From NCBI GenBank assembly GCA_963920765.1, contig OY987251.1:15131219-15195218 (forward strand): DNA of 64,000 bases, written 5' to 3'. The notes under the pieces are model-generated. The model searched no databases and was not told the origin of the DNA. It saw only the letters and a list, made by a program, of their open reading frames with translations. How positions within the stretch are numbered: position 1 is the first letter of the stretch; each line of letters begins with the position of its first letter. This DNA is from Ulota crispa (lineage: Eukaryota; Streptophyta; Bryopsida; Orthotrichales; Orthotrichaceae). Positions 1-64,000 of the stretch are shown here, piece by piece. The translations under genes were made by a program, and so were the position numbers.

Positions 1-335
1 ATTATTTATAAAGTCCCCAAACCCATTATAATGATGATAATTTATTTCCAAGTCACGTGAAAAATTTAGGACCGAGGCAATTATGATAACCCTTCATTTG
101 ATTGCATGTACCCAAAAAAAAGTAGTGCACTCATCAAGAAATTTAGAGACAAGGTACATATAATGAATATTTTTGTGTAAAAAAAAGCTTTGATTGGATG
201 CTCAAGTAAAAAATTATGTTAAGTTCAAATTAATGCAGATTGTTTGTGCAACATGGAATAGGCAAAAGGCAATGACAAAAAAAATCTATCCAAAATTAGC
301 TTCAACAATAATCTTGATGGGGGCTTAAGTGAGGG
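1..335. other. AT-rich intergenic DNA
   Basis: I see no gene, recognisable repeat or transposon end here. The sequence is AT-rich with short A-runs, and leads directly into the minisatellite that follows. Confidence 0.5.
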
Positions 336-583
336 TCTTGGCATGGGGTCTTGCATGGAACCTTGGCATGGGGTCTTGCATGGAACCTTGGCATGGGGTC
401 TTGCATGGAACCTTGGCATGGGGTCTTGCATGGAACCTTGGCATGGGGTCTTGCATGGAACCTTGGCATGGGGTCTTGCATGGAACCTTGGCATGGGGTC
501 TTGCATGGAACCTTGGCAAGGGGTCTTAGTGGAGTCTTGGCAAGGGTTCTAGCAAGAGACTTGGCAAAGGACTTGGCAAAATG
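336..583. repeat. 25-bp minisatellite with a degenerate 12-bp fringe
   Basis: About seven near-identical copies of a 25-bp unit (CTTGGCATGGGG followed by TCTTGCATGGAAC) run head to tail from about 336 to 510. The unit is itself two related half-units beginning CTTGGCATGG and CTTGCATGGA. From 511 to about 583 the array decays into looser 12-13 bp repeats such as CTTGGCAAGGG and CTTGGCAAAGGA, which look like the ancestral module. Because 25 is not a multiple of three, all frames stay open and several overlapping ORFs of 60-150 codons result on both strands. They are artefacts of the repeat. No promoter or codon bias supports translation. Confidence 0.95.
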
Positions 584-2430
584 TTTCTTTTCTACTAAAC
601 ATAACAATGATGAACATGTTTCTCTTGTATATTCTTGAATGTAAAAATAGTGAAGAGCAATGAAGTCTATTGACAAATTTCCAATTTTGTCTAGAAATAT
701 GCAAGATCCTTTTACAAGATTGGAGAGGATAATATTGCAAGAAACTAAGGAGCCATAATGAATATTTTTACCCTTCAACCTTTAATTTGAAAGGAGATTG
801 TGTAATTTGCATTTAATACCATGTTCATTAAATTGGGAATTTTGTAACATTTTGGGATTAAGTTGACCAACTTAAACCAATTGTTATGGTGCAACTTGGA
901 AATCTGGTTTTCCCAATTTAATGAATATGGTGTTATTTGCAATGATGGCACGACATGGCTTCATATAGTATGCCAAAATTGCAATAGCAAATATATGTGC
1001 AATTTTAGGGAATGTTTTGAAAGATATCATGAGAATTGTCATCCAAAAAGGAAAGAAAGTGTAACTTGTGGTTTTTAAAATTTAAAACTCTTGAGTTTAG
1101 CATATTTTGGAAGCCAATATTGACCACTTGTAATGAAAGTTTCTAGCAGTTAACAGTTTGTTTAAATCTCTATATCAAAAAATTGCGGTAGTATATTGTT
1201 GAAGCATGAGGTTAATACAAGATTTTTTTTCTTTATTGAAGAAGATGGCATTTTGGAAGTCAACCTTCCTCTCTATCTTGCTATATTCATGATTTTTTTT
1301 GAAGATTGTGGATAGTGGCAAAGCTTGAATTAGCATAACTTTGCAAGCTTTGATAACTTTCTTTAAAAAAAACCCCTTCTTGTAAGAGATGTGGGGTCAC
1401 ATCATTTCATAGTTTGGATTTGTAAAAAAATAAAATTTGACTATGCAAAAAAATTCTGAAGATACGTTGTATTATAGATTCATTTAGAGGAAGTTAGGCA
1501 TCTCAATTGCATCTAAAATTTTGCACAATTGAACCTAACATCATATTATTATGAAGGCCCCAAATCCAAGAGTTTGTGTGAAATAATAAAAATCAGCTAA
1601 GGGACTCAAAGCCTATTGTCCCTTTTGGGCAAGGCCAAAAAAATTATTTTTTGAACTATGAATGCTATAATCTTTTAATCCGTGACGTCAAATGGGCTGA
1701 TATTTGTTCCGCACATTATCTTACTAATTCATTACACTTTTTATGGTTGGAATTCAAAAAAAGTTTTGATTTTGAATTTTGAATAACTCATCAAAACGTT
1801 GCAGGCTTGGACTATTTGTTTCTTCCAAAATACACTTTGGCTTTGAGGGTTCAAAAATATCCTCCAGTATAGACACTATGTAAAATGGCATTGGGAAATG
1901 TTACGCAAGTATCAGTATGATATTATACCAATATTGACTTAGGATAACATCACATCTTCAAATCTACTGATGCTGCTGAATATCAATACTTGGTCGATAT
2001 TGTGATTTTGAGACCAGTTAAATAGTAAAACTCTACGGAACCTATTTGTATTAATGCTGGCATACCCAAGTAAATTCTTTATCCCCTTCCTGTTTACAAT
2101 GGAACGTTAATATCCAGTTGCTTTGGATAAATCAAACAATACCGGCAAAGAAAAACTTGGAAATCTTTCAAATAAGGTTTCTGTGTGAGAAATAAAAAAT
2201 AATGCAATTTGGTGATTAGAACAATTAACAAAATTCATATTCTGTTTCAAAGTGAATAGGGGTTTCAAACATAAAATATGGCCTTTGAGCTTCTCACCTT
2301 GCAGGATCTCTGCTCACTAGTGATTTTTTTTGTCCCCTCGCATGCGCAAAGTCTGAGACATTTGTGAGTTTGCTGAAGTTTTTACAAAAGAAGTTTTGGG
2401 ATTTGAGGGAGCAGGTGCATGAGCGGCGTG
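584..2430. other. AT-rich intergenic DNA with an old repeat fragment
   Basis: No gene is supported. Around 1655-1800 the sequence resembles the right-hand part of the TTAA element at 45389-46343 (both contain a GCTATAATC/GTTATAATC stretch, then GTCAAATGGGCTGA, then a run ending AAAAAAGTTTT). It is therefore probably a decayed fragment of that transposon family without recognisable ends. Confidence 0.45.
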
Positions 2431-2439
2431 AAGCTACGA

Positions 2440-2560
2440 AGGTGAGTTTTTGGAATTCACTTCTAACGTGAATCACGTTAGGAGGGCAGTGCAGAGGTGA
2501 GTTACCTTGTGAGTCACTAATGAATTCACCAAGGTGAATTGCAATGTGAGTCACCTAAAA
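2440..2560. repeat. Cluster of GTGARTCAC-type palindromic half-sites
   Basis: Within about 120 bp there are at least seven variants of GTGAGT, GTGAATCAC, GTGAGTCAC and GAATTCAC in both orientations. One is a nearly perfect 19-bp palindrome, CTAACGTGAATCACGTTAG, near 2464-2482. Two copies contain TGAGTCA, the GCN4/AP-1-type bZIP core. This could be a decayed inverted-repeat element or a regulatory cluster. No adjacent gene supports the second reading. Confidence 0.5.
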
Positions 2561-2634
2561 AAGTTGATGTTTGAAGCCCCTAATGCAATCACTAAAATGC
2601 TCCCTAAGTTTGAAATGATGTTAACCCTTTAAGG

Positions 2635-3530
2635 ACCACGCGACCATATTTTGGTCACTGGGTGTGGTTTTTGGTCTGTAGGTTGAAATTGCTTAGTAAT
2701 TTGGAATTTGGACTTGAAGTACGCATGAGATCACAAAATTTTTGCATCCATTTGAAAAATTAACAATGCAATTGGGTATGTGAGTTGACAAATAATGGTG
2801 TTTATACGGCATGGCTTCAAAATACGTATCTATATTTGGTCAAAGATGGATCAAAGCAACAACACAGTACATTAAGTATGCAAGAAGAATGTCAAATTTC
2901 AATTGCACAATTCTAAAAAATTTCAAATTGCTTAAGAAATATGCTTGTATTGTTTTTCTATACGATAGTAGTATAATTATAGTATTTGAAGATCTACTAA
3001 AATGTTGTTGTCATTTTGGCTTAAAAATTTGTCATCCTACATTTAAGGCCAATTCTTGATTGTTTTCACCAATTGGATTTTCTAGAATAATTATCAAATT
3101 TCTTGTAGAACCATTTTAGGGTAACAAAGAAAGTGGGATTTTTGACCCTTTTGTCCAATTAGCTAGACCTTGTGATTGCTATGTTTGTCTATTTTGAGTG
3201 AAACTAGTCTTGTTGGAAAGGTGGGAAACCCTGCTTTCTAGAAATGTAAGGCTCTTCTCAATCAGAACTTGCATGAAAGGTTAACATTCAAAACTAAACA
3301 AGAATGAAACACAAGAGATTTTCAGCATACGGCTCACTCAATCATTATAATATTTCATCTCCAATGATAGATCTAGCTGAAATTTTGGTGCTTTACAATG
3401 AACAAGGTGTACTTCCCATTCGTACAATTGGATTATTGAAAATGGGTCCATATTTGAGTCAATTCCAAATCTAAGCTTACCGCCCCTGTTTTCAGTGGAT
3501 TTTATGAAAATGGGTGTGGTCATTAAAGGG
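2635..3530. mobile_element. TTAA-flanked non-autonomous element (K)
   Basis: The element is bounded by TTAA at 2631-2634 and 3531-3534. The left end reads CCCTTTAAGGACCACGCGAC. The right end, reverse complemented, reads CCCTTTAATGACCACACCC, giving about 17 bp of terminal inverted repeat with one or two mismatches. The 896-bp interior is AT-rich and has no credible transposase ORF. TTAA duplication with CCC-starting ends is the hallmark of piggyBac-type transposons, so I call it a piggyBac-like MITE. Membership of that superfamily is inference. Confidence 0.75.
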
Positions 3531-3534
3531 TTAA

Positions 3535-4590
3535 TGCAACTTGGAAGAATATGCCTGCAATTGTATGAAGGGACAATTTTTCATCCGAGTGCTACATATT
3601 TCATCCAGATCAATGATGCAAGTCGCAATTCACCCATGAATCGCAATGCAACTTGCACTGCGTTAAATAATCTGAAATAAAGAATCACTGAACGAGGGTG
3701 GGCCCCTAATGCAGTGGTAACTGGTAACGGCGGAGTGAGGACTGTACTACAAGCCCAGGTGGAGGTACTACGCGCAGTACCACCAGAGTACGACGCTGCA
3801 GCCACGCAGGCAGTACGGTCTCCATGCTCTAGTTCACCACTTCACCCCGACGAAATCTTTGTAGGAGACTCGGAGACAACAGTGTGCGGGGAGATTTTGA
3901 GCTTCTTAGGCAAATATCCTACATTTCTCATTTTCAACCGGCATTTTTATTGCATACACCAGCTATTGCCTATATACTTGCACTATAATTATAATTTTTT
4001 TAGAAATTTAATAAAAGCTGGTATCTGTGAATTTTAGTTGGTTTTTTTTCACATTTCATTGGGCTGACTTTCTATTGATTTTTGGCTCTCCCCATTCATT
4101 GCTTGCAGACTCTGAGGCTTGGAGGTAGGGTTTAATTTTTCTTTTTGTCAAGGTAGATTGGCCTGCACCCCAGATTGCAGACAGGTAAGGAAAATTTGTC
4201 TAAAATTGGATCAAATAAATGATCTAGGAAAGTTTATCCAAAAACCTGTTAGTATAAGCTACTTTCATTCAAAATCTGGTAAATTGGGATTTTGTTCTAG
4301 GAAAGATTCGACTATTTCCAAAATTTCACACGAATTTCTTAGTGGACTTTCGGGGTAAGATTTAGGTGAAAAGTATCCAAGAAATTAAACCCTGCTCTGA
4401 GCTCCTGCCCAGCCCTTTTTCATACCCCATAACTTTTGCAAGGAAAGCCCCTTTAGTTATTTTCCCATACGAGAAAGAAAAAAAGTAACGAAAAAGAAAA
4501 AAAAGGAACATACTACTTTTTCCTCCAGTAGCAGCACAAATATGCCGCAACAACAACATATGAATCTGGGCCGTCGTACAGTACTTCTTC
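3535..4590. other. Intergenic DNA with a short GC-rich island
   Basis: From about 3690 to 3905 the composition changes abruptly to GC-rich. An open frame runs at 3714-4037 on the plus strand, but the open part beyond 3905 is AT-rich and I recognise no domain. The island could be a non-coding exon or part of the upstream region of the arabinogalactan-peptide gene. The remainder is AT-rich with nothing identifiable. Confidence 0.3.
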
Positions 4591-4599
4591 AACTCCCAC

Positions 4600-4951
4600 T
4601 CGCAGCTGTTCTCTAAGTTACATCATCTCGCTATCCTGCTTCCTCTTCCCCGCACTCACCACCTGCTGGTATGTCGGCATTGCAATCGCCCTCCCACCCC
4701 TCATAAACATTTCCAGCGTTCTTCCTCTGTCGTAGCTTGCTCGCTCGCGCTTGCAAGCATCTCCATCATCAGAGCGTCGTCATCTCATCGCCCACTGCAT
4801 TTCACCGTCTCTCGGGTACAACGCCTTGCATGCTCTGCTGCTCTTTTGCTTCTTTTGGTACACGTGAGCTTCAATCTGTGGATTGTCTTGAGCTTATTGG
4901 ACTGAGTGGGTTGGCATGGGCCGGCAGAGACTAGCGTGAACTTCGATTTCC
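4600..4951 (+). promoter_or_regulatory. Presumed promoter/5'UTR of the AG-peptide gene, with G-box
   Basis: This C/T-rich, GC-elevated stretch precedes the AG-peptide start codon and has the look of a plant 5'UTR (CT-rich tracts at 4620-4660 and 4680-4730). A perfect CACGTG G-box lies at 4861-4866, 86 bp before the ATG; such boxes bind bZIP and bHLH factors. The transcription start is not identifiable from sequence alone. Confidence 0.4.
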
Positions 4952-5161
4952 ATGGCTGGAGCGATGAAGGTGTTCTGGGTGGCGTTCCTGGTGGTGCTCA
5001 TGACAGCCGTGGTCGCGCTAGCCCACGATGGCGAAGACCACAGCCCTGCGCTGGCCCCAGAAGTACATGACGATATGAGCGCGGCGACGCCGGCGGTGTC
5101 ATTGATGACGCCTCTGCTGCTGGCCGGGATTGCAATCGCCACATCCGCCTTTGGGTGGTGA
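4952..5161 (+). CDS. Arabinogalactan peptide (AG-peptide), GPI-anchored
   Basis: A complete 69-residue ORF with the three-part design of plant AG-peptides. Residues 1-24 are a signal peptide with a strongly hydrophobic core ending VVALA. The mature part is very short, acidic and His-containing (HDGEDHSPALAPEVHDD), with Ser-Pro and Ala-Pro dipeptides that are typical sites of proline hydroxylation and arabinogalactan addition. A C-terminal hydrophobic stretch (about residues 50-69, SLMTPLLLAGIAIATS) fits a GPI-anchor signal. The product would be a small proteoglycan at the outer plasma membrane and cell wall. Length and layout match the family. I chose the first ATG because the signal peptide needs it, although the internal ATG at codon 5 would also work. 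No intron is needed. Neighbours give no functional clue. Confidence 0.75.
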   Translation: MAGAMKVFWVAFLVVLMTAVVALAHDGEDHSPALAPEVHDDMSAATPAVSLMTPLLLAGIAIATSAFGW

Positions 5162-5511
5162 GATCGCACCGATTTGCTTGCTGGTAAGGTGTAGAGATTT
5201 GGGCACTTTTTGTCACTATTCATGGCGTGAGAGAAGCTGTAGGAAACAGAAAATAAGGTACTTGGGAGCATCACGGCCTCCCCTTTCACAGACAATTATT
5301 TGTTGCGGCCTATTCCTTACAAACGTATACATGGGTGAGAGCTCGCTGCACTCGCCGTCTCTGTAATAATGTTGGTGGCTCTTGGCCTCGTCTCTATTGA
5401 ATACATGGTTGAATCAGTGTACTTTACCTCTTTGCATCGCACGTTAGAGCATCGTCCGCAATGCGTGTAATGGACTCCTGCTTTAGCTAGGCCCTCTCTT
5501 CTCACTAACAA

Positions 5512-5517
5512 AATAAA
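5512..5517 (+). terminator. Candidate polyadenylation signal AATAAA
   Basis: An AATAAA hexamer lies about 350 bp downstream of the AG-peptide stop codon, at the end of a mixed-composition 3' region. It is a plausible plant near-upstream element, though plant poly(A) signals are loose. Confidence 0.35.
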
Positions 5518-5529
5518 GTGTTGCTTTGA

Positions 5530-6985
5530 CACCGTTTCTCTGAAATCATTCCTTAATGTGGTGAAAAGGGCGTTGAAAACAATGTTCTCTGCTGTAAGGA
5601 TTTATGTTCCAGGTGGTGCATTCGCTTTGTAGAACCATCCCAACGCACTTTCTGTTAGTGTTTGGTTTTAGGACCAAATTTTTCTTCGTTACGTAACTCA
5701 TTAGGAAACGGGGGAGTTCTCAGCATACGTTACTTGTTAATTTCCTTTGGTAGAATTTGTACCCTACAAGATCTCTCCTTGTGACTAAATTAGTACTACC
5801 AATTCTTGGAGGCTATGTTCCATTCAGAACAAGCAGCTATACTACGAGAGGCCTTATCCTGGCGTGCTTTTTGAGGAAGGTCCTCAAACTTGTAAACTCC
5901 CACTCTCCACATCTTTGTTTTTGTCAAAATTAGGTTCATGTTTTTTAAGTCCGAGATCAGTAAGTTGGAATATGGATATGATTGTGGTCATGAAAGTGAT
6001 TGGAGAGAACACCGAGGTTATGTTATCTTTGTGTAGCACAGTGAGGAATCCATCTAGCGCCCAACGAAGTGCATATCTCTTTGCGAAGCGTATTGGACGT
6101 TGATTCCCTTGAAAATAACCATCTTTCAAAGCTTCACATGAACAGCGTGGACAAACTAGATTCTCCACTAATTTTTTTTCGGTTGAATCCAAAAGGTTAG
6201 TGAGATACAGTGGTTACTTCAATGCATATAACCAATGAATTCTCTCAATTTTCCGCTCATCTGTCCCGAGAACCTCAAAGAATAAAATCGAGGGATCTAT
6301 CAGGACCAGGCATTGAGAGTTTTGACATACCGAACCAAAATGATTACCCAAGCAATGACATCAAACACACAAATTTCTTCAAATCATCCTCAAATTCACA
6401 TCTAACGCAGGAGCAGCAAAGATGGACCTTCTATGCGAAATACAGCACAAACAAATTTGAAGCTTTTGTGGCAAATTTTGACGAACAACGAGATCAACGT
6501 TATCCGAAGAGCCAAATGTCGAGCTAGGCCAAGAGAGCAGTTGCAGTAGACCCAAAACGGAGCATCATATTCAACCCAACCTCGGTGAGAACTCGGCGAA
6601 CCTGGAAACCAGATATACAAAAACCAAGCATCAATTCCCTATTTATTAGGGAATGCAACCACGACGTTACACGTATTCCACCAACTAATTCTTTTATTTC
6701 AATGCAAACCACAAATTGTGGAGCAGTTGCCACTAGGTGAAAAATTAATCCTTTGGAAGCTAGCAATTCAGTCCATCATATTACTGAGAGGTTGAGTAGC
6801 CAGGTTTGCTGCCATCGTGAGAGTCAATTTACTGTCTGGGCTATTTGATGGTATGAAGCTGAGAAAGCGGACTTGTAACATTTTTAAAGACATAAGCAAT
6901 TGTTTGAGAGATACAGAGACCACTATTCAGGCCTTATTTCCATTGGTTGGGAGTGAGTTGCAGAAGGAGGAAGTTTTTGAAAGAC
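5530..6985. other. Intergenic; two unrecognised small ORFs
   Basis: Composition here is more balanced than in the surrounding desert. A 102-codon frame on the minus strand (5884-6192) begins with a CPRC motif, and a 105-codon frame on the plus strand (6210-6527) is rich in Ser, Asn and Gln. I recognise neither, and they lie in opposite orientation almost end to end. They could be parts of an old gene or a transcribed non-coding region. I see no splice structure or domain that would let me call a gene. Confidence 0.3.
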
Positions 6986-6986
6986 T

Positions 6987-7136
6987 CCTTTCAAGGGAAC
7001 AATGTCAGTTCAGACATTTCTTATCAATTCGGACATGTCAATTTGGTTATTTTGTCACTTTGAACAATTTTTTTTTGTCAATTCGGACAAGTTTGGGCCA
7101 ATTTGGACAAGTCACTGCGGACAGTTTTTCTTGTAG
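6987..7136. mobile_element. Decayed CACTA-type MITE, same family as 8200-8369
   Basis: The left end resembles the 8200 element (CAAGGGAACAATGTC versus CAAGGGAAATTGTCC) and the right end GGACAGTTTTTCTTGTAG resembles GGACACAATTTCTTATAG. Internal GGACATGTCAATTTGG and TTTTGTCACTTTGAACA also match. The outermost CACTA bases are mutated and no target duplication can be recognised. Confidence 0.5.
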
Positions 7137-7139
7137 AGC

Positions 7140-8196
7140 TGCACAACCCCGTCCAACTCCGCCTCTCTAAACTCGTATTCCCTACTCGTATTCCCTATTC
7201 TGGACGAGTGTAGGGTACATTTCATCCTGTACTGCTTTGGTGATCCCAGGATGGCAGGCCTCGTGGTCGTACCATGCCAGCAAGCACCACAAACATTACC
7301 CTTTGCCTACCGATTTGATCCAGAAAGAATTGAAGCAATGGGCATGTACTAGGATGCGCACTTGAAGCGTGGCCTCGCTCTCTCTCTGTCCTCACTAATG
7401 GTGTGTGAAAGTGTTCCACTCGTGGACATAGACTCCTGATACCTTGAAAGTGCCAGCCACATCCAGCATGGATGTCACCTTTTTTTAATCTTCGAAGTTG
7501 GAAAGCTTTCACAACGCTTTTGATCTTTCACCTGCTTCGTAAGCTACACTATCTGAGTCGTTGGAGGAATCACCACCCCTGAAAAGGAGTTCGTCGTGCT
7601 CTAAGCCTCTAACATACCAGAGTTGTACAGAGTCAGTAACATGAGATGCTGGACTGACTAAGCAGGCATGTCACATCACATATTGTATATCCCTGGTCAG
7701 TCCCGCACTCCCACGGCAGCTAACCTACAACAGTCCTCGATGTTTTCTTGTTTCGTATATGTCACTGACAAGCATGATTCTCAGCTGCTGTAAGGTTTTG
7801 GCATTATATTCTAGCAAATCTTTGTACAGTCATCCATTATCTTGTAAAACTTTCCAATATGATTCATTTCCAAAGTTCATTTTATTTGTAAGTCCTCGGG
7901 AAATTCTTTTACAAAGTACATAATATAGGAATCAAGCTTGAGAGTAGTACGCTCATCCTCTACATCCTCTCAGTTCGACTAGCTCCTTGGAATTCTAGCT
8001 TCCATGTGTCCCATTTCATCTGATTCTACTTGGTAGCTTGGCATGCATCCTTGGAGAGTTCCCTTTTCTTTATGTAATCCTTATTTGATCTCTTAATGTC
8101 CTAGTTCATGAGAGGTAAACTTCATTAATTGTATTCTCTTGTAATGCTACTACACCTTTTAGTAATCCTCATCGCTTGGTGTTGTAATCCACGTAC
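7140..8196. other. Intergenic DNA
   Basis: No gene is supported. A minus-strand frame at 7222-7512 (96 codons) has no recognisable domain and no upstream signal. The rest has scattered stops in all frames. Confidence 0.4.
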
Positions 8197-8199
8197 ATT

Positions 8200-8369
8200 C
8201 ACTACAAGGGAAATTGTCCTACAAGGGAAATTGTCCAAAAAGATAAAAAAATATGTCCAAATCAACATAGCTAAATCTACAAAAATTATCTAATTTGACA
8301 GTTTTTTTGTCATTTTGAACACATTTGATTAGTTTGGACATGTCAATTAGGACACAATTTCTTATAGTG
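8200..8369. mobile_element. 170-bp CACTA (En/Spm-type) MITE with 3-bp target duplication
   Basis: The ends are inverted repeats beginning CACTACAAGGGAAATTGTCC on the left and, reverse complemented on the right, CACTATAAGAAATTGTGTCC. CACTA termini plus a 3-bp duplication define the CACTA superfamily, and ATT flanks both ends (8197-8199 and 8370-8372). The left end contains a second internal copy of ACAAGGGAAATTGTCC. No coding capacity is present, so it needs a transposase from elsewhere. Confidence 0.85.
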
Positions 8370-8372
8370 ATT

Positions 8373-10263
8373 GTACTTTGTGGCTTGCATCTCTTAGAGA
8401 GTTACCTTAATTTTAGTAGTCTCCAACAAGTTCATGATGTAAGAGTTCATCAACATGCATCTTAGGATGGATGCAAGTAAAGGAAAAGATGGATAGAATC
8501 ATTTACATATGCATGTTCATCCATAAAATAAGTATATTTAATAATTCTCATTCAAATGTTGCGGAGATATGTCCTTCTTTTAAAGGGTCTTGGTAATTCC
8601 AACCATTTTTCTGCCAGTAAAATTAGTGATGTATTCTCTATGAGGACTTAGAAAATTCCGTTTTAATGTTATATTAGCCAATGTCAATGTACGATAAAAT
8701 TATGGCAATCATATGACAAATATTAAATACACTGCACTTTCAACATTCCGAGTAACAGATTTTCTCAGAGAGAAAACTCAAAACAAACATTAAAAATACC
8801 TTTGCTACATTTGCAACTTTCTAAAAAAAAAAACTTGATCATTTATAGCATTGTGCAATTTTTGAATTTGCTAAACTTCGATGGTGCATTAGAATCAAGT
8901 GTATGATTAATATCTCAACTACAGAAGTTGGGAATTGTGTATTTATAACATAAAATGGTTACTGTATTGTGAAAGAACTCATGAACTTGAGTCTGTATGG
9001 CCTTTCAATTGTTGCTCAATCTCTTCAACACCAAGAGACGCTCTAGATTTTCAAAAGATGAAAATATGTACTAAATCTCAGTCCAAAAGACTAATTAAAT
9101 GATGGTTTTCTAACAAAATATGAAACTGGATCATATTCATGTGGTTGTATGTATTCCAACAGTCACCATTGTTTATCAACAAAGTTTGGAACAAATGTTT
9201 TAACATTCCTATTACAGTATAGAATGAAATCAAAAATTAAAAATGCTAATATCATTTTTTTGTTCTTCAATTTGTGTGTTTAAGCTAATTGTGGTGATGT
9301 TTTGAGGTTTTTTTTTAATATTCCTGCTTTTAGATGTTGAATGTTGAAGGGTCCGTTTTTAGAATAAGAACTTTAGTTTTTGAGATAAAAAGTGTAAGGA
9401 TTTTTTTATCTAAATGATATTTATAGCGGTTTTTTTGAAATCTCTATGTAACAAATGTCAAAAAAACACATGAATAAGAGAAATATGTTTCCAAATGAAT
9501 GGAATCTATTGACATTTGATTATTGCTCAAACATTGTAAGCTTAATCCTAGATGAATGAAAAGGACTGATTAATCACATTACATTTCCAAAATTTTGTTG
9601 AATAAACTCCTATAGCAAAATATATGACAAGGGTATTTGAGGGTTCATATGTTTCAATGAACCTGGAATATATTTTGGATTTTATATAGAAACGTTCAAT
9701 TTAATCGATGTTTGAATCAAATGACTATTAAGTGAGACATGACATCTGGTGCAATGAAAACTAAAATTCATGTTTTGAATATAAATTTGCTTTGTATCAA
9801 GCTATGATTAAGAAAAACAAGCTAAGATGTAAGTTTGGGATTATGTTTACAGAAATAAAAGGATAGCATTTAATTACATTTACATCCTAATGATCTAATT
9901 ATCCCTTTGAAGACTTCGCAAGTAAAAATGCAGTAAAAGCATCTTCAATGTGACACAACGTTCCTTTGATGATCAAAGAAATGAGTACAAGTAGTGTAAT
10001 ATTTGGTTTTTAGTTTTATAAATTTTACAACAATGAGAGTACTAAACTATTGATTTTGCTTGAATTTTACAACATCTTTGCGACAACTTAGTGCAGCATG
10101 GAATAGTTGGAGTGCATGATACTTATAACTAACAAATATTGTAACACCAAAAATTATTAAAGCACAACACATATATCCATTAACTTAAAAGCAAGCATAC
10201 CGATAAAAAGAACAAAACTTAGGCTTCATCTTGGAGGTTTTGGATTTTTGAAGTTCATTAGAT
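8373..10263. other. AT-rich intergenic DNA
   Basis: About 1.9 kb of AT-rich sequence with stops in every frame. I see no gene, RNA gene or transposon end here. Confidence 0.5.
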
Positions 10264-10677
10264 ATTAGGAAAAATTTGAGCTCTCCAAGAGCCTCCTACA
10301 AAGTCTCTAAAGGGATTTTGGCTCACTTCTTGGATTCAATGCAATCATGAAAGTTGTATTATTATGTTATCCCAATTGGACAAAAACTATGGATACAATT
10401 GTACAATAAGATCACAAATTCTACTTTACTCTATTTGAATAGATGACTCAAGTACTTGGATAATGAGTTAATGACTAGTGAGTAAATTTACATACTTTAT
10501 GAATGTAACAAGGAATGTACTGCCCTTTTTATTGTTTTGAATTGTGCATGTGGCTTAGGTCCTTTGTATAAGGTAGCAATAGGTATGAGTGCCATTTTCT
10601 TGTATTCATGCTAGCCAATTAATAACTTGGTTTACCAAACCTTAAGGGACTCTTGGAGGGCTCAAATTTTTCCTAAT
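10264..10677. repeat. Inverted repeat / foldback (about 410 bp)
   Basis: The left arm starting ATTAGGAAAAATTTGAGC and continuing CTCCAAGAGCCTCCTAC is mirrored by the right arm, which ends GGCTCAAATTTTTCCTAAT. The arms are about 45 bp with few mismatches and are separated by roughly 320 bp. I could not find a target duplication, so transposon origin is likely but not shown. Confidence 0.6.
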
Positions 10678-10931
10678 GCGTGCTAGCCATTCAAATTTGG
10701 AAGTTGTTGGTCACGTGTAATGCACTGTATAACTTTTTTTGTTGGTGAAGTTAAAATTCTCACCTTATGTATTCTAAGATATAGCCTACACCAGATCTTT
10801 CATTTTAAAAAGTTAAAAATCTCAAACCTGATTATAAGTACAATGGAACCTCATGCAAACCACACATGATTTGCAATTGGTCCACTAACTATGAGTACTA
10901 TACATGTACATTGTAAGATTAAGCTATTTAT

Positions 10932-10934
<3 letters not shown>

Positions 10935-10999
<65 letters not shown>
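10935..10999. repeat. (TA)n microsatellite followed by a CG/CA-rich alternating tract
   Basis: About 32 TA dinucleotides run uninterrupted and switch at 11000 to alternating purine-pyrimidine sequence (GCGCACGCACGCGTGCATG). Alternating tracts of both types can adopt cruciform or Z-DNA. The Tyr-Ile ORFs here are repeat artefacts. Confidence 0.95.
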
Positions 11000-11003
<4 letters not shown>

Positions 11004-11070
11004 ACGCACGCGTGCATGTCCATTAACTACATCCAAGCACATGTATTACAACTCACATTAGATCTTTTAA

Positions 11071-11946
11071 CCCCTAAGGACCAAGGAGCCCACTTTGGGC
11101 TTTCGGGATTTTTGGGCAAGCATTTCTCAAGTAAATACAAAAGATAAGATTGTGAAAATAAGAATGTATGTGCTCATATTATAAAACTTGCATATCTTCC
11201 AAAAAAAAGTGGAATTTAATAATTTTTTAGTGAGGTATGGTACCAAATGTGATTTAGATGTCAACATGGGCATCCTAAACAAAAATCAGAAAAAAAGGGA
11301 TTGAAGAAGGGTGTTGCCCAAATAGTGTTCAAAAGCACTTTACAATGGCTTGGTCAATGGGCAAAATTTGCAATTAACTCTCCTTGACTATGTAATAACT
11401 TTTATTTAACTTTTTATTTTTAGAAAAAAATTACTTTGGCAAGTACTCCACAAGATTTTCTAGGTTTACACCATACAAATTTTGTAATTAATATTTATTT
11501 CTATAAGAATTTCTTTGATGAAGTTTTCTTAGCGTATTGACAATTTGAACAAAGCAACTCCCGCTTCCAATTTTTTTCCATTATGTTTAAAGCATTGGGT
11601 AATCATGAAATTTGTGAGGCATATAGCCAACTTCATGCTCTACAATAAAGTTAAATTGCACAAGAAACTCATAAAAAGGAGGATATCGTTTTGAATGACC
11701 AAAAAAAAAATTGACACCTAAGAGAAGCTTCAAAAAAAGTTTTGCCCCTGCTTTGAGTGTTATAATCTAATGAAGAGTGCCCTCAAAAAATGTGAATTAT
11801 TGAGAGGATGTACATAAGTAAGTGACAAAATAGATCTTACGGTTAAATTATTGAAAAAAAATCAAAATTTTGATTTACTAATCACTTTATTGAGAGAGGT
11901 CAAATTTGAGCCATTTGACCATGTAATCACAAAAGAACTTTAGGGG
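11071..11946. mobile_element. TTAA-flanked non-autonomous element (A)
   Basis: TTAA at 11067-11070 and 11947-11950 bound an 876-bp segment. The left end is CCCCTAAGGACCAAGGAGCC; the right end reverse complements to CCCCTAAAGTTCTTTTG. Only the outer eight or nine bases match, so the pair has decayed. The subterminal GGTATGGTACCAAATGTG also occurs in element H (59467-59687), tying the two to one family. No transposase is encoded. Confidence 0.65.
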
Positions 11947-11950
11947 TTAA

Positions 11951-12712
11951 CCTTATGTTACCAATCCAAACATAAAATGTACTGTTTTTATCCTTTTATG
12001 CACTTTCACAATGCCCAAATTTATTCAATTTGATCTTTTTAGTATTTTTGTGTAAATACTTAACACATTTTTGCTATATGTTATCGGATTTTTTTTTTTT
12101 GCAAATGTTTGATAGTGCAAAGTATACAAGCACATAACAATTGAAGAATTCATTTTTATTTCCAACATTGACTCTTCAAGTATGACTTCAATGAAATTGA
12201 GCAGTAAAAGAATCTCAAAATTACTAAAATTAAAAAACTACTTTTAAATCCAACAAAAACAGATTCCTATAAGAAGTCACTTGATACAATCCATAATCAT
12301 GTTTCAAGAAAATCCCAATTTTGGACTTCTTCGTAGAATGATTCATAATCTTCACCAATATTGCAAAGTGATAAGGATTAGTCTCTTCACCTTTTGGTTT
12401 AGCAAAGGTATCAACATGATATTTTTTTTGGCTAGATGTTACCGATTGGAGAAAATTCGAACAGATTTAGACTAATGTAGGTTGGTCTCTCCATCTGTTA
12501 CCCAATTGTGGAATGTGGACATCCAAGATGTGGCTATTTGAGGAAAAAAAATCCTCGGTATCAATCGAGTGAGTGGTACCATGTGGCACTTTTTGAACAA
12601 ATTTTGAGTATTTTTTACTAAGTGTGCTATTTTTTAAATGACTAGGGTCCATTATTCACAAATTTTGTTTTGAAATGATTGGCAAGACATTCTTTGAAGT
12701 GGCACTTTGTAA
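11951..12712. other. AT-rich intergenic DNA
   Basis: Two small ORFs of 61-64 codons occur, without recognisable domains or codon bias. I see nothing else. Confidence 0.45.
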
Positions 12713-12720
12713 TATATTAT

Positions 12721-13164
12721 GGGAATTGATATGGGCACACCGGAGGTTGATATATGCACACCCCTGGGGTAATTTAGATTTCTACCATCAAAAAGAGTTT
12801 TGATTTTTAGGAGCTGAAACTTGGTATGCTTGATGGGGGTTGCATAACATCAATGATGCAAGACAATAAAATAATAATTATACTCTGTATGTTAGGCACA
12901 GTTCTTTGAATGGCCTAACAAAGTGTTCTCAATCTTTTTGTCCCCCCATTGTACATCCTTGTAATTACATCTATTCACTTCCATAGATTTTCCAATATTT
13001 TAGAGGTGATGGTTATGGGTACACTGATGGTTATGAGTGTTGCTACCTTCAATCCAAATATGAATTCAAGAATTCTCAAACTCAACTTTTTGATGATAGG
13101 AATCTAAAATTTCTCCCCTCGGGGGTGTGCATATATCAACCCCGGTGTGCCCATATCAATTCCC
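12721..13164. mobile_element. Foldback MITE, older of a nested pair
   Basis: A 444-bp palindrome-like element has ends GGGAATTGATATGGGCACAC and its reverse complement. An 8-bp target duplication TATATTAT lies at 12713-12720 on the left. On the right the matching copy is at 13498-13505, because a second foldback (13169-13492) has inserted immediately after this element's right end. A related copy is at 48843-49256. Long arms, no ORF and 8-9 bp duplications suggest a MULE-type or hAT-type MITE. The superfamily is inference. Confidence 0.85.
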
Positions 13165-13168
13165 TACA

Positions 13169-13492
13169 CGGAAAATTTCATGGATACCCCTAAAAAAATT
13201 TCATATTTTCATAGATACCCATACTTTTTTCAGAAATTTCACAAATACCCTTGAACCAGAATTTTCAGGCATTTGTTTTGTTGTGCATATCACTTCCTTC
13301 TCCCTTTGTGTGCACACTACTTTTTTCTTGTTATTTCTTGTTACGCGTGCACACAACAAAAAAGGGAAAATGGCATACACGACAAAACAAACACCCGAAA
13401 ATTTTGGTCTGAGGGTATTTGTGAAATATCTGAAAAAGCAGGCGTATCTATGAAAATATGACAAACTTCGGGGGTTTCCATGAAATCTTCCC
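13169..13492. mobile_element. Foldback MITE, younger of a nested pair (9-bp TSD)
   Basis: A 324-bp long inverted repeat with ends close to GGGAAAATTTCATGGATACC. It is flanked by TTCCCTACA (13160-13168) and TTCCCTATA (13493-13501), a 9-bp target duplication with one substitution. Two further copies lie at 49912-50222 and 50539-50859. A 9-bp duplication is typical of Mutator-like elements. It carries no transposase; apparent ORFs on both strands read the same palindrome. It ends about 240 bp upstream of the UBX-gene start codon. Confidence 0.9.
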
Positions 13493-13497
13493 TTCCC

Positions 13498-13506
13498 TAT
13501 ATTATA
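13498..13506 (+). promoter_or_regulatory. Candidate TATA box of the UBX gene
   Basis: TATATTATA lies about 225 bp upstream of the ATG at 13733 and at the start of a CT-rich leader. It coincides with the target-site sequence of the older foldback element. The two MITEs therefore sit directly against the putative core promoter. The start site itself cannot be read from sequence. Confidence 0.4.
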
Positions 13507-13732
13507 TGCTTCACACTTTACTTTTAAATTCGAATTACCGCAAAGCCCCCTCGTTGCTCCTCAATGCTTCCAAAGTCTTCGTCTTCTTCGTCGTCGTCGT
13601 TGTCGCAACGTTGTCATCAGCTCTCCAGGCTCCTCGCACCAATTTGCCTCCACTTTCCCGCAATCTCACGTCTTCCTCTGTATCCTCTTCTCCATCTCCA
13701 GTCCCGCACTACTTCCCCACGGCTTCATCTCT

Positions 13733-16700
13733 ATGGAGGCTGCCGCGGGACCCCATGAACTCTCGGATCCTCCTGGAACTCTTTTCTTCCAGGGTTCCAT
13801 CTCCGAGGCCATCGTCCGTGCTCAGGCCGATAATTTAGTTCTCATCGTATTTGTCGCAGGTCAGGATCACGCTCATTGCCACCGTGTTGCCAGATTAGGT
13901 GCATGAGCAACAGACTGATGTTTCAGGGTTTTGGTTTTTGGACAGGGGAGAATGAGGAGTCGGTGTCGCTGGAGTTGACAACTTTTCAGAATCCTGCGGT
14001 GGGTTGATGTTGAACTTGTCTCATGATTGAAGGTTCTAGGGTGGAGGATTCATACTCTGCTGCAATTTCATTATGGACTTTTATGTCAGCGTAATTGACA
14101 GATTCCAGAGAATATGTTAATATTATTAGGGTTTACTTTCAATTTTCACTTCGGGGCTATTTAGGTCACACCTTATTCCGTTTTAGGAGTGCGAGATGAT
14201 TGAGGGTTTGAAGGATCCTAGGGTCGAGTGATAAGATCCTTCTTGAAAAATGGTGTAACTCGTTGTGAACAAAAGTACTCAACAGCTCCGGGAGAGTTTA
14301 AAAGAGTGCACTTTGGCTTCTTGCTCCAGCGACATCTGAGTAACACCCAATCTGATGAATACTGTAACGTCAGTATCTAGGGTACCAAATCACAACCTTT
14401 GACTATATTCATTGTGAAATCCGGGGATGACTCAAAGGGAGATGGGATTCCTGGCAGGTGTTGGACGAGGTAAAGAAACAGAGCCTGTTTCTGCGATTGC
14501 AGGAAGGAAGCACGGATGCAAATTATTTCTCCGCCATTTGTATCCTCTTTATCATTTTGAGCTGCTATCATTCTTTCATTCATTTGATTTCTCCTGCCTT
14601 TCAGTCCGTGATTGCCGTCGGAGTCACGTCATTGAGAATTGCTACAGTGAGGCTGTTTCTATCGTTGGAATTTGGAATTTTTTCTAGGTCTTCTGGTGAG
14701 AGTGAGGGGAGCAATAATACTGGAATTTTAGTCCTTAATAAGAGCTTTATAAGTTCCCGTAAGACATGTTCCGACGATTACCTTGATTGGTTACAAAGGA
14801 TCGTTGCTGCAACAGCTCGGTACGCCTCTGTTTCTCATAGTGTAGCACCTACAGTATGCACTTTCCGAGTAATTCTGGCATGTTATGTATGCATCTGATT
14901 GGACAACTTCCGCATGTCAAGTTGTGAACACTTGTGAGATGAGCTTGTTTGTCCCTTGAGGCAGTACAATTGACTTGGATTGAGTGTAACCTATACAGAG
15001 TTTTCTCACGAGTGCTGAAGATATTATATGTGTTACTTCGACGTTAGCAGTACCCTTTCATTAGTGTCTCATAATTGAAACAAGAATTTTCCTTTAGCGT
15101 CACACTGATTGTCATTTTGACAGAGGGCTACCAAGAAGCCGAGCCATTTTTGACAGCTCTACGGCATGCCGTCACCACATTCAACACGGAGGTTTGTCTG
15201 ATTCTAAACCATATCGTATTGGTTTCTGGATGGCGCACTGTTTGTATAACATTGATCACATGTCAAAGGTAGACAATAACGAGTCCTAACGATCCATATT
15301 CCTCAAGAGTATTTATTTCTGTTGCAATGCCTATTTTCTTCAATACTTTGTGAATGATTGTGAGGTAGTATGTTAAATATCCAATTTATGCTCTCCCATC
15401 AGGTGCAAGGAGCTGTAGCAAGCGCGATGGTTGCCTTTCTTTCTACAGCAAAGAACATGACTGCGAGTGGCACACCTTCGGCTCCTGAACCTCAGTCTGC
15501 AGGTGAGGCCTCTGCAACAATATATGTCTGATGTTCCTTGGTCGATGTGCATTTTAATCCCTCAAGTACCAAAAGTCCAAATTAGGTCTCTTGCTTTCAT
15601 AATACGTTCTGAATATGTAATATCGGGGCTTTCTTTTGTCCGATTATGTTTATTTTGACGAACATATGCAATGCTCTTCACTAGTTCTGATATAAAATTT
15701 GGCCTCGGTTGAATCATACCTTTTATAATATAATCAATCAATTCGGTCATTTCCATACCACGAGTCCTTCGTCATTTAGATGTTTCAAGTGTGTAGTGTA
15801 GTCTAGGGGCAATATAGTTATTCAATAAACGTGTCGGCTAAGTGCAGACAAGTCTACCGTTGAAGATACACAAGTCGCATCAAGTTCCAGCACAGCGACG
15901 CCTTCTGCGGCTTCCGTGCCTGCAGGATCGCTTCCTAGTAAATCTGAGGAATTGCCAATGGAGGTGGACTTTCAGGCACCAGCTGAAGTTACTGAGACAC
16001 GCTTGAGTCCAGACTCTAAACCCTCGACGATTGAAAGTGGTGACTGGGGTGGTAACATCGAAACAGGGATCAACGCATCAGCTTCAACACCCGAGGCTTT
16101 GAGAAGCAGTTTGCAAACTTCAAAGCCTGTTCAGAAGCAGTCCTCTACAACGGGTGTCAAGCAGGGGAATGGAAAGAAGGCGCCTTTGCAGCAGGAGCCA
16201 CCAGCGCCTAAACCAGTCCGTGTCAGAACCGGCCCATTTCCGCTGCAGGTGAGGCTCACAACTGGTGAAACAATCCAAGGAAGTTTTGAGTCATACCAGC
16301 TGTTGAGGGATGTGAAGAATTTTGTCGACCTACAGCGAACGGATGGAAATATGGAGTTTCAGTTGGCCGTTCCGTTTCCTCGAAAAGTGTTTACCGAAGG
16401 AGGTAGCTAATTTGCCTTTCTCTTCATTTGCATTCCCCTTGATTTATTGCTGTACAAAAGACACTTAAAGGCTCGCTTCTCAAAGTAGCAATCTCAGGAA
16501 ATCAGTATTACTTCACAACAATATAGTTGCCTGCCTCCTTGACTGAAGTTTTGTGTTTAGCGTGTTTTTTCTTAAAAACTGTTGGCTCTCAATGACATCC
16601 ATGTATATTACGTTTCTTGGGTATGGAGTTATGCATGCTGAGATATCTGTATTTTGTGCAGATATGGATACGACTTTAACTAAGTTGGGCCTTGGTCCAC

Positions 16701-17642
16701 GCTCAGCATTAATATTAGTTGGGAGGGGTAATCCAACGGTCAATCCATCTCATGCAAGGGCTTTAGCAAATAATGCTGCGGACACTTCTTCACAAGGTGA
16801 ATCAACCACAGCGGATGGCTCTTACCTTGGAAAATTCCTGTCGTATTTGAGTCCGTATGTGTACGGCAAGCCAGCTGCTGCTTCACGAGATCAAACCAGC
16901 TCCGCATCTTCATCTCAGAACGGTAAGTTTCCAAGACTATTTTTGAAGTCTATTTTTTTGCTTTGTCCTTGTGTGTTATGGTGATTTAAATTCTACTGAG
17001 TAGAGAAATTTTGTTAGCGAATAACTTCAACCACAAAGTGCTGAAATTACCAGTAGTAGCTCCTTCCATTTTTATTGGGATTTGAAGTCGATCATTTGAT
17101 GAAGGTAATAATATGTACTGCTTGATCAATTGAAACCTGCTTCAAAAGTTAATTGATTCGAATGGGGACTTTCTTTGTTTACCTCGGGTATTGAGTGGCT
17201 AACACCGCCTATTTGATGTCTCTCATTATTTGTTATGGTAGGATGAGTACCTTTTTCCTTCATTTAGTCGATCATGCTACTGGCCATGTGTAGTAGAGAT
17301 TGGTCTCAGAAAGTTGTTTGTGATGTTCTTATTGAGAGCACTCACAATACAGACGTTGATGAAATGTCAGATGCAAGCCCAACTACTTCTAGAGCGTTGA
17401 GGCAGGGTTCTCAGCCGCCACTGGTGAACTCAAGCGCACCAGAACCACCCTTTGAAACTCCATTCAATGGTGGTTCTAAACAAGAGAATTCTGCACAAGG
17501 TGGAAGGTTGAGTCAAAGAAGGGGAGGTAGTGGTAATGTTCACACTCTACGGAAAGATGATGAGGGTGCTCCAACGGGCAACACATATTGGAATGGCAAC
17601 TCGACACAATTTGGAGGAAATGATGAAGCCAAAGAAGATTGA
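13733..17642 (+). CDS. UBX-domain protein, UBXN4/PUX11-like CDC48 adaptor
   Basis: Multi-exon gene. Supported exons: 13733-13859, 13946-13999, 14458-14539, about 15124-15191, 15403-15502, 15848-16402, 16662-16922 and 17353-17642 (stop TGA). Most junctions are canonical GT-AG with matching phases. The N-terminus (LFFQGSISEAIVRAQADNLV, then ENEESVSLE) is the thioredoxin/UAS-like domain of the family. A long Ser/Pro/Thr linker follows. The UBX domain begins near VRTGPFPLQVRLTTGE and holds the FPR cis-proline signature (AVPFPRKVFTEGD) that docks onto CDC48/p97. After it come a hydrophobic segment (SYLGKFLSYLSPYVYG) and a conserved tail WNGNSTQFGG. Known relatives sit at the ER membrane and aid ER-associated degradation. 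The total is about 510-530 residues. The stretch 14540-15123 is unresolved: an exon at 14605-14646 keeps phase but reads poorly. Confidence 0.85.
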
Positions 17643-17788
17643 GTTTGGATGCGTTCATTGTTAAATTTGTTAATTTTTTATATCACTTCGGCTCCTATGT
17701 AGTTTACTTTTCTCTTTCAGTAGTGTGGACCTTTATTTTTGTAAGGTGCTAGAGTATGTTGCAAGAAGTAACCAGGGAGGCTTAGGAG

Positions 17789-17794
17789 AATAAA
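17789..17794 (+). terminator. Candidate polyadenylation signal AATAAA
   Basis: AATAAA is 147 bp downstream of the UBX-gene stop codon, inside a T-rich 3' region. This spacing is normal for plant mRNAs. Confidence 0.5.
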
Positions 17795-17799
17795 GTTTA

Positions 17800-18283
17800 A
17801 GATTGAGTCTTGGAAACTTCTCATGTACTATTTACCCTTCAGATGAACTTGGGCATATAAGAGAAAAGAGACAATGAATATACAATTGGAGATAGGGAAC
17901 CCATTTATTATGCAAGTGTCATCTACACACAAGTCTTATTTATCAAACATGTGTCTCACAAGAAGTGAAGTGAGATGCTATTATTGGTTGCAATGTTTCA
18001 ATGCTTTCATGATTACCTTGCACGCCCAAATATTTTTGGAATATGTGCATATTTTGCTCACATGTGTACAAATATATCATTGTAGTCTCATCATGTCTGT
18101 GATAAAGGAAGGTTTTTTTTACTTGTTACTTGGATGAAAATGAGGAGCTTGGACAAAGCTCACAACATGAATTTTGATTTTCGATCGATGTGGAATTGTA
18201 CCTTATATAAGGTAGCAGCATCTATAAGCATTGCGTCCCCATACTTGCCACTTGATAGTGGTAGGGCTAACCAATAAAAAAAC
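17800..18283. other. Intergenic DNA between the UBX gene and ClpB
   Basis: No gene is supported; a 87-codon frame at 17874-18137 has no domain. Confidence 0.4.
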
Positions 18284-18363
18284 AAATGGTTGTGGGTGAT
18301 TGAGTGATGGTTATGGGTGATGAAGTGATGGTTGTGGGTGATGAAGTGATGGTTGTGGGTGAC
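18284..18363. repeat. 21-bp tandem repeat (about four copies)
   Basis: The unit TGATGGTTGTGGGTGATGAA plus one G is repeated three to four times, with TTGTGGG/TTATGGG variants. On the minus strand it reads as His-Asn-His-His-Phe-Ile-Thr repeats; this is an artefact of the period being a multiple of three. It is the start of the dispersed repeat described next. Confidence 0.85.
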
Positions 18364-18626
18364 TAGCATGAGGTTTTGAGAACCCATCTCACTATTTAAG
18401 AATTAACAAGCCTTGTTTTTAGCATCTCTTACACATGGTTCTTACAATTTCAGTGATTTTGGTTTTTGAAAAATCTTTGTGAACAAATGCTTGCAATTGG
18501 AACCTTGAAATTGATGCCAATATTTTTGGTTTCCATTTCCTAACTTACAATATTTTTTTCAAAGTTAGTCAATTGTTTTCCCTACTCCAACTCTTATTTC
18601 CATGCTTATGGGTGCACCTACCTTAG
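18284..18626 (+). repeat. Dispersed repeat R1, copy 1 (holds an empty TTAA-type site)
   Basis: This segment matches, in inverse orientation, 59692-59992. Shared stretches include TTGGAACCTTGAAATTGATG, GCCAATATTTTTGGTTTCCA and CTTACAATTTCAGTGATTTT. Position 18300-18303 reads TTGA exactly where copy 2 carries the TTAA-flanked element I (59997-60638). Copy 1 therefore approximates the pre-insertion state. Confidence 0.8.
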
Positions 18627-18629
18627 AGT

Positions 18630-19876
18630 GTATCTGGACATTGTGTTGGTCTAGATACACTCCACATATAACTTACAACTCCATAATAATCAAAATTCAA
18701 ATTTCACCCTTAATAACTGTACACCATCCATTCTGAGCAGAGTTTAGGGTAGTTTAGCGTTAGGCTACAAGCCTTACCATTTCTAATATCAACGATCATT
18801 AGTTCCTTCATTTGCATTCAAAATCAAACTACTCTGTAAATCAATTTCATTGCAAAAACATGAACAATATCTATTACAAAACTTTTAAGACTATACGACA
18901 TCCTCTAATGGAACAATGCATAACATAACCTTCACTAGGGGTTCCCTTTACTCTCCAAATATGAGGATCCCAGAGAATGCCATTCGCTAGCTCTAGCAAA
19001 GAACCAATCAACTTTCAAAATCTATAACTAAAACCTCCCCCAAGTATATATAGGGAGGCATATTCCTCCACGGCTGGGGAGGAATCAAACCTGGTGAACA
19101 ATGTTATGCGTCAGAACGATTTAAATCAATCGTATTTGGCCAGTGCTTGATTTTGGCATAATCTCTTACCGCTTTGCCGCTAGATTGGAATTCCACGAGA
19201 TGGTAGGTACAGGACATTCATGTGAGAAAGCTGGAGCCTAAGCTTCCAGCTTTGGGGATGAGCACTGCAATTTCTCGTCCCATCCATATAATTAAATTGA
19301 ATATTTTTTCACCCTATGCGTGTATTCCATATCTTGGTTTGAAGACTGGAAATCGAGACAAATCCACTCCCATAAAGGTGACTGGAAAAGTCAAATCATG
19401 TAACATACAACATAATAAATCATGCCAATAAACATCTCATAACTCAATAGAAATATCTTTAAAGAAAATCACCGTAGAATTGCTGGATTTATCAATTTAT
19501 AAGGCATTAGACGACCAGCAGCAGGCAGACACTAATGATACATATGCTCATCAGCAAATCAACAGACTAAATCCTACTTAAGAATCTACAAAAGAAGTAC
19601 AAAAATACCGAGAAATTCCTATCACCACTCCGAGATACTACTGCACAAATGTTCTAACCTAGAAGAAGGAAGGCCGCTGGTCATGTAACAACTCTCAGTA
19701 CACGAACAAAGAAAAGACTAGGTGACAGTTCAAATCTCATCACCTCACTCCGAGAACATCAGATGAAACTGGGATGCTGAACGGTCACGTTCACAAAAGA
19801 CATTCTCTTGATCGCTACAACGTCGCTGGACATATGATCACCTCGAAAACAGATCAGGTACTCAATAGATAAGTGA
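18630..19876. other. Intergenic DNA and 3' flank of ClpB copy 1
   Basis: The first half is AT-rich without features. From about 19600 the composition becomes more balanced; this is probably the 3'UTR of ClpB copy 1. It is clearly unlike the 3' flank of ClpB copy 2. Confidence 0.4.
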
Positions 19877-22800
19877 TCAATTCTGCTGACCCTGAGCATA
19901 CGCATAGGGATCAGCGTCTGCCGCCTGGTTGGAAGAATCTATTGCCTGCAATTTCCGGAAGGTCAGCTTCTGCTGTGGAAGACCGCCCCCTGCCACGGTT
20001 ACCAGGTCCGTGTCCACCAAGATCGTGTCCTCTTCCTTGAACTCCCCTTTCAAAATTGACCGAGCCAGCTCGTTCTCCACGCTCTGCTGGATCACCCTCT
20101 TCACCGGCCGCGCTCCGTAGTTCGGGTCGTACCCCAAGCTCGCCAGCAGTTGCACCGCGCTCTCCGTCACCTTCAGAATGATCTTCCGATCCTTCAGCCT
20201 CTTCTGCACCCGGTCCACCTGCAACCAACCCCGCAACCACCGTCAGCGATTCCCACCACCACCACCACCAAGAACAAGCCAAAAAACCACCGAGAACACC
20301 AACACCATTCCCCTCCCCAACTTCCCTCTCCTTCACTCACACCCAGCATCTCCTGTCAGCACCATACGACCGACGACAATTCACCGGCACCACCCGTACC
20401 TGCAGCTTCACGATTCTGCTGATCTGGTCCCGGTCCAGCTGCTGGAACACGATGTACTCGTCGATGCGGTTCATGAACTCCGGCCGGAACGTGTCCCGAG
20501 CCGCGTCCATCACGCGCGCTCTCATCGCCTCGTAGATCACCTCCTTGCTGCTGCCCGCGCTGTCCGCGCTGTTCAGCACGTACTGCGACCCCACGTTCGA
20601 CGTCATGATGATCACCGAGTTCGTGAAGTTTATCGTCCGCCCCTGCGAGTCCGTCACGCGCCCGTCGTCCAGAATCTGCAGGAAGATGTTGAACACGTCG
20701 CTGTGCGCCTTCTCGATCTCGTCGAACAGGATCACCGCGTACGGCCTCCGCCGCACCGCCTCCGTCAGCTGCCCGCCCTCCTCGTACCCCACGTACCCGG
20801 GCGGCGCGCCGATCAGCCGCGACACCGCGTGCTTCTCCATGTACTCGCTCATGTCGATGCGCACGATCGACTCCTCCGTGTTGAACAGGTACGACGCCAG
20901 CGCCTTCGCCAGCTCCGTCTTGCCCACCCCCGTCGGCCCCATGAACATGAAGCTCGCGATCGGCTTGTTCGGGTCCGACAGCCCCGCCCTCGACCGCTGG
21001 ATCGCCTCCGCCACCGCCTTCACCGCCGGGTCCTGCCCCACCACGCGCTTGTGCAGCTCGTCGTCCAGCCGCAGCAGCTTCTCCCGCTCCGACTGCTGCA
21101 GCTTCGAGATCGGAATGCCCGTCCACTTGCTCACCACCTCCGCGATGTCGTTCCCCGTCACCTCCTCCCGCAGCATCGACGCCCCGCTGCTCTGGTACTC
21201 GTCCAGCGCCTTCTCCGCCGCGTCCAGCTGCCGCTGCAGCGTCATCAGGCTCCCGTACTTCAGCTCCGCCGCCCGGTTCAGGTCGTAGTCGCGCTCCGCC
21301 TGTTGGATCTCCAGGTTCACCCTGTCCACCTGCGCAAGCCCAAAAAACACACGCCTCGTCACTCCCGCGTCCCACCCGCCCTTCTACACCCACGTTCCCC
21401 TTCCGAACCACCTGCATTGCTTCCTACACAACGACTCGCCGCTGCACCAACGCAAGCAATCACAAGGCACCGGAAACTCTGACACTACCCACACCAAGTC
21501 AAACCGCACGCGCCGATGATCTCAGACATCATTCCACACTGCACTCTACCCTGCTGCACCCACCTCCTCTTTGATCGACTGGATCCGGGTCATCACAGAT
21601 TTCTCGTGCTCCCACTGGTCCGTCAGCTCCTTCTGCCTCGACTTCAAAAGCTCCAGCTCCGACACGATTCGGTCCAGCCGGTCCCGAGATGCCTTGTCCG
21701 TGTCGTTCTTCAGCGACAGCCTTTCCATTTCCAGCTTCAGCACCGCCCTGTCTATTTCGTCCAGTGCCGTCGGCTTCGACGTTATCTCCATCTTCAGCTT
21801 CGCAGCGGCTTCGTCCACCAGGTCGATTGCTGCACATCGCCCACTTCCCCATCACAACAGCAACTTCCAAACAGAAACCAAGCCCGTGGCGAGATGTTCT
21901 GACCAACAGATACCCCCAATCAGCTACGCAAGACTCCGGACACCGTCACCACTTACCTTTGTCGGGGAGGAACCGATCCGCGATGTACCGATCGGACAAC
22001 ATGGCCGCCTCCACCAGAGCGCTGTCAGAAATCCGCACTCCGTGATGCAGTTCGTACCGCTCACGAAGGCCTCTCAAGATGGACACCGTGTCCTCCACAC
22101 TCGGTTGGTCCACGAACACCTGCTGGAACCGACGCTCCAGCGCCGGATCCTTCTCGATGTACTTCCGGAACTCGTCCAGCGTCGTGGCTCCGATGCACCG
22201 CAGCTCTCCACGCCCCAGCATGGGCTTCAGTAGATTTCCGGCATCCATGGCCCCACTCGCGGCACCTGCACGTCGTGATCACAAATGCCGACCCTTGAGA
22301 ACGGATGAAAGAGCAACACAACGTGCGATGGACAACTTTCCATGCAAAACACGACTATTCCAGAAGACCTAAGATGATGAGCGGACTTACCAGCACCAAC
22401 AACAGTATGGATCTCATCAATAAACAAAACGATCTGACCATCGGAGTCGGTCACCTCCTTCAGTACAGCCTTCAGTCTGTCCTCGAACTCTCCGCGGAAC
22501 TTAGCGCCCGCTATCAACGATCCCATGTCTAGAGAAATCACCTGCGAACAACAAACAGAAAACAGTCAGGCACAACTCGCTCTTCACAAAACTATCACTA
22601 ACACGTAGAATCACTTCGAGAAATTGATGCTTGAATCAAGACCAGGGTTGTGGAAAGCGTACCTTGCGATTCAACAATGCCGACGGCACGTCTCCCTGCA
22701 CGATTCTCTGAGCCAAACTGTCCACATACATCACGGCCCATTCAGTCCAAGAGATTCAAATCTCGAAATCAAGTGACCATATCATGAAGTACTTTCATCA

Positions 22801-24568
22801 CTCGAGATCTTTCCAATCGGAGTTCACAGCCTGGTAATCCTCGCCCTTACTCTCCCTGAGTGAAGCACTCTACGTCCACTCAGAAACAACAAAAGGTCTC
22901 AGCATTCGAGCCCATGCAACGCTCACTCGCCACTCTCAACTCACCCTTCAGAAATGGCAGTCTTTCCCACTCCAGGTTCCCCGATCAGGACTGGATTGTT
23001 CTTCGTTCTCCGTGACAAAATCTGTATGCACCGTCGAATCTCGTCGTCTCGCCCGATCACGGGGTCCAGTTTCCCCTGCCTCGCCATCTCCGTCAGGTCC
23101 TTCCCATACTTCTCCAAAGCTTCGTACTTGCCCTCCGGGTCTGTATTCGACCACGCACTCCAGCAACCAAGGTTAGATGCCACTGAACGACTGAACGACT
23201 GTTCCTGTGCCAGATGATCGCTGTCAATGGAAACTACAGTACTCTACCAAGACTTTGCCAGGCCTTGCAACCTACTGGAGCACAGAACTCACACCCCGGG
23301 TGCTCGCGCTCGCCTCGGCAACTCACAAGTTTCTAAGCCCTTTCACATTTTTACAAGCCTTGGACGTCATTGTTTCGCAGCGGACTCAGAATCGCAACAC
23401 AAACGTGCTGCCAGACCAGATGAAGTTCTCACCTTGGTCGGTTACCCTCTGGGAACCGCGAACGGACTGGATTGCAGCGTTCAGGGCCTTGGCGCTCAGC
23501 TGGAAGTCCTTGAACAGTTGCTGCCCGAAACGCTTGTCCTGCGCGTATGCCAACACCAAATGCTCCACCGACACGAACGAATCCCCGTACTCCTTCTTGT
23601 GCCCTCGTGCCTTGTCGATCAACCCCTCCAGATCCCGCCCCAGCATCGACCCGCTCGTGTCACCCATTACCTGCCTCACCCAACACCGCACTGCCATCAC
23701 TCAATTGCCCTTCTCCCCGGTTTCCATACGCTAAACACCACGCCCTCCCTCTCCCCCATGCGACACCACCATGGCCGAATGCCGAGCCAAGTGCGTACCT
23801 TCGGTTGACGCTGCACGAAGCGCTCCGTCGCTTGCAACAGCGAAGTGTTGTCCACTCCCGCCTTCGCAAAAATTCGGCGAGCCAGCCCGTTGCGCTGCTC
23901 CAGCAACGCCTTCATCAGATGCTCCGTCTCCACGATCTGTTGCTTGCTTTCTTTCGCCACATCGGGAGAGGCCACTATTGCCTGCCAGGCCATCTCCGTA
24001 AACTCCCCCTGATTGATCTGCGCAGCCACCATCCATTTTTATTAGAAACTCGTTCTCAACCGGGAAATGACTGCCCCGTCGGAGGTTTTCTCACCACTGC
24101 TACGTCTTCCATCGCAGACACCACTCAAGAATGAGTACTCTTCTCGACAAAGATTCCACAGCTACGACAAAGCCCTAATTCTTTCGTCAAAGATTCCAGA
24201 ACAGCCCTACGACCAGTTGCTATATAACGTACCCTGCCATCTCGAGCTTCAGCCGATGCAACCGTGCGATAGGGTCGCTTCGGTTTCGCCAATTCCTTCC
24301 TTCTGACCAAGCGATCCGCACGCAGACCCGTAAAACTTCCCCAGGGACCTCTGTTGGCTAAGCCAACGGACCCAACCACAGAAATCGCAGGCGCAATTCC
24401 TCTCACAGCTGCCAGAGGCGCCACCTGCCTCGCGGACCTCCATCGCTGGAACTGCAACCTAGGCGCAACAGAAACTACAGCCGGCGACCTCGCAGCAATT
24501 GAGGGCAAACCCTTCGAGATGACGCTCTGCACCGCTACACGCTGGAGTGGCAGCGTCGCAATCGCCAT
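19877..24568 (-). CDS. CLPB: Chloroplast-type ClpB AAA+ disaggregase, copy 1
   Basis: Ten exons on the minus strand, all phases consistent: 24233-24568, 23799-24017, 23433-23670, 22945-23140, 22663-22717, 22391-22541, 21957-22265, 21564-21829, 20400-21329 and 19877-20218. The product has 1013 residues. About the first 110, rich in Arg, Ala and Ser with almost no acidic residues at the start, look like a plastid transit peptide. Then come the Clp N-domain, NBD1 (Walker A GEPGVGKT 318-325; Walker B LFIDE 387-391; arginine finger ALERRF), the coiled-coil M-domain (exon 8 into 9), and NBD2 (Walker A GPTGVGKT 721-728; Walker B LFDE 791-794; pore GYVG; sensor-2 GAR 935-937). Every catalytic residue I can check is present. 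It would thread aggregated proteins with Hsp70 in the plastid stroma. The start is the ATG at 24568; an in-frame ATG 36 bases upstream is less like the family. The tract 20003-22493 is shared with copy 2. Confidence 0.95.
20003..22493 (-). repeat. 2.49-kb tract identical to 54009-56499 in ClpB copy 2
   Basis: From within exon 10 to within exon 6, four introns included, this tract shows no difference from copy 2. The offset is a constant 34006 bp, and the conceptual translations in several frames of both strands are the same. The first differences seen are at 20001-20002 (AC versus GT) and 22494 (G versus T). Beyond these points exons differ at many sites and introns differ in length. This pattern is expected from gene conversion. 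Confidence 0.9.
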
Positions 24569-24863
24569 GGTCGTAACCCAACAAATTCTTACTGTAAAGC
24601 CCAAAACCTGTTACAATTTTCAAACCCCAATTCAATTTTGATGTCCTAGGATTCACCCCGCCACTCCTTATTCCACCTGGCTTGGAACGAACAATGCGAA
24701 AGGTCCAGGATCAAATTGAAGTCGGTACGCCACGGAACAAAACAGGGCAATAGGAGCAAAGGTCAAGCTCAATGCGTACTAAGGACACGAATTCGAAAAT
24801 ACTATACAAGCAGAAAGGCCTCGATACTTGAATGGAATGAGAGGAGGGACGACCTATCTGTGC

Positions 24864-25008
24864 TATATACAAACATGGGTTTTTGCGGTGAAGGAGGAAA
24901 GCGGTGGGGCAGGGGGAGCAAAGAATGCAGGGGGATTGGAGCGATGGTGCACTGGGTGTTCTGGAAGAGTGTCGAAGAAGAGCGGCCAGGCTCTAGAATA
25001 ATCTAGAA
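24864..25008 (-). promoter_or_regulatory. Putative heat-inducible promoter of ClpB copy 1
   Basis: Read on the minus strand, a TATA-like GTATATAG lies at 24863-24870, about 295 bp upstream of the ATG. About 90-140 bp further upstream are heat-shock-element-like arrays of alternating TTC/GAA modules: TTCTGGAA at 24959-24966 followed by TCGAAGAAG, and CTAGAATAATCTAGAAG at 24992-25008. ClpB genes are classically heat-induced in plants. The modules are imperfect, so this is a prediction. Confidence 0.45.
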
Positions 25009-25009
25009 G

Positions 25010-26825
25010 AAAGCAGCAGCGGTGGTGATGGAGAACTGAACTTGCACTTTTACAAGTGGATCAGCACAAAGTGCACGCCCCGGTGACGGAGACATGGCCG
25101 AGGATCATATTCGCGAGAGCATGAGCTAACAGAATTGTCGTGTGTCGTGGGGGGCTGGATCGATACCAAGTGGGGCCTTGAGCTGCCTCGTAGGTTGTGA
25201 AGAACCACCCTGAGAACATTCTCCGGTGGACTGTAAGATAGACCCCAAACCCCAGCGCTGTTCTCATTTGCATGGAAGTGTAAATTTATTAGTCATACCT
25301 TCTCTGACAAATGAAACTTCTGTGAAGTACAAGAAATTGTGGAGTGGAAATAGGAGCAAATGGGAGCACGAAGTTATTCCATGAAGAAGGTGGATGTGGA
25401 GAATAGAGAATGGGTTTCCCTAAAAAATGGTGATGCGGTAAGAAAGTAAGTTGCATTCACACACTCAATCAAGGTCTTCAATCAACCTTTAAATTTTTTT
25501 TTTATCTAGTCGTGCAACAGGCACCCAACAATGCTAGTAGGTAAGGAATAATTGGACAAAAATGGACAAAATCAACAACAAGCATACATTCATCCATAAA
25601 ATACACTAATAATAGCATCTTTCATTCATATTCTAGCAAGTTTGGTGTACGCTCGGGCAAGCACATGGTAAATTCATCCCATTTCTCACCCAAAAATTCT
25701 AGTGTTGTGGTCATCACTTGTCAAATACAAATTTGGGTAAGATTTTGGCAAAATTTTGTCAGGAATTTAAACACTATCTCCAACTACAAGGAGAGTGAAA
25801 GCAAGAAGAATAAGGCAAAATAGAGAAACACATGAATAAAACTTCACATACTAAATCTTCTTCACGTCCATTCTTCTCTTTTGGAGGTGAAAAGAATAAC
25901 TTCTCAATATTAATATTCTCAATGTTAATAAAAATTGGCCCTCCGCAAATCAAGGAGAGAGTGCCACAATCTTGTTCTTTGAAGATTGAAAATGGGGTGA
26001 ACGTGTGACTACCCTAATGCTTTGAACCCATTGGGTGTTTCAAACATTGGGTAAAATGAAAATACTTATAAGGCATTTTGTAAGAAAAAATAGAGTTCAG
26101 TCAAGCAAATTTGTGTCGTCTCTTGAGTAAACCAAAAGGATTTCCACACTTGGCGAGGTGCATGGAAGTGCAAGAATACGCTCTCTTGCAATGGATATGA
26201 AGTTAAAAGAAAAGAAGCCAACCTTGAAATCATCATGAAGGGAGGATACTTTTTGCAAGAAGCACAAAGAAAAACAAATTTCACTAAGGAATCTTTCAAG
26301 CTCTAACACCCTCTAGAGCTTGGAGGAAAAAGAATCTTCTCCAAGCAATTTTGCAAGGAAAAGTCTAAGGTTTTTCCAAGAGAATACACAACATTTTCCA
26401 CTAAGTTTGCATTTTTTTCACAAGAAGATTCAAAATTGTTTCTGCAAAATGTAAGGTGCAAAAAACTCCACCAAAGTTGGCTTGCATGAGAATTCAAAGG
26501 AAGAGATACGGAACCGCCGGTTCAATATTAAAATGCTACCTTTGAAACCATTGTTGAATTCTTCTCCTACAAAAATGAACAAACTATACTTTGCTTGAAA
26601 AAATTTAGATTTTGCTCAGAACCTAGCAAAGGTATAAAACTCCTATCATTAGCAAAGGCTAAATTTGCAAAAATCATTGTGGAATTCAATTAATTGCTCA
26701 TAAACTTGCAAGGTTGTTTTTTTGTTGTGTGAACATAAACTTAGTCATTGTTCAATATTTTTTAACTTTGGTGACACCACGGAACCTAAGGATGATATGG
26801 GTAGGGAGGCAAAATACTATAAGAA
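25010..26825. other. AT-rich intergenic DNA
   Basis: Small frames on the minus strand (25061-25273, 26066-26299, 26303-26497) have no recognisable domain. I see no transposon ends. Confidence 0.4.
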
Positions 26826-26859
26826 CTACAATAGGAGTGATATCATGACATCAAGGAAG

Positions 26860-26990
26860 CAGTGTCAATATAGTCATTTTTTTTCAATTAGGTCACCTTG
26901 ATTTGGACATTTTTCTATTAATTTGGACTGTAATTGTCAAAAATTTGTCTATTCAAACATTTTAGTCAATTTGGGCAATGTTTTCTTGTA
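26860..26990. mobile_element. Relic related to the CACTA MITE family
   Basis: The segment contains GGTCACCTTGATTTGGACAT and ends TGTTTTCTTGTAG, close to the right end of the elements at 6987 and 8200. The left end cannot be placed. Confidence 0.35.
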
Positions 26991-26999
26991 GAAACCATA

Positions 27000-28469
27000 A
27001 CATCTCGCATAACATGCACACTCACCCTGGAGTATCTGCCTCTAGCATGTATCCCCCCCATCTTTGGTACAATGGATGAACAACTATATATAGTTGTTTG
27101 CAAGAAACACTTGTACTATTTTTTGTCCCCTTCACGTCTTGTAGGTGCTTTTTGGCCCGTAACTTTTGCTCAGAAAGTTTTTTGAGCTGAAATTTCAAAG
27201 GAAGGTACATGTCACAGTTATAGACCTTGAGTAATTTTTGCGGTTTTTTAAAAATTATTTAACTATTTTTAAATAACCCCCAAATAGGTGCCTACCTTGG
27301 CCATTTTGGGGGTTTTTAGTACTTTCTTGGGTTCAAAAATGCAAATCTCATGCCACAAATTATGGAAGTTGTTCATCATAGAGCATTACATGGACATATA
27401 GAAGGGTATTAGGAAATTATGAGTTCTATGCCTTCCACATGCTCTCAAAGTGGGCATCCTTTGGTCAATGATTGGAGAAAGAAAATATACTTCCCCAAAA
27501 AAGCAATTCCATCAATAAAAGTGTCTTGAATAGAGCAAAAATGTCCATTTGTTTTTTAGAATGTTTTACTATTTCCTATAAGAAAAAGGAAATTGTCTTT
27601 TTGTGAGTAATTTTTGTCCCTCTATTTTTGTGCATAACTTTTAGAATAAATTTTTTCTAGGTCTGAATTTTCATGAGTATGCTATTTTAAGTGGTTTATA
27701 AATTATTAATATATTATTTTACTTAAAATTTATTATTTCAAAAGCTCATAGTACTACCTAGTACTACCAATTTAAGGGTGTTTGAGACAAAAATGTGAAG
27801 TGTTTCTTGCAACTACCCTATGGATGAAACACTTTAAAACAAAACCCTGTTTTAGATGAAAATGTGAAGATTGAGTGTATTTCATGTATGAAATTGAAAC
27901 AGATTTGTGAAAAACATAGAAAAATTGATGTAAAGTAGTTGCATAACAAACTAAAAGATCAATTTTAAAAGAAGAAAGTCACAAATAATGACATTGGCTA
28001 AATTTGTCAGCTACAAGATTCTATTAATAATTTGCATTCTTTTACACCAAAAAAATTTCTATGTTAGGATTGTTATTTCTTAATCTCTTGTTGCTTTATA
28101 TATCGGCTTTTCCACCTTTTCTTATTGTTGCAATTTTATGAGAATACTAGATCAATTGTAGTGTCCTCCCATCAATAAAAATTTCTCCAAAGCCTTACCA
28201 TATTCCCTTGTTTAAGTTGATTGTTAATAGATGTTAAATTATACAGCAAAACCACTTCTCTTTTCTCAATACACGTCAAAATTCAATTCCTTTTATCCTT
28301 CTTTTACAATTTTTACTACAAGTTGTTAGTTTCAACCTGTTAGTTTCAAGTTTAGTAAGAAATTGGTTGCTGAGGAAGAAATCTAAGTTGAGATATATTC
28401 TGTAGTACATCTTTATCTTATATGTAATGTTATTCCCAAAAACAAGGAAGGCCAACTTAAAAAACCTAC
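27000..28469. other. AT-rich intergenic DNA
   Basis: No gene is supported. The 150-codon minus-strand frame at 28276-28728 is Lys/Ile/Phe/Tyr-rich, as expected of AT-rich noise, and runs into a putative transposon end. Confidence 0.45.
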
Positions 28470-28473
28470 TTAA

Positions 28474-29026
28474 CCTTTTATGGACCAAGAGATACTTTAG
28501 ATCCTTACCAATGTGAAGAAAGCTCATAAAGTGCAATTTAGAAGAATAATTAAATGATGACTTTGACCCATAGATCTTATCCATGTGGTTGGATACATCA
28601 TCCCACTCATCAAACATATAAGTAACTAAGAAATAATTCAAATCTCCTAAAAGTGAGGAGGGAATGAAAATCAATAATTTGCACACAAAAATTATGTATT
28701 TGTAAGTTATTATGCTTAAGATTTGCATTGTGATTTTAAAAACATTTTAGTATTGTTATTTTAGAAAACAATTTTGAAGGATCATTGTTTAGATGTAAAG
28801 TTGGTTTTCAAGGTGAATTAATGTAAGTTCTTTTTTAAGGTGAAACAAACTCGTGCTTTATTGAGCTCTAAAATAATCATACAATCTATATGGTACGAAC
28901 ACCGACACTCATACAAAATTTGAACAACATGGGGGTGGATGAAAATACCAATTTGAGTAAGAGGGCACTCCTTTACAATTTACATTCATCAATTATTCAA
29001 ACTCTGCACACTTGGTATGGAAGGGG
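28474..29026. mobile_element. Possible decayed TTAA element (L)
   Basis: TTAA at 28470-28473 precedes CCTTTTATGGACCAAGAG. On the right, CTTGGTATGGAAGGGG is followed by TTAG (29027-29030). The ends match at about 10 of 16 positions. This is weaker than the other members and could be chance. Confidence 0.35.
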
Positions 29027-29030
29027 TTAG

Positions 29031-29683
29031 ACAAGTAGAAATGTTTGCATTAGACCGCAAAATGTGCTGATGCACATGCTCGTTCTTCTCAATTGACTTG
29101 TGAACCATCCACCTGGAGAGCTGTCCGCATATAATATCATCAAGGAAGAAACAACCCATTCCATGATCTGATGAGAACTCCTCGAACTCTTCATAGAAAT
29201 TGAGTTAAAAATTGGGCTATGACTAATCATTGCAATGCCTAACTAGTGTAACTGGAATGACGTTGATTACTAGTTGGGCTTCATTGCAATTCGTACCTTC
29301 CAATCTAATAATTGAATATATGTGCGTCAGTGAGTTTTGACCATTTACAAGAATGACTAGTCATATGGCCGTTAGTTCTGGACTGCTCTAAGGAAAGATG
29401 TTGTAAGCTTATTTGTTCAATTAAAACTTAAGATAACTTAGTAACCATTAGGTTCATCTTTCACAAGAAGTCGTACATTATCAAAATTAATGAAGAACCA
29501 ACACAAAACAAGCAAAAAGTGACAATTTTGTAGGACCATAACAACATTGTACTTTACAAAGTCCCATGTTACATGATTGGTTCCACCAAAGAGGAAACTC
29601 TGCTTGAATAAAACCTATTTACACAACCCTTGCTCATTCCAATTCTTACTTCAACACCAATCTCCCCCGATCACATTCTTGGC
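29031..29683. other. Intergenic DNA
   Basis: A 67-codon minus-strand frame (29027-29230) has no recognisable domain. Nothing else is seen. Confidence 0.4.
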
Positions 29684-29690
29684 TATAAAA
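29684..29690 (+). promoter_or_regulatory. TATA box of the small secreted-peptide candidate
   Basis: TATAAAA sits 80 bp upstream of the ATG at 29770, and a CCAAT lies at about 29658. This spacing is ideal for a plant core promoter and is one of the few such arrangements in this desert. Confidence 0.45.
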
Positions 29691-29769
29691 AGCTTGCCGT
29701 AGAAGAGAATCTCAGATTCCAAGTGTTTTGCTTTCATATGTGACGAGCCATAGCCACAGCACAACGCTC

Positions 29770-30180
29770 ATGGACCAACGCTCACGGACCAATGCAAGTT
29801 TACTGGCAGCCATGTCAGTTGCTCTTGCAACTTTCTGTCTTCTCCTCTCTACACAAACACAAGAGAAAGGGTTCACGCATTGTTAGTATCTCCCATTCTT
29901 CCTGAGGAATGCAAACATGCTTGTGGAGCATACCATTATAGAAAACCGACAATGTGCATCCCGAGCTGGACTGATGAAAAAAAAACTCGTAACTAGGTAA
30001 AAGCAACAAATTGGAACAAAATAACAATGTGCATTGGTGGTTAGGCAATTAGTTATTATAAGTAAAATAGGACAATGGCATGAGTGATAGTTTATACCCG
30101 TAGTGGCAGCCTTCATGTTCTTAATGCTTTCAGCAGCGGCAACTTGTTTAACAGGGTGCGATGGATGTTGCAAGAGATAA
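29770..30180 (+). CDS. Candidate two-exon small secreted Cys-rich peptide
   Basis: Exon 1 (29770-29881) encodes a classic signal peptide: a basic start, MDQRSRTNASLLAAM, then the hydrophobic core SVALATFCLLLSTQ. Unspliced, it stops after 38 codons. Splicing from GTTAGT at 29882 to the strong acceptor TTAATGCTTTCAG (ending 30133) keeps the frame and adds SAATCLTGCDGCCKR before TAA, for 52 residues in total. The spacing C-x3-C-x2-CC equals the core of the Snakin/GASA family, although the usual 12 cysteines are not there. The intron contains an unjoined frame with EECKHACGAYHYRKPTMC, which could be part of the same decayed gene. Alternatively this is chance: a 160-codon frame lies on the opposite strand. 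I recognise no definite family. Confidence 0.3.
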
Positions 30181-30365
30181 AACTTAAGCAAAACGTTGGC
30201 ATGGGGGTGTGTCATCTTCTCCGACAAATTGGCGCTTGCAATGCTAAACTTTTGACTAGTATTTGCCCGCATGTTTGCAAATTTCATGGTAGGGCCGACC
30301 TTACAATTAGCGACAACACTTGCAATATTGTGCTTGTGCATAGTTATTGTCTTGGTCTTTGCCAT
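29883..30365 (-). CDS. Unrecognised 160-codon ORF, antisense to the peptide candidate
   Basis: An ATG-started frame (MAKTKTITMHKHNIASVV) runs through a compositionally coding-like first half to 30109. There a good donor (ACGG followed by GTATAA) suggests that an exon ends, and an acceptor (TTTACCTAG) occurs near 29999. I recognise no domain. It overlaps the plus-strand peptide candidate, so at most one of the two is likely real. Confidence 0.25.
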   Translation of the reverse strand: MAKTKTITMHKHNIASVVANCKVGPTMKFANMRANTSQKFSIASANLSEKMTHPHANVLLKFYLLQHPSHPVKQVAAAESIKNMKAATTGINYHSCHCPILLIITNCLTTNAHCYFVPICCFYLVTSFFFISPARDAHCRFSIMVCSTSMFAFLRKNGRY

Positions 30366-30389
30366 TTCTCACGACAAAAGTATGCTTAA

Positions 30390-31513
30390 TGATTCTTGAA
30401 AGAACACGTAGTAATACCAAAAATCATCAGGTCGGAGTTATAGCACATGGTCTCTAACCATGCAAGATTGTACTACCAAGACCACAACAACCGAGGCTGC
30501 TCTCTGAAAGAACAATTTCAATTAAACAACATAAGAGGCCATGAGACAAGTAAGCTAGAAGGAAAACCATATATGTTCATGACCATACAATATAAAAACA
30601 ACTACTCAGCAACGTCTAATACTACTACAAAAGGACTCCATGATTCCACACTCGACAAGTTGAAGGAGCAATCGATCATGAAATAATTCAGTTTTCACAA
30701 AGCAATAACTGGAGAGTAGAACGTTACATAAACACTCAATTAAAAGGGTCATGTCCACACACAACAACGCTATAAGTTGGAAAAGAGTTAAACATGGGTA
30801 CCTTACAAAATGCAAAAACGGAGCTCAATAGAAAGCGTGGGTGACAGAATGTCAACAATAGAACATGAGTAGCTATAGAAAATGCAAATGAAAAAGAGCC
30901 AATTAGGTAGCAAATCAAGGAGACAAAATTGCTTTCCTTGATCTTTGTGAAGGCCTTAAGAATGCATCTGCGCGGCAAAGTACGACGACTGTGCTATGAC
31001 AAGTGTCCTCTCATCATTGGTTTATGAACTCAAGAGCCAGGGCCTATCAGTTGACATCAACTAGCTTACCTCCAGGTGGCAGTACATATGGACGCGTGGC
31101 GTGATAAAATGATCTTAGGGCTTCAATGACAAAATATCCGATGGAGGCACGTGGCTAGTCCATTACTCATTAATATGAGCTAGGAAGTGACAGAGTCTTG
31201 TCAGCTATTCAATGCTGCTGGTGAATGAGGGCCACTTTATACTACACTGATCATTACATTTAGGTTGCCCCCATACTAATTCCTTGAAATTTTATATTGT
31301 ATAAATCCTTACAAGTACTCCAATAATTTTCATTAATAATTACTACAATAGACAATTTTTAAAGGGTCCAACAACACGAAAGAAGCTGCAGACGTACAAA
31401 CTAGTGGTGTATAGGCTGTAAACCATGTGAAATCCTAATGTTGAGATAGTTGCATGTACCTCCTAGTGATCAAATAATGAGTCATGAGGTTCTAGGGTAA
31501 GGCAACCTCATTG
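30390..31513. other. Intergenic DNA
   Basis: Moderately AT-rich with small unrecognised frames of 69-80 codons at 30447-30686, 30606-30815 and 30736-30978. No gene can be supported. Confidence 0.4.
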
Positions 31514-31517
31514 TTAA

Positions 31518-31757
31518 CCCCTGAGGACCCCAAGACCTCAAATGGGGCGCTCAAAATTGAAAAAGTTCTTATTTGACTTGTTATAATCTTTTTATTGGTA
31601 CGGTCAAACCATTTGTCCTTTTCCTTATACTTTGGAGCTTGTCTCACCTACCATTCAATATGGTTAGATTTTGTGGATCTTGTTTGTGATAACAATTTGG
31701 TTGGATTGAGTGTGAGTGGGTCCAGATTTTGATGAATATGGATTGGGCGCTCAAGGG
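31518..31757. mobile_element. Short TTAA-flanked element (B, 240 bp)
   Basis: TTAA at 31514-31517 and 31758-31761. The left end is CCCCTGAGGACCCCAAG; the right end reverse complements to CCCTTGAGCGCCCAATCC. The inverted repeat is about 14 bp with a few mismatches. There is no coding capacity. Confidence 0.65.
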
Positions 31758-31878
31758 TTAAGGCATTCTAAATGCCATATTTAGTGTAGGAATTAAGGCC
31801 ATGAAAACTTGGGATCATTTTATCCAATATTTTAGCCCAAACGGCCTCAAGAACAGTCCCAAGCAAGGCTTTTTTTTT

Positions 31879-32040
31879 GGCAATTAAAGGCCCAATTGCT
31901 ACAAAAAAAAGGGTGAGCTTCAAGCCTATAGAAAAGAAGGGGGGATATTTTTCAAAAAATCCCAAATTGCAATAAAGAAAATTGCATTGCAACCTGAACT
32001 TTCATAAAATTCTTATTAAATTGAGAATTGATGCCATCAC
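31879..32040. repeat. Dispersed repeat R2, copy 1
   Basis: Matches 47007-47166 in inverse orientation: AATTAAAGGCCCAATTGC, GTGAGCTTCAAGCCT and AATTGATGCC recur as their complements in the same order. The identity of the parent element is unknown. Confidence 0.7.
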
Positions 32041-32044
32041 ACTA

Positions 32045-34220
32045 TGATGAGACAAATCCAAAAGCATTATCAAAAAAGTTGATTGTGTCAATTTCTCCTT
32101 AATTTCATTATTAATAACCATAATGCTGCAAAAGTCCATGCATAGGGGCTACCTTCAACTCCAACCAAAAACAAGGATGGAGCTAGCAAGCTACAAACCA
32201 TTTTCAAAGATTGCCACATAACCATTGGTCAAAAAATAAATAAATAAACCCTAGCCCCAAGTGTTCATTATAAATTGAGTATAATGGGAATTTACTCTCT
32301 TTTGTGTAAAGGCTTTTAAACCAAAACATTTGGGGTCATTAGATCAAACTTTGGGAATTTTAAAAGAAAAGGATAACAAAAGGGACCAAGGAGAGCTGTT
32401 GATACTTTTGTTCCATCCTACATTGTTGAGTATTTCAAAATAATGTTTTTTTAAATTCAAATAGTTGTATTTTGGTAAAATTTAACAATGGCTATGGAGT
32501 CAAGAATTGACTTCACATGTTTGGCTGACCCAATTTCTGAAATTGGGACCATATCAAATCTTGTTTTTAAAATATTAAAATATATTCTAAAAATTTAACC
32601 TTAGCTCTTAGTTTTAAGGCCTTGAGATCAATTCAAAATATTAACCAACAAACACCAACATTGGGAACGTTATTGGTTGAAAATCAAATTCTACTTGTAG
32701 TATAAAGCAGCTCTGAATTGGTACCTATTGGAGTGTAGCACACGTGGACAACATGCATAATTTTTGAGTATGATAGAGGCTTTTCAATTTTCTCAAAATT
32801 ATGTTACATGAAAAGGGTACAGGTTTATACTTATAAGTTTCAAATCCGCCAATAAGTTATTGAAGCTTTGGCACGGATCAATGTCTCACCCAAACACAAA
32901 ATTGGAACCACCACTCTTAGATTTTCATTCTAGTGTTCATAAGAAATTGAAACTTGATGTCTGGTAACATAACCAAGCATGTACCTAAAACCAAATTGAA
33001 ATAAATCGTTGAGATCTACTGAGCAATGTTTAGATTTCATCGAAAAATGTTCAAATTGAATTTGCATCTTGTTTTAAGAAAACACTCTATGTTGCTTTTG
33101 GCTCTTATTCTTCTTTTAGTTAATGCTCATTGTCATCCTCAAATTCCATATGAGTATAAAATTTATCATTATAAATTAGCATAACAAAATTCAACTTTAT
33201 TGACATGTAATCACACATATCAAAAAAAATTGGTTGGTCAGAGGGCACCCTCTTTTAGCATTTGAACATAGAGATGAATAGAATAATCTTTAACAATAGA
33301 ATCACCTATGTTATTTCTAATTTAGGACATCTTTGTTATAGTAAGAAAACTTGATCAACATCAAAGCTCTTGGGTTGAATATAAAAAGTAGATTACTTAT
33401 TTCTTTTACCCATGCAACTCATTATGATAACTTTTAAGTAACTTTCAAGTGGCCATAAGTGTCTTCTTGTTCAATAACAAAATGTAATTTAGTATTTGTA
33501 AAGAAAACTAGCTAAATGTTTTAGAAAATTTAATGCTAAAAAGAAATGCTAGCTCCACCATTAATTTGTATTAGAAGGGCAAAGAAAATTTAAAGTTGGA
33601 TCTAAGCATTGATCAAAGATGGTGAGGTTATTCTTGCACTAATGCAAATACTTTAACAACTCCATTTCTACAATTTTCCTAATTTTTGATTTTCCAAAGT
33701 TCAAAATATGGTTTTGGAAAGAATTGTTCTTTGTAAGTTTGTACTTATTTTTAATTGAGGTGATGCTCAAAGTGTATTTATTTTATTATTTTATTATTAT
33801 TTTATTTTAAACCCATTGAAGGACTTTGGTTAAAAAAGAACATGACAATTACTTGTGTGAAAAATGCACAATCTTTAATTTGTAAAAGACTTGCAAAAAA
33901 TGCCTTCAAGTTCTAAACAACAATTTTTTTTTAAAATGAACTTTATACCATGTAGATGGACAAAAATCAAATTTCCATATGCAAATGCAAGGGTTTATTT
34001 AAAACTGTTAATGACTACCCTACCCTAAGTGGGACTTTATCTTTATTTGACTTTTGGCTCAAATTGAAAAATCAATTGCAAAAAACAAGTGAAAGAGAAC
34101 AACAACACCAACTAGGAGCATTGTCAATAGAGCACTTTTAACACCTCACCAAATATATTGTTATTTTTTGATTGGTATAACATTGTAAAATGTGATTACT
34201 ACCATTGGAAGCATATACTA
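32045..34220. other. AT-rich intergenic DNA
   Basis: About 2.2 kb with no supported gene and no recognisable transposon ends. Confidence 0.5.
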
Positions 34221-34221
34221 C

Positions 34222-34515
34222 ACCAATTTAAATAAACAAAGCCATATATTGAATTGAAAATTGGGCAATAATAAAAATAAATCCCATCAAAAGCAAGCTA
34301 AAAGACAAACAATACAACAAACCATGTTTATAAAAGAAAACCCACTGTAAAAGCACACCAAACTTTCAAAAATTGGTGTGCTATTACCATGGATGTTTTT
34401 ATTTAGGCATGATTTGCTATAAATTTTTTGTCTTTTAGCTTACTTTCAATGGGCTTAAGTTTGATTATCCAAATTCCAATTCCATATATTGCAAAACTTA
34501 CTTATTTAAAGGGTT
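34222..34515. repeat. Imperfect hairpin (about 290 bp)
   Basis: The left arm contains ATTTAAATAAACAAAG, GAATTGAAAATTGGG and AAGCAAGCTAAAAGACAAA. These are mirrored on the right by TTTTGTCTTTTAGCTTACTT and CCAAATTCCAATTCC. The short loop holds its own stem, AGCACACCAA/TTGGTGTGCT. I found no target duplication. Confidence 0.6.
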
Positions 34516-34584
34516 TTTATATATGCTTTCAATGATAATAATTACAAGCTCTAATTCTACATCATGCAAAAATAGTCATATATT

Positions 34585-34989
34585 GGGGAAATTACAAATA
34601 GAAGCATGAAAACATAAAAGTATTACAAATAGGGGCACAATTTCAAAGTAATTTGAAATTTTTTTATTTTTTTTTGTTTGAACATTTGTTGATTTGGATA
34701 CATTACATTAAATGTTGGTTAACTTCCAAAAGCTTAAAGGCCTCTCCAAATCAAGCCTAAATAAATAAAAACTAGTAAAGAGGATGGCAATTTTTAGAGA
34801 GGCCTTTAAGTTTTTTGAAATTTAACTAAAATTTAATGTGATGTATTTAAATCAACTAATGTCCAAACAAAAAACAATTACAAAAATTTACAAATTATTT
34901 TGAAACTATGACCCTTTTTGTATCTATTTTGAAATAGTGCCACCATTTGTAATATTTTTTGTTTTCATGCCCCTATTTGTAACTTCCTC
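34585..34989. mobile_element. MULE-type foldback MITE (FB-G family), copy 1
   Basis: Long inverted-repeat element starting GGGGAAATTACAAATAG and ending with the mutated complement CTATTTGTAACTTCCTC. It is flanked by TCATATATT (34576-34584) and TAATATATT (34990-34998), a 9-bp duplication with one change. The copy at 40623-41046 has the same termini and arms. The 9-bp duplication and long arms point to Mutator-like elements; no transposase is present. Confidence 0.85.
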
Positions 34990-35071
34990 TAATATATTTG
35001 AAGAGTTTTTTAAAGCGCTAGATTGATGATTCCCTAACGCTAGCTCTTGGAAAGAGGCACTACTAAAGGTA

Positions 35072-35115
35072 CTCCTTCTATCTCAAAACAAGTGGCCCCA
35101 TTGAAACTCCATGTT
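35072..35115 (+). mobile_element. Stowaway/mariner-like terminus (relic)
   Basis: TA followed by CTCCTTCTATCTCAAAACAA resembles the plant Tc1/mariner-Stowaway terminus CTCCCTCCGTCCCAAAA. I did not find the other end, so this may be a truncated relic. Confidence 0.35.
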
Positions 35116-35119
35116 TTTT

Positions 35120-38100
35120 AATTTCAATTTCATTTATCATTTTATAAAATGCATTTGATGCTCCAAATGTTAATCCTTAAATCATAGAGCCATCAATGAA
35201 AAGTATTGATAGAGCTTCAATTATGTCCCATGAAACCCTAAACTACCTAACTTTTCAATCGTAAACCATACATTCTTAAATCCCTGATTAGAAATCCAAG
35301 AAATCCAAGAATGCAATGAAAATGTAAGTGCGTGGAGATGGCTACCATGTCACATGGTCGGTTACATGTCATTTGCATCTTTTTATACAAATAATAATAA
35401 AAAATTGTTTGTACGACCTCATCCTCTCCCTTATTTATCAAGGCATTTGATGGACCCATTAGCAAATCCTGTAAACACAATTTTGCTTATGGTTAAGCTT
35501 CTGCTCTTAAACTTTTGCTTGTGGTAAGCTTTGCAGCAACCGCACGTCCGTACAAAACTTCTTGTAGTTGTGTTACACATGATAAAGGATAAATCGTTTG
35601 CAAAGTCCAAAGTTGGAGTCACACTTGTTTAATATGGTTGGGAATGGCTTGGCTATGAAATTAGTGATAGATATTGCTTCCAATATCTTCAAGAATTTTG
35701 AACTAAGATACTACAATTTGGAGCCAGCCAAGACTTATTTTTGGCTAAATCATAATAATTGATGTCAATTGTCATCTCAAATTATCAACACCATTGCGCC
35801 AGTATTGTGCAAAAATTGTTACTTTAAAACAAACTACGTCGCTGTGCGTGCAATAGGCTTTAATAAATCTTTTGTAAGCTATTACACAATGTTGAGATGA
35901 ATGAAATAGATATGAAATTTGCAGCTAATTATATTTTATAATATCAAGTTTGGCCGTTGGAACCCACTGGTATTGTCTCGGATACAAACAAAATCTTAAA
36001 TCTTTGACTACGGACCAAAAAACAAACATCATTTAAGTGATATCTAGAATGTTACTCTTCATTCTCATATACTTGTCCATTACTTTGCCATATTGTTTTG
36101 GTACACTTGTTCGTTGATTATTTCACCGTCATGTTTAATGCATAATCTTTCAACATTTATTCTATTATTTTCCAGTTGAATATGGATCTATCTCTTACGT
36201 GATTGAAAAGCTTTTCATAAAATGTTTAGAAAGTAGTGCTAACAAAAAAGAAGACGGCAAAAAATTCTGATGAAATGTGAAATGGAGCATTGTTATCACT
36301 TTGCACTTTGAGTGGTTTGATACCAACAATAAAAGTAAGACTTTTAAACAATAAAATCAACGGAATGTACCACATTGTATTCTTTGATATACCACAATAG
36401 GAAAGGTCTCACTATCATTTGAGTGTTTTTGTTATTGTGAAATATGTCGAACTCGTTCTCGAATATTTCATAAATAACTTGGGCCAATGTACTTGACAAT
36501 TCAATTTTGCAGCCCAAACCATTTCTACAATCATTATGGTTATATCAAACATCTCCTCATTAAACCACAAACTTCTCATAATAACATGAATCATGCAATG
36601 CAATTTGTTTTAATTAGATACCAAATTTATAGACAATTTCATCGCAGCATTCTTAAAGATTGCTTAGTATGAAGCTATCAAAGACTCGTGAAAATGAGGG
36701 TTTTTTAATCTCATCATGTCCTAACAAAGATGTTTTTGAATATTTACTTTTTAGTTTATCATCTTTATCCCGCACCGTACTGTATAAAAACATAAGTTTT
36801 TTATTTTGTTTTGATATGTTGTTGACAAATTTTATATAACTTCTAAATCTAACGGTGTGCAAAAAATGTAGTAAAACATCATCAACTCTACTTTCATGCA
36901 CAAGGAATTATTCCTTAGAGCAATCTATTTTAGAATTGTTTTGACTAACTGTTTGAGAAGGTACAATTCGTGCAACATGCAAAAGTAAAACCATGATGAT
37001 ATAACGTTTGTTACAAAAACAGCACAAAGAAATGAATTCTAGAAAATAAATTGTTGTCTAACTTAACACGAAAGTTTGATTTCAACAAGAGAAAACTATG
37101 AGTTGATTCAAAACATGTAACTAAATTAGATAAAATAGAGATATTAGGCTTTACATTTGATCCTAAATCAAGTTGTGAATCACATGTTGTAAGAAAAACA
37201 TGTTTTCTGATTTAATATGAGAAGCAAAGGAAAAATAAATCAAAACCTCAAGTTATTTTTTGTAGTTTGATAAAACTTGCGCCCTATCTGTAAATGCAAT
37301 TATAATGTAAAAGTTAAAATTTTATCAATTAATAATTATTTTTGTGAATTACCATTATAATTTTATGAATTCAATATGATTTGTGGCTAATTGTAGGGAT
37401 AAGATTCATGCTATTTTTCTCTCCAGATTAGAATAATTGAAATAATATATTATTATATTTCACATTTTATTATTATATGTTTATATTTTCCTCATATATT
37501 GAAGATTGTAAAAGAATTTGAAGTTGAAATATTAATTTAATATTTATATTTTTGAATTAACAATGGTGAATATATAAATTGCAATATGCTCATTTACCTA
37601 AATTTTTAACTGTTAAGTCTTACCACTTTTATTTTACTTTTATAAAAAAAACCATGAGCAAAATTACATTTTACTCATTTGAATAACGTAAAATTTAATT
37701 TTTGGAAGAATAAAAACATACTTAAGATACTCCCGTCACTCCTCTACTATTTCCTCTTTCTACACGCTCAACTATAGCTCTTCTAGGCTAGAATATTTCC
37801 TTCAAAGACGTCATCCAAAAGTGAACCTCCACACTTGGCAAAAACCTGTGCTTTAATTTACTTCAAGTACCAGGTCCATGGAGCTCCTTGCAATCACTTG
37901 ATTGACTTGACCGTGAACGTAAGGCATCATATGGTCATAGTCATGGGAAAGATGAAAGACCAGTAGAAATAAATATCCTTTACCATGATGTAACAAACAA
38001 AAATATAAAAATTTCTTGTCTCATCCAAGTCCATCACTTGCAAACTTTCTTTAACCATTATGAACCAAAGATATTTATTTGACATGTATCTCAATGTAGA

Positions 38101-39215
38101 AATTTGATGAAGATTTTGCTCAAAGCTTCCTCAAATCTCAAGTAACAACCGTGTATTCACTTGCTGATGAACCGTAGTGAATCTTGACCACGCTGGATAC
38201 AACGCACTTCTCCAGGACTACTCTAAATTCAGTATCTTTCTCCGTAAAAGAAACGATAGATGTAAAATTAGGCGTCTTATGAGTTCTACTTGCTTCATAT
38301 CTTAGCTTTCATTTTTGGCCGCTGTAATCCATCTTCGTTACACAATCAAATCGTTTTGAAATCGCGACTCAATGAGTACCCAAGCAACTATGAAAAACTA
38401 TTAACTACTAACAATGAATAAATAGATGTGGTGCACAATAAGTATCCAGAAGTGCGGCACAATTGTGTATCACAATGTATGCGACAAGCTTAGAGCACAT
38501 TGCAATTAAGCAAAATATTGCACTGCACAATTAAGTTGTTTTGAAGCTACAATCAATGAGCACAGATTAAAGAGCTACGCACACAATGTTGTAGCAATGT
38601 AAATCACAATGCATAAGAAAAATGGAAGCGCAAAGTGATGAAGAGCATGATACACAAGAGAACGGGTAATGCAAAGTAATGCAATGCACTATCAATTATT
38701 GAGAATTTGTTAACTAATTAATTTGCTATATATATTAATTAATACAACATATTGTAAAGGTAAAACTGTCAAGCTTATGCAATTCATGGCTCTAGTAAAT
38801 AACATTCAATCAAACATTTAAAACAAAAATTAATTGTACGCTCTAAATGTTTGCCAAATGGAAGCAGCTTTGATGAAATAGAGCGCCAACAACTAGTACA
38901 AAATATAGATGTAAAAAAAATTCACTTATTTCCCTTTTTGGTTGGTATAATGCTATACTAACATTGCAAGACTACGTGTGGATTACAAAATTTGTTCACA
39001 AGATTGCGTACCTATACAATTTTTAGGTGAGCATACATTCTCAAATTCATTGTGTTTATAAAAGCACATATTATATTATTGCTAAGATTTAAAGTCTAAC
39101 TTGCCATATAAAAAATTACAGAAAATTCATAATTCTTTGAGAGTTTAGCCTTCAAATTAATTACATATATTTTTTAAATAGTACTCTATATGATTGATGT
39201 GCTTAAGCCCTGAAC

Positions 39216-39218
<3 letters not shown>
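35120..39218. other. AT-rich gene desert
   Basis: Four kilobases with stops in all frames. Small frames at 35247-35622 and 36415-36901 show no domains. I see no RNA gene or transposon end. Confidence 0.5.

Positions 39219-39261
<43 letters not shown>
39219..39261. repeat. (TA)n microsatellite
   Basis: About 21 uninterrupted TA dinucleotides. Confidence 0.95.
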
Positions 39262-39264
<3 letters not shown>

Positions 39265-39510
39265 ATCAATGTATTATTTGTTTGAAAGTTATGATTTTAA
39301 CCTAATGTAGATGTTTAAAATATACATATTATATATGTTGCAAAAATATGTTCAAATTGAGGTGCGGAAAAATCTTATATCATATTGCATGGTGTGATAT
39401 AGTCTTCTGTCCCTATAGTAGCGCCAAAATTTTATGGCATATTGTAATATGTTCATCAAAACTGAGTTTGAGCATATTTTTGTATCATTGTATTGTTTGT
39501 TGGAATTTAT

Positions 39511-40424
39511 CCCCTAAAGGACCATTATCTATTCAAAGGACAAATGGGATTTTGGGCATGTACCTATGGCTAAATTACTTTGCATGATTTTTTGAAACTT
39601 TTATTGAAGGTGAGGAATTCAAAGATCTATGTGGGAATGTAGTTTTTTCTTCATTCCAACATTTATTGAAGAAGTTATGCATGAAAATTTGGAAAATGCT
39701 GCTCCCCGGGTAGCCAAAAACTTCTTTAAATTTTTTATTTTATTCAAATAAAAATCAGAAGTAGGTTCTTTAAACTTATATAGACGTGGGGAGCTTTGAA
39801 TCATTCCATTCTAATAGATGAGATGAAAGTTATGAGGAGTTTTTGTTTGTTGGCAGTTTTAGATTCTCTACTCTAAAGTAAACTTTGAAGTCCTTTATTT
39901 AACTCAATTTGCATTATTTTAGAAACAAAACAAAACAAAAAAATGTAGATTGTTTATCACAACATTATAACTGCTGGGATTTGCATTTTTCATTTTAATA
40001 ATTAAATTCTTGACAATTTAGTGTTTTGACTCATTCTCTACTTCTTTGTACTTACTATTTTTTCCCATATGTTGTATAACTCTAGTTGATTTGAACATTC
40101 TCCCACACATGCCTGACTTGGTCTCCTACATGGGAAAAAAAAAACCTCAACTTTGTGTAGAGTAATTTTTTTGATTCAAGAGTGGTCAAAGCCTTCTGAA
40201 ATTTTTGGGCAGCAATAAAAAAAATCCGCAATTCAAATGTAAATATCTCACCCATTTGTTGTGTAGATTGAACTGATTTTTTACCATGTGTACCTCTTGT
40301 AGTCTATTGTAAGATCTTACAGTTGAATTTTTGTAAAAAACTTTTTTTCTTACCATTGTACTTGCTTCCCCAAAAGTGGCAGTTTCTATGTTTTTGCAAA
40401 AAAAAAGGCTTGGTCCTTTAGAGG
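39511..40424. mobile_element. TTAA-type non-autonomous element (G, 914 bp)
   Basis: The left end CCCCTAAAGGACCATT follows TTAT (39507-39510). The right end TGGTCCTTTAGAGG precedes TTAA (40425-40428). The inverted repeat CCYCTAAAGGACCA matches over 14 bp with one mismatch. An interior stretch near 39770-39830 (GAGATGAAAGTTATGAGGAG) also occurs in element F. No transposase. Confidence 0.75.
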
Positions 40425-40622
40425 TTAAGGTTTAGGACATTGTTGGTTTTTTAATACATTGCGAATAACGCATTTGACAAGTGCAATTACCTGTAACTCC
40501 AATGTTTCTAAAGAAATATCAATATTGGTATCAAATAATGTTACGATAATGTAACCATTTATCGTTAGAAAACTAAGAAATTTGAATTTTTTGAAGTACA
40601 TTGAAGTGCAAAAAATAATCTA

Positions 40623-41046
40623 GGGGAATTTACAAATAGGGGCATGAAAACGTAAAATATTACAAATAGGGGCGTAATTTGAAAATAATTACAAATAGGG
40701 GCACAATTTCAAAAAAATTGTTATTTTTTATAATAAAAAGTTGGTTTGGACATTAGTTGATTTAGGTACATCACATTAAATGTTAACTAACTTCCAAAAA
40801 ATTTAAAAGTCTTCAAAATTTGCCATTCCTTTTACCAAAATTTCTTTATTTAGGCTTGATAAAAGAGACCTATAATTTTTTTGAAAATTAGCTAACATTT
40901 AATGAGATGTATTTAAATCAACCAATGTCCAAACCAACAAAAAATTACATTTTTTTTTGAAATTGTGCCCCTATTTGTAATTATTTTCAAACTATGCCCC
41001 TATCTGCAATATTTTAGATTTTCATGCCCCTATTTGTAATTTCCCC
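40623..41046. mobile_element. MULE-type foldback MITE (FB-G family), copy 2
   Basis: A 424-bp palindromic element beginning GGGGAATTTACAAATAGGGG and ending with the complement. It has a perfect 9-bp target duplication AATAATCTA at 40614-40622 and 41047-41055. Multiple internal repeats of ACAAATAGGGGC lie in both arms. Confidence 0.92.
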
Positions 41047-41340
41047 AATAATCTAAGAAAAAAAATCAATTATCATATATTTGAAATCTATAATAATTAC
41101 CAATATTGATTATTTATAAACAATTTTAAAAAAAGCAAGTTTAAAAGAAAAAACATATTTAGCAAGAGAAAAATTTAATTAATTAATTAATAATGGCGTA
41201 ATATATTAGAAATAAAAAAGCAAAAATAGAGGCAAAATTAACCGAGAAGTAGATGTAATCTTTTAAAGCCTTTAACAAACGCTAGACAACAAGAATAGTC
41301 AGTGGCAAAATAAAATAAAACAAGCACATGCAAATTAAGT

Positions 41341-41343
<3 letters not shown>

Positions 41344-41389
<46 letters not shown>

Positions 41390-41396
41390 ATTTAAC
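41344..41396. repeat. (TA)n microsatellite
   Basis: About 26 TA repeats ending TATACCTA. Confidence 0.95.
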
Positions 41397-41587
41397 TATT
41401 TACCTATTTTTTTAACAATTGATTATGATCAAAGCCATTTTATTCCTAAGTGTTTTGTAACAAATTTTAAAATATATATCTAATTTATTTTTGTACAATT
41501 TCTTAGAATCAATTGTTTCAAAAACGTTTATATGAAGTCAATAATTTTACAAATCAGAAAACTAATTTAGATATTTGTAAATATAAA

Positions 41588-41761
41588 CACTAGTAGAAAA
41601 CTGCTAAAAAATTGCATTCCACTTAACAAAAAATGTGAAGTCGATTGTGTTGAGGTCTCCGTTTTCAATGTAATTTTTTGTTGGAAACAGATAACTCAAC
41701 ACAATCAACTTCACATTTCTTGTTAAGTGGAATGCGGTTTCTTGGCAATTTTCTTCTACTG
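41588..41761. mobile_element. 174-bp CACTA-like foldback MITE
   Basis: The ends CACTAGTAGAAAACTGC and (reverse complemented) CAGTAGAAGAAAATTGC begin arms of about 80 bp that pair over GCATTCCACTTAACAA and ATGTGAAGTYGATTGTGTTG. AAA flanks both ends (41585-41587 and 41762-41764), fitting a 3-bp CACTA duplication, but this is weak evidence in A-rich DNA. Confidence 0.75.
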
Positions 41762-41799
41762 AAATGTGTAAAATTTATTTTTAAATACTAATATTTTTT

Positions 41800-42036
41800 A
41801 TTTTATGTGTATTTTAATCATTTGCATAATTTGTTTGGGCATTTGGAATTTATCATAAATTTTACAAAATTTACAGTACATGCTTCTATATTATATATAT
41901 AATTTACTTATTTAGATATTTACTTGTATACTAAAAATTTACCAAATAAATAATAGTCAATCTACAGCCCTAAAATTCTTAAAAATTATATTTTGAAATT
42001 TGTATACTTATAAAATAAAACATACAATACTAAATT

Positions 42037-42072
<36 letters not shown>

Positions 42073-42855
42073 AATAAATAAAAGTAAACACACGTCTTTA
42101 TACTTAAAAACAAAATATGCCTTTTTTTCAAAACTATTGATTTACCTCAAATCAAAAATTCTAAATCTTGTGGTACCACAAAACTTGCCTTGAATGAGCA
42201 CAAAACTTGGTCATGTTATGATTATTAATGTATTGTTTAATTTTTTTTAAAAATTGGCCCTCATTTAGTCTTATATATTATCACATTGATTAATACTTTT
42301 AGAAAATTTGAGTTTTAAATAATTGTAATCATTTTCTCATTTTTTTAAATTAAAACAAATGCTAATTAGTACAATTAAATCTTTGATTTATAATTGCTTT
42401 TTAAATACTTATACAAAAATTCAACAATTTGTTACTAAATCATGACCCATTAGGATAAATGCAACTATCATGCACAACTTAATATATATATATATTTATT
42501 ACACCTTTTCATCTAGACTTGTGCATTAAATTCAATTGAATGAACTTAAGCATAATTCATTTTCATAAGCAATAGTTAAAATGATTCATTTTCTAATAAA
42601 TCTATTTAAGATTATTATTATTTTATACAAAACAAGAATCAATTTAAAGTTTTAAAACTTTCACTATTACAAAAGAAATTAAGGAATTTTTAAACTTATA
42701 TCAAGCACACATTAAATGGGTAAATTTGCATTTGATAAATACAATTTGTAAAAACATGATATGATTGCCATGCTTTTAGAAGCAAAGTTGAGGTTTATAA
42801 TCTTTCAACTTATGAATTGTAAAAAAGAAATTTTAACTAATAAACAATTATCGCT
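41800..42855. other. AT-rich desert with a further (TA)n tract
   Basis: A TA run of about 15 units lies at 42040-42070. No gene is supported. Confidence 0.5.
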
Positions 42856-42859
42856 TGTT

Positions 42860-43164
42860 TTTAAATTTTGACAATTGTACACCAAGTTTTTTTAGTTAGA
42901 TAAGCCTACTTGCCAAATCTCAAAAGGTGATGAGAGTTATAGCATAAGATTCTCCAAAGATGCCCAAACTGCTCAAGCTACTCAAATTCTTATAAGCTTT
43001 GTAACTTTTGAATTGGACATCCAATTGGGAAAAAAATTACATTTTCACTTAGAGGATACATATTTGCACCTTGTGTAACAATTTTAAGAACATCTAATAA
43101 AATTTGACTCCATATGACTCTACCTGAATTCTCAAGTAGTAACAGACACTTGATTTTTCAAGGG
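42860..43164 (-). mobile_element. Fragment of a TTAA element (E), inverse copy of part of D
   Basis: The segment is the reverse complement of part of 45389-45690 in element D: the pieces ACAATTGTACACCA, GATGAGAGTTATAGCATAAG and CACCTTGTGTAACAATTTTAAG recur. It ends TTTTTCAAGGG followed by TTAA (43165-43168). The other end is lost around 42850. Confidence 0.6.
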
Positions 43165-43169
43165 TTAAG

Positions 43170-44705
43170 TTTGGATTTTATTTTATTTTGATATTTTGCT
43201 TTGTATTGTGAAAGAAAATAACATCGCATATCTTTTGATTGATTTCAACTTGAAATTAAAAAATGTTATTAGCATTCATTAGAAACTTTAGTATAAAAAC
43301 CAAAGTTTTTGTGTTGATGAACTTTTTATCAATAAACAAGTAATGCATAATGATCTTGATTTTTCTTATAAAAAACTTAAGATCCTTGCAAAGACGTTCT
43401 ACTATTTATGTGAGTTATTAAATACTAATAAGCAATGTAATTGTTTTTATCATTTTAAACTATTTTAAATTGAAAGTCAAATGTAAAGATACAATCGCCA
43501 TATTGTTACAAAATTTAGCTATTAAAAAAAATAATTGAGTTTGTCAAAATTGTTTGGAGTCTTTGCAACAATGATTTTCAAACCTGGGATTTTTTTTATA
43601 ATTGGAGTATTTTCAAAAATTCAATATCACAAATAGAGGCTTATATGTGATAATTTAAATATTTTAAAGAGAAAGCTATAAAGTATACAAAAGATCCTAT
43701 TTATATAAAAGTTGTATTGTTGAATAATGCAAGATTTACAAATTTTTGTACTATGAACCATAATTACACTTATGCTGTTCAAGTAATTATTAATTTGAAA
43801 ATGTGTTTTTTAAATGCATACACTAAATCTCTAAGTGTGATACATAGTTAATAAGATTATGAGAAAAAAAAAATCAATGTAATAAAAAAATAATAATAAT
43901 TGAGTAGACAAAAGAATAGACTTATATAAATAAAGATTTTTAAACTTATGATATAGAATGTGGGACACACACAATTTGAATAAATAATTTTATTAACATG
44001 TAATAAATTAGCAATATATACGTTTTCTTTGTAAGATTGTTTAGAAACGCATTGATGGACATATTTATAAAATATGTTAGTACAAAAAGAATAAATTTCG
44101 GATCATCAAACTCTTAAAAATACATTCTTGTATTTTTTGTGATAAACGTCTTGGCCATGGGCCCTGGCATGTAAATTTGATGCAACACTAAAACAAATAC
44201 ATGTACAATCAAGATTTTCAAACATCCATAAAAATTTGATGTTTTACTAAGCAACAAGTCATCATTTGATACAATCACAGTTATTTCCTTTGTTGGTTGT
44301 TTCATTATTTATAACGCTTAAGGTCATATCAACAATTACTTTTTTTAAAATCTTCAACGCTGTCACTCTAAATCATTCTTAAATTTTTTCACAATGGTTA
44401 ATTGTATTAACTCATTCAGTCCTAGGAATTTCTTTATTTTGTATCTGTATACTTTATAAACATCTAATTTAAAAATAACACAATACCATAAAATTTAATT
44501 ATTTGAATAAATAATACAAAAAAAGAAAAATTTGCATTGGATTATATCAATTTTTGTTATTAAATAATAAAAAATAATTGATCTTTTATTACCTTAACAA
44601 TGACAATGAAGAATTTTTAGTGCACATGCCAAAAATAGCCATGAAACTAGAGCTTAAACATTTTTTGCATCTAATAAAAAAATTGTTAAATTCTTCATTA
44701 TTATA
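43170..44705. other. AT-rich desert
   Basis: No gene, RNA gene or element end is visible. Confidence 0.5.
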
Positions 44706-44710
44706 ATTAA

Positions 44711-45352
44711 CCCCTAAATGCCCAAGGCACCACATTTTGGTGCTGGCAATATTTTGAAGAACCCTAAACCAAATTAAGCTTCTATTTTTAATATTTTGTG
44801 TTTTAGAATTATTCTTTTTGAAGACTAGTTTTAGCATCAAATACCCAATTTTGAAAATCATTAATTGTGGATTTTCTATTTAAGATTTTGTGCAAGGGTG
44901 TCCATTGTAATCTTGAGTTTTTTAGTGTTATGAGCTCATTAAAATGAGCCTCAAATACACTAGATCTTGGAGGAAAATTCACACTAGAAATTCATATTAA
45001 AAATCTGTAAAAGAGATTTTGAAAAGTTGAAAATGGATTGAAGTTATGTATGTTATGTCCTTTAACCTCATGTTTTTTTGGTGACCAACATTTTAGATTT
45101 GACATGTCAAATAGGGTTGAAAGAGTTGAAGTCATTTTTGCAATTTGAACACCCTCATGATCAATCATTATAATCTTACAATCTATAAGCATTATTGTTG
45201 TGTTTTCTTGTCCTATGATCTCTAACATATTTAGTTTGAATTTGTACAGTTACAATTTAAAAAGGATTGATACAACTATTCAAAATGTCGACTTTCTATT
45301 CAATTTAGAACAAATTTCTAGAATCTCAAAAAAGACTTTGGGCATTTAGGGG
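44711..45352. mobile_element. TTAA-flanked element (C, 642 bp)
   Basis: TTAA at 44707-44710 and 45353-45356. The left end is CCCCTAAATGCCCAAGG and the right end is the complement of CCCCTAAATGCCCAAAG, so 15 terminal bases are perfect. The interior matches element I (59997-60638) in inverse orientation, and both measure 642 bp. No transposase. Element D begins only 32 bp after the right TTAA. Confidence 0.88.
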
Positions 45353-45388
45353 TTAAAGAGAGAAATATGCTTTGAAGACTAAAATTAA

Positions 45389-46343
45389 CCCCTAAGAGAC
45401 CAAGTGTTTGTAAGTCACCTGAGAACTTGGGTAGGGTCATATGGAGTCAAATTTTATTGGATGTTCTTAAAATTGTTACACAAGGTGCAAATATGTATCC
45501 TCTAAGTGGGAATGTAATTTTTTCCCAATCAGATGCCTGATTCAAAAGTTATGATGCCTACAAGAATTTGAGTAGCTTTGGCAATTTGAATATCTTTGGA
45601 GAATCTTATGCTATAACTCTCATCAACCTTTGAAATTTGGCAAGAATTTAACTAAAAAAACATGGTGTACAATTGTCAAAAAATAATAATAATAAGCTCT
45701 CACATCACATTTTGAAGGGAGTCAAACTTTGTTAACTATGTTAAGGTAGTTTCAAAAAAAAAAAAACCATCTAACTTTAGGGCCTATCATCTTTTAGTCT
45801 GAAAATCCAAAGGTCTGGTGACTTTATTCACATATTCCAAATGTTTTTGTCTCTAACTTTTCTTTATTCAAATTTCAAATAAAATATTTCCTCGTTGCAC
45901 AAAAAATCATGAAAGAATGACTAATGTATTGTCAATTCACTAAACCTCCTTGCATTGTAGGGTGATTTTGAATAAGCTAGATTCTACATTCCCATCTGAA
46001 AATTTTCATGAGTGAAGCTAACATCATATACTTGTGAGTTGTGAATAGTCAAAAAGCTCATTTTTGTGTAGGGCAAAAATTTTACTCTAGAAAGGCTCAA
46101 AGTTTGCTAACCTTGTTTTGCAAGAATGAAAAAAAGTGTTTTTCTCACTTCAAGCGTTATAATCTGACAATACATGAGGTCAAATGGGCTGAATTTTTTT
46201 GTACACATTAATTTATGTGCTTTACGCACTTTTGTATGGTTCAAATTTAGAAAAAAGTTTTTATTTTCAATTTTGAGCATTGCAAAAAAAAAGTAGGCAG
46301 TTTCTAAGATTTTTCTCAAAAAACATCCTTGGGCCTTTAGGGT
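45389..46343. mobile_element. TTAA-flanked element (D, 955 bp)
   Basis: TTAA at 45385-45388 and 46344-46347. The left end is CCCCTAAGAGACCAAGTG; the right end reverse complements to ACCCTAAAGGCCCAAGGATG. It shares interior sequence with E (inverse) and with the relic at about 1655-1800. There is no credible transposase ORF. Confidence 0.75.
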
Positions 46344-47006
46344 TTAACCCCTTGTATAACATAATGAAGAGATAATTATGATCAATAATGCAATTTCTTG
46401 TTTTGCTAGTCCTCAAGTTTAAATCTATCAATTATGTGTCTTTAATGTTTTTATCTAGTTGCTAATTTATTTACTTTTTTATATTAAAATTATAGCATAA
46501 CATCATAAGATTTTTAATTTTATTTAAAACATCTAATTTCTTGATCTCCTATAACATTCGCTAGTAATTTACATTAAAGACGTCAATAATCATTTGTGAT
46601 ACTTTACTGATTGATTTTGCTTCAATATATATCTTAAATGTTTTTTCAGAAAATAACAAAGGCAATTAGCATACATACCAGTTAGTAAATAACAAAGTGG
46701 AAAAATATGATTGGACCAATTTTGAGTAATAAACTGACATTATGTGTAACACAAGGTTTTTTTTGGGTTTTCCAACCAATGCTTGTGTGGCATTCTTTGA
46801 AAATGGCTTGTAGCTTGCAGGCTCCATCCTATTTTTGGTTGGAGATGAAGGTGGTCCCTATGCATGAATTTTTGCAGCATCATGAGATTTTTGTTTTAGG
46901 CAAAAAATATTCATTGACATTTTCTTGAAAATCTTTGAATAACCATTGGCATTACTTAATTATTGCATGGAATTATAGACAATACCTCAAATAACTTGAA
47001 AGTAAT

Positions 47007-47166
47007 GGCATCAATTTTCAATTTGACAAGAATTTTATGGAAGCCTAGAGTGCAATACAATTTTCATTATTGCAATTGCATTTTTTTTGATAAAGAATCC
47101 CCTTTTTTTCTACAGGCTTGAAGCTCACCTTTTTTATTTTTTTGAGGCAATTGGCCCTTAAATTGC
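47007..47166. repeat. Dispersed repeat R2, copy 2
   Basis: Inverse copy of 31879-32040; the shared segments GGCATCAATTTTCAATTTGA, GGCTTGAAGCTCACC and CAATTGGCCCTTAAATTGCC are in the mirrored order. Confidence 0.7.
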
Positions 47167-47267
47167 CCAAAAAAAAACACTGGTGTAACATGTCTCTTCA
47201 TTTTTTATTTTTGGAAAGATACCATTAGCACTCCAAATTGCTATTTTTAACTGCTTCGATATAAACA

Positions 47268-47395
47268 AATCCATGCACAAATTTCTTGCAATTTTTACTT
47301 TATTTAAAAATGCTTTTAAAAACGATGATAACGAATCCATGCACAAATTTCTTGCAATTTTTACTTTATTTAAAAATGCTTTTAAAAACGATGAT
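47268..47395. repeat. 66-bp direct tandem duplication
   Basis: Two adjacent copies of a segment starting AATCCATGCACAAATTTCTT with a period of exactly 66 bp. I see no mismatch over the shared part, so the duplication is recent. Confidence 0.9.
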
Positions 47396-48366
47396 TTCAT
47401 AGTAGACTAATATAGATACAAACTAGATATATTCTTTAGTACCTTTGAAATTGGTTTAATGACAATAAAAGTAGAATATAAAAACATTAGCCCATATGGA
47501 TTTGTTTATTCTACATTTATGTTTAAAAAGTTGTTTTAATGTCTAAAATGCAAAAAAATCTTTGTTGTATGCTTGCAAGATTTTTTGTCATGGCTTGCTT
47601 TGCACTTTTTTTAACTCTTTTGTTTGCACATGATTTTTCAGTTTCCTCTGCATGTTCCGCATAGAACTTTTTAGGAATACGTTTTATATACTTTTTACTA
47701 TTCATTTTATTGATAGTTTCTTTAGTGCTTGCTCTACAAAGGTTTTTTCCAATACTTGCTTTGAGCTTCCTACTTTTATAATAAACATGATATTTTTATT
47801 CAAGCTATAAGCAACAAGAAAACGATGTTTCTTTATTTTGGGTAGTTTTTTCAAAAGAAATAGCATCTAATTTTTTTTGTAAGAAACATTTCTATAATAG
47901 AATTTTTTCCTACCACAATATGTGCGTTCATTTTTAAAACATGCTTTCTTATAGTTTGTTTTATAGAAATAGTGTTTGTTTTTTTTTCTTTTTAGTACTT
48001 GCTGTTGCAATATCTACATACTTCTATTTGTGCACCTTTCTTACGATAACTATTTTTGCAAATTGTGGCAATTCATATTTCTTTTTTGAAAAACATATTT
48101 CACAACTTGGTCAAGATGAGTTGATAGCTCTAATCTAACCTCTAAGCAATGATCATTTTGCAAGTATTTGTGTTTTTGATGATATTTTAAGATTAACATT
48201 TTGTTAGTTAAGCCTTTATATTGAAATTTTAAATAAAATAAATTGTGTGTTCAATTGGAACAAATATACTTGCTTGTTGAAATCCAATATGAAGCAAAGT
48301 TAAAAAAAAAATCCAAAATCTTGAATTGAGAATTTTAACAAGCACTCAAAGAAGAAAGACTATAGG

Positions 48367-49433
48367 CTCGGGGAGATCACTCCTTGTTGTTTTATGGAAT
48401 ATACGTGAGTTAAGAGTGCATTTGATGTAGGCCTATTTGTCTAAATATGATATTGAATATGACCTTGTTTTCATATAAAAAGCTATGTAGATTATATTTC
48501 TCATACCCTATCTTTGTTTATAAATTCATTCATTTGGATTTTAAATGAGGCTATTTTATGTAAGAATTTTGTTTGTCCAATTTTATCATGTCTCCATTAT
48601 TCATTAAAAAAAAAAATCTTTCTTTCTATTACATATACACACATGATATTCACCATGAAATCAATAGCAAGCATATGAATTAAAGTGCTACTGTCTAAGT
48701 GGAAATTTTTATTAACAAGTTTTTAGTATTTCTCAATCTTATGGCATGTATTTAAAACAATTTACCACAGAGAGCAACAAACAACACTAAAAAAATTTAC
48801 AACCCCTACTTGTCAAGGCTAATTTATTTATAAAGTTTCCTAGGGAATTGATATGCGTACTGCACCCTTTGGACTACTATACCATATTCTAGGGTAAATT
48901 TTAGATTTCTACCATGAAAAGGTTGAATTCAAGAATTTGGAATCCAGATTTGAACTTAGAGACTATGATTTAGTCTAGAACCATAAAAAATTGCAATTCA
49001 ACAACACCCAATGAAAAAGTTTAGCTAGGGAGAAAAGTGTTAATTTTACTTTTGTTTGTAAAGAATGAAAAGCTTTTTCATTAGGTGTTGTTGAATTGCA
49101 ACTTTTTTTGCGATTTTCAACAAAACCATGGTCTCTAAGTCCAAATCTGAATTCCAAATTCTCAAATTCAACTTTTTGATGGTAGAAAGCTGAAATTTAC
49201 CCTAGGGTGTGGTACAGTAGTTCAAAGGGTGTGGTACATATAGTATATCAATTCCCAAATTCCTTCTACCTAATGTTTTTATATACCCTAATTTATATAT
49301 ACTACAATATATATTATTTCATGAACCTTATAGTAGCTCTACATATTATATATATTTTTTGTCATTTGAATCAAATGAACCCTATTTTTTAACTCACATG
49401 ATTTCTAAAACATAGGCTAGTGATCTCCCCAAG
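48367..49433. mobile_element. 1.07-kb inverted-repeat element with 8-bp TSD, host of a nested foldback
   Basis: The ends CTCGGGGAGATCACT and (reverse complemented) CTTGGGGAGATCACT continue as imperfect arms of about 50 bp that include GTGAGTTAA. ACTATAGG flanks both ends (48359-48366 and 49434-49441), a perfect 8-bp duplication typical of hAT or MULE elements. About 414 bp of its interior is a second foldback (48843-49256). Confidence 0.8.
48843..49256. mobile_element. Foldback MITE, same family as 12721-13164, nested
   Basis: The ends GGGAATTGATATGCG and TATATCAATTCCC match the family. The arms share CTAGGGTAAATTT, TAGATTTCTACCAT and CAACTTTTTGATGGTAGAAA. Flanks AGTTTCCTA and AAATTCCTT match at six of nine bases, a decayed duplication at best. 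Confidence 0.75.
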
Positions 49434-49911
49434 ACTATAGGCAATTATAATTATTATTTTTAATCTAATTTAAATGAGGAACCGTGAAAAACCACAATAA
49501 CCAAACTATAAATCTAAATGAAGCAAAATTATTGTTTAGGAAAGTCTAAAAGGACCAAAATAAAAGAATAGTTTTAAGTTTTAAATTCAAATCTTTGTTT
49601 GGCGTCTAGAATGTTTTTCTATGGGCAAGTTTCAGTTTTCTTTTCTTTTCTCTTAATCGAGCTTTTAATGGCTTCAAGCTTTGGAAATACTTAAGAAATC
49701 AATTGCAGTTTTGATTACAAAAATACAACAAATAAAAGAAGCACAAACAAGATCTACATAGTAAAAATATAAAACCGTAAATCCAAAACTCTATCCAATG
49801 CCTAGAGAAGAATGTCTATGGATAATTTGAAGTTGTTTAATCTTGTATCCATAACAACAAACTTTAAAAATTCATAAGAAAAAATCTACTTCTATAATTG
49901 CATTAAAACAA

Positions 49912-50222
49912 GGGAAAATTTTATGGATACCTTTGAAGTTTGCCATATTTTCATAGATACCCTGCTTTTTCAGAAATTTCACAAAGACCCTTGGGCCAAA
50001 AAATTAAGGCGTTTGTTTTGTTGTGCATGTCACTTCCTTCTCCCTTTGTGTACACACTTTTTCTTTCTTGTTATGCGTGTGCACAAAGGAAGAAGGGAAG
50101 TGCCATGCACAACAAAACAAATGCTTGAAAATTATGGTCCAAGAGTATTTGTGAAATTTATGGAAAAGCAAGTGTATCTATGAAAATATGGCAAACTTTA
50201 GGGGTATCCATGAAATTTTCTC
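49912..50222. mobile_element. Foldback MITE, copy 2 of the 13169 family
   Basis: A 311-bp palindromic element starting GGGAAAATTTTATGGATACC. Flanks TTAAAACAA (49903-49911) and TTGAAACAA (50223-50231) form a 9-bp duplication with one change. The small ORFs on both strands are palindrome artefacts. Confidence 0.88.
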
Positions 50223-50538
50223 TTGAAACAACCCAAAAAATTGCAAAAACAAGATTTACAAAAAAAACAAATAAAATCTATGATTTCATTTTTTTCCACA
50301 AATTGCCAATTAAAGACCACAAGCAAGAGTTTTAGATCTTATCTTGTGAGATTTTAATACCACAACTTCATAAATGCATAGTGATTCAATTGTAATTTTG
50401 TTTGCTATGAATTAGACATTTACAAGAAGAAAACAAAGGATACTATGCCCAAAAATCATCAATTTTTGAAAATATGAAACTTGTGTTGCAAGGTGAACAA
50501 TTAATAACCAAGCTCATCAGGTCTTGTAATAGATTATA

Positions 50539-50859
50539 GGGAAAGTTTCATGGATACCCTTGAAGTTTGCAATATTTTCATGCATACCCCTGCATTTTCA
50601 GAAATTACACAAATACCCTTGGACCAAATAATAGAGACATTTATTTGTTGTGCTTGTACTTTCTTCATGACCAATGTTGAAGAAGGGAATGTAACAAAGC
50701 AAAAAAGAAACAATGTGTGCACAAAAGAAGAAGGGAAGTGACATACACAACAAATAAATGTCTAATTTGTTTGGTCCAAGGGTATTTGTGTAATTTCTAA
50801 ATAATCAAGGATATCTGTGGAAATATTGCAAACTTCAAGGATATCCATGAAATTTTCCC
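50539..50859. mobile_element. Foldback MITE, copy 3 of the 13169 family
   Basis: A 321-bp element starting GGGAAAGTTTCATGGATACC with a perfect 9-bp duplication TAGATTATA at 50530-50538 and 50860-50868. It lies only 307 bp from copy 2. Confidence 0.92.
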
Positions 50860-50869
50860 TAGATTATAT

Positions 50870-51511
50870 TGCACCCTAATATCTTTCTCTCTTAGTCACC
50901 CTCCTCATTTTATTTTACTACAACTTAACACAACTTTACTTGAGGCATAGAATAAGACAAAAATTAAAAGAATTGTGATAAGCAACCAAAACTTCTTTAA
51001 TCCTACACTTAGTTTTAGTCTATAAATAGTGTTTAAAATGTCACTACAAGAGACAAACTATATGCTTAGCTTGCCAAAATCACATGAGAGAAAATAATCT
51101 ATAGAAAAAGAGGACAAAAGACCAAGAAGATTAGAGCCAAGAAAAAAAGAAGAGAGAAAAACCTCTTAGTGAGACGATATGCCTTCAAAGGTTTCATTAT
51201 TCTTCTCATATTTCTTATTCATTCTAGTCTCTAATCTTCTAAACTTCCAATCTTTGTCTTCAATTTTTTTAGTCTCACCATGTTTTATATTAGATTTATT
51301 TCCACATATATATATATATATATATATCTAAAATCTGTTTTATGTTTTACTATTTTCATTCAGTTTAAATTTAACAAGTAATATTAATTTCATCAACAAA
51401 TCTTATTGCATTAATTAAACTTCAAATTTTTTTGATAGATTATTCTTTCAAATTTTACTCTAAATCTAATTGGGTTCCATATTAGATATTCATGAAAATT
51501 TTAGTTTTTAA
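50870..51511. other. AT-rich intergenic DNA
   Basis: A short TA run lies at about 51305-51327. No gene is seen. Confidence 0.5.
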
Positions 51512-51515
51512 TTAA

Positions 51516-52210
51516 CCCCTAAAGCCATGAACACCCCTTTTTGGCAACATAGCGATTTTGAGCATCTCACTACAAGTGGGATTTTCATTTTTTTATTTAA
51601 AATTTTCAAACATGGTGTATCCAAGGAGTAGCTTTAACATCCAACAAATTTCATAACTTTTGACTTCATGATTTAAAAGTTATTGCATAATATGTTGTTT
51701 TCTTTGCTCGGCAGGCAACTCGTGCAGCTAAGAATTTTTTTTTTTTAAATTACATTTTTTTGATTTTTTTTCAACTAGTTTTATAGATTTGTAAATACAT
51801 GGAATGCTTGAAATCACTCATTTTCAATTAATGAGATGAAAGTTATGAAGAGTTTTAGTTTGCGGGTGTATGGAATCCCTCCAAAACCATACCTACTTGC
51901 AAACTAAAACTCCTCATAACTTTCATCTCATTAATTGAAAATGAATGATTCAAAGCTTTCCATGTATATACAAATCTAGAAATTTTTCTGAGTTGTGCGG
52001 GTTGCCCACTGAGCAAAGAGAACAACACATCATGCAATAACTTTTGAACCATGAAGTCAAAAGTTATGAAATCTTTTGGACCTTAAAGCTACTCCTTGGA
52101 TACATCAAGTGTGAAAATTTTAAAGAAAAAGAATGAAAAACCCATTGGTAGTGAGCTGCCCAAAATTGCTATGTTACAAAACAAACAAAAAAAGTTAAGA
52201 GATTTAGGGG
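51516..52210. mobile_element. TTAA-type element (F) forming a long near-perfect hairpin
   Basis: The left end CCCCTAAAGCCATGAACACC follows TTAA (51512-51515). The right end GATTTAGGGG is followed by TAAT rather than TTAA. Almost the whole 695 bp folds on itself around 51880: the left-arm stretches CATAACTTTTGACTTCATG, AAAAGTTATTGCAT and TTTTCAATTAATGAGATGAA reappear complemented on the right. The left arm carries about 50 extra T-rich bases. Long double-stranded RNA from such a locus would be a substrate for Dicer-like enzymes; this is inference. Confidence 0.8.
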
Positions 52211-52214
52211 TAAT

Positions 52215-53891
52215 GATGACTTCTAATTGTTAGGATTTACTACTAGGTGAATCTTGCCCAAACCATAATCAATTTGCATGGTTTGGAAAAGATTTTTTTA
52301 CTTTTGTCTCCATCTATTTCTGGGATGTCAATGTCAATGTGTATTGAAACAACTAATTTTAAATTGCCTTTTCAAGCCACTTGTACTTCTTTCATTTTCA
52401 TTAGCTCCACATGCTAGTTTTTTAACAATCATCACTGTCGTCGGTACTTGTTTTGTCTCTTATCTCTTTCTCATCAAAATCAGCCTCATTATTATCTAAG
52501 TAATTGAAAGTAAATTCAGCAGCTTTTAAAAGCGATACTTCATGCTTAACAAAGCAGTCTCTAATTATTTTTTGAGTTTCTTTGCAAAACACATTGAACA
52601 TCTTCAAGACAAGATAATATTTGTAGTTTCATTCATTGCGCAATTTGTAAATTCCTTGATAACCAAGCTCGTTCTTGTCTTTTGCATTGCGTACGAATAT
52701 AAATTACATGTTTGCATTGCATTACAAAGTGTGCAAGCAATTGCAAGTTGAGCTTGGTATGGCAAAACTTGTAACCGTGCGCAAGGTAGAACAAGCAGCT
52801 CTTTACATGCTCTAAAGCATTAAAAGTGAAAGGGGCTTATTTTGTCACGCAATAATCTATCCGATCCTTGTTTGTAGATTTTGCAATTTAAAATTAACAC
52901 AGAAAACATCTTTCGCTTTTAACCTTGAATAAAATCCCTTTAGGGAGAAAGGCATGTGGTTCAGAAGGGGAAAGAACGGCTTTTATATCTGAAGACATTC
53001 CTGCTTGAAATGCTGCAAATGACGAACACTAGTTAATCTCATATTCCCAAAACTGAACATGGGAATTGGCAAATCCCACCCTCTGTAACTGCAGTCTCTC
53101 ATTGCGCATTCCCAATCCATCCTCACATTTTCCATGTTGACAGCAATTAGAAACAGCGACTTACTCACTTCAATTCAAGTTTTTGCGACTACAGTGGCAC
53201 TAGTTAGAATTTTCTCAGCACGTTTTGGTTGAGGGGAATAGTTGAGCTCTACAAGGGCCCTCATCTTTGGACGTTCATTTGTATTTTTCTTACCTAATTC
53301 GAGAACCCACCTATATTTCTCGAATTTACCCAAATTGATGAGCCCAGCACATACTACAGCACGGTAAATTGAACTGCATTGTCTCCCAAAATGGAACAGT
53401 TTATAGTACGTGACGTAAGATACAACGTTCTCAATACATTGTCCATCAACCCGCTCTCAATTTCTAATCCAGATTGGTGAAAATACAGCTCTGATAAAAG
53501 AACCAGCTCTATACTACTCAGAGAATAAGCCCAGCAGTTTCTACAAACCATAATCGTACACAAGCTGCACAGTGAAAAAAACCTATTCCTGGAAATCTTT
53601 TTCTGAGCTATGCCTTCCTCTTATCCTGTTCGTTGAGATAAGAGTTCGTAAGACGATAATATGCAAATGGAGAATGGCTATTCTTTCACTCGACAAAAAA
53701 GATAAGCACTTCGAATATAGCTAGCTTCAGATAACCAAACTTCTTCGGACTTTACCTAACAGACTCCAACGTGAGGCTCTCACTCGTCAAAAGGCAGGAT
53801 TTTCTACATCAAAGGCGAAACACTCCACTTCGTAACGCCATCACGAAGACACGACATTTTGCGACGTTCGAGACATAACAGCTCATTTCTG
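52215..53891. other. Intergenic DNA and 3' flank of ClpB copy 2
   Basis: AT-rich to about 52900, then more balanced up to the ClpB stop; the last few hundred bases may be its 3'UTR. No other gene is supported, and the sequence does not resemble the 3' flank of copy 1. Confidence 0.4.
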
Positions 53892-56800
53892 TCAACCCTG
53901 AGCGTAGGTTAAAGGATCAGCGTCCGCCGCCTGGTTGGACGAATCCATTGCCTGCAGTTTCCGGAAGGTCAGCTTCTGCTGTGGAAGACCGCCCCCTGCC
54001 ACGGTTGTCAGGTCCGTGTCCACCAAGATCGTGTCCTCTTCCTTGAACTCCCCTTTCAAAATTGACCGAGCCAGCTCGTTCTCCACGCTCTGCTGGATCA
54101 CCCTCTTCACCGGCCGCGCTCCGTAGTTCGGGTCGTACCCCAAGCTCGCCAGCAGTTGCACCGCGCTCTCCGTCACCTTCAGAATGATCTTCCGATCCTT
54201 CAGCCTCTTCTGCACCCGGTCCACCTGCAACCAACCCCGCAACCACCGTCAGCGATTCCCACCACCACCACCACCAAGAACAAGCCAAAAAACCACCGAG
54301 AACACCAACACCATTCCCCTCCCCAACTTCCCTCTCCTTCACTCACACCCAGCATCTCCTGTCAGCACCATACGACCGACGACAATTCACCGGCACCACC
54401 CGTACCTGCAGCTTCACGATTCTGCTGATCTGGTCCCGGTCCAGCTGCTGGAACACGATGTACTCGTCGATGCGGTTCATGAACTCCGGCCGGAACGTGT
54501 CCCGAGCCGCGTCCATCACGCGCGCTCTCATCGCCTCGTAGATCACCTCCTTGCTGCTGCCCGCGCTGTCCGCGCTGTTCAGCACGTACTGCGACCCCAC
54601 GTTCGACGTCATGATGATCACCGAGTTCGTGAAGTTTATCGTCCGCCCCTGCGAGTCCGTCACGCGCCCGTCGTCCAGAATCTGCAGGAAGATGTTGAAC
54701 ACGTCGCTGTGCGCCTTCTCGATCTCGTCGAACAGGATCACCGCGTACGGCCTCCGCCGCACCGCCTCCGTCAGCTGCCCGCCCTCCTCGTACCCCACGT
54801 ACCCGGGCGGCGCGCCGATCAGCCGCGACACCGCGTGCTTCTCCATGTACTCGCTCATGTCGATGCGCACGATCGACTCCTCCGTGTTGAACAGGTACGA
54901 CGCCAGCGCCTTCGCCAGCTCCGTCTTGCCCACCCCCGTCGGCCCCATGAACATGAAGCTCGCGATCGGCTTGTTCGGGTCCGACAGCCCCGCCCTCGAC
55001 CGCTGGATCGCCTCCGCCACCGCCTTCACCGCCGGGTCCTGCCCCACCACGCGCTTGTGCAGCTCGTCGTCCAGCCGCAGCAGCTTCTCCCGCTCCGACT
55101 GCTGCAGCTTCGAGATCGGAATGCCCGTCCACTTGCTCACCACCTCCGCGATGTCGTTCCCCGTCACCTCCTCCCGCAGCATCGACGCCCCGCTGCTCTG
55201 GTACTCGTCCAGCGCCTTCTCCGCCGCGTCCAGCTGCCGCTGCAGCGTCATCAGGCTCCCGTACTTCAGCTCCGCCGCCCGGTTCAGGTCGTAGTCGCGC
55301 TCCGCCTGTTGGATCTCCAGGTTCACCCTGTCCACCTGCGCAAGCCCAAAAAACACACGCCTCGTCACTCCCGCGTCCCACCCGCCCTTCTACACCCACG
55401 TTCCCCTTCCGAACCACCTGCATTGCTTCCTACACAACGACTCGCCGCTGCACCAACGCAAGCAATCACAAGGCACCGGAAACTCTGACACTACCCACAC
55501 CAAGTCAAACCGCACGCGCCGATGATCTCAGACATCATTCCACACTGCACTCTACCCTGCTGCACCCACCTCCTCTTTGATCGACTGGATCCGGGTCATC
55601 ACAGATTTCTCGTGCTCCCACTGGTCCGTCAGCTCCTTCTGCCTCGACTTCAAAAGCTCCAGCTCCGACACGATTCGGTCCAGCCGGTCCCGAGATGCCT
55701 TGTCCGTGTCGTTCTTCAGCGACAGCCTTTCCATTTCCAGCTTCAGCACCGCCCTGTCTATTTCGTCCAGTGCCGTCGGCTTCGACGTTATCTCCATCTT
55801 CAGCTTCGCAGCGGCTTCGTCCACCAGGTCGATTGCTGCACATCGCCCACTTCCCCATCACAACAGCAACTTCCAAACAGAAACCAAGCCCGTGGCGAGA
55901 TGTTCTGACCAACAGATACCCCCAATCAGCTACGCAAGACTCCGGACACCGTCACCACTTACCTTTGTCGGGGAGGAACCGATCCGCGATGTACCGATCG
56001 GACAACATGGCCGCCTCCACCAGAGCGCTGTCAGAAATCCGCACTCCGTGATGCAGTTCGTACCGCTCACGAAGGCCTCTCAAGATGGACACCGTGTCCT
56101 CCACACTCGGTTGGTCCACGAACACCTGCTGGAACCGACGCTCCAGCGCCGGATCCTTCTCGATGTACTTCCGGAACTCGTCCAGCGTCGTGGCTCCGAT
56201 GCACCGCAGCTCTCCACGCCCCAGCATGGGCTTCAGTAGATTTCCGGCATCCATGGCCCCACTCGCGGCACCTGCACGTCGTGATCACAAATGCCGACCC
56301 TTGAGAACGGATGAAAGAGCAACACAACGTGCGATGGACAACTTTCCATGCAAAACACGACTATTCCAGAAGACCTAAGATGATGAGCGGACTTACCAGC
56401 ACCAACAACAGTATGGATCTCATCAATAAACAAAACGATCTGACCATCGGAGTCGGTCACCTCCTTCAGTACAGCCTTCAGTCTGTCCTCGAACTCTCCT
56501 CGAAGCTTAGCACCCGCTATCAACGATCCCATGTCTAAAGAAATTACCTGCGAAATACCAAAAAGAATCAAATTCGCACCTACAATGAGGCGCATTCATG
56601 TGACTACATACATTAACGAGCTGAATTACCACGAAAACATGCTGCACTTCCAATCTACAACGAGGAAAATTGCCGCTCATACAAGCAACAGTAGGTTCCA
56701 GGCATGATTACCTTGCGGTTTAGTAGCGCTGACGGCACGTCTCCCTGCACAATTCTCTGAGCCAAACTGTCCACAACACATATTGGCTCATTCAGCCCAA

Positions 56801-58817
56801 GAGATTCAATTCTCGAAATCAAGTAACTCTTGCATGAAGAGTTTTCATCACTCCAGAGCTCCCTACTCTCAGTCCACAACCTTGACATTTTTTAGCTATG
56901 CTCTCCCTGAATAGAAGACTCTACTTCCACTCAGAAACGCCAAAAGGTCTCAGCATTCGAGCCCATGCAACGATCACTCGCCACTCTCAACTCACCCTTC
57001 AGAAATAGCAGTCTTTCCCACTCCGGGTTCTCCGATCAAGACTGGATTGTTCTTCGTTCTCCGTGACAGAATCTGTATGCACCGTCGAATCTCGTCGTCT
57101 CGTCCGATCACGGGGTCCAGTTTCCCCTGCCTCGCCATCTCCGTCAGGTCCTTCCCATACTTCTCCAACGCTTCGTACTTGCCCTCCGGGTCTGTAATCG
57201 ACCACGCACTCCAGCAACCAAGGTTAGACGCCACTGAACGACTGCTCCTCCGTCGGATGATCGCTCTCAATGGAAACTACACCACTCTACCAAGGCTTTG
57301 CCAGGCCTTGCAACATACAGGAGCACAGAATTCACACCCCGGGTGCTCGTGCTCGCCTCTGCAACTCACAAAATTTCTGAGCCGTTTCACACTTTCCACA
57401 AGTCTTGGACTTCGTTGTCTCACCGCAGAATCAGAATCGCGACACAGACGTGCTGCCAGACCAGATGAAGTTCTCACCTTGGTCGGTTACCTTCTGAGAA
57501 CCGCGAACGGACTGGATTGCAGCGTTCAGGGCCCTCGCAGTCAGCTGGAAGTCCTTGAACAGCTGCTGCCCGAAACGCTTGTCCTGCGCGTATGCCAACA
57601 CCAAATGCTCCACCGACACGAATGAATCCCCGTACTCCTTCTTGTGCCCTCGTGCCTTGTCGATCAACGCCTCCAGATCCCGCCCCAGCATGGACCCGCT
57701 CGTGTCGCCCATCACCTGCCTCACCCAACACCGCATTCCAATTAGTCAAGTAGCGTCCTCCCCGTTTCCCTGCGCTGAACATCACACCCTCCCTCTCCAC
57801 CATGCGACACCACCATGGCCAAGTGCCAGCTCAAGTGCGTACCTTCGGTTGACGCTGCACGAAGCGCTCCGTCGCCTGCAACAGCGAAGTGTTGTCCACT
57901 CCTGCTTTAGCGAAAATTCGGCGGGCCAGCCCATTCCGCTGCTCCAGCAACGCCTTCATCAGATGCTCAGTCTCCACAATCTGTTGCTTGCTTTCTTTCG
58001 CCACATCGGGAGAGGCCACTACTGCCTGCCAGGCCATCTCCGTGAACTCCCCCTGATTGATCTGCGCAGTCACCGTCCATTTTATTAGACACTCGTTCTC
58101 AAGCGAGAGGTTGCAGCCCATTCACAAAGGCTTCTTCTGTCTCTTGTCGCCCTGCCACACTCGGTGCAACGACTCGTAGCCAAAAACTTCAAGAACAGGA
58201 TGAAGCCCTAATTAGTTTGAAGACCATTCCGGTTCCAGAAACCCGTCAGAGAAGAATTGCCACACCTCATCACAGCAGGGCTCGCAAATTCGTTTTACAC
58301 AAAATCCCTCATACAAATGCTCCTCGAATTGTCGTACAGTCATGACAGTTTACAGCGGAGTCCTTCTCCAACATTTCAATTTCATTCTCGTTTTGCGAGA
58401 TGTTGCAGGGTGAGAAAGAATTCGTTACAGCAACCCTGCTTGACAGAACATATTACAAACCCTACCGCCAAAACTTAAACGATTGTTAGCGCAAATTACC
58501 TTCCCATCTCGAGATGCAGCCGATGCAACCGTTCGATACGTTCGCTTCGTTCTCAAAATCTCCTCCTTCCTCACCACGCGCTCCGCTCGCAGACCTGCAA
58601 ACCTTCCCCACACTCCAGCATTGGCCAAACCGAGTGGCCCCACAACAGAATTCGCCGATGTCACGCTCCTCACAGCTGCCTGCGCCACCACCCGCCTCGC
58701 GGACCTCCATCGCTGCTGCTGCCACTTAGGCGCAACGGACACCGACCTCGCCACAATTGACGGCAACCCCCTCGCCATCACTCTCTGCATCGCTATGCGC
58801 TGCGTCACGGCCGCCAT
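53892..58817 (-). CDS. CLPB: Chloroplast-type ClpB AAA+ disaggregase, copy 2
   Basis: Same ten-exon structure as copy 1: 58500-58817, 57843-58061, 57478-57715, 56996-57191, 56712-56766, 56397-56547, 55963-56271, 55570-55835, 54406-55335 and 53892-54224; 1004 residues. Exons 2 to 8 have exactly the same lengths as in copy 1. Exon 1 is six codons shorter and its transit-peptide-like sequence ([20 protein letters not shown]) differs at many positions. Exon 10 ends earlier (TYAQG then stop). Walker A motifs GEPGVGKT (312-319) and GPTGVGKT (715-722), Walker B motifs and sensor-2 GAR are intact, so both copies look functional. Introns 1 to 5 differ in sequence, and intron 1 is twice as long (438 versus 215 bp). 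The tract 54009-56499 appears identical to copy 1. Confidence 0.95.
54009..56499 (-). repeat. Conversion tract in ClpB copy 2 (partner 20003-22493)
   Basis: Counterpart of the identical tract in copy 1, spanning part of exon 10, exons 9 to 7, part of exon 6 and four introns. The identity of fast-evolving intron sequence, against diverged neighbouring exons, argues for recent homogenisation rather than selection. Confidence 0.9.
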
Positions 58818-59144
58818 GCTCAGCGGCCCAGGCTCAACCTCAACCCCCCAAAATCAGTCCCAATCTTCAACCTGCGCAATTCAAAGTCCAATTCCTATCT
58901 TCCGCTCCCCTACTCCTTCCACGTCACTCTTTCAAATTCGCTCCAAAAGTTTAAGAACCGAAATGCGTCCACAAGCATTGTTCAAACGTAACGATGAAAT
59001 GAGGAGGAAACAGAAAGCTCGGTGCACGAATAGGGCAGCGATCAATTTAACGAAGGGAGACGCGACTCATGATTTTTGTGCCGATTAAAAGGGATCCTGG
59101 CAGTCATGGAGCACGGAGGTCCGGCAAGTAGACAGCGGAGATCG

Positions 59145-59177
59145 AGAAGTGGAATGTGGGTTCTGGATTCTTCGGAA
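59145..59177 (-). promoter_or_regulatory. Heat-shock-element-like cluster upstream of ClpB copy 2
   Basis: About 330-360 bp upstream of the start codon are repeated GAA/TTC modules: GAAGTGGAATGTGGG followed by TTCTGGATTCTTCGGAAGA. The arrangement GTTCTGGA...GCGAGCGCC echoes GTTCTGGA...GAGCGGCC upstream of copy 1, so part of the promoter is shared. Heat control is inferred. Confidence 0.4.
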
Positions 59178-59179
59178 GA

Positions 59180-59462
59180 TTGGCGAGCGCCGCAGAGGCT
59201 TCCTGGAATGCTGTGGAAGCATCTGCTGCTCCGCGAGAGCCCCCCCTTGGGCTTGGTTGGGTTTCTACCGACTTGGTGCAATCGGGGGTTGCGACACTTT
59301 GAAGCTCTTGTTATCCGATTGTCAAGACCCATTGCTCGGCCCCATTTGAACCCGTACGAACCGGTGGTGGGAAGGTGTGAACGTCCTGCCAGGCTGGCAC
59401 CCCAAGCATAAGTTATAGGAAATGCACTTCTTTCTTCTTCTTCTTTTTGACATCTGACTGCT
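59180..59462. other. GC-rich 5' flank of ClpB copy 2
   Basis: Balanced composition with short frames on both strands, none recognisable. Probably distal promoter. Confidence 0.35.
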
Positions 59463-59466
59463 TTAA

Positions 59467-59687
59467 CCCCTGAGGGGACCTTGGGCTCTAGAGATATGGT
59501 ACCAAATATGATTGCAACCAATATGCAGAAGTTTGAATTAGTTGGAAATTAAGTTTTACAACTATATATTGAAGGATTGTATGATGGTGGGTGCATAATT
59601 CTATTTGGAAATCCCTCAGAGCAGCTCAAATACATCTATATATATAATTGTACATACGATCGCAAAGGGCTTTCGGGCCATTCAAGG
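59467..59687. mobile_element. Short TTAA-flanked element (H, 221 bp)
   Basis: TTAA at 59463-59466 and 59688-59691. The left end is CCCCTGAGGGGACCTTGG; the right end reverse complements to CCTTGAATGGCCCGAAAG. The ends have decayed, but subterminal GATATGGTACCAAATATG is shared with element A. Confidence 0.6.
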
Positions 59688-59691
59688 TTAA

Positions 59692-59992
59692 GGTAGGCGC
59701 ATCCATAAGTGTGGAAATAAGGGTTTTGGAGTAGGTAAAATAATTGACTAACTTTGAAAAAAACACTCTAAATTAGGAAGTGGAAACCAAAAATATTGGC
59801 ATCAATTTCAAGGTTCCAATTGCAAGCATTTGTTCATAAAGATTTTTCAAAATCCAAAATCACTGAAATTGTAAGAACCGTGTGTAAGAGATGCTGAAAA
59901 CAAGACTTGTTGGTTCTTAAATAGTGAGATGGGTACTCAAAACCGTCATGCTAGTCACCCACAACCATCACTTTGTCACCCATAACTTTCAC
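59692..59992 (-). repeat. Dispersed repeat R1, copy 2 (interrupted by element I)
   Basis: Inverse of 18284-18626. At its end, in the GTCACCCATAACTTTCACT stretch, the repeat is interrupted by TTAA and element I. After the element, GTTCCCATAACCACCC appears to continue the 21-bp repeat register. Confidence 0.75.
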
Positions 59993-59996
59993 TTAA

Positions 59997-60638
59997 CCCC
60001 TAAATGCCCAAGCCCTATCTGAGCTTCTTGGACTTTCCGTGAAAGTGAACAATCACCCTCTTCATGAATTCCATTGAGTTTTTTTCAATTGTAACCGTAC
60101 AAATTTAAGCTAAACATGTTAGAGATTACATGGAAAAAGAAAATGCAACAATATCACTTACAGTTTGAAAGATTATAATGTTTGAACATGAGGGTGTTAA
60201 AACTACAAAAGTGACTTAAAATCTTCCAATCCTTGTTTCACATGTCAAATCCAGAAAGTTGGTCACCAAAAAAAATATGAGGTTTAAGGTCATTACATGT
60301 CTAACATGAATCAATTTACGGATTTGATAATCTACTTCTACATTATTTTTAAATGAATTTCTCATGTGGATTTTTCTCCAAGCTCTAGTGTATTTGAGGC
60401 TCATTTTCAACATCTTCCAACACTAGAAAAGTCAAGATTGCAGTGGACACCCTTGTACAAAATCTCAAGTAGAAAAATCATCAACTTTTATTTCCAAAAT
60501 CAGATTTTTGATGTTGAAAGTAGACTTGAAAACAAACTTAAATTGAAAAAAGAGTATTAAAAATAATGCTTTGATAAGGTTTAATTCATCTTCAAAGTTT
60601 CCTCGCAACCCAAATTTGGTTACTTGGGTATTTAGGGG
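59997..60638. mobile_element. TTAA-flanked element (I, 642 bp), inverse sibling of C
   Basis: TTAA at 59993-59996 and 60639-60642. The ends CCCCTAAATGCCCAAG and (reverse complemented) CCCCTAAATACCCAAG match at 15 of 16 positions. The interior aligns to element C in inverse orientation, with the same 642-bp length; stretches such as TTGGTCACCAAAAAAA and CATGTCAAATCCAGAAAG find counterparts there. A related empty site is present at 18300-18303. Confidence 0.88.
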
Positions 60639-60642
60639 TTAA

Positions 60643-60825
60643 GTTCCCATAACCACCCTGACTTTGTCAATGACACCCATGGGGACGTGACGCCCATGGG
60701 TGCTCCTACCTTACTCTTGGCAACAACTGCCGAGGGCGACAACCATTTCATTGAATTTGAGCTGTTGGTAGAAATTGAATCAAAGACCTTTGAGCCCATC
60801 CAACTTTAGTTGTCTTGTATAGTTC
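60643..60825. other. Short spacer between elements I and J
   Basis: Contains GC-richer sequence (GGGGACGTGACGCCCATGGG) of unknown origin. No gene. Confidence 0.4.
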
Positions 60826-60829
60826 TAAC

Positions 60830-61192
60830 CCCTACATGCCCAAGGGAACAAAAAAATTGTCCCCTCACTACCCAAAAAATACCATGTAAGATGGGGAAAA
60901 GTATTTTTCATTCAATCTTTTTTTAGAAGTGGTAATGGAAATGTGCTCCATCATGAAATGCTAAAATAGGTTCATTGAATATCCTTGTATTGTTCTAAAC
61001 TTCAATTTGTGAGAAGATTCACAAGCACAACGTTAGGTCCCATGCTGCCCTACTTGCAATTTTTATGAGGTTGGCATGCACTATTGACCTTTGCAACTTT
61101 TGAGAACAATATTACATTGCATGGGCACATACCATAACACTGTAAAGCAACTATAGTTGGACAACCACAAGGACTAGCTAGACATTCAAGTG
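60830..61192. mobile_element. TTAA-type element (J, 363 bp), degraded
   Basis: CTAA (60826-60829) precedes CCCCTACATGCCCAAGGG. On the right, GCTAGACATTCAAGTG is followed by TTAA (61193-61196). The outer bases match only loosely. Confidence 0.5.
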
Positions 61193-61199
61193 TTAAGGA

Positions 61200-63588
61200 C
61201 ACTATGGTCTAATAGGAATTGCACTCTGAGAGGCCTCTTACACTTTGGCCCATATTCTTCAAATTCAAAGCCACACACCTTTTGTGTTGGTTGTAATGGG
61301 GCATAAGGAAGTGTCATATAGACTCTTGATTATTTTATGCCAAAGAATGATAGAATCTTGATCAATTGAAAGTTTAATTGGAAGTTATCATTTTAGACTA
61401 TGTTTCAAGTCCCAAAGCTTTTCTCCCCTTAGAAATGCTTACATGGCAACATTGTTTTAGAAGGTTTAGTGCCAAGAAAGTAAGTATTTGCTCTAAGTTG
61501 GATACAACAAATGCGGAAATTCATGTTGTGAGTGAAATTTGTTCAAAATTTTCTTGTTTAAAATAGTGATTTAATTTTAAGTATTTCTTACTCTCCTCTC
61601 CGACTCAACTTTTGGGAATTGGCTTACATGAGTATGAGAATTGCATATTGAAGAGATAGGACATGGTGTGAGTTGTCCTCCAAAAAGTGTAAGGTTTGCT
61701 CACTTATGTACTCTTTGTAAAGGTGTTTTTTTACTCAAAACCTCATTTTTTTCATTAAAATTTGGAAAACTTTTATGCACATGACGAGGTGTCAAATTCT
61801 TCAAGCTTGACATCTTGTGTGTGGTATCAAGAAAAAGACATTAAACCCTAGCTATTGGAAAAGAAGAATGAAAGTTTTTAAAATGCACTAAAAGATCACA
61901 ATTCTTTTCATGCAAAGTGGGATAGAGAAAACCACATTTAAATATAATAATTTGTGCAAAAACAATAGAGCTTTAAAGCCCTTAAGTAGAGGAGTCACAA
62001 TAGCTTAATGATGTTTGAACTTGTTTGATTTGATTTGGTTTAGCAATAAATAATAAAATTCTCAAACATATAAATGTTATGCTAGAGTTCATTTTTGTTA
62101 TACTTGTCAAAATGACAAGACTCTCTCTAACTACTTTCATTAGTACAAACAACAAATTTTCATGTAAGGTTTTGCATAAGGTCCAATAATTAGTCTAAAT
62201 TTCTAAATTTTTGAATTTATTAATGTGAACTTATGTTTTTTAAGAGTACAATTGGGAACAATTTAAAGATGATTCTAAACAAAGTGATAAATTATAGTTT
62301 CAACAATCATATTTGTAGGTTTGAATATAACACAAGAATGTTACTTGTTTATTGAAAGTTTTGAAATTAGAAGTTTTATTCCTTTTCCTAATAATGATTA
62401 ATGCATGATTACAAGAGATTTCTACAATTCTATGGATTTGAATTTTGAACTAAGACAAAACATATTTGCCTCTTGCAAATCATTAAAACTTTGAGAATGA
62501 AAATTTTAAGAAAACTATACAGAACAATCGTTATAAAACAAACACAAAATACAAGACAATTGTTGTAAAACAAACACAAGAATTGCTATGTTTTAGACTT
62601 CACACATTAGTTTTGGTTCAAAATAAGCTGCAAAGAGAGAAAAATGCTCCATTAACTACAAGCTTTGGTGTAATCAATGGGACACACTTCAAAGAAAACA
62701 AGTAAACACACTTAAACCATTAGGAAATCTTGTTCAAAATTGCACAAGAGATGCTCTAATACACCTGTTTTAATGTAGGCAAAGACTCAATATAAAAGCA
62801 GATTTAGTCTGACCCCATCAAATTGGATGAATATGCCTTTTCTATTTGACTGCCAAGCTTCCAAACTTTCAAAGGTCCAAAAAAAACACATATAGAGCAA
62901 TTGAGTGCCATTCTAAAATAACTCATTAGAAACAATGTCATAGGTTGTTCTCAAAACTGTTATCATTAGATGTAATAGTCGAAAATACAGAACATGATCT
63001 GTAACTCTAACGCAGTTGCTATAGCTCCACTAGGATAGAATACATCACTGTTATCAAGGCAGAAGTAAGGCGACGCCCAATGTAGATATAATGAAGTCAC
63101 AGAAGCTCTTTGATATCGAAACCTTGAAGCTGCACAAATGTTAGCATGCTCTTTTAGAAAAAGAGATAGGCACATTGATATCATGTTGCTAAAATTGACA
63201 TACAAGATTGATCTCTCGCAAACTCAGCAAACTCACAGAATAAGCTTTTGTCAAAATACCGGGCCTTGGTGTAACCACTTAACAATATATCTTACTAGAT
63301 TAGTTCAAATAACAAGGATTGACAACCGCTAAGCTCGACTTGGTGCAGTGCTGCAATTATGTACAATATGCACTAAAATATATGCATGTGAGACTTTTCA
63401 CTAAAAGTTAAGTGGCATACCCGTAAGATTGTCAAGAGAATAATAACCCCAGAGTTCCACAATGAGTGTATAAGAATGGGTGTGGCCAAAGTGCGAGTTT
63501 GTGCATAGGCCAAGCCCAGTACAATCCCTGCCAGGCCACCAAGGAGTTAGCTAGAATCAGAATACTAAAAATTCTCTGCACAAATCTC
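61200..63588. other. AT-rich intergenic DNA
   Basis: About 2.4 kb without a supported gene. A short imperfect direct repeat containing TGTAAAACAAACACAA/TATAAAACAAACACAA lies at about 62525-62582. Confidence 0.5.
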
Positions 63589-63590
63589 TA

Positions 63591-64000
63591 CTCCCTCTGT
63601 TTCTGAAAGAATCCCGGATTCATGCTTTTTTTCTGTTTCAGAAAAAAACCCGTGTTTGTCTCTTGAGTTGATTTTAATTTATTTTAAATCCTATGCTTAT
63701 CTCTAAAATGAAATAAACTACTTAGCATGTTTGGTGATATATTTTGGGCTTTTTATGCTCATTGATTGCTAATGTTAGCATTATAAACTTGATTTAGTGA
63801 TTTTTGTTTGCAAATTTTGCCTATCATTAAGCTGGAATCATCAATAATATCAACAAAAAGATTTGGTTTTTTGGCTAACTTGTTCTTTACTTGTATTGAC
63901 ACGATTCATATCAATCATTTTTCTAACCATTTGTGACAATAACAAAACACTTGAAATTTCAAAACTTTGGTACTAATTTTCTCTCCTTTTTAAAAAACCT
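63591..64000 (+). mobile_element. Stowaway/mariner-like terminus, truncated by the window edge
   Basis: TA (63589-63590) followed by CTCCCTCTGTTTCTGAAAGA is very close to the plant Tc1/mariner terminus CTCCCTCCGTTTC. A second CTGTTTCAGAAAAAAACCCG follows at about 63632, as subterminal repeats of such elements do. The far end is not in the window, so it may be a long mariner-like element or a truncated copy. The end coordinate is simply the window limit. Confidence 0.5.

Follow-up and report, generated by a model that had tools for sequence, protein, structure and literature searches.

The window, a 64-kb stretch of the Ulota crispa genome, holds a series of miniature inverted-repeat transposable elements (MITEs) whose ends mostly have the form TTAA+CCCCTAAA. 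Plant-type genes, namely a NAM (NAC) domain family and organelle-type ClpB genes with several exons, support the plant part of the initial annotation's description of the DNA as land-plant sequence. The TTAA-flanked family that it proposed is real: related copies of all twelve stretches that it listed occur at other places in the window or genome, and two members had been missed (about 9020-9643, and 1467-1850). Its termini and flanks are largely confirmed; the first start is 2625 and not 2635, some flanks or right ends are decayed, and TTAA is found at most ends, with exceptions at the left of 39511 and the borders at 60829, 52210 and 29026. The ten credible elements account for 11.0% of the window, or 13.0% once four partial or uncertain ones are added; roughly a tenth had been estimated originally.

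In the following, strand is given for those members to which one was assigned. The 906-bp MITE at 2625..3530 has TTAA on both sides (the left one at 2621-2624), the terminal inverted repeat (TIR) CCCTTTAAGGACCA and an own-end TIR p of 0.0002; among the 41 other genomic matches listed, 25 span precisely bases 1-906, with identity up to 94% (40 scored among 2,401 first-look candidates). TTAA also bounds both sides of the 876-bp MITE at 11071..11946 (TIR p=0.004), for which 26 of 39 other genomic matches start at 22-29 and stop at 908-912 of the query 11041-11976, that is, at the two TTAA, and of the 240-bp MITE at 31518..31757 (TIR p=0.004), which has a full-length relative, 67% identical, inside transposase locus L012. 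Family A is represented by the 642-bp MITE at 44711..45352 (+), with perfect TTAA, the TIR CCCCTAAATGCCCA and self-homology that stops at TTAA. Exactly bases 1-642 are matched in 33 of its 39 other genomic matches and the remaining 6 fall within 2 bases (40 scored among 4,403 first-look candidates). The second 642-bp copy, at 59997..60638 (-), is 75% identical to the first and is nested in another repeat, an unoccupied copy of which lies at 18213-18625, without the insert and with a single tetramer, TGAA, at the site. Genomic copies with matching borders likewise define family B, the 955-bp MITE at 45389..46343 (+): 29 of 39 other genomic matches span base 1-2 to 951-955, and 8 begin at 25-28 (40 scored among 1,791 first-look candidates). 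Both ends of the 914-bp MITE at 39511..40424 (+; TTAT left, TTAA right) are homologous to family B, a truncated copy of which lies at 42855..43164 (-; 84% identity over 319 bp), listed earlier at 42860-43164 among the partial or weak members, and 1467-1850 is related to its right part.

The remaining members are less regular. The 695-bp near-palindromic MITE at 51516..52210 (TTAA left, TAAT right; 40 scored among 4,908 first-look candidates) is a self-inverted repeat whose RNA fold reaches -364.8 kcal/mol (z -33, 20 shuffles). The 221-bp MITE at 59467..59687 has TTAA on both sides and an own-end TIR p of 0.21, which left it in doubt from the window only; we accept it as real because genomic copies stop at its TTAA borders, 39 of 41 other matches starting at 18-25 and ending at 247-257 of the query 59440-59720. 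At 60829..61192 (CTAA left, TTAA right) the right end is uncertain, since copies at genomic loci L010 and L014 match only its first 306 and 330 bp and its own-end TIR p is 0.21. Finally, a 553-bp decayed MITE at 28474..29026 (TTAA left, TTAG right) has a decayed relative at about 9020..9643, flanked by TCAA and TTCA, to which it is 60% identical over 385 bp (E 3e-14) in an alignment that begins 10 bp inside the end; the right end of this relative is present too in a weight-matrix site list.

Several tests bear on the TTAA borders. The terminal 16-mer CCCCTAAATGCCCAAG occurs 3,244 times in the 275-Mb genome, 2,742 of them (84.5%) immediately 3' of TTAA, and its reversed pattern occurs 0 times. 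Among 20 full-length family A copies, TTAA adjoins 33 of 40 ends and both sides of 14 copies; identical 4-mers flank 15 of the 20, and identical 5- to 8-mers flank none. When a weight matrix was trained on the pair 44711/59997 only, a pair found by self-BLAST alone, TTAA preceded 8 of its 30 top-scoring sites in the rest of the window, where 0.2 would be expected (P 3e-11). Where homology between elements reaches an end, 8 of 10 ends adjoin TTAA and 2 are one base off (TTAT at 39511, TTGA at 1850), a count that omits the pair 28474/9020 because its homology begins inside the end. Eight of 11 elements have own-end TIRs with p below 0.005; in this test the right end of 28474 was misplaced by one base. 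Scanning the whole window blindly for TIRs next to tetramers proved unspecific (5 pairs for TTAA versus 19 for AATT and 11 for ATAT), and the AATT and ATAT pairs are explained, at least in part, by other palindromic repeats in the window. The initial annotation had allowed for genomic copies that lack TTAA or extend past it as longer repeats; neither is what we see, and homology between copies mostly ends at or near TTAA. The first base is C in 22 of 23 ends, as is the second. Many ends carry CCCTAAA, the plant telomere unit; a telomeric origin is rejected because other ends begin CCCTTTAA or CCCCTGAG. The 4-bp TTAA target site duplication is that of the piggyBac superfamily, and the termini start CCC/CCCT as piggyBac termini do in passages of PMC10813416 and PMC12732532.

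A piggyBac element has probably left a relic of its 3' part at 848..1850 (+), comprising a zinc-finger-like stretch (about 932-1042) and a 3' terminus (1467-1850). The former matches zf-Tnp_2 at E 6.8e-4, below the cut-off, and the zinc-finger region of transposase locus L011 at a tblastn E of 2.6e-6; zf-Tnp_2 was found in none of the control versions of this open reading frame (ORF; nineteen shuffled and one reversed). The terminus is 65% identical to the 45389 family (E 1e-33) and in register with the right end of L011. Finger and 3' end lie about 810 bp apart in the relic versus about 1,620 bp in L011, 848-934 is part of another repeat with an 87% match in L021, and 1078-1467 has no homology to the MITE. 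No left end was found upstream of the relic, its zinc-finger ORF returned no piggyBac chain from PDB, and a read-through Pfam scan of 1-2700 did not recover zf-Tnp_2. This sub-threshold finger is the sole match of the piggyBac superfamily in a Pfam scan of 262 of the 265 window ORFs of at least 50 aa outside the three gene regions (three tandem-repeat ORFs, 262-549, were omitted). Rfam and tRNA scans gave 0 and 0, and pattern scans of viral and prokaryotic collections gave 0 matches.

Genome-wide, the piggyBac transposase domain DDE_Tnp_1_7 (PF13843) has at least 120 matches, a lower bound because 116 of 528 candidates were scored, and none of the 120 falls within the window. These matches, together with the shared ends and catalytic motifs described below, uphold the initial annotation's proposal of a piggyBac-type transposase in this lineage; its suggestion that the transposase may still be active fares less well, as 110 of the 120 matches contain at least one stop. 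Stop-free examples are C4:3591922-3593028 and a locus in two pieces, C1:1180709-1181995. One genomic transposase, compared with solved structures in PDB, matches piggyBac at E 1.9e-19 and piggyBat at E 6.1e-16. The DDD catalytic triad is mostly kept in 20 loci: the first aspartate is present in 19 of 20, the second in 16 of 20 and the third in 18 of the 19 that align there, L018 having N at the third position. Eight of the 20 loci are bounded by two clear TTAA+CC ends at a distance of 5.0-5.7 kb, and the other 12 lack such a pair; TIR scores of two of the eight, L016 (6.4) and L027 (7.2), fall among the control values, and the best TIR score averages 8.3 for TTAA, but 7.5 for AATT too. A plain string count places inward TTAACC on both sides of 11 loci, but these include L011, L021 and L022, where one of the pair is doubtful or part of another element; at L017 the TIR pair found lacks TTAA. 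At 1.5-2.5 kb 3' of the transposase, TTAACCC faces inward 14 times versus 3 times outward, and on its 5' side the strings form no sharp peak. The cysteine-rich C-terminal finger matches by pattern in 4 of 20 loci (L012, L013, L021 and L022), by tblastn also in L011 (zf-Tnp_2 E 0.003, below the cut-off) and weakly in L017 and L023; a genome-wide zf-Tnp_2 search gave no match, controls included.

Several window elements share ends with these loci. The right end of 39511 aligns from base 1 over 364 bp with the right end of L011 (E 9e-21), to which the right end of 45389 also aligns (E 1e-11), and 44711 aligns at its right end with that of L022 (E 6e-11) and at its left end with that of L012 (E 8e-6). 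All four alignments begin at base 1 or 2. A weak alignment (E 0.001), which also starts at base 1, joins the first 80 bp of the 2625 element to the L021 left end, and the opposite-strand control gave a single weak match (E 0.001). The end homologies are 59-76% identical, so the exact helper of each MITE family was not found. Of the loci to which MITE ends align, L012 alone is clearly bounded on both sides, and the link between shared termini and DDE_Tnp_1_7 is clearest there; at L011 and L022 the right end may come from a MITE copy near the transposase. The initial annotation had also considered a partner transposase of another superfamily, and loci sharing the termini carry DDE_Tnp_1_7 instead.

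The window stretches are thus almost certainly non-autonomous piggyBac MITEs of several families, being short, non-coding, in high copy number and with ends in common with a coding element, mobilised in trans by piggyBac-type transposases that larger elements of this plant genome encode, elements whose own ends are likewise CC termini next to TTAA. The termini, the 4-bp TTAA flanks, the high copy number, the transposase family, the catalytic motifs and the shared ends are direct observations, from which we infer movement by these transposases or by relatives now dead. The transposase would be supplied by the larger elements, 5.0-5.7 kb long where both ends are clear, and its DDD site would likely cut and paste at the TIRs, with insertion into TTAA and a 4-bp duplication. 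By analogy with Trichoplusia ni piggyBac, as treated in a section of PMC7351741, a TTAA hairpin intermediate and seamless excision may be expected.

It could be argued that the MITEs are old and dead, and that the present transposases are unrelated later invasions whose short termini resemble theirs by convergence. Identity of window copies to others ranges from 75% (44711/59997) to 82-87%, and the stops in most transposase matches would fit; however, end homology extends over about 200-380 bp in 3 of 4 cases, far longer than the TIR, and 2625 family copies reach the high identity given above, and we regard this scenario as unlikely. It is very improbable that these are Tourist/PIF or Tc1/mariner MITEs, the usual plant MITE superfamilies in a passage of PMC12550479, that prefer TTAA but duplicate less of it (TAA or TA). 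Conservation extends to each of the four flank positions (20, 23, 22 and 22 of 23 ends, which were partly reader-chosen), TTAA precedes the terminal 16-mer genome-wide at the frequency given above, and the transposase link is to piggyBac, so the shorter duplications are rejected. Duplication of TTAA itself is also made by Kolobok, through another transposase, and by Sola3. Kolobok is found in some algae, but its termini are 5'-RR..YY-3' (both in a passage of PMC9587614) and AG in Xenopus (in part of PMC6004289), against C first here, and PF13843 is present at the loci whose ends are shared; a Kolobok origin is ruled out by the termini and has a negligible probability. Sola3-type MITEs are scarcely credible either, for although the superfamily occurs in a moss (Sola1 of Physcomitrella in the plant table of PMC9033089), loci sharing the termini encode piggyBac transposase.

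The non-autonomous piggyBac reading places the moss elements with Trichoplusia ni piggyBac and piggyBat, which likewise have the TTAA duplication, CCC termini and DDE_Tnp_1_7 with a DDD motif; the Cys-rich C-terminal finger of several loci may be a further likeness. PiggyBac cut-and-paste elements are best known from animals. The eight bounded elements are longer than the beetle piggyBac elements in the relevant section of PMC12732532 (2.1-3.5 kb, one ORF), and elements up to 9.5 kb are given for another animal set in part of PMC10813416. Non-autonomous piggyBac members also include mPok of Daphnia, whereas here there are several divergent families in a plant, with thousands of ends genome-wide. 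T2-MITE of Xenopus, a Kolobok element, shares TTAA duplication and MITE amplification and differs in its purine termini and transposase (passages of PMC9587614 and PMC6004289). Another plant host is the fern Ceratopteris, for which the repeat table in PMC6890710 labels 1,230 repeats PiggyBac; the accompanying passage gives the label alone, without structure, termini or transposase. PiggyBac is also named among plant superfamilies in the review PMC10794571, with no example in that passage. The number of transposase matches and MITE ends in this plant genome suggests that piggyBac has been overlooked by plant annotation limited to five or six superfamilies, and it becomes testable how this superfamily, whose members serve as genome tools in animals, entered plants, persisted and diversified there.

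Besides the plant host, these elements differ from the known superfamily by a second conserved coding stretch 5' of the transposase, found at 10 of the 20 loci, which is new here and has no match in Pfam or PDB. We lean towards the view that plants, or at least this lineage, host a piggyBac branch of their own, with elements of roughly 5-6 kb that contain the transposase and this conserved upstream protein stretch. The stretch would be an accessory protein or else an additional N-terminal exon of the transposase, and would span several divergent transposase lineages. It has 91 genomic matches, 36 of which share the strand of a detected transposase and sit 1.8-5.3 kb 5' of it; 1 match pairs with a transposase within 8 kb in another arrangement, and random placement gave at most 2 pairings (500 placements).

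The TTAA-flanked elements of the window have about 16 terminal bases in common and differ in their interiors. The strongest evidence from the window alone comes from a self-BLAST pair, obtained without TTAA as a criterion, and from a weight matrix trained solely on its four ends. The pair consists of inverted copies at 44707-45356 and 59993-60642, whose homology ends at the outer TTAA edge on both sides, and TTAA precedes 8 of the 30 best matrix sites elsewhere in the window, against 0.2 expected. Homology also joins 39511-40424 to the 955-bp element at 45389-46343 at both ends, 42855-43164 to that same element, 1467-1850 to its right part, and the element at 28474 to a member at about 9020-9643 that the initial annotation had not listed. 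Ends reached through such homology adjoin TTAA in 8/10 cases and a tetramer with one base changed from TTAA in 2/10, which, with the self-BLAST edges and the matrix sites, bears out the proposal of a TTAA-flanked family sharing its termini. A blind scan of the window for terminal inverted repeats (TIRs) beside tetramers was unspecific (TTAA 5 pairs, AATT 19, ATAT 11). Folded as RNA, 51516-52210 is predicted to form one extended hairpin of -364.8 kcal/mol (z -33 against 20 shuffled sequences), a possible small-RNA source.

Genome-wide searches covered the 274.8-Mb assembly, in which the window is contig C10, 15,131,219-15,195,218. The terminal 16-mer CCCCTAAATGCCCAAG occurs 3,244 times, 2,742 of them directly after TTAA, and its reversed control has 0 occurrences. 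For family A (642 bp; 44711-45352, with a copy at 59997-60638), 20 full-length copies with a mean identity of 90% among themselves were drawn from the best genomic matches, so that decayed copies are under-represented; TTAA adjoins 33/40 of their ends. The TTAA flanks anticipated by the initial annotation are found genome-wide, and perfect flanks hold on both sides for 14/20 copies and fail for the remaining six. The same tetramer stands on both sides of 15/20 copies, and identical flanking 5- to 8-mers were found in none of the 20. Among the listed matches other than the window copy, borders fall exactly at 1-642 in 33/39 for family A and at 1-906 in 25/41 for 2625-3530, and lie at most a few bases from TTAA in 26/39 for 11071-11946 and 39/41 for 59467-59687. 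For family B (45389-46343), 29/39 listed matches run from base 1-2 to 951-955 and 8 begin at 25-28. First-look candidates (873 to 4,908 per family) are not copy numbers, 40 being scored per family search.

The copy at 59997-60638 is nested in a roughly 400-bp repeat whose inverted ends read TAAGGTAG; this repeat spans 59690 to about 60715 and has another copy, free of the insert, at 18213-18625. Alignment of the two is restored once the insert and one TTAA are taken out, leaving a single tetramer at the site, which is TGAA in the unoccupied copy. The single case suggests insertion with TTAA duplication and is not conclusive, because short tandem repeats surround the site.

A profile search of the assembly, the check that had been proposed, yielded at least 120 matches to the piggyBac transposase domain (PF13843) from the 116 of 528 candidates scored; none falls inside the window, and 110/120 carry at least one stop. 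We fetched 20 loci, comprising the eight best matches and twelve chosen mainly for few or no stops. For stop-free L018, alignment to Trichoplusia ni piggyBac (6x67) gives E 1.9e-19 and alignment to piggyBat E 6.1e-16. At the positions of the three catalytic aspartates of T. ni piggyBac, the first aspartate is conserved in 19/20 loci, the second in 16/20 and the third in 18 of 19 aligned. At L020 (C1:1180709-1181995) and L021 (C8:19570986-19572215) the domain lies in two stop-free pieces, with open frames of 563 and 472 aa; these may be copies with an intron or a frame shift or, possibly, domesticated genes.

Inward TTAACCC strings peak 1.5-2.5 kb downstream of the 20 transposases (14 versus 3 outward-facing), where control strings show no peak; on the upstream side their distribution lacks a sharp maximum. 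By string count, 11/20 loci have inward TTAACC on both sides. L011, L021 and L022 were discounted, one of their two ends being doubtful or from another element, and 8/20 were kept as two-ended, spanning 5,019 to 5,738 bp. TIR scores of these eight range from 6.4 to 15.0, with L016 and L027 inside the control range; the mean best score across the 20 loci is 8.3 for TTAA, 7.5 for AATT and 5.0-6.6 for the other twelve tetramers.

Alignments of 50 to 380 bp that begin at base 1 or 2 join four MITE ends to transposase-locus ends (E 8e-6 to 9e-21), and two weak alignments of this kind pair the left ends of the 2625 element and L021 (E 0.001) and the right end of 59997 with the left end of L012 (E 0.003). 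The opposite-strand control gave one weak match. These alignments point to piggyBac partners with shared termini of the kind that the initial annotation had sought; the most secure link is L012, with clear borders at both of its ends. At L011 and L022 the right ends fall where an element end is expected and could come from a nearby MITE copy. The end sequences suggest the L011 type as partner of families 39511 and 45389, the L012/L022 type for 44711/59997 and, less securely, the L013/L021 type for 2625.

Upstream of the transposase, 10/20 loci carry a conserved coding stretch, some 50 to 125 residues long, with no match in Pfam or PDB; L013 and L018 have a different upstream region in common. 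The stretch found in the ten loci has 91 matches genome-wide. For 36 of them a transposase was detected 1.8-5.3 kb downstream on the same strand, whereas 500 random placements gave at most 2; one further pairing within 8 kb is arranged differently. The remaining 55 lack a detected transposase in that position, possibly because only 116/528 PF13843 candidates were scored. The stretch may encode an accessory protein or be an exon of the transposase itself.

Within the window, 848-1850 is quite probably the decayed 3' part of an L011-type piggyBac element. A scan of 116 ORFs gave one hit to zf-Tnp_2, in ORF 848-1075, part of which resembles the C-terminal zinc finger of piggyBac (20.6 bits versus a cut-off of 24, E 6.8e-4); 0/20 shuffled or reversed versions matched, and scanning the whole frame did not recover the match. 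The finger of L011 independently matches this stretch (E 2.6e-6), and the L011-type right end aligns in register with the sequence before 1850. The finger-to-end distance differs, at about 810 bp in the window versus about 1,620 bp in L011, and 848-934 is part of another repeat.

PiggyBac MITEs themselves are an already known kind of element. As far as we have seen in the open-licence literature, there is no precedent for a plant host with a large, diverse set of piggyBac transposases, or for a second conserved stretch beside the transposase. NAC factors are plant proteins, and the NAM (NAC) profile gave 25 genomic matches grouped into 13 gene loci, 12 of them in two pieces, and no match in any of 14 control genomes. 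So small a NAC set, together with ten contigs of 15.8-41.4 Mb and another of at least 5 Mb, would be in keeping with a moss.

Other inverted or near-palindromic repeats, at 12721-13164, 13170-13494, 34581-34999, 40613-41050, 48843-49256, 49909-50225 and 50525-50873, have no TTAA/CCCC ends, and a 25-bp tandem array with a nearly perfect middle occupies 287-566. The window also contains a UBX-domain gene exon (15829-16407; Pfam E 2.1e-11), and one of 146 short ORFs scanned resembles part of an Rce1-like CAAX protease (E 4.7e-6). Two bacterial-type ClpB genes with several exons lie at 19869-24065 and 53875-58108; about 2.2 kb (roughly 20,190-22,390) is 99-100% identical between them and most of the remainder 70-96%. 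An exon in the near-identical tract has a GC3 of 94%, beside 30% GC in 25-53 kb, and the pattern looks like recent gene conversion.
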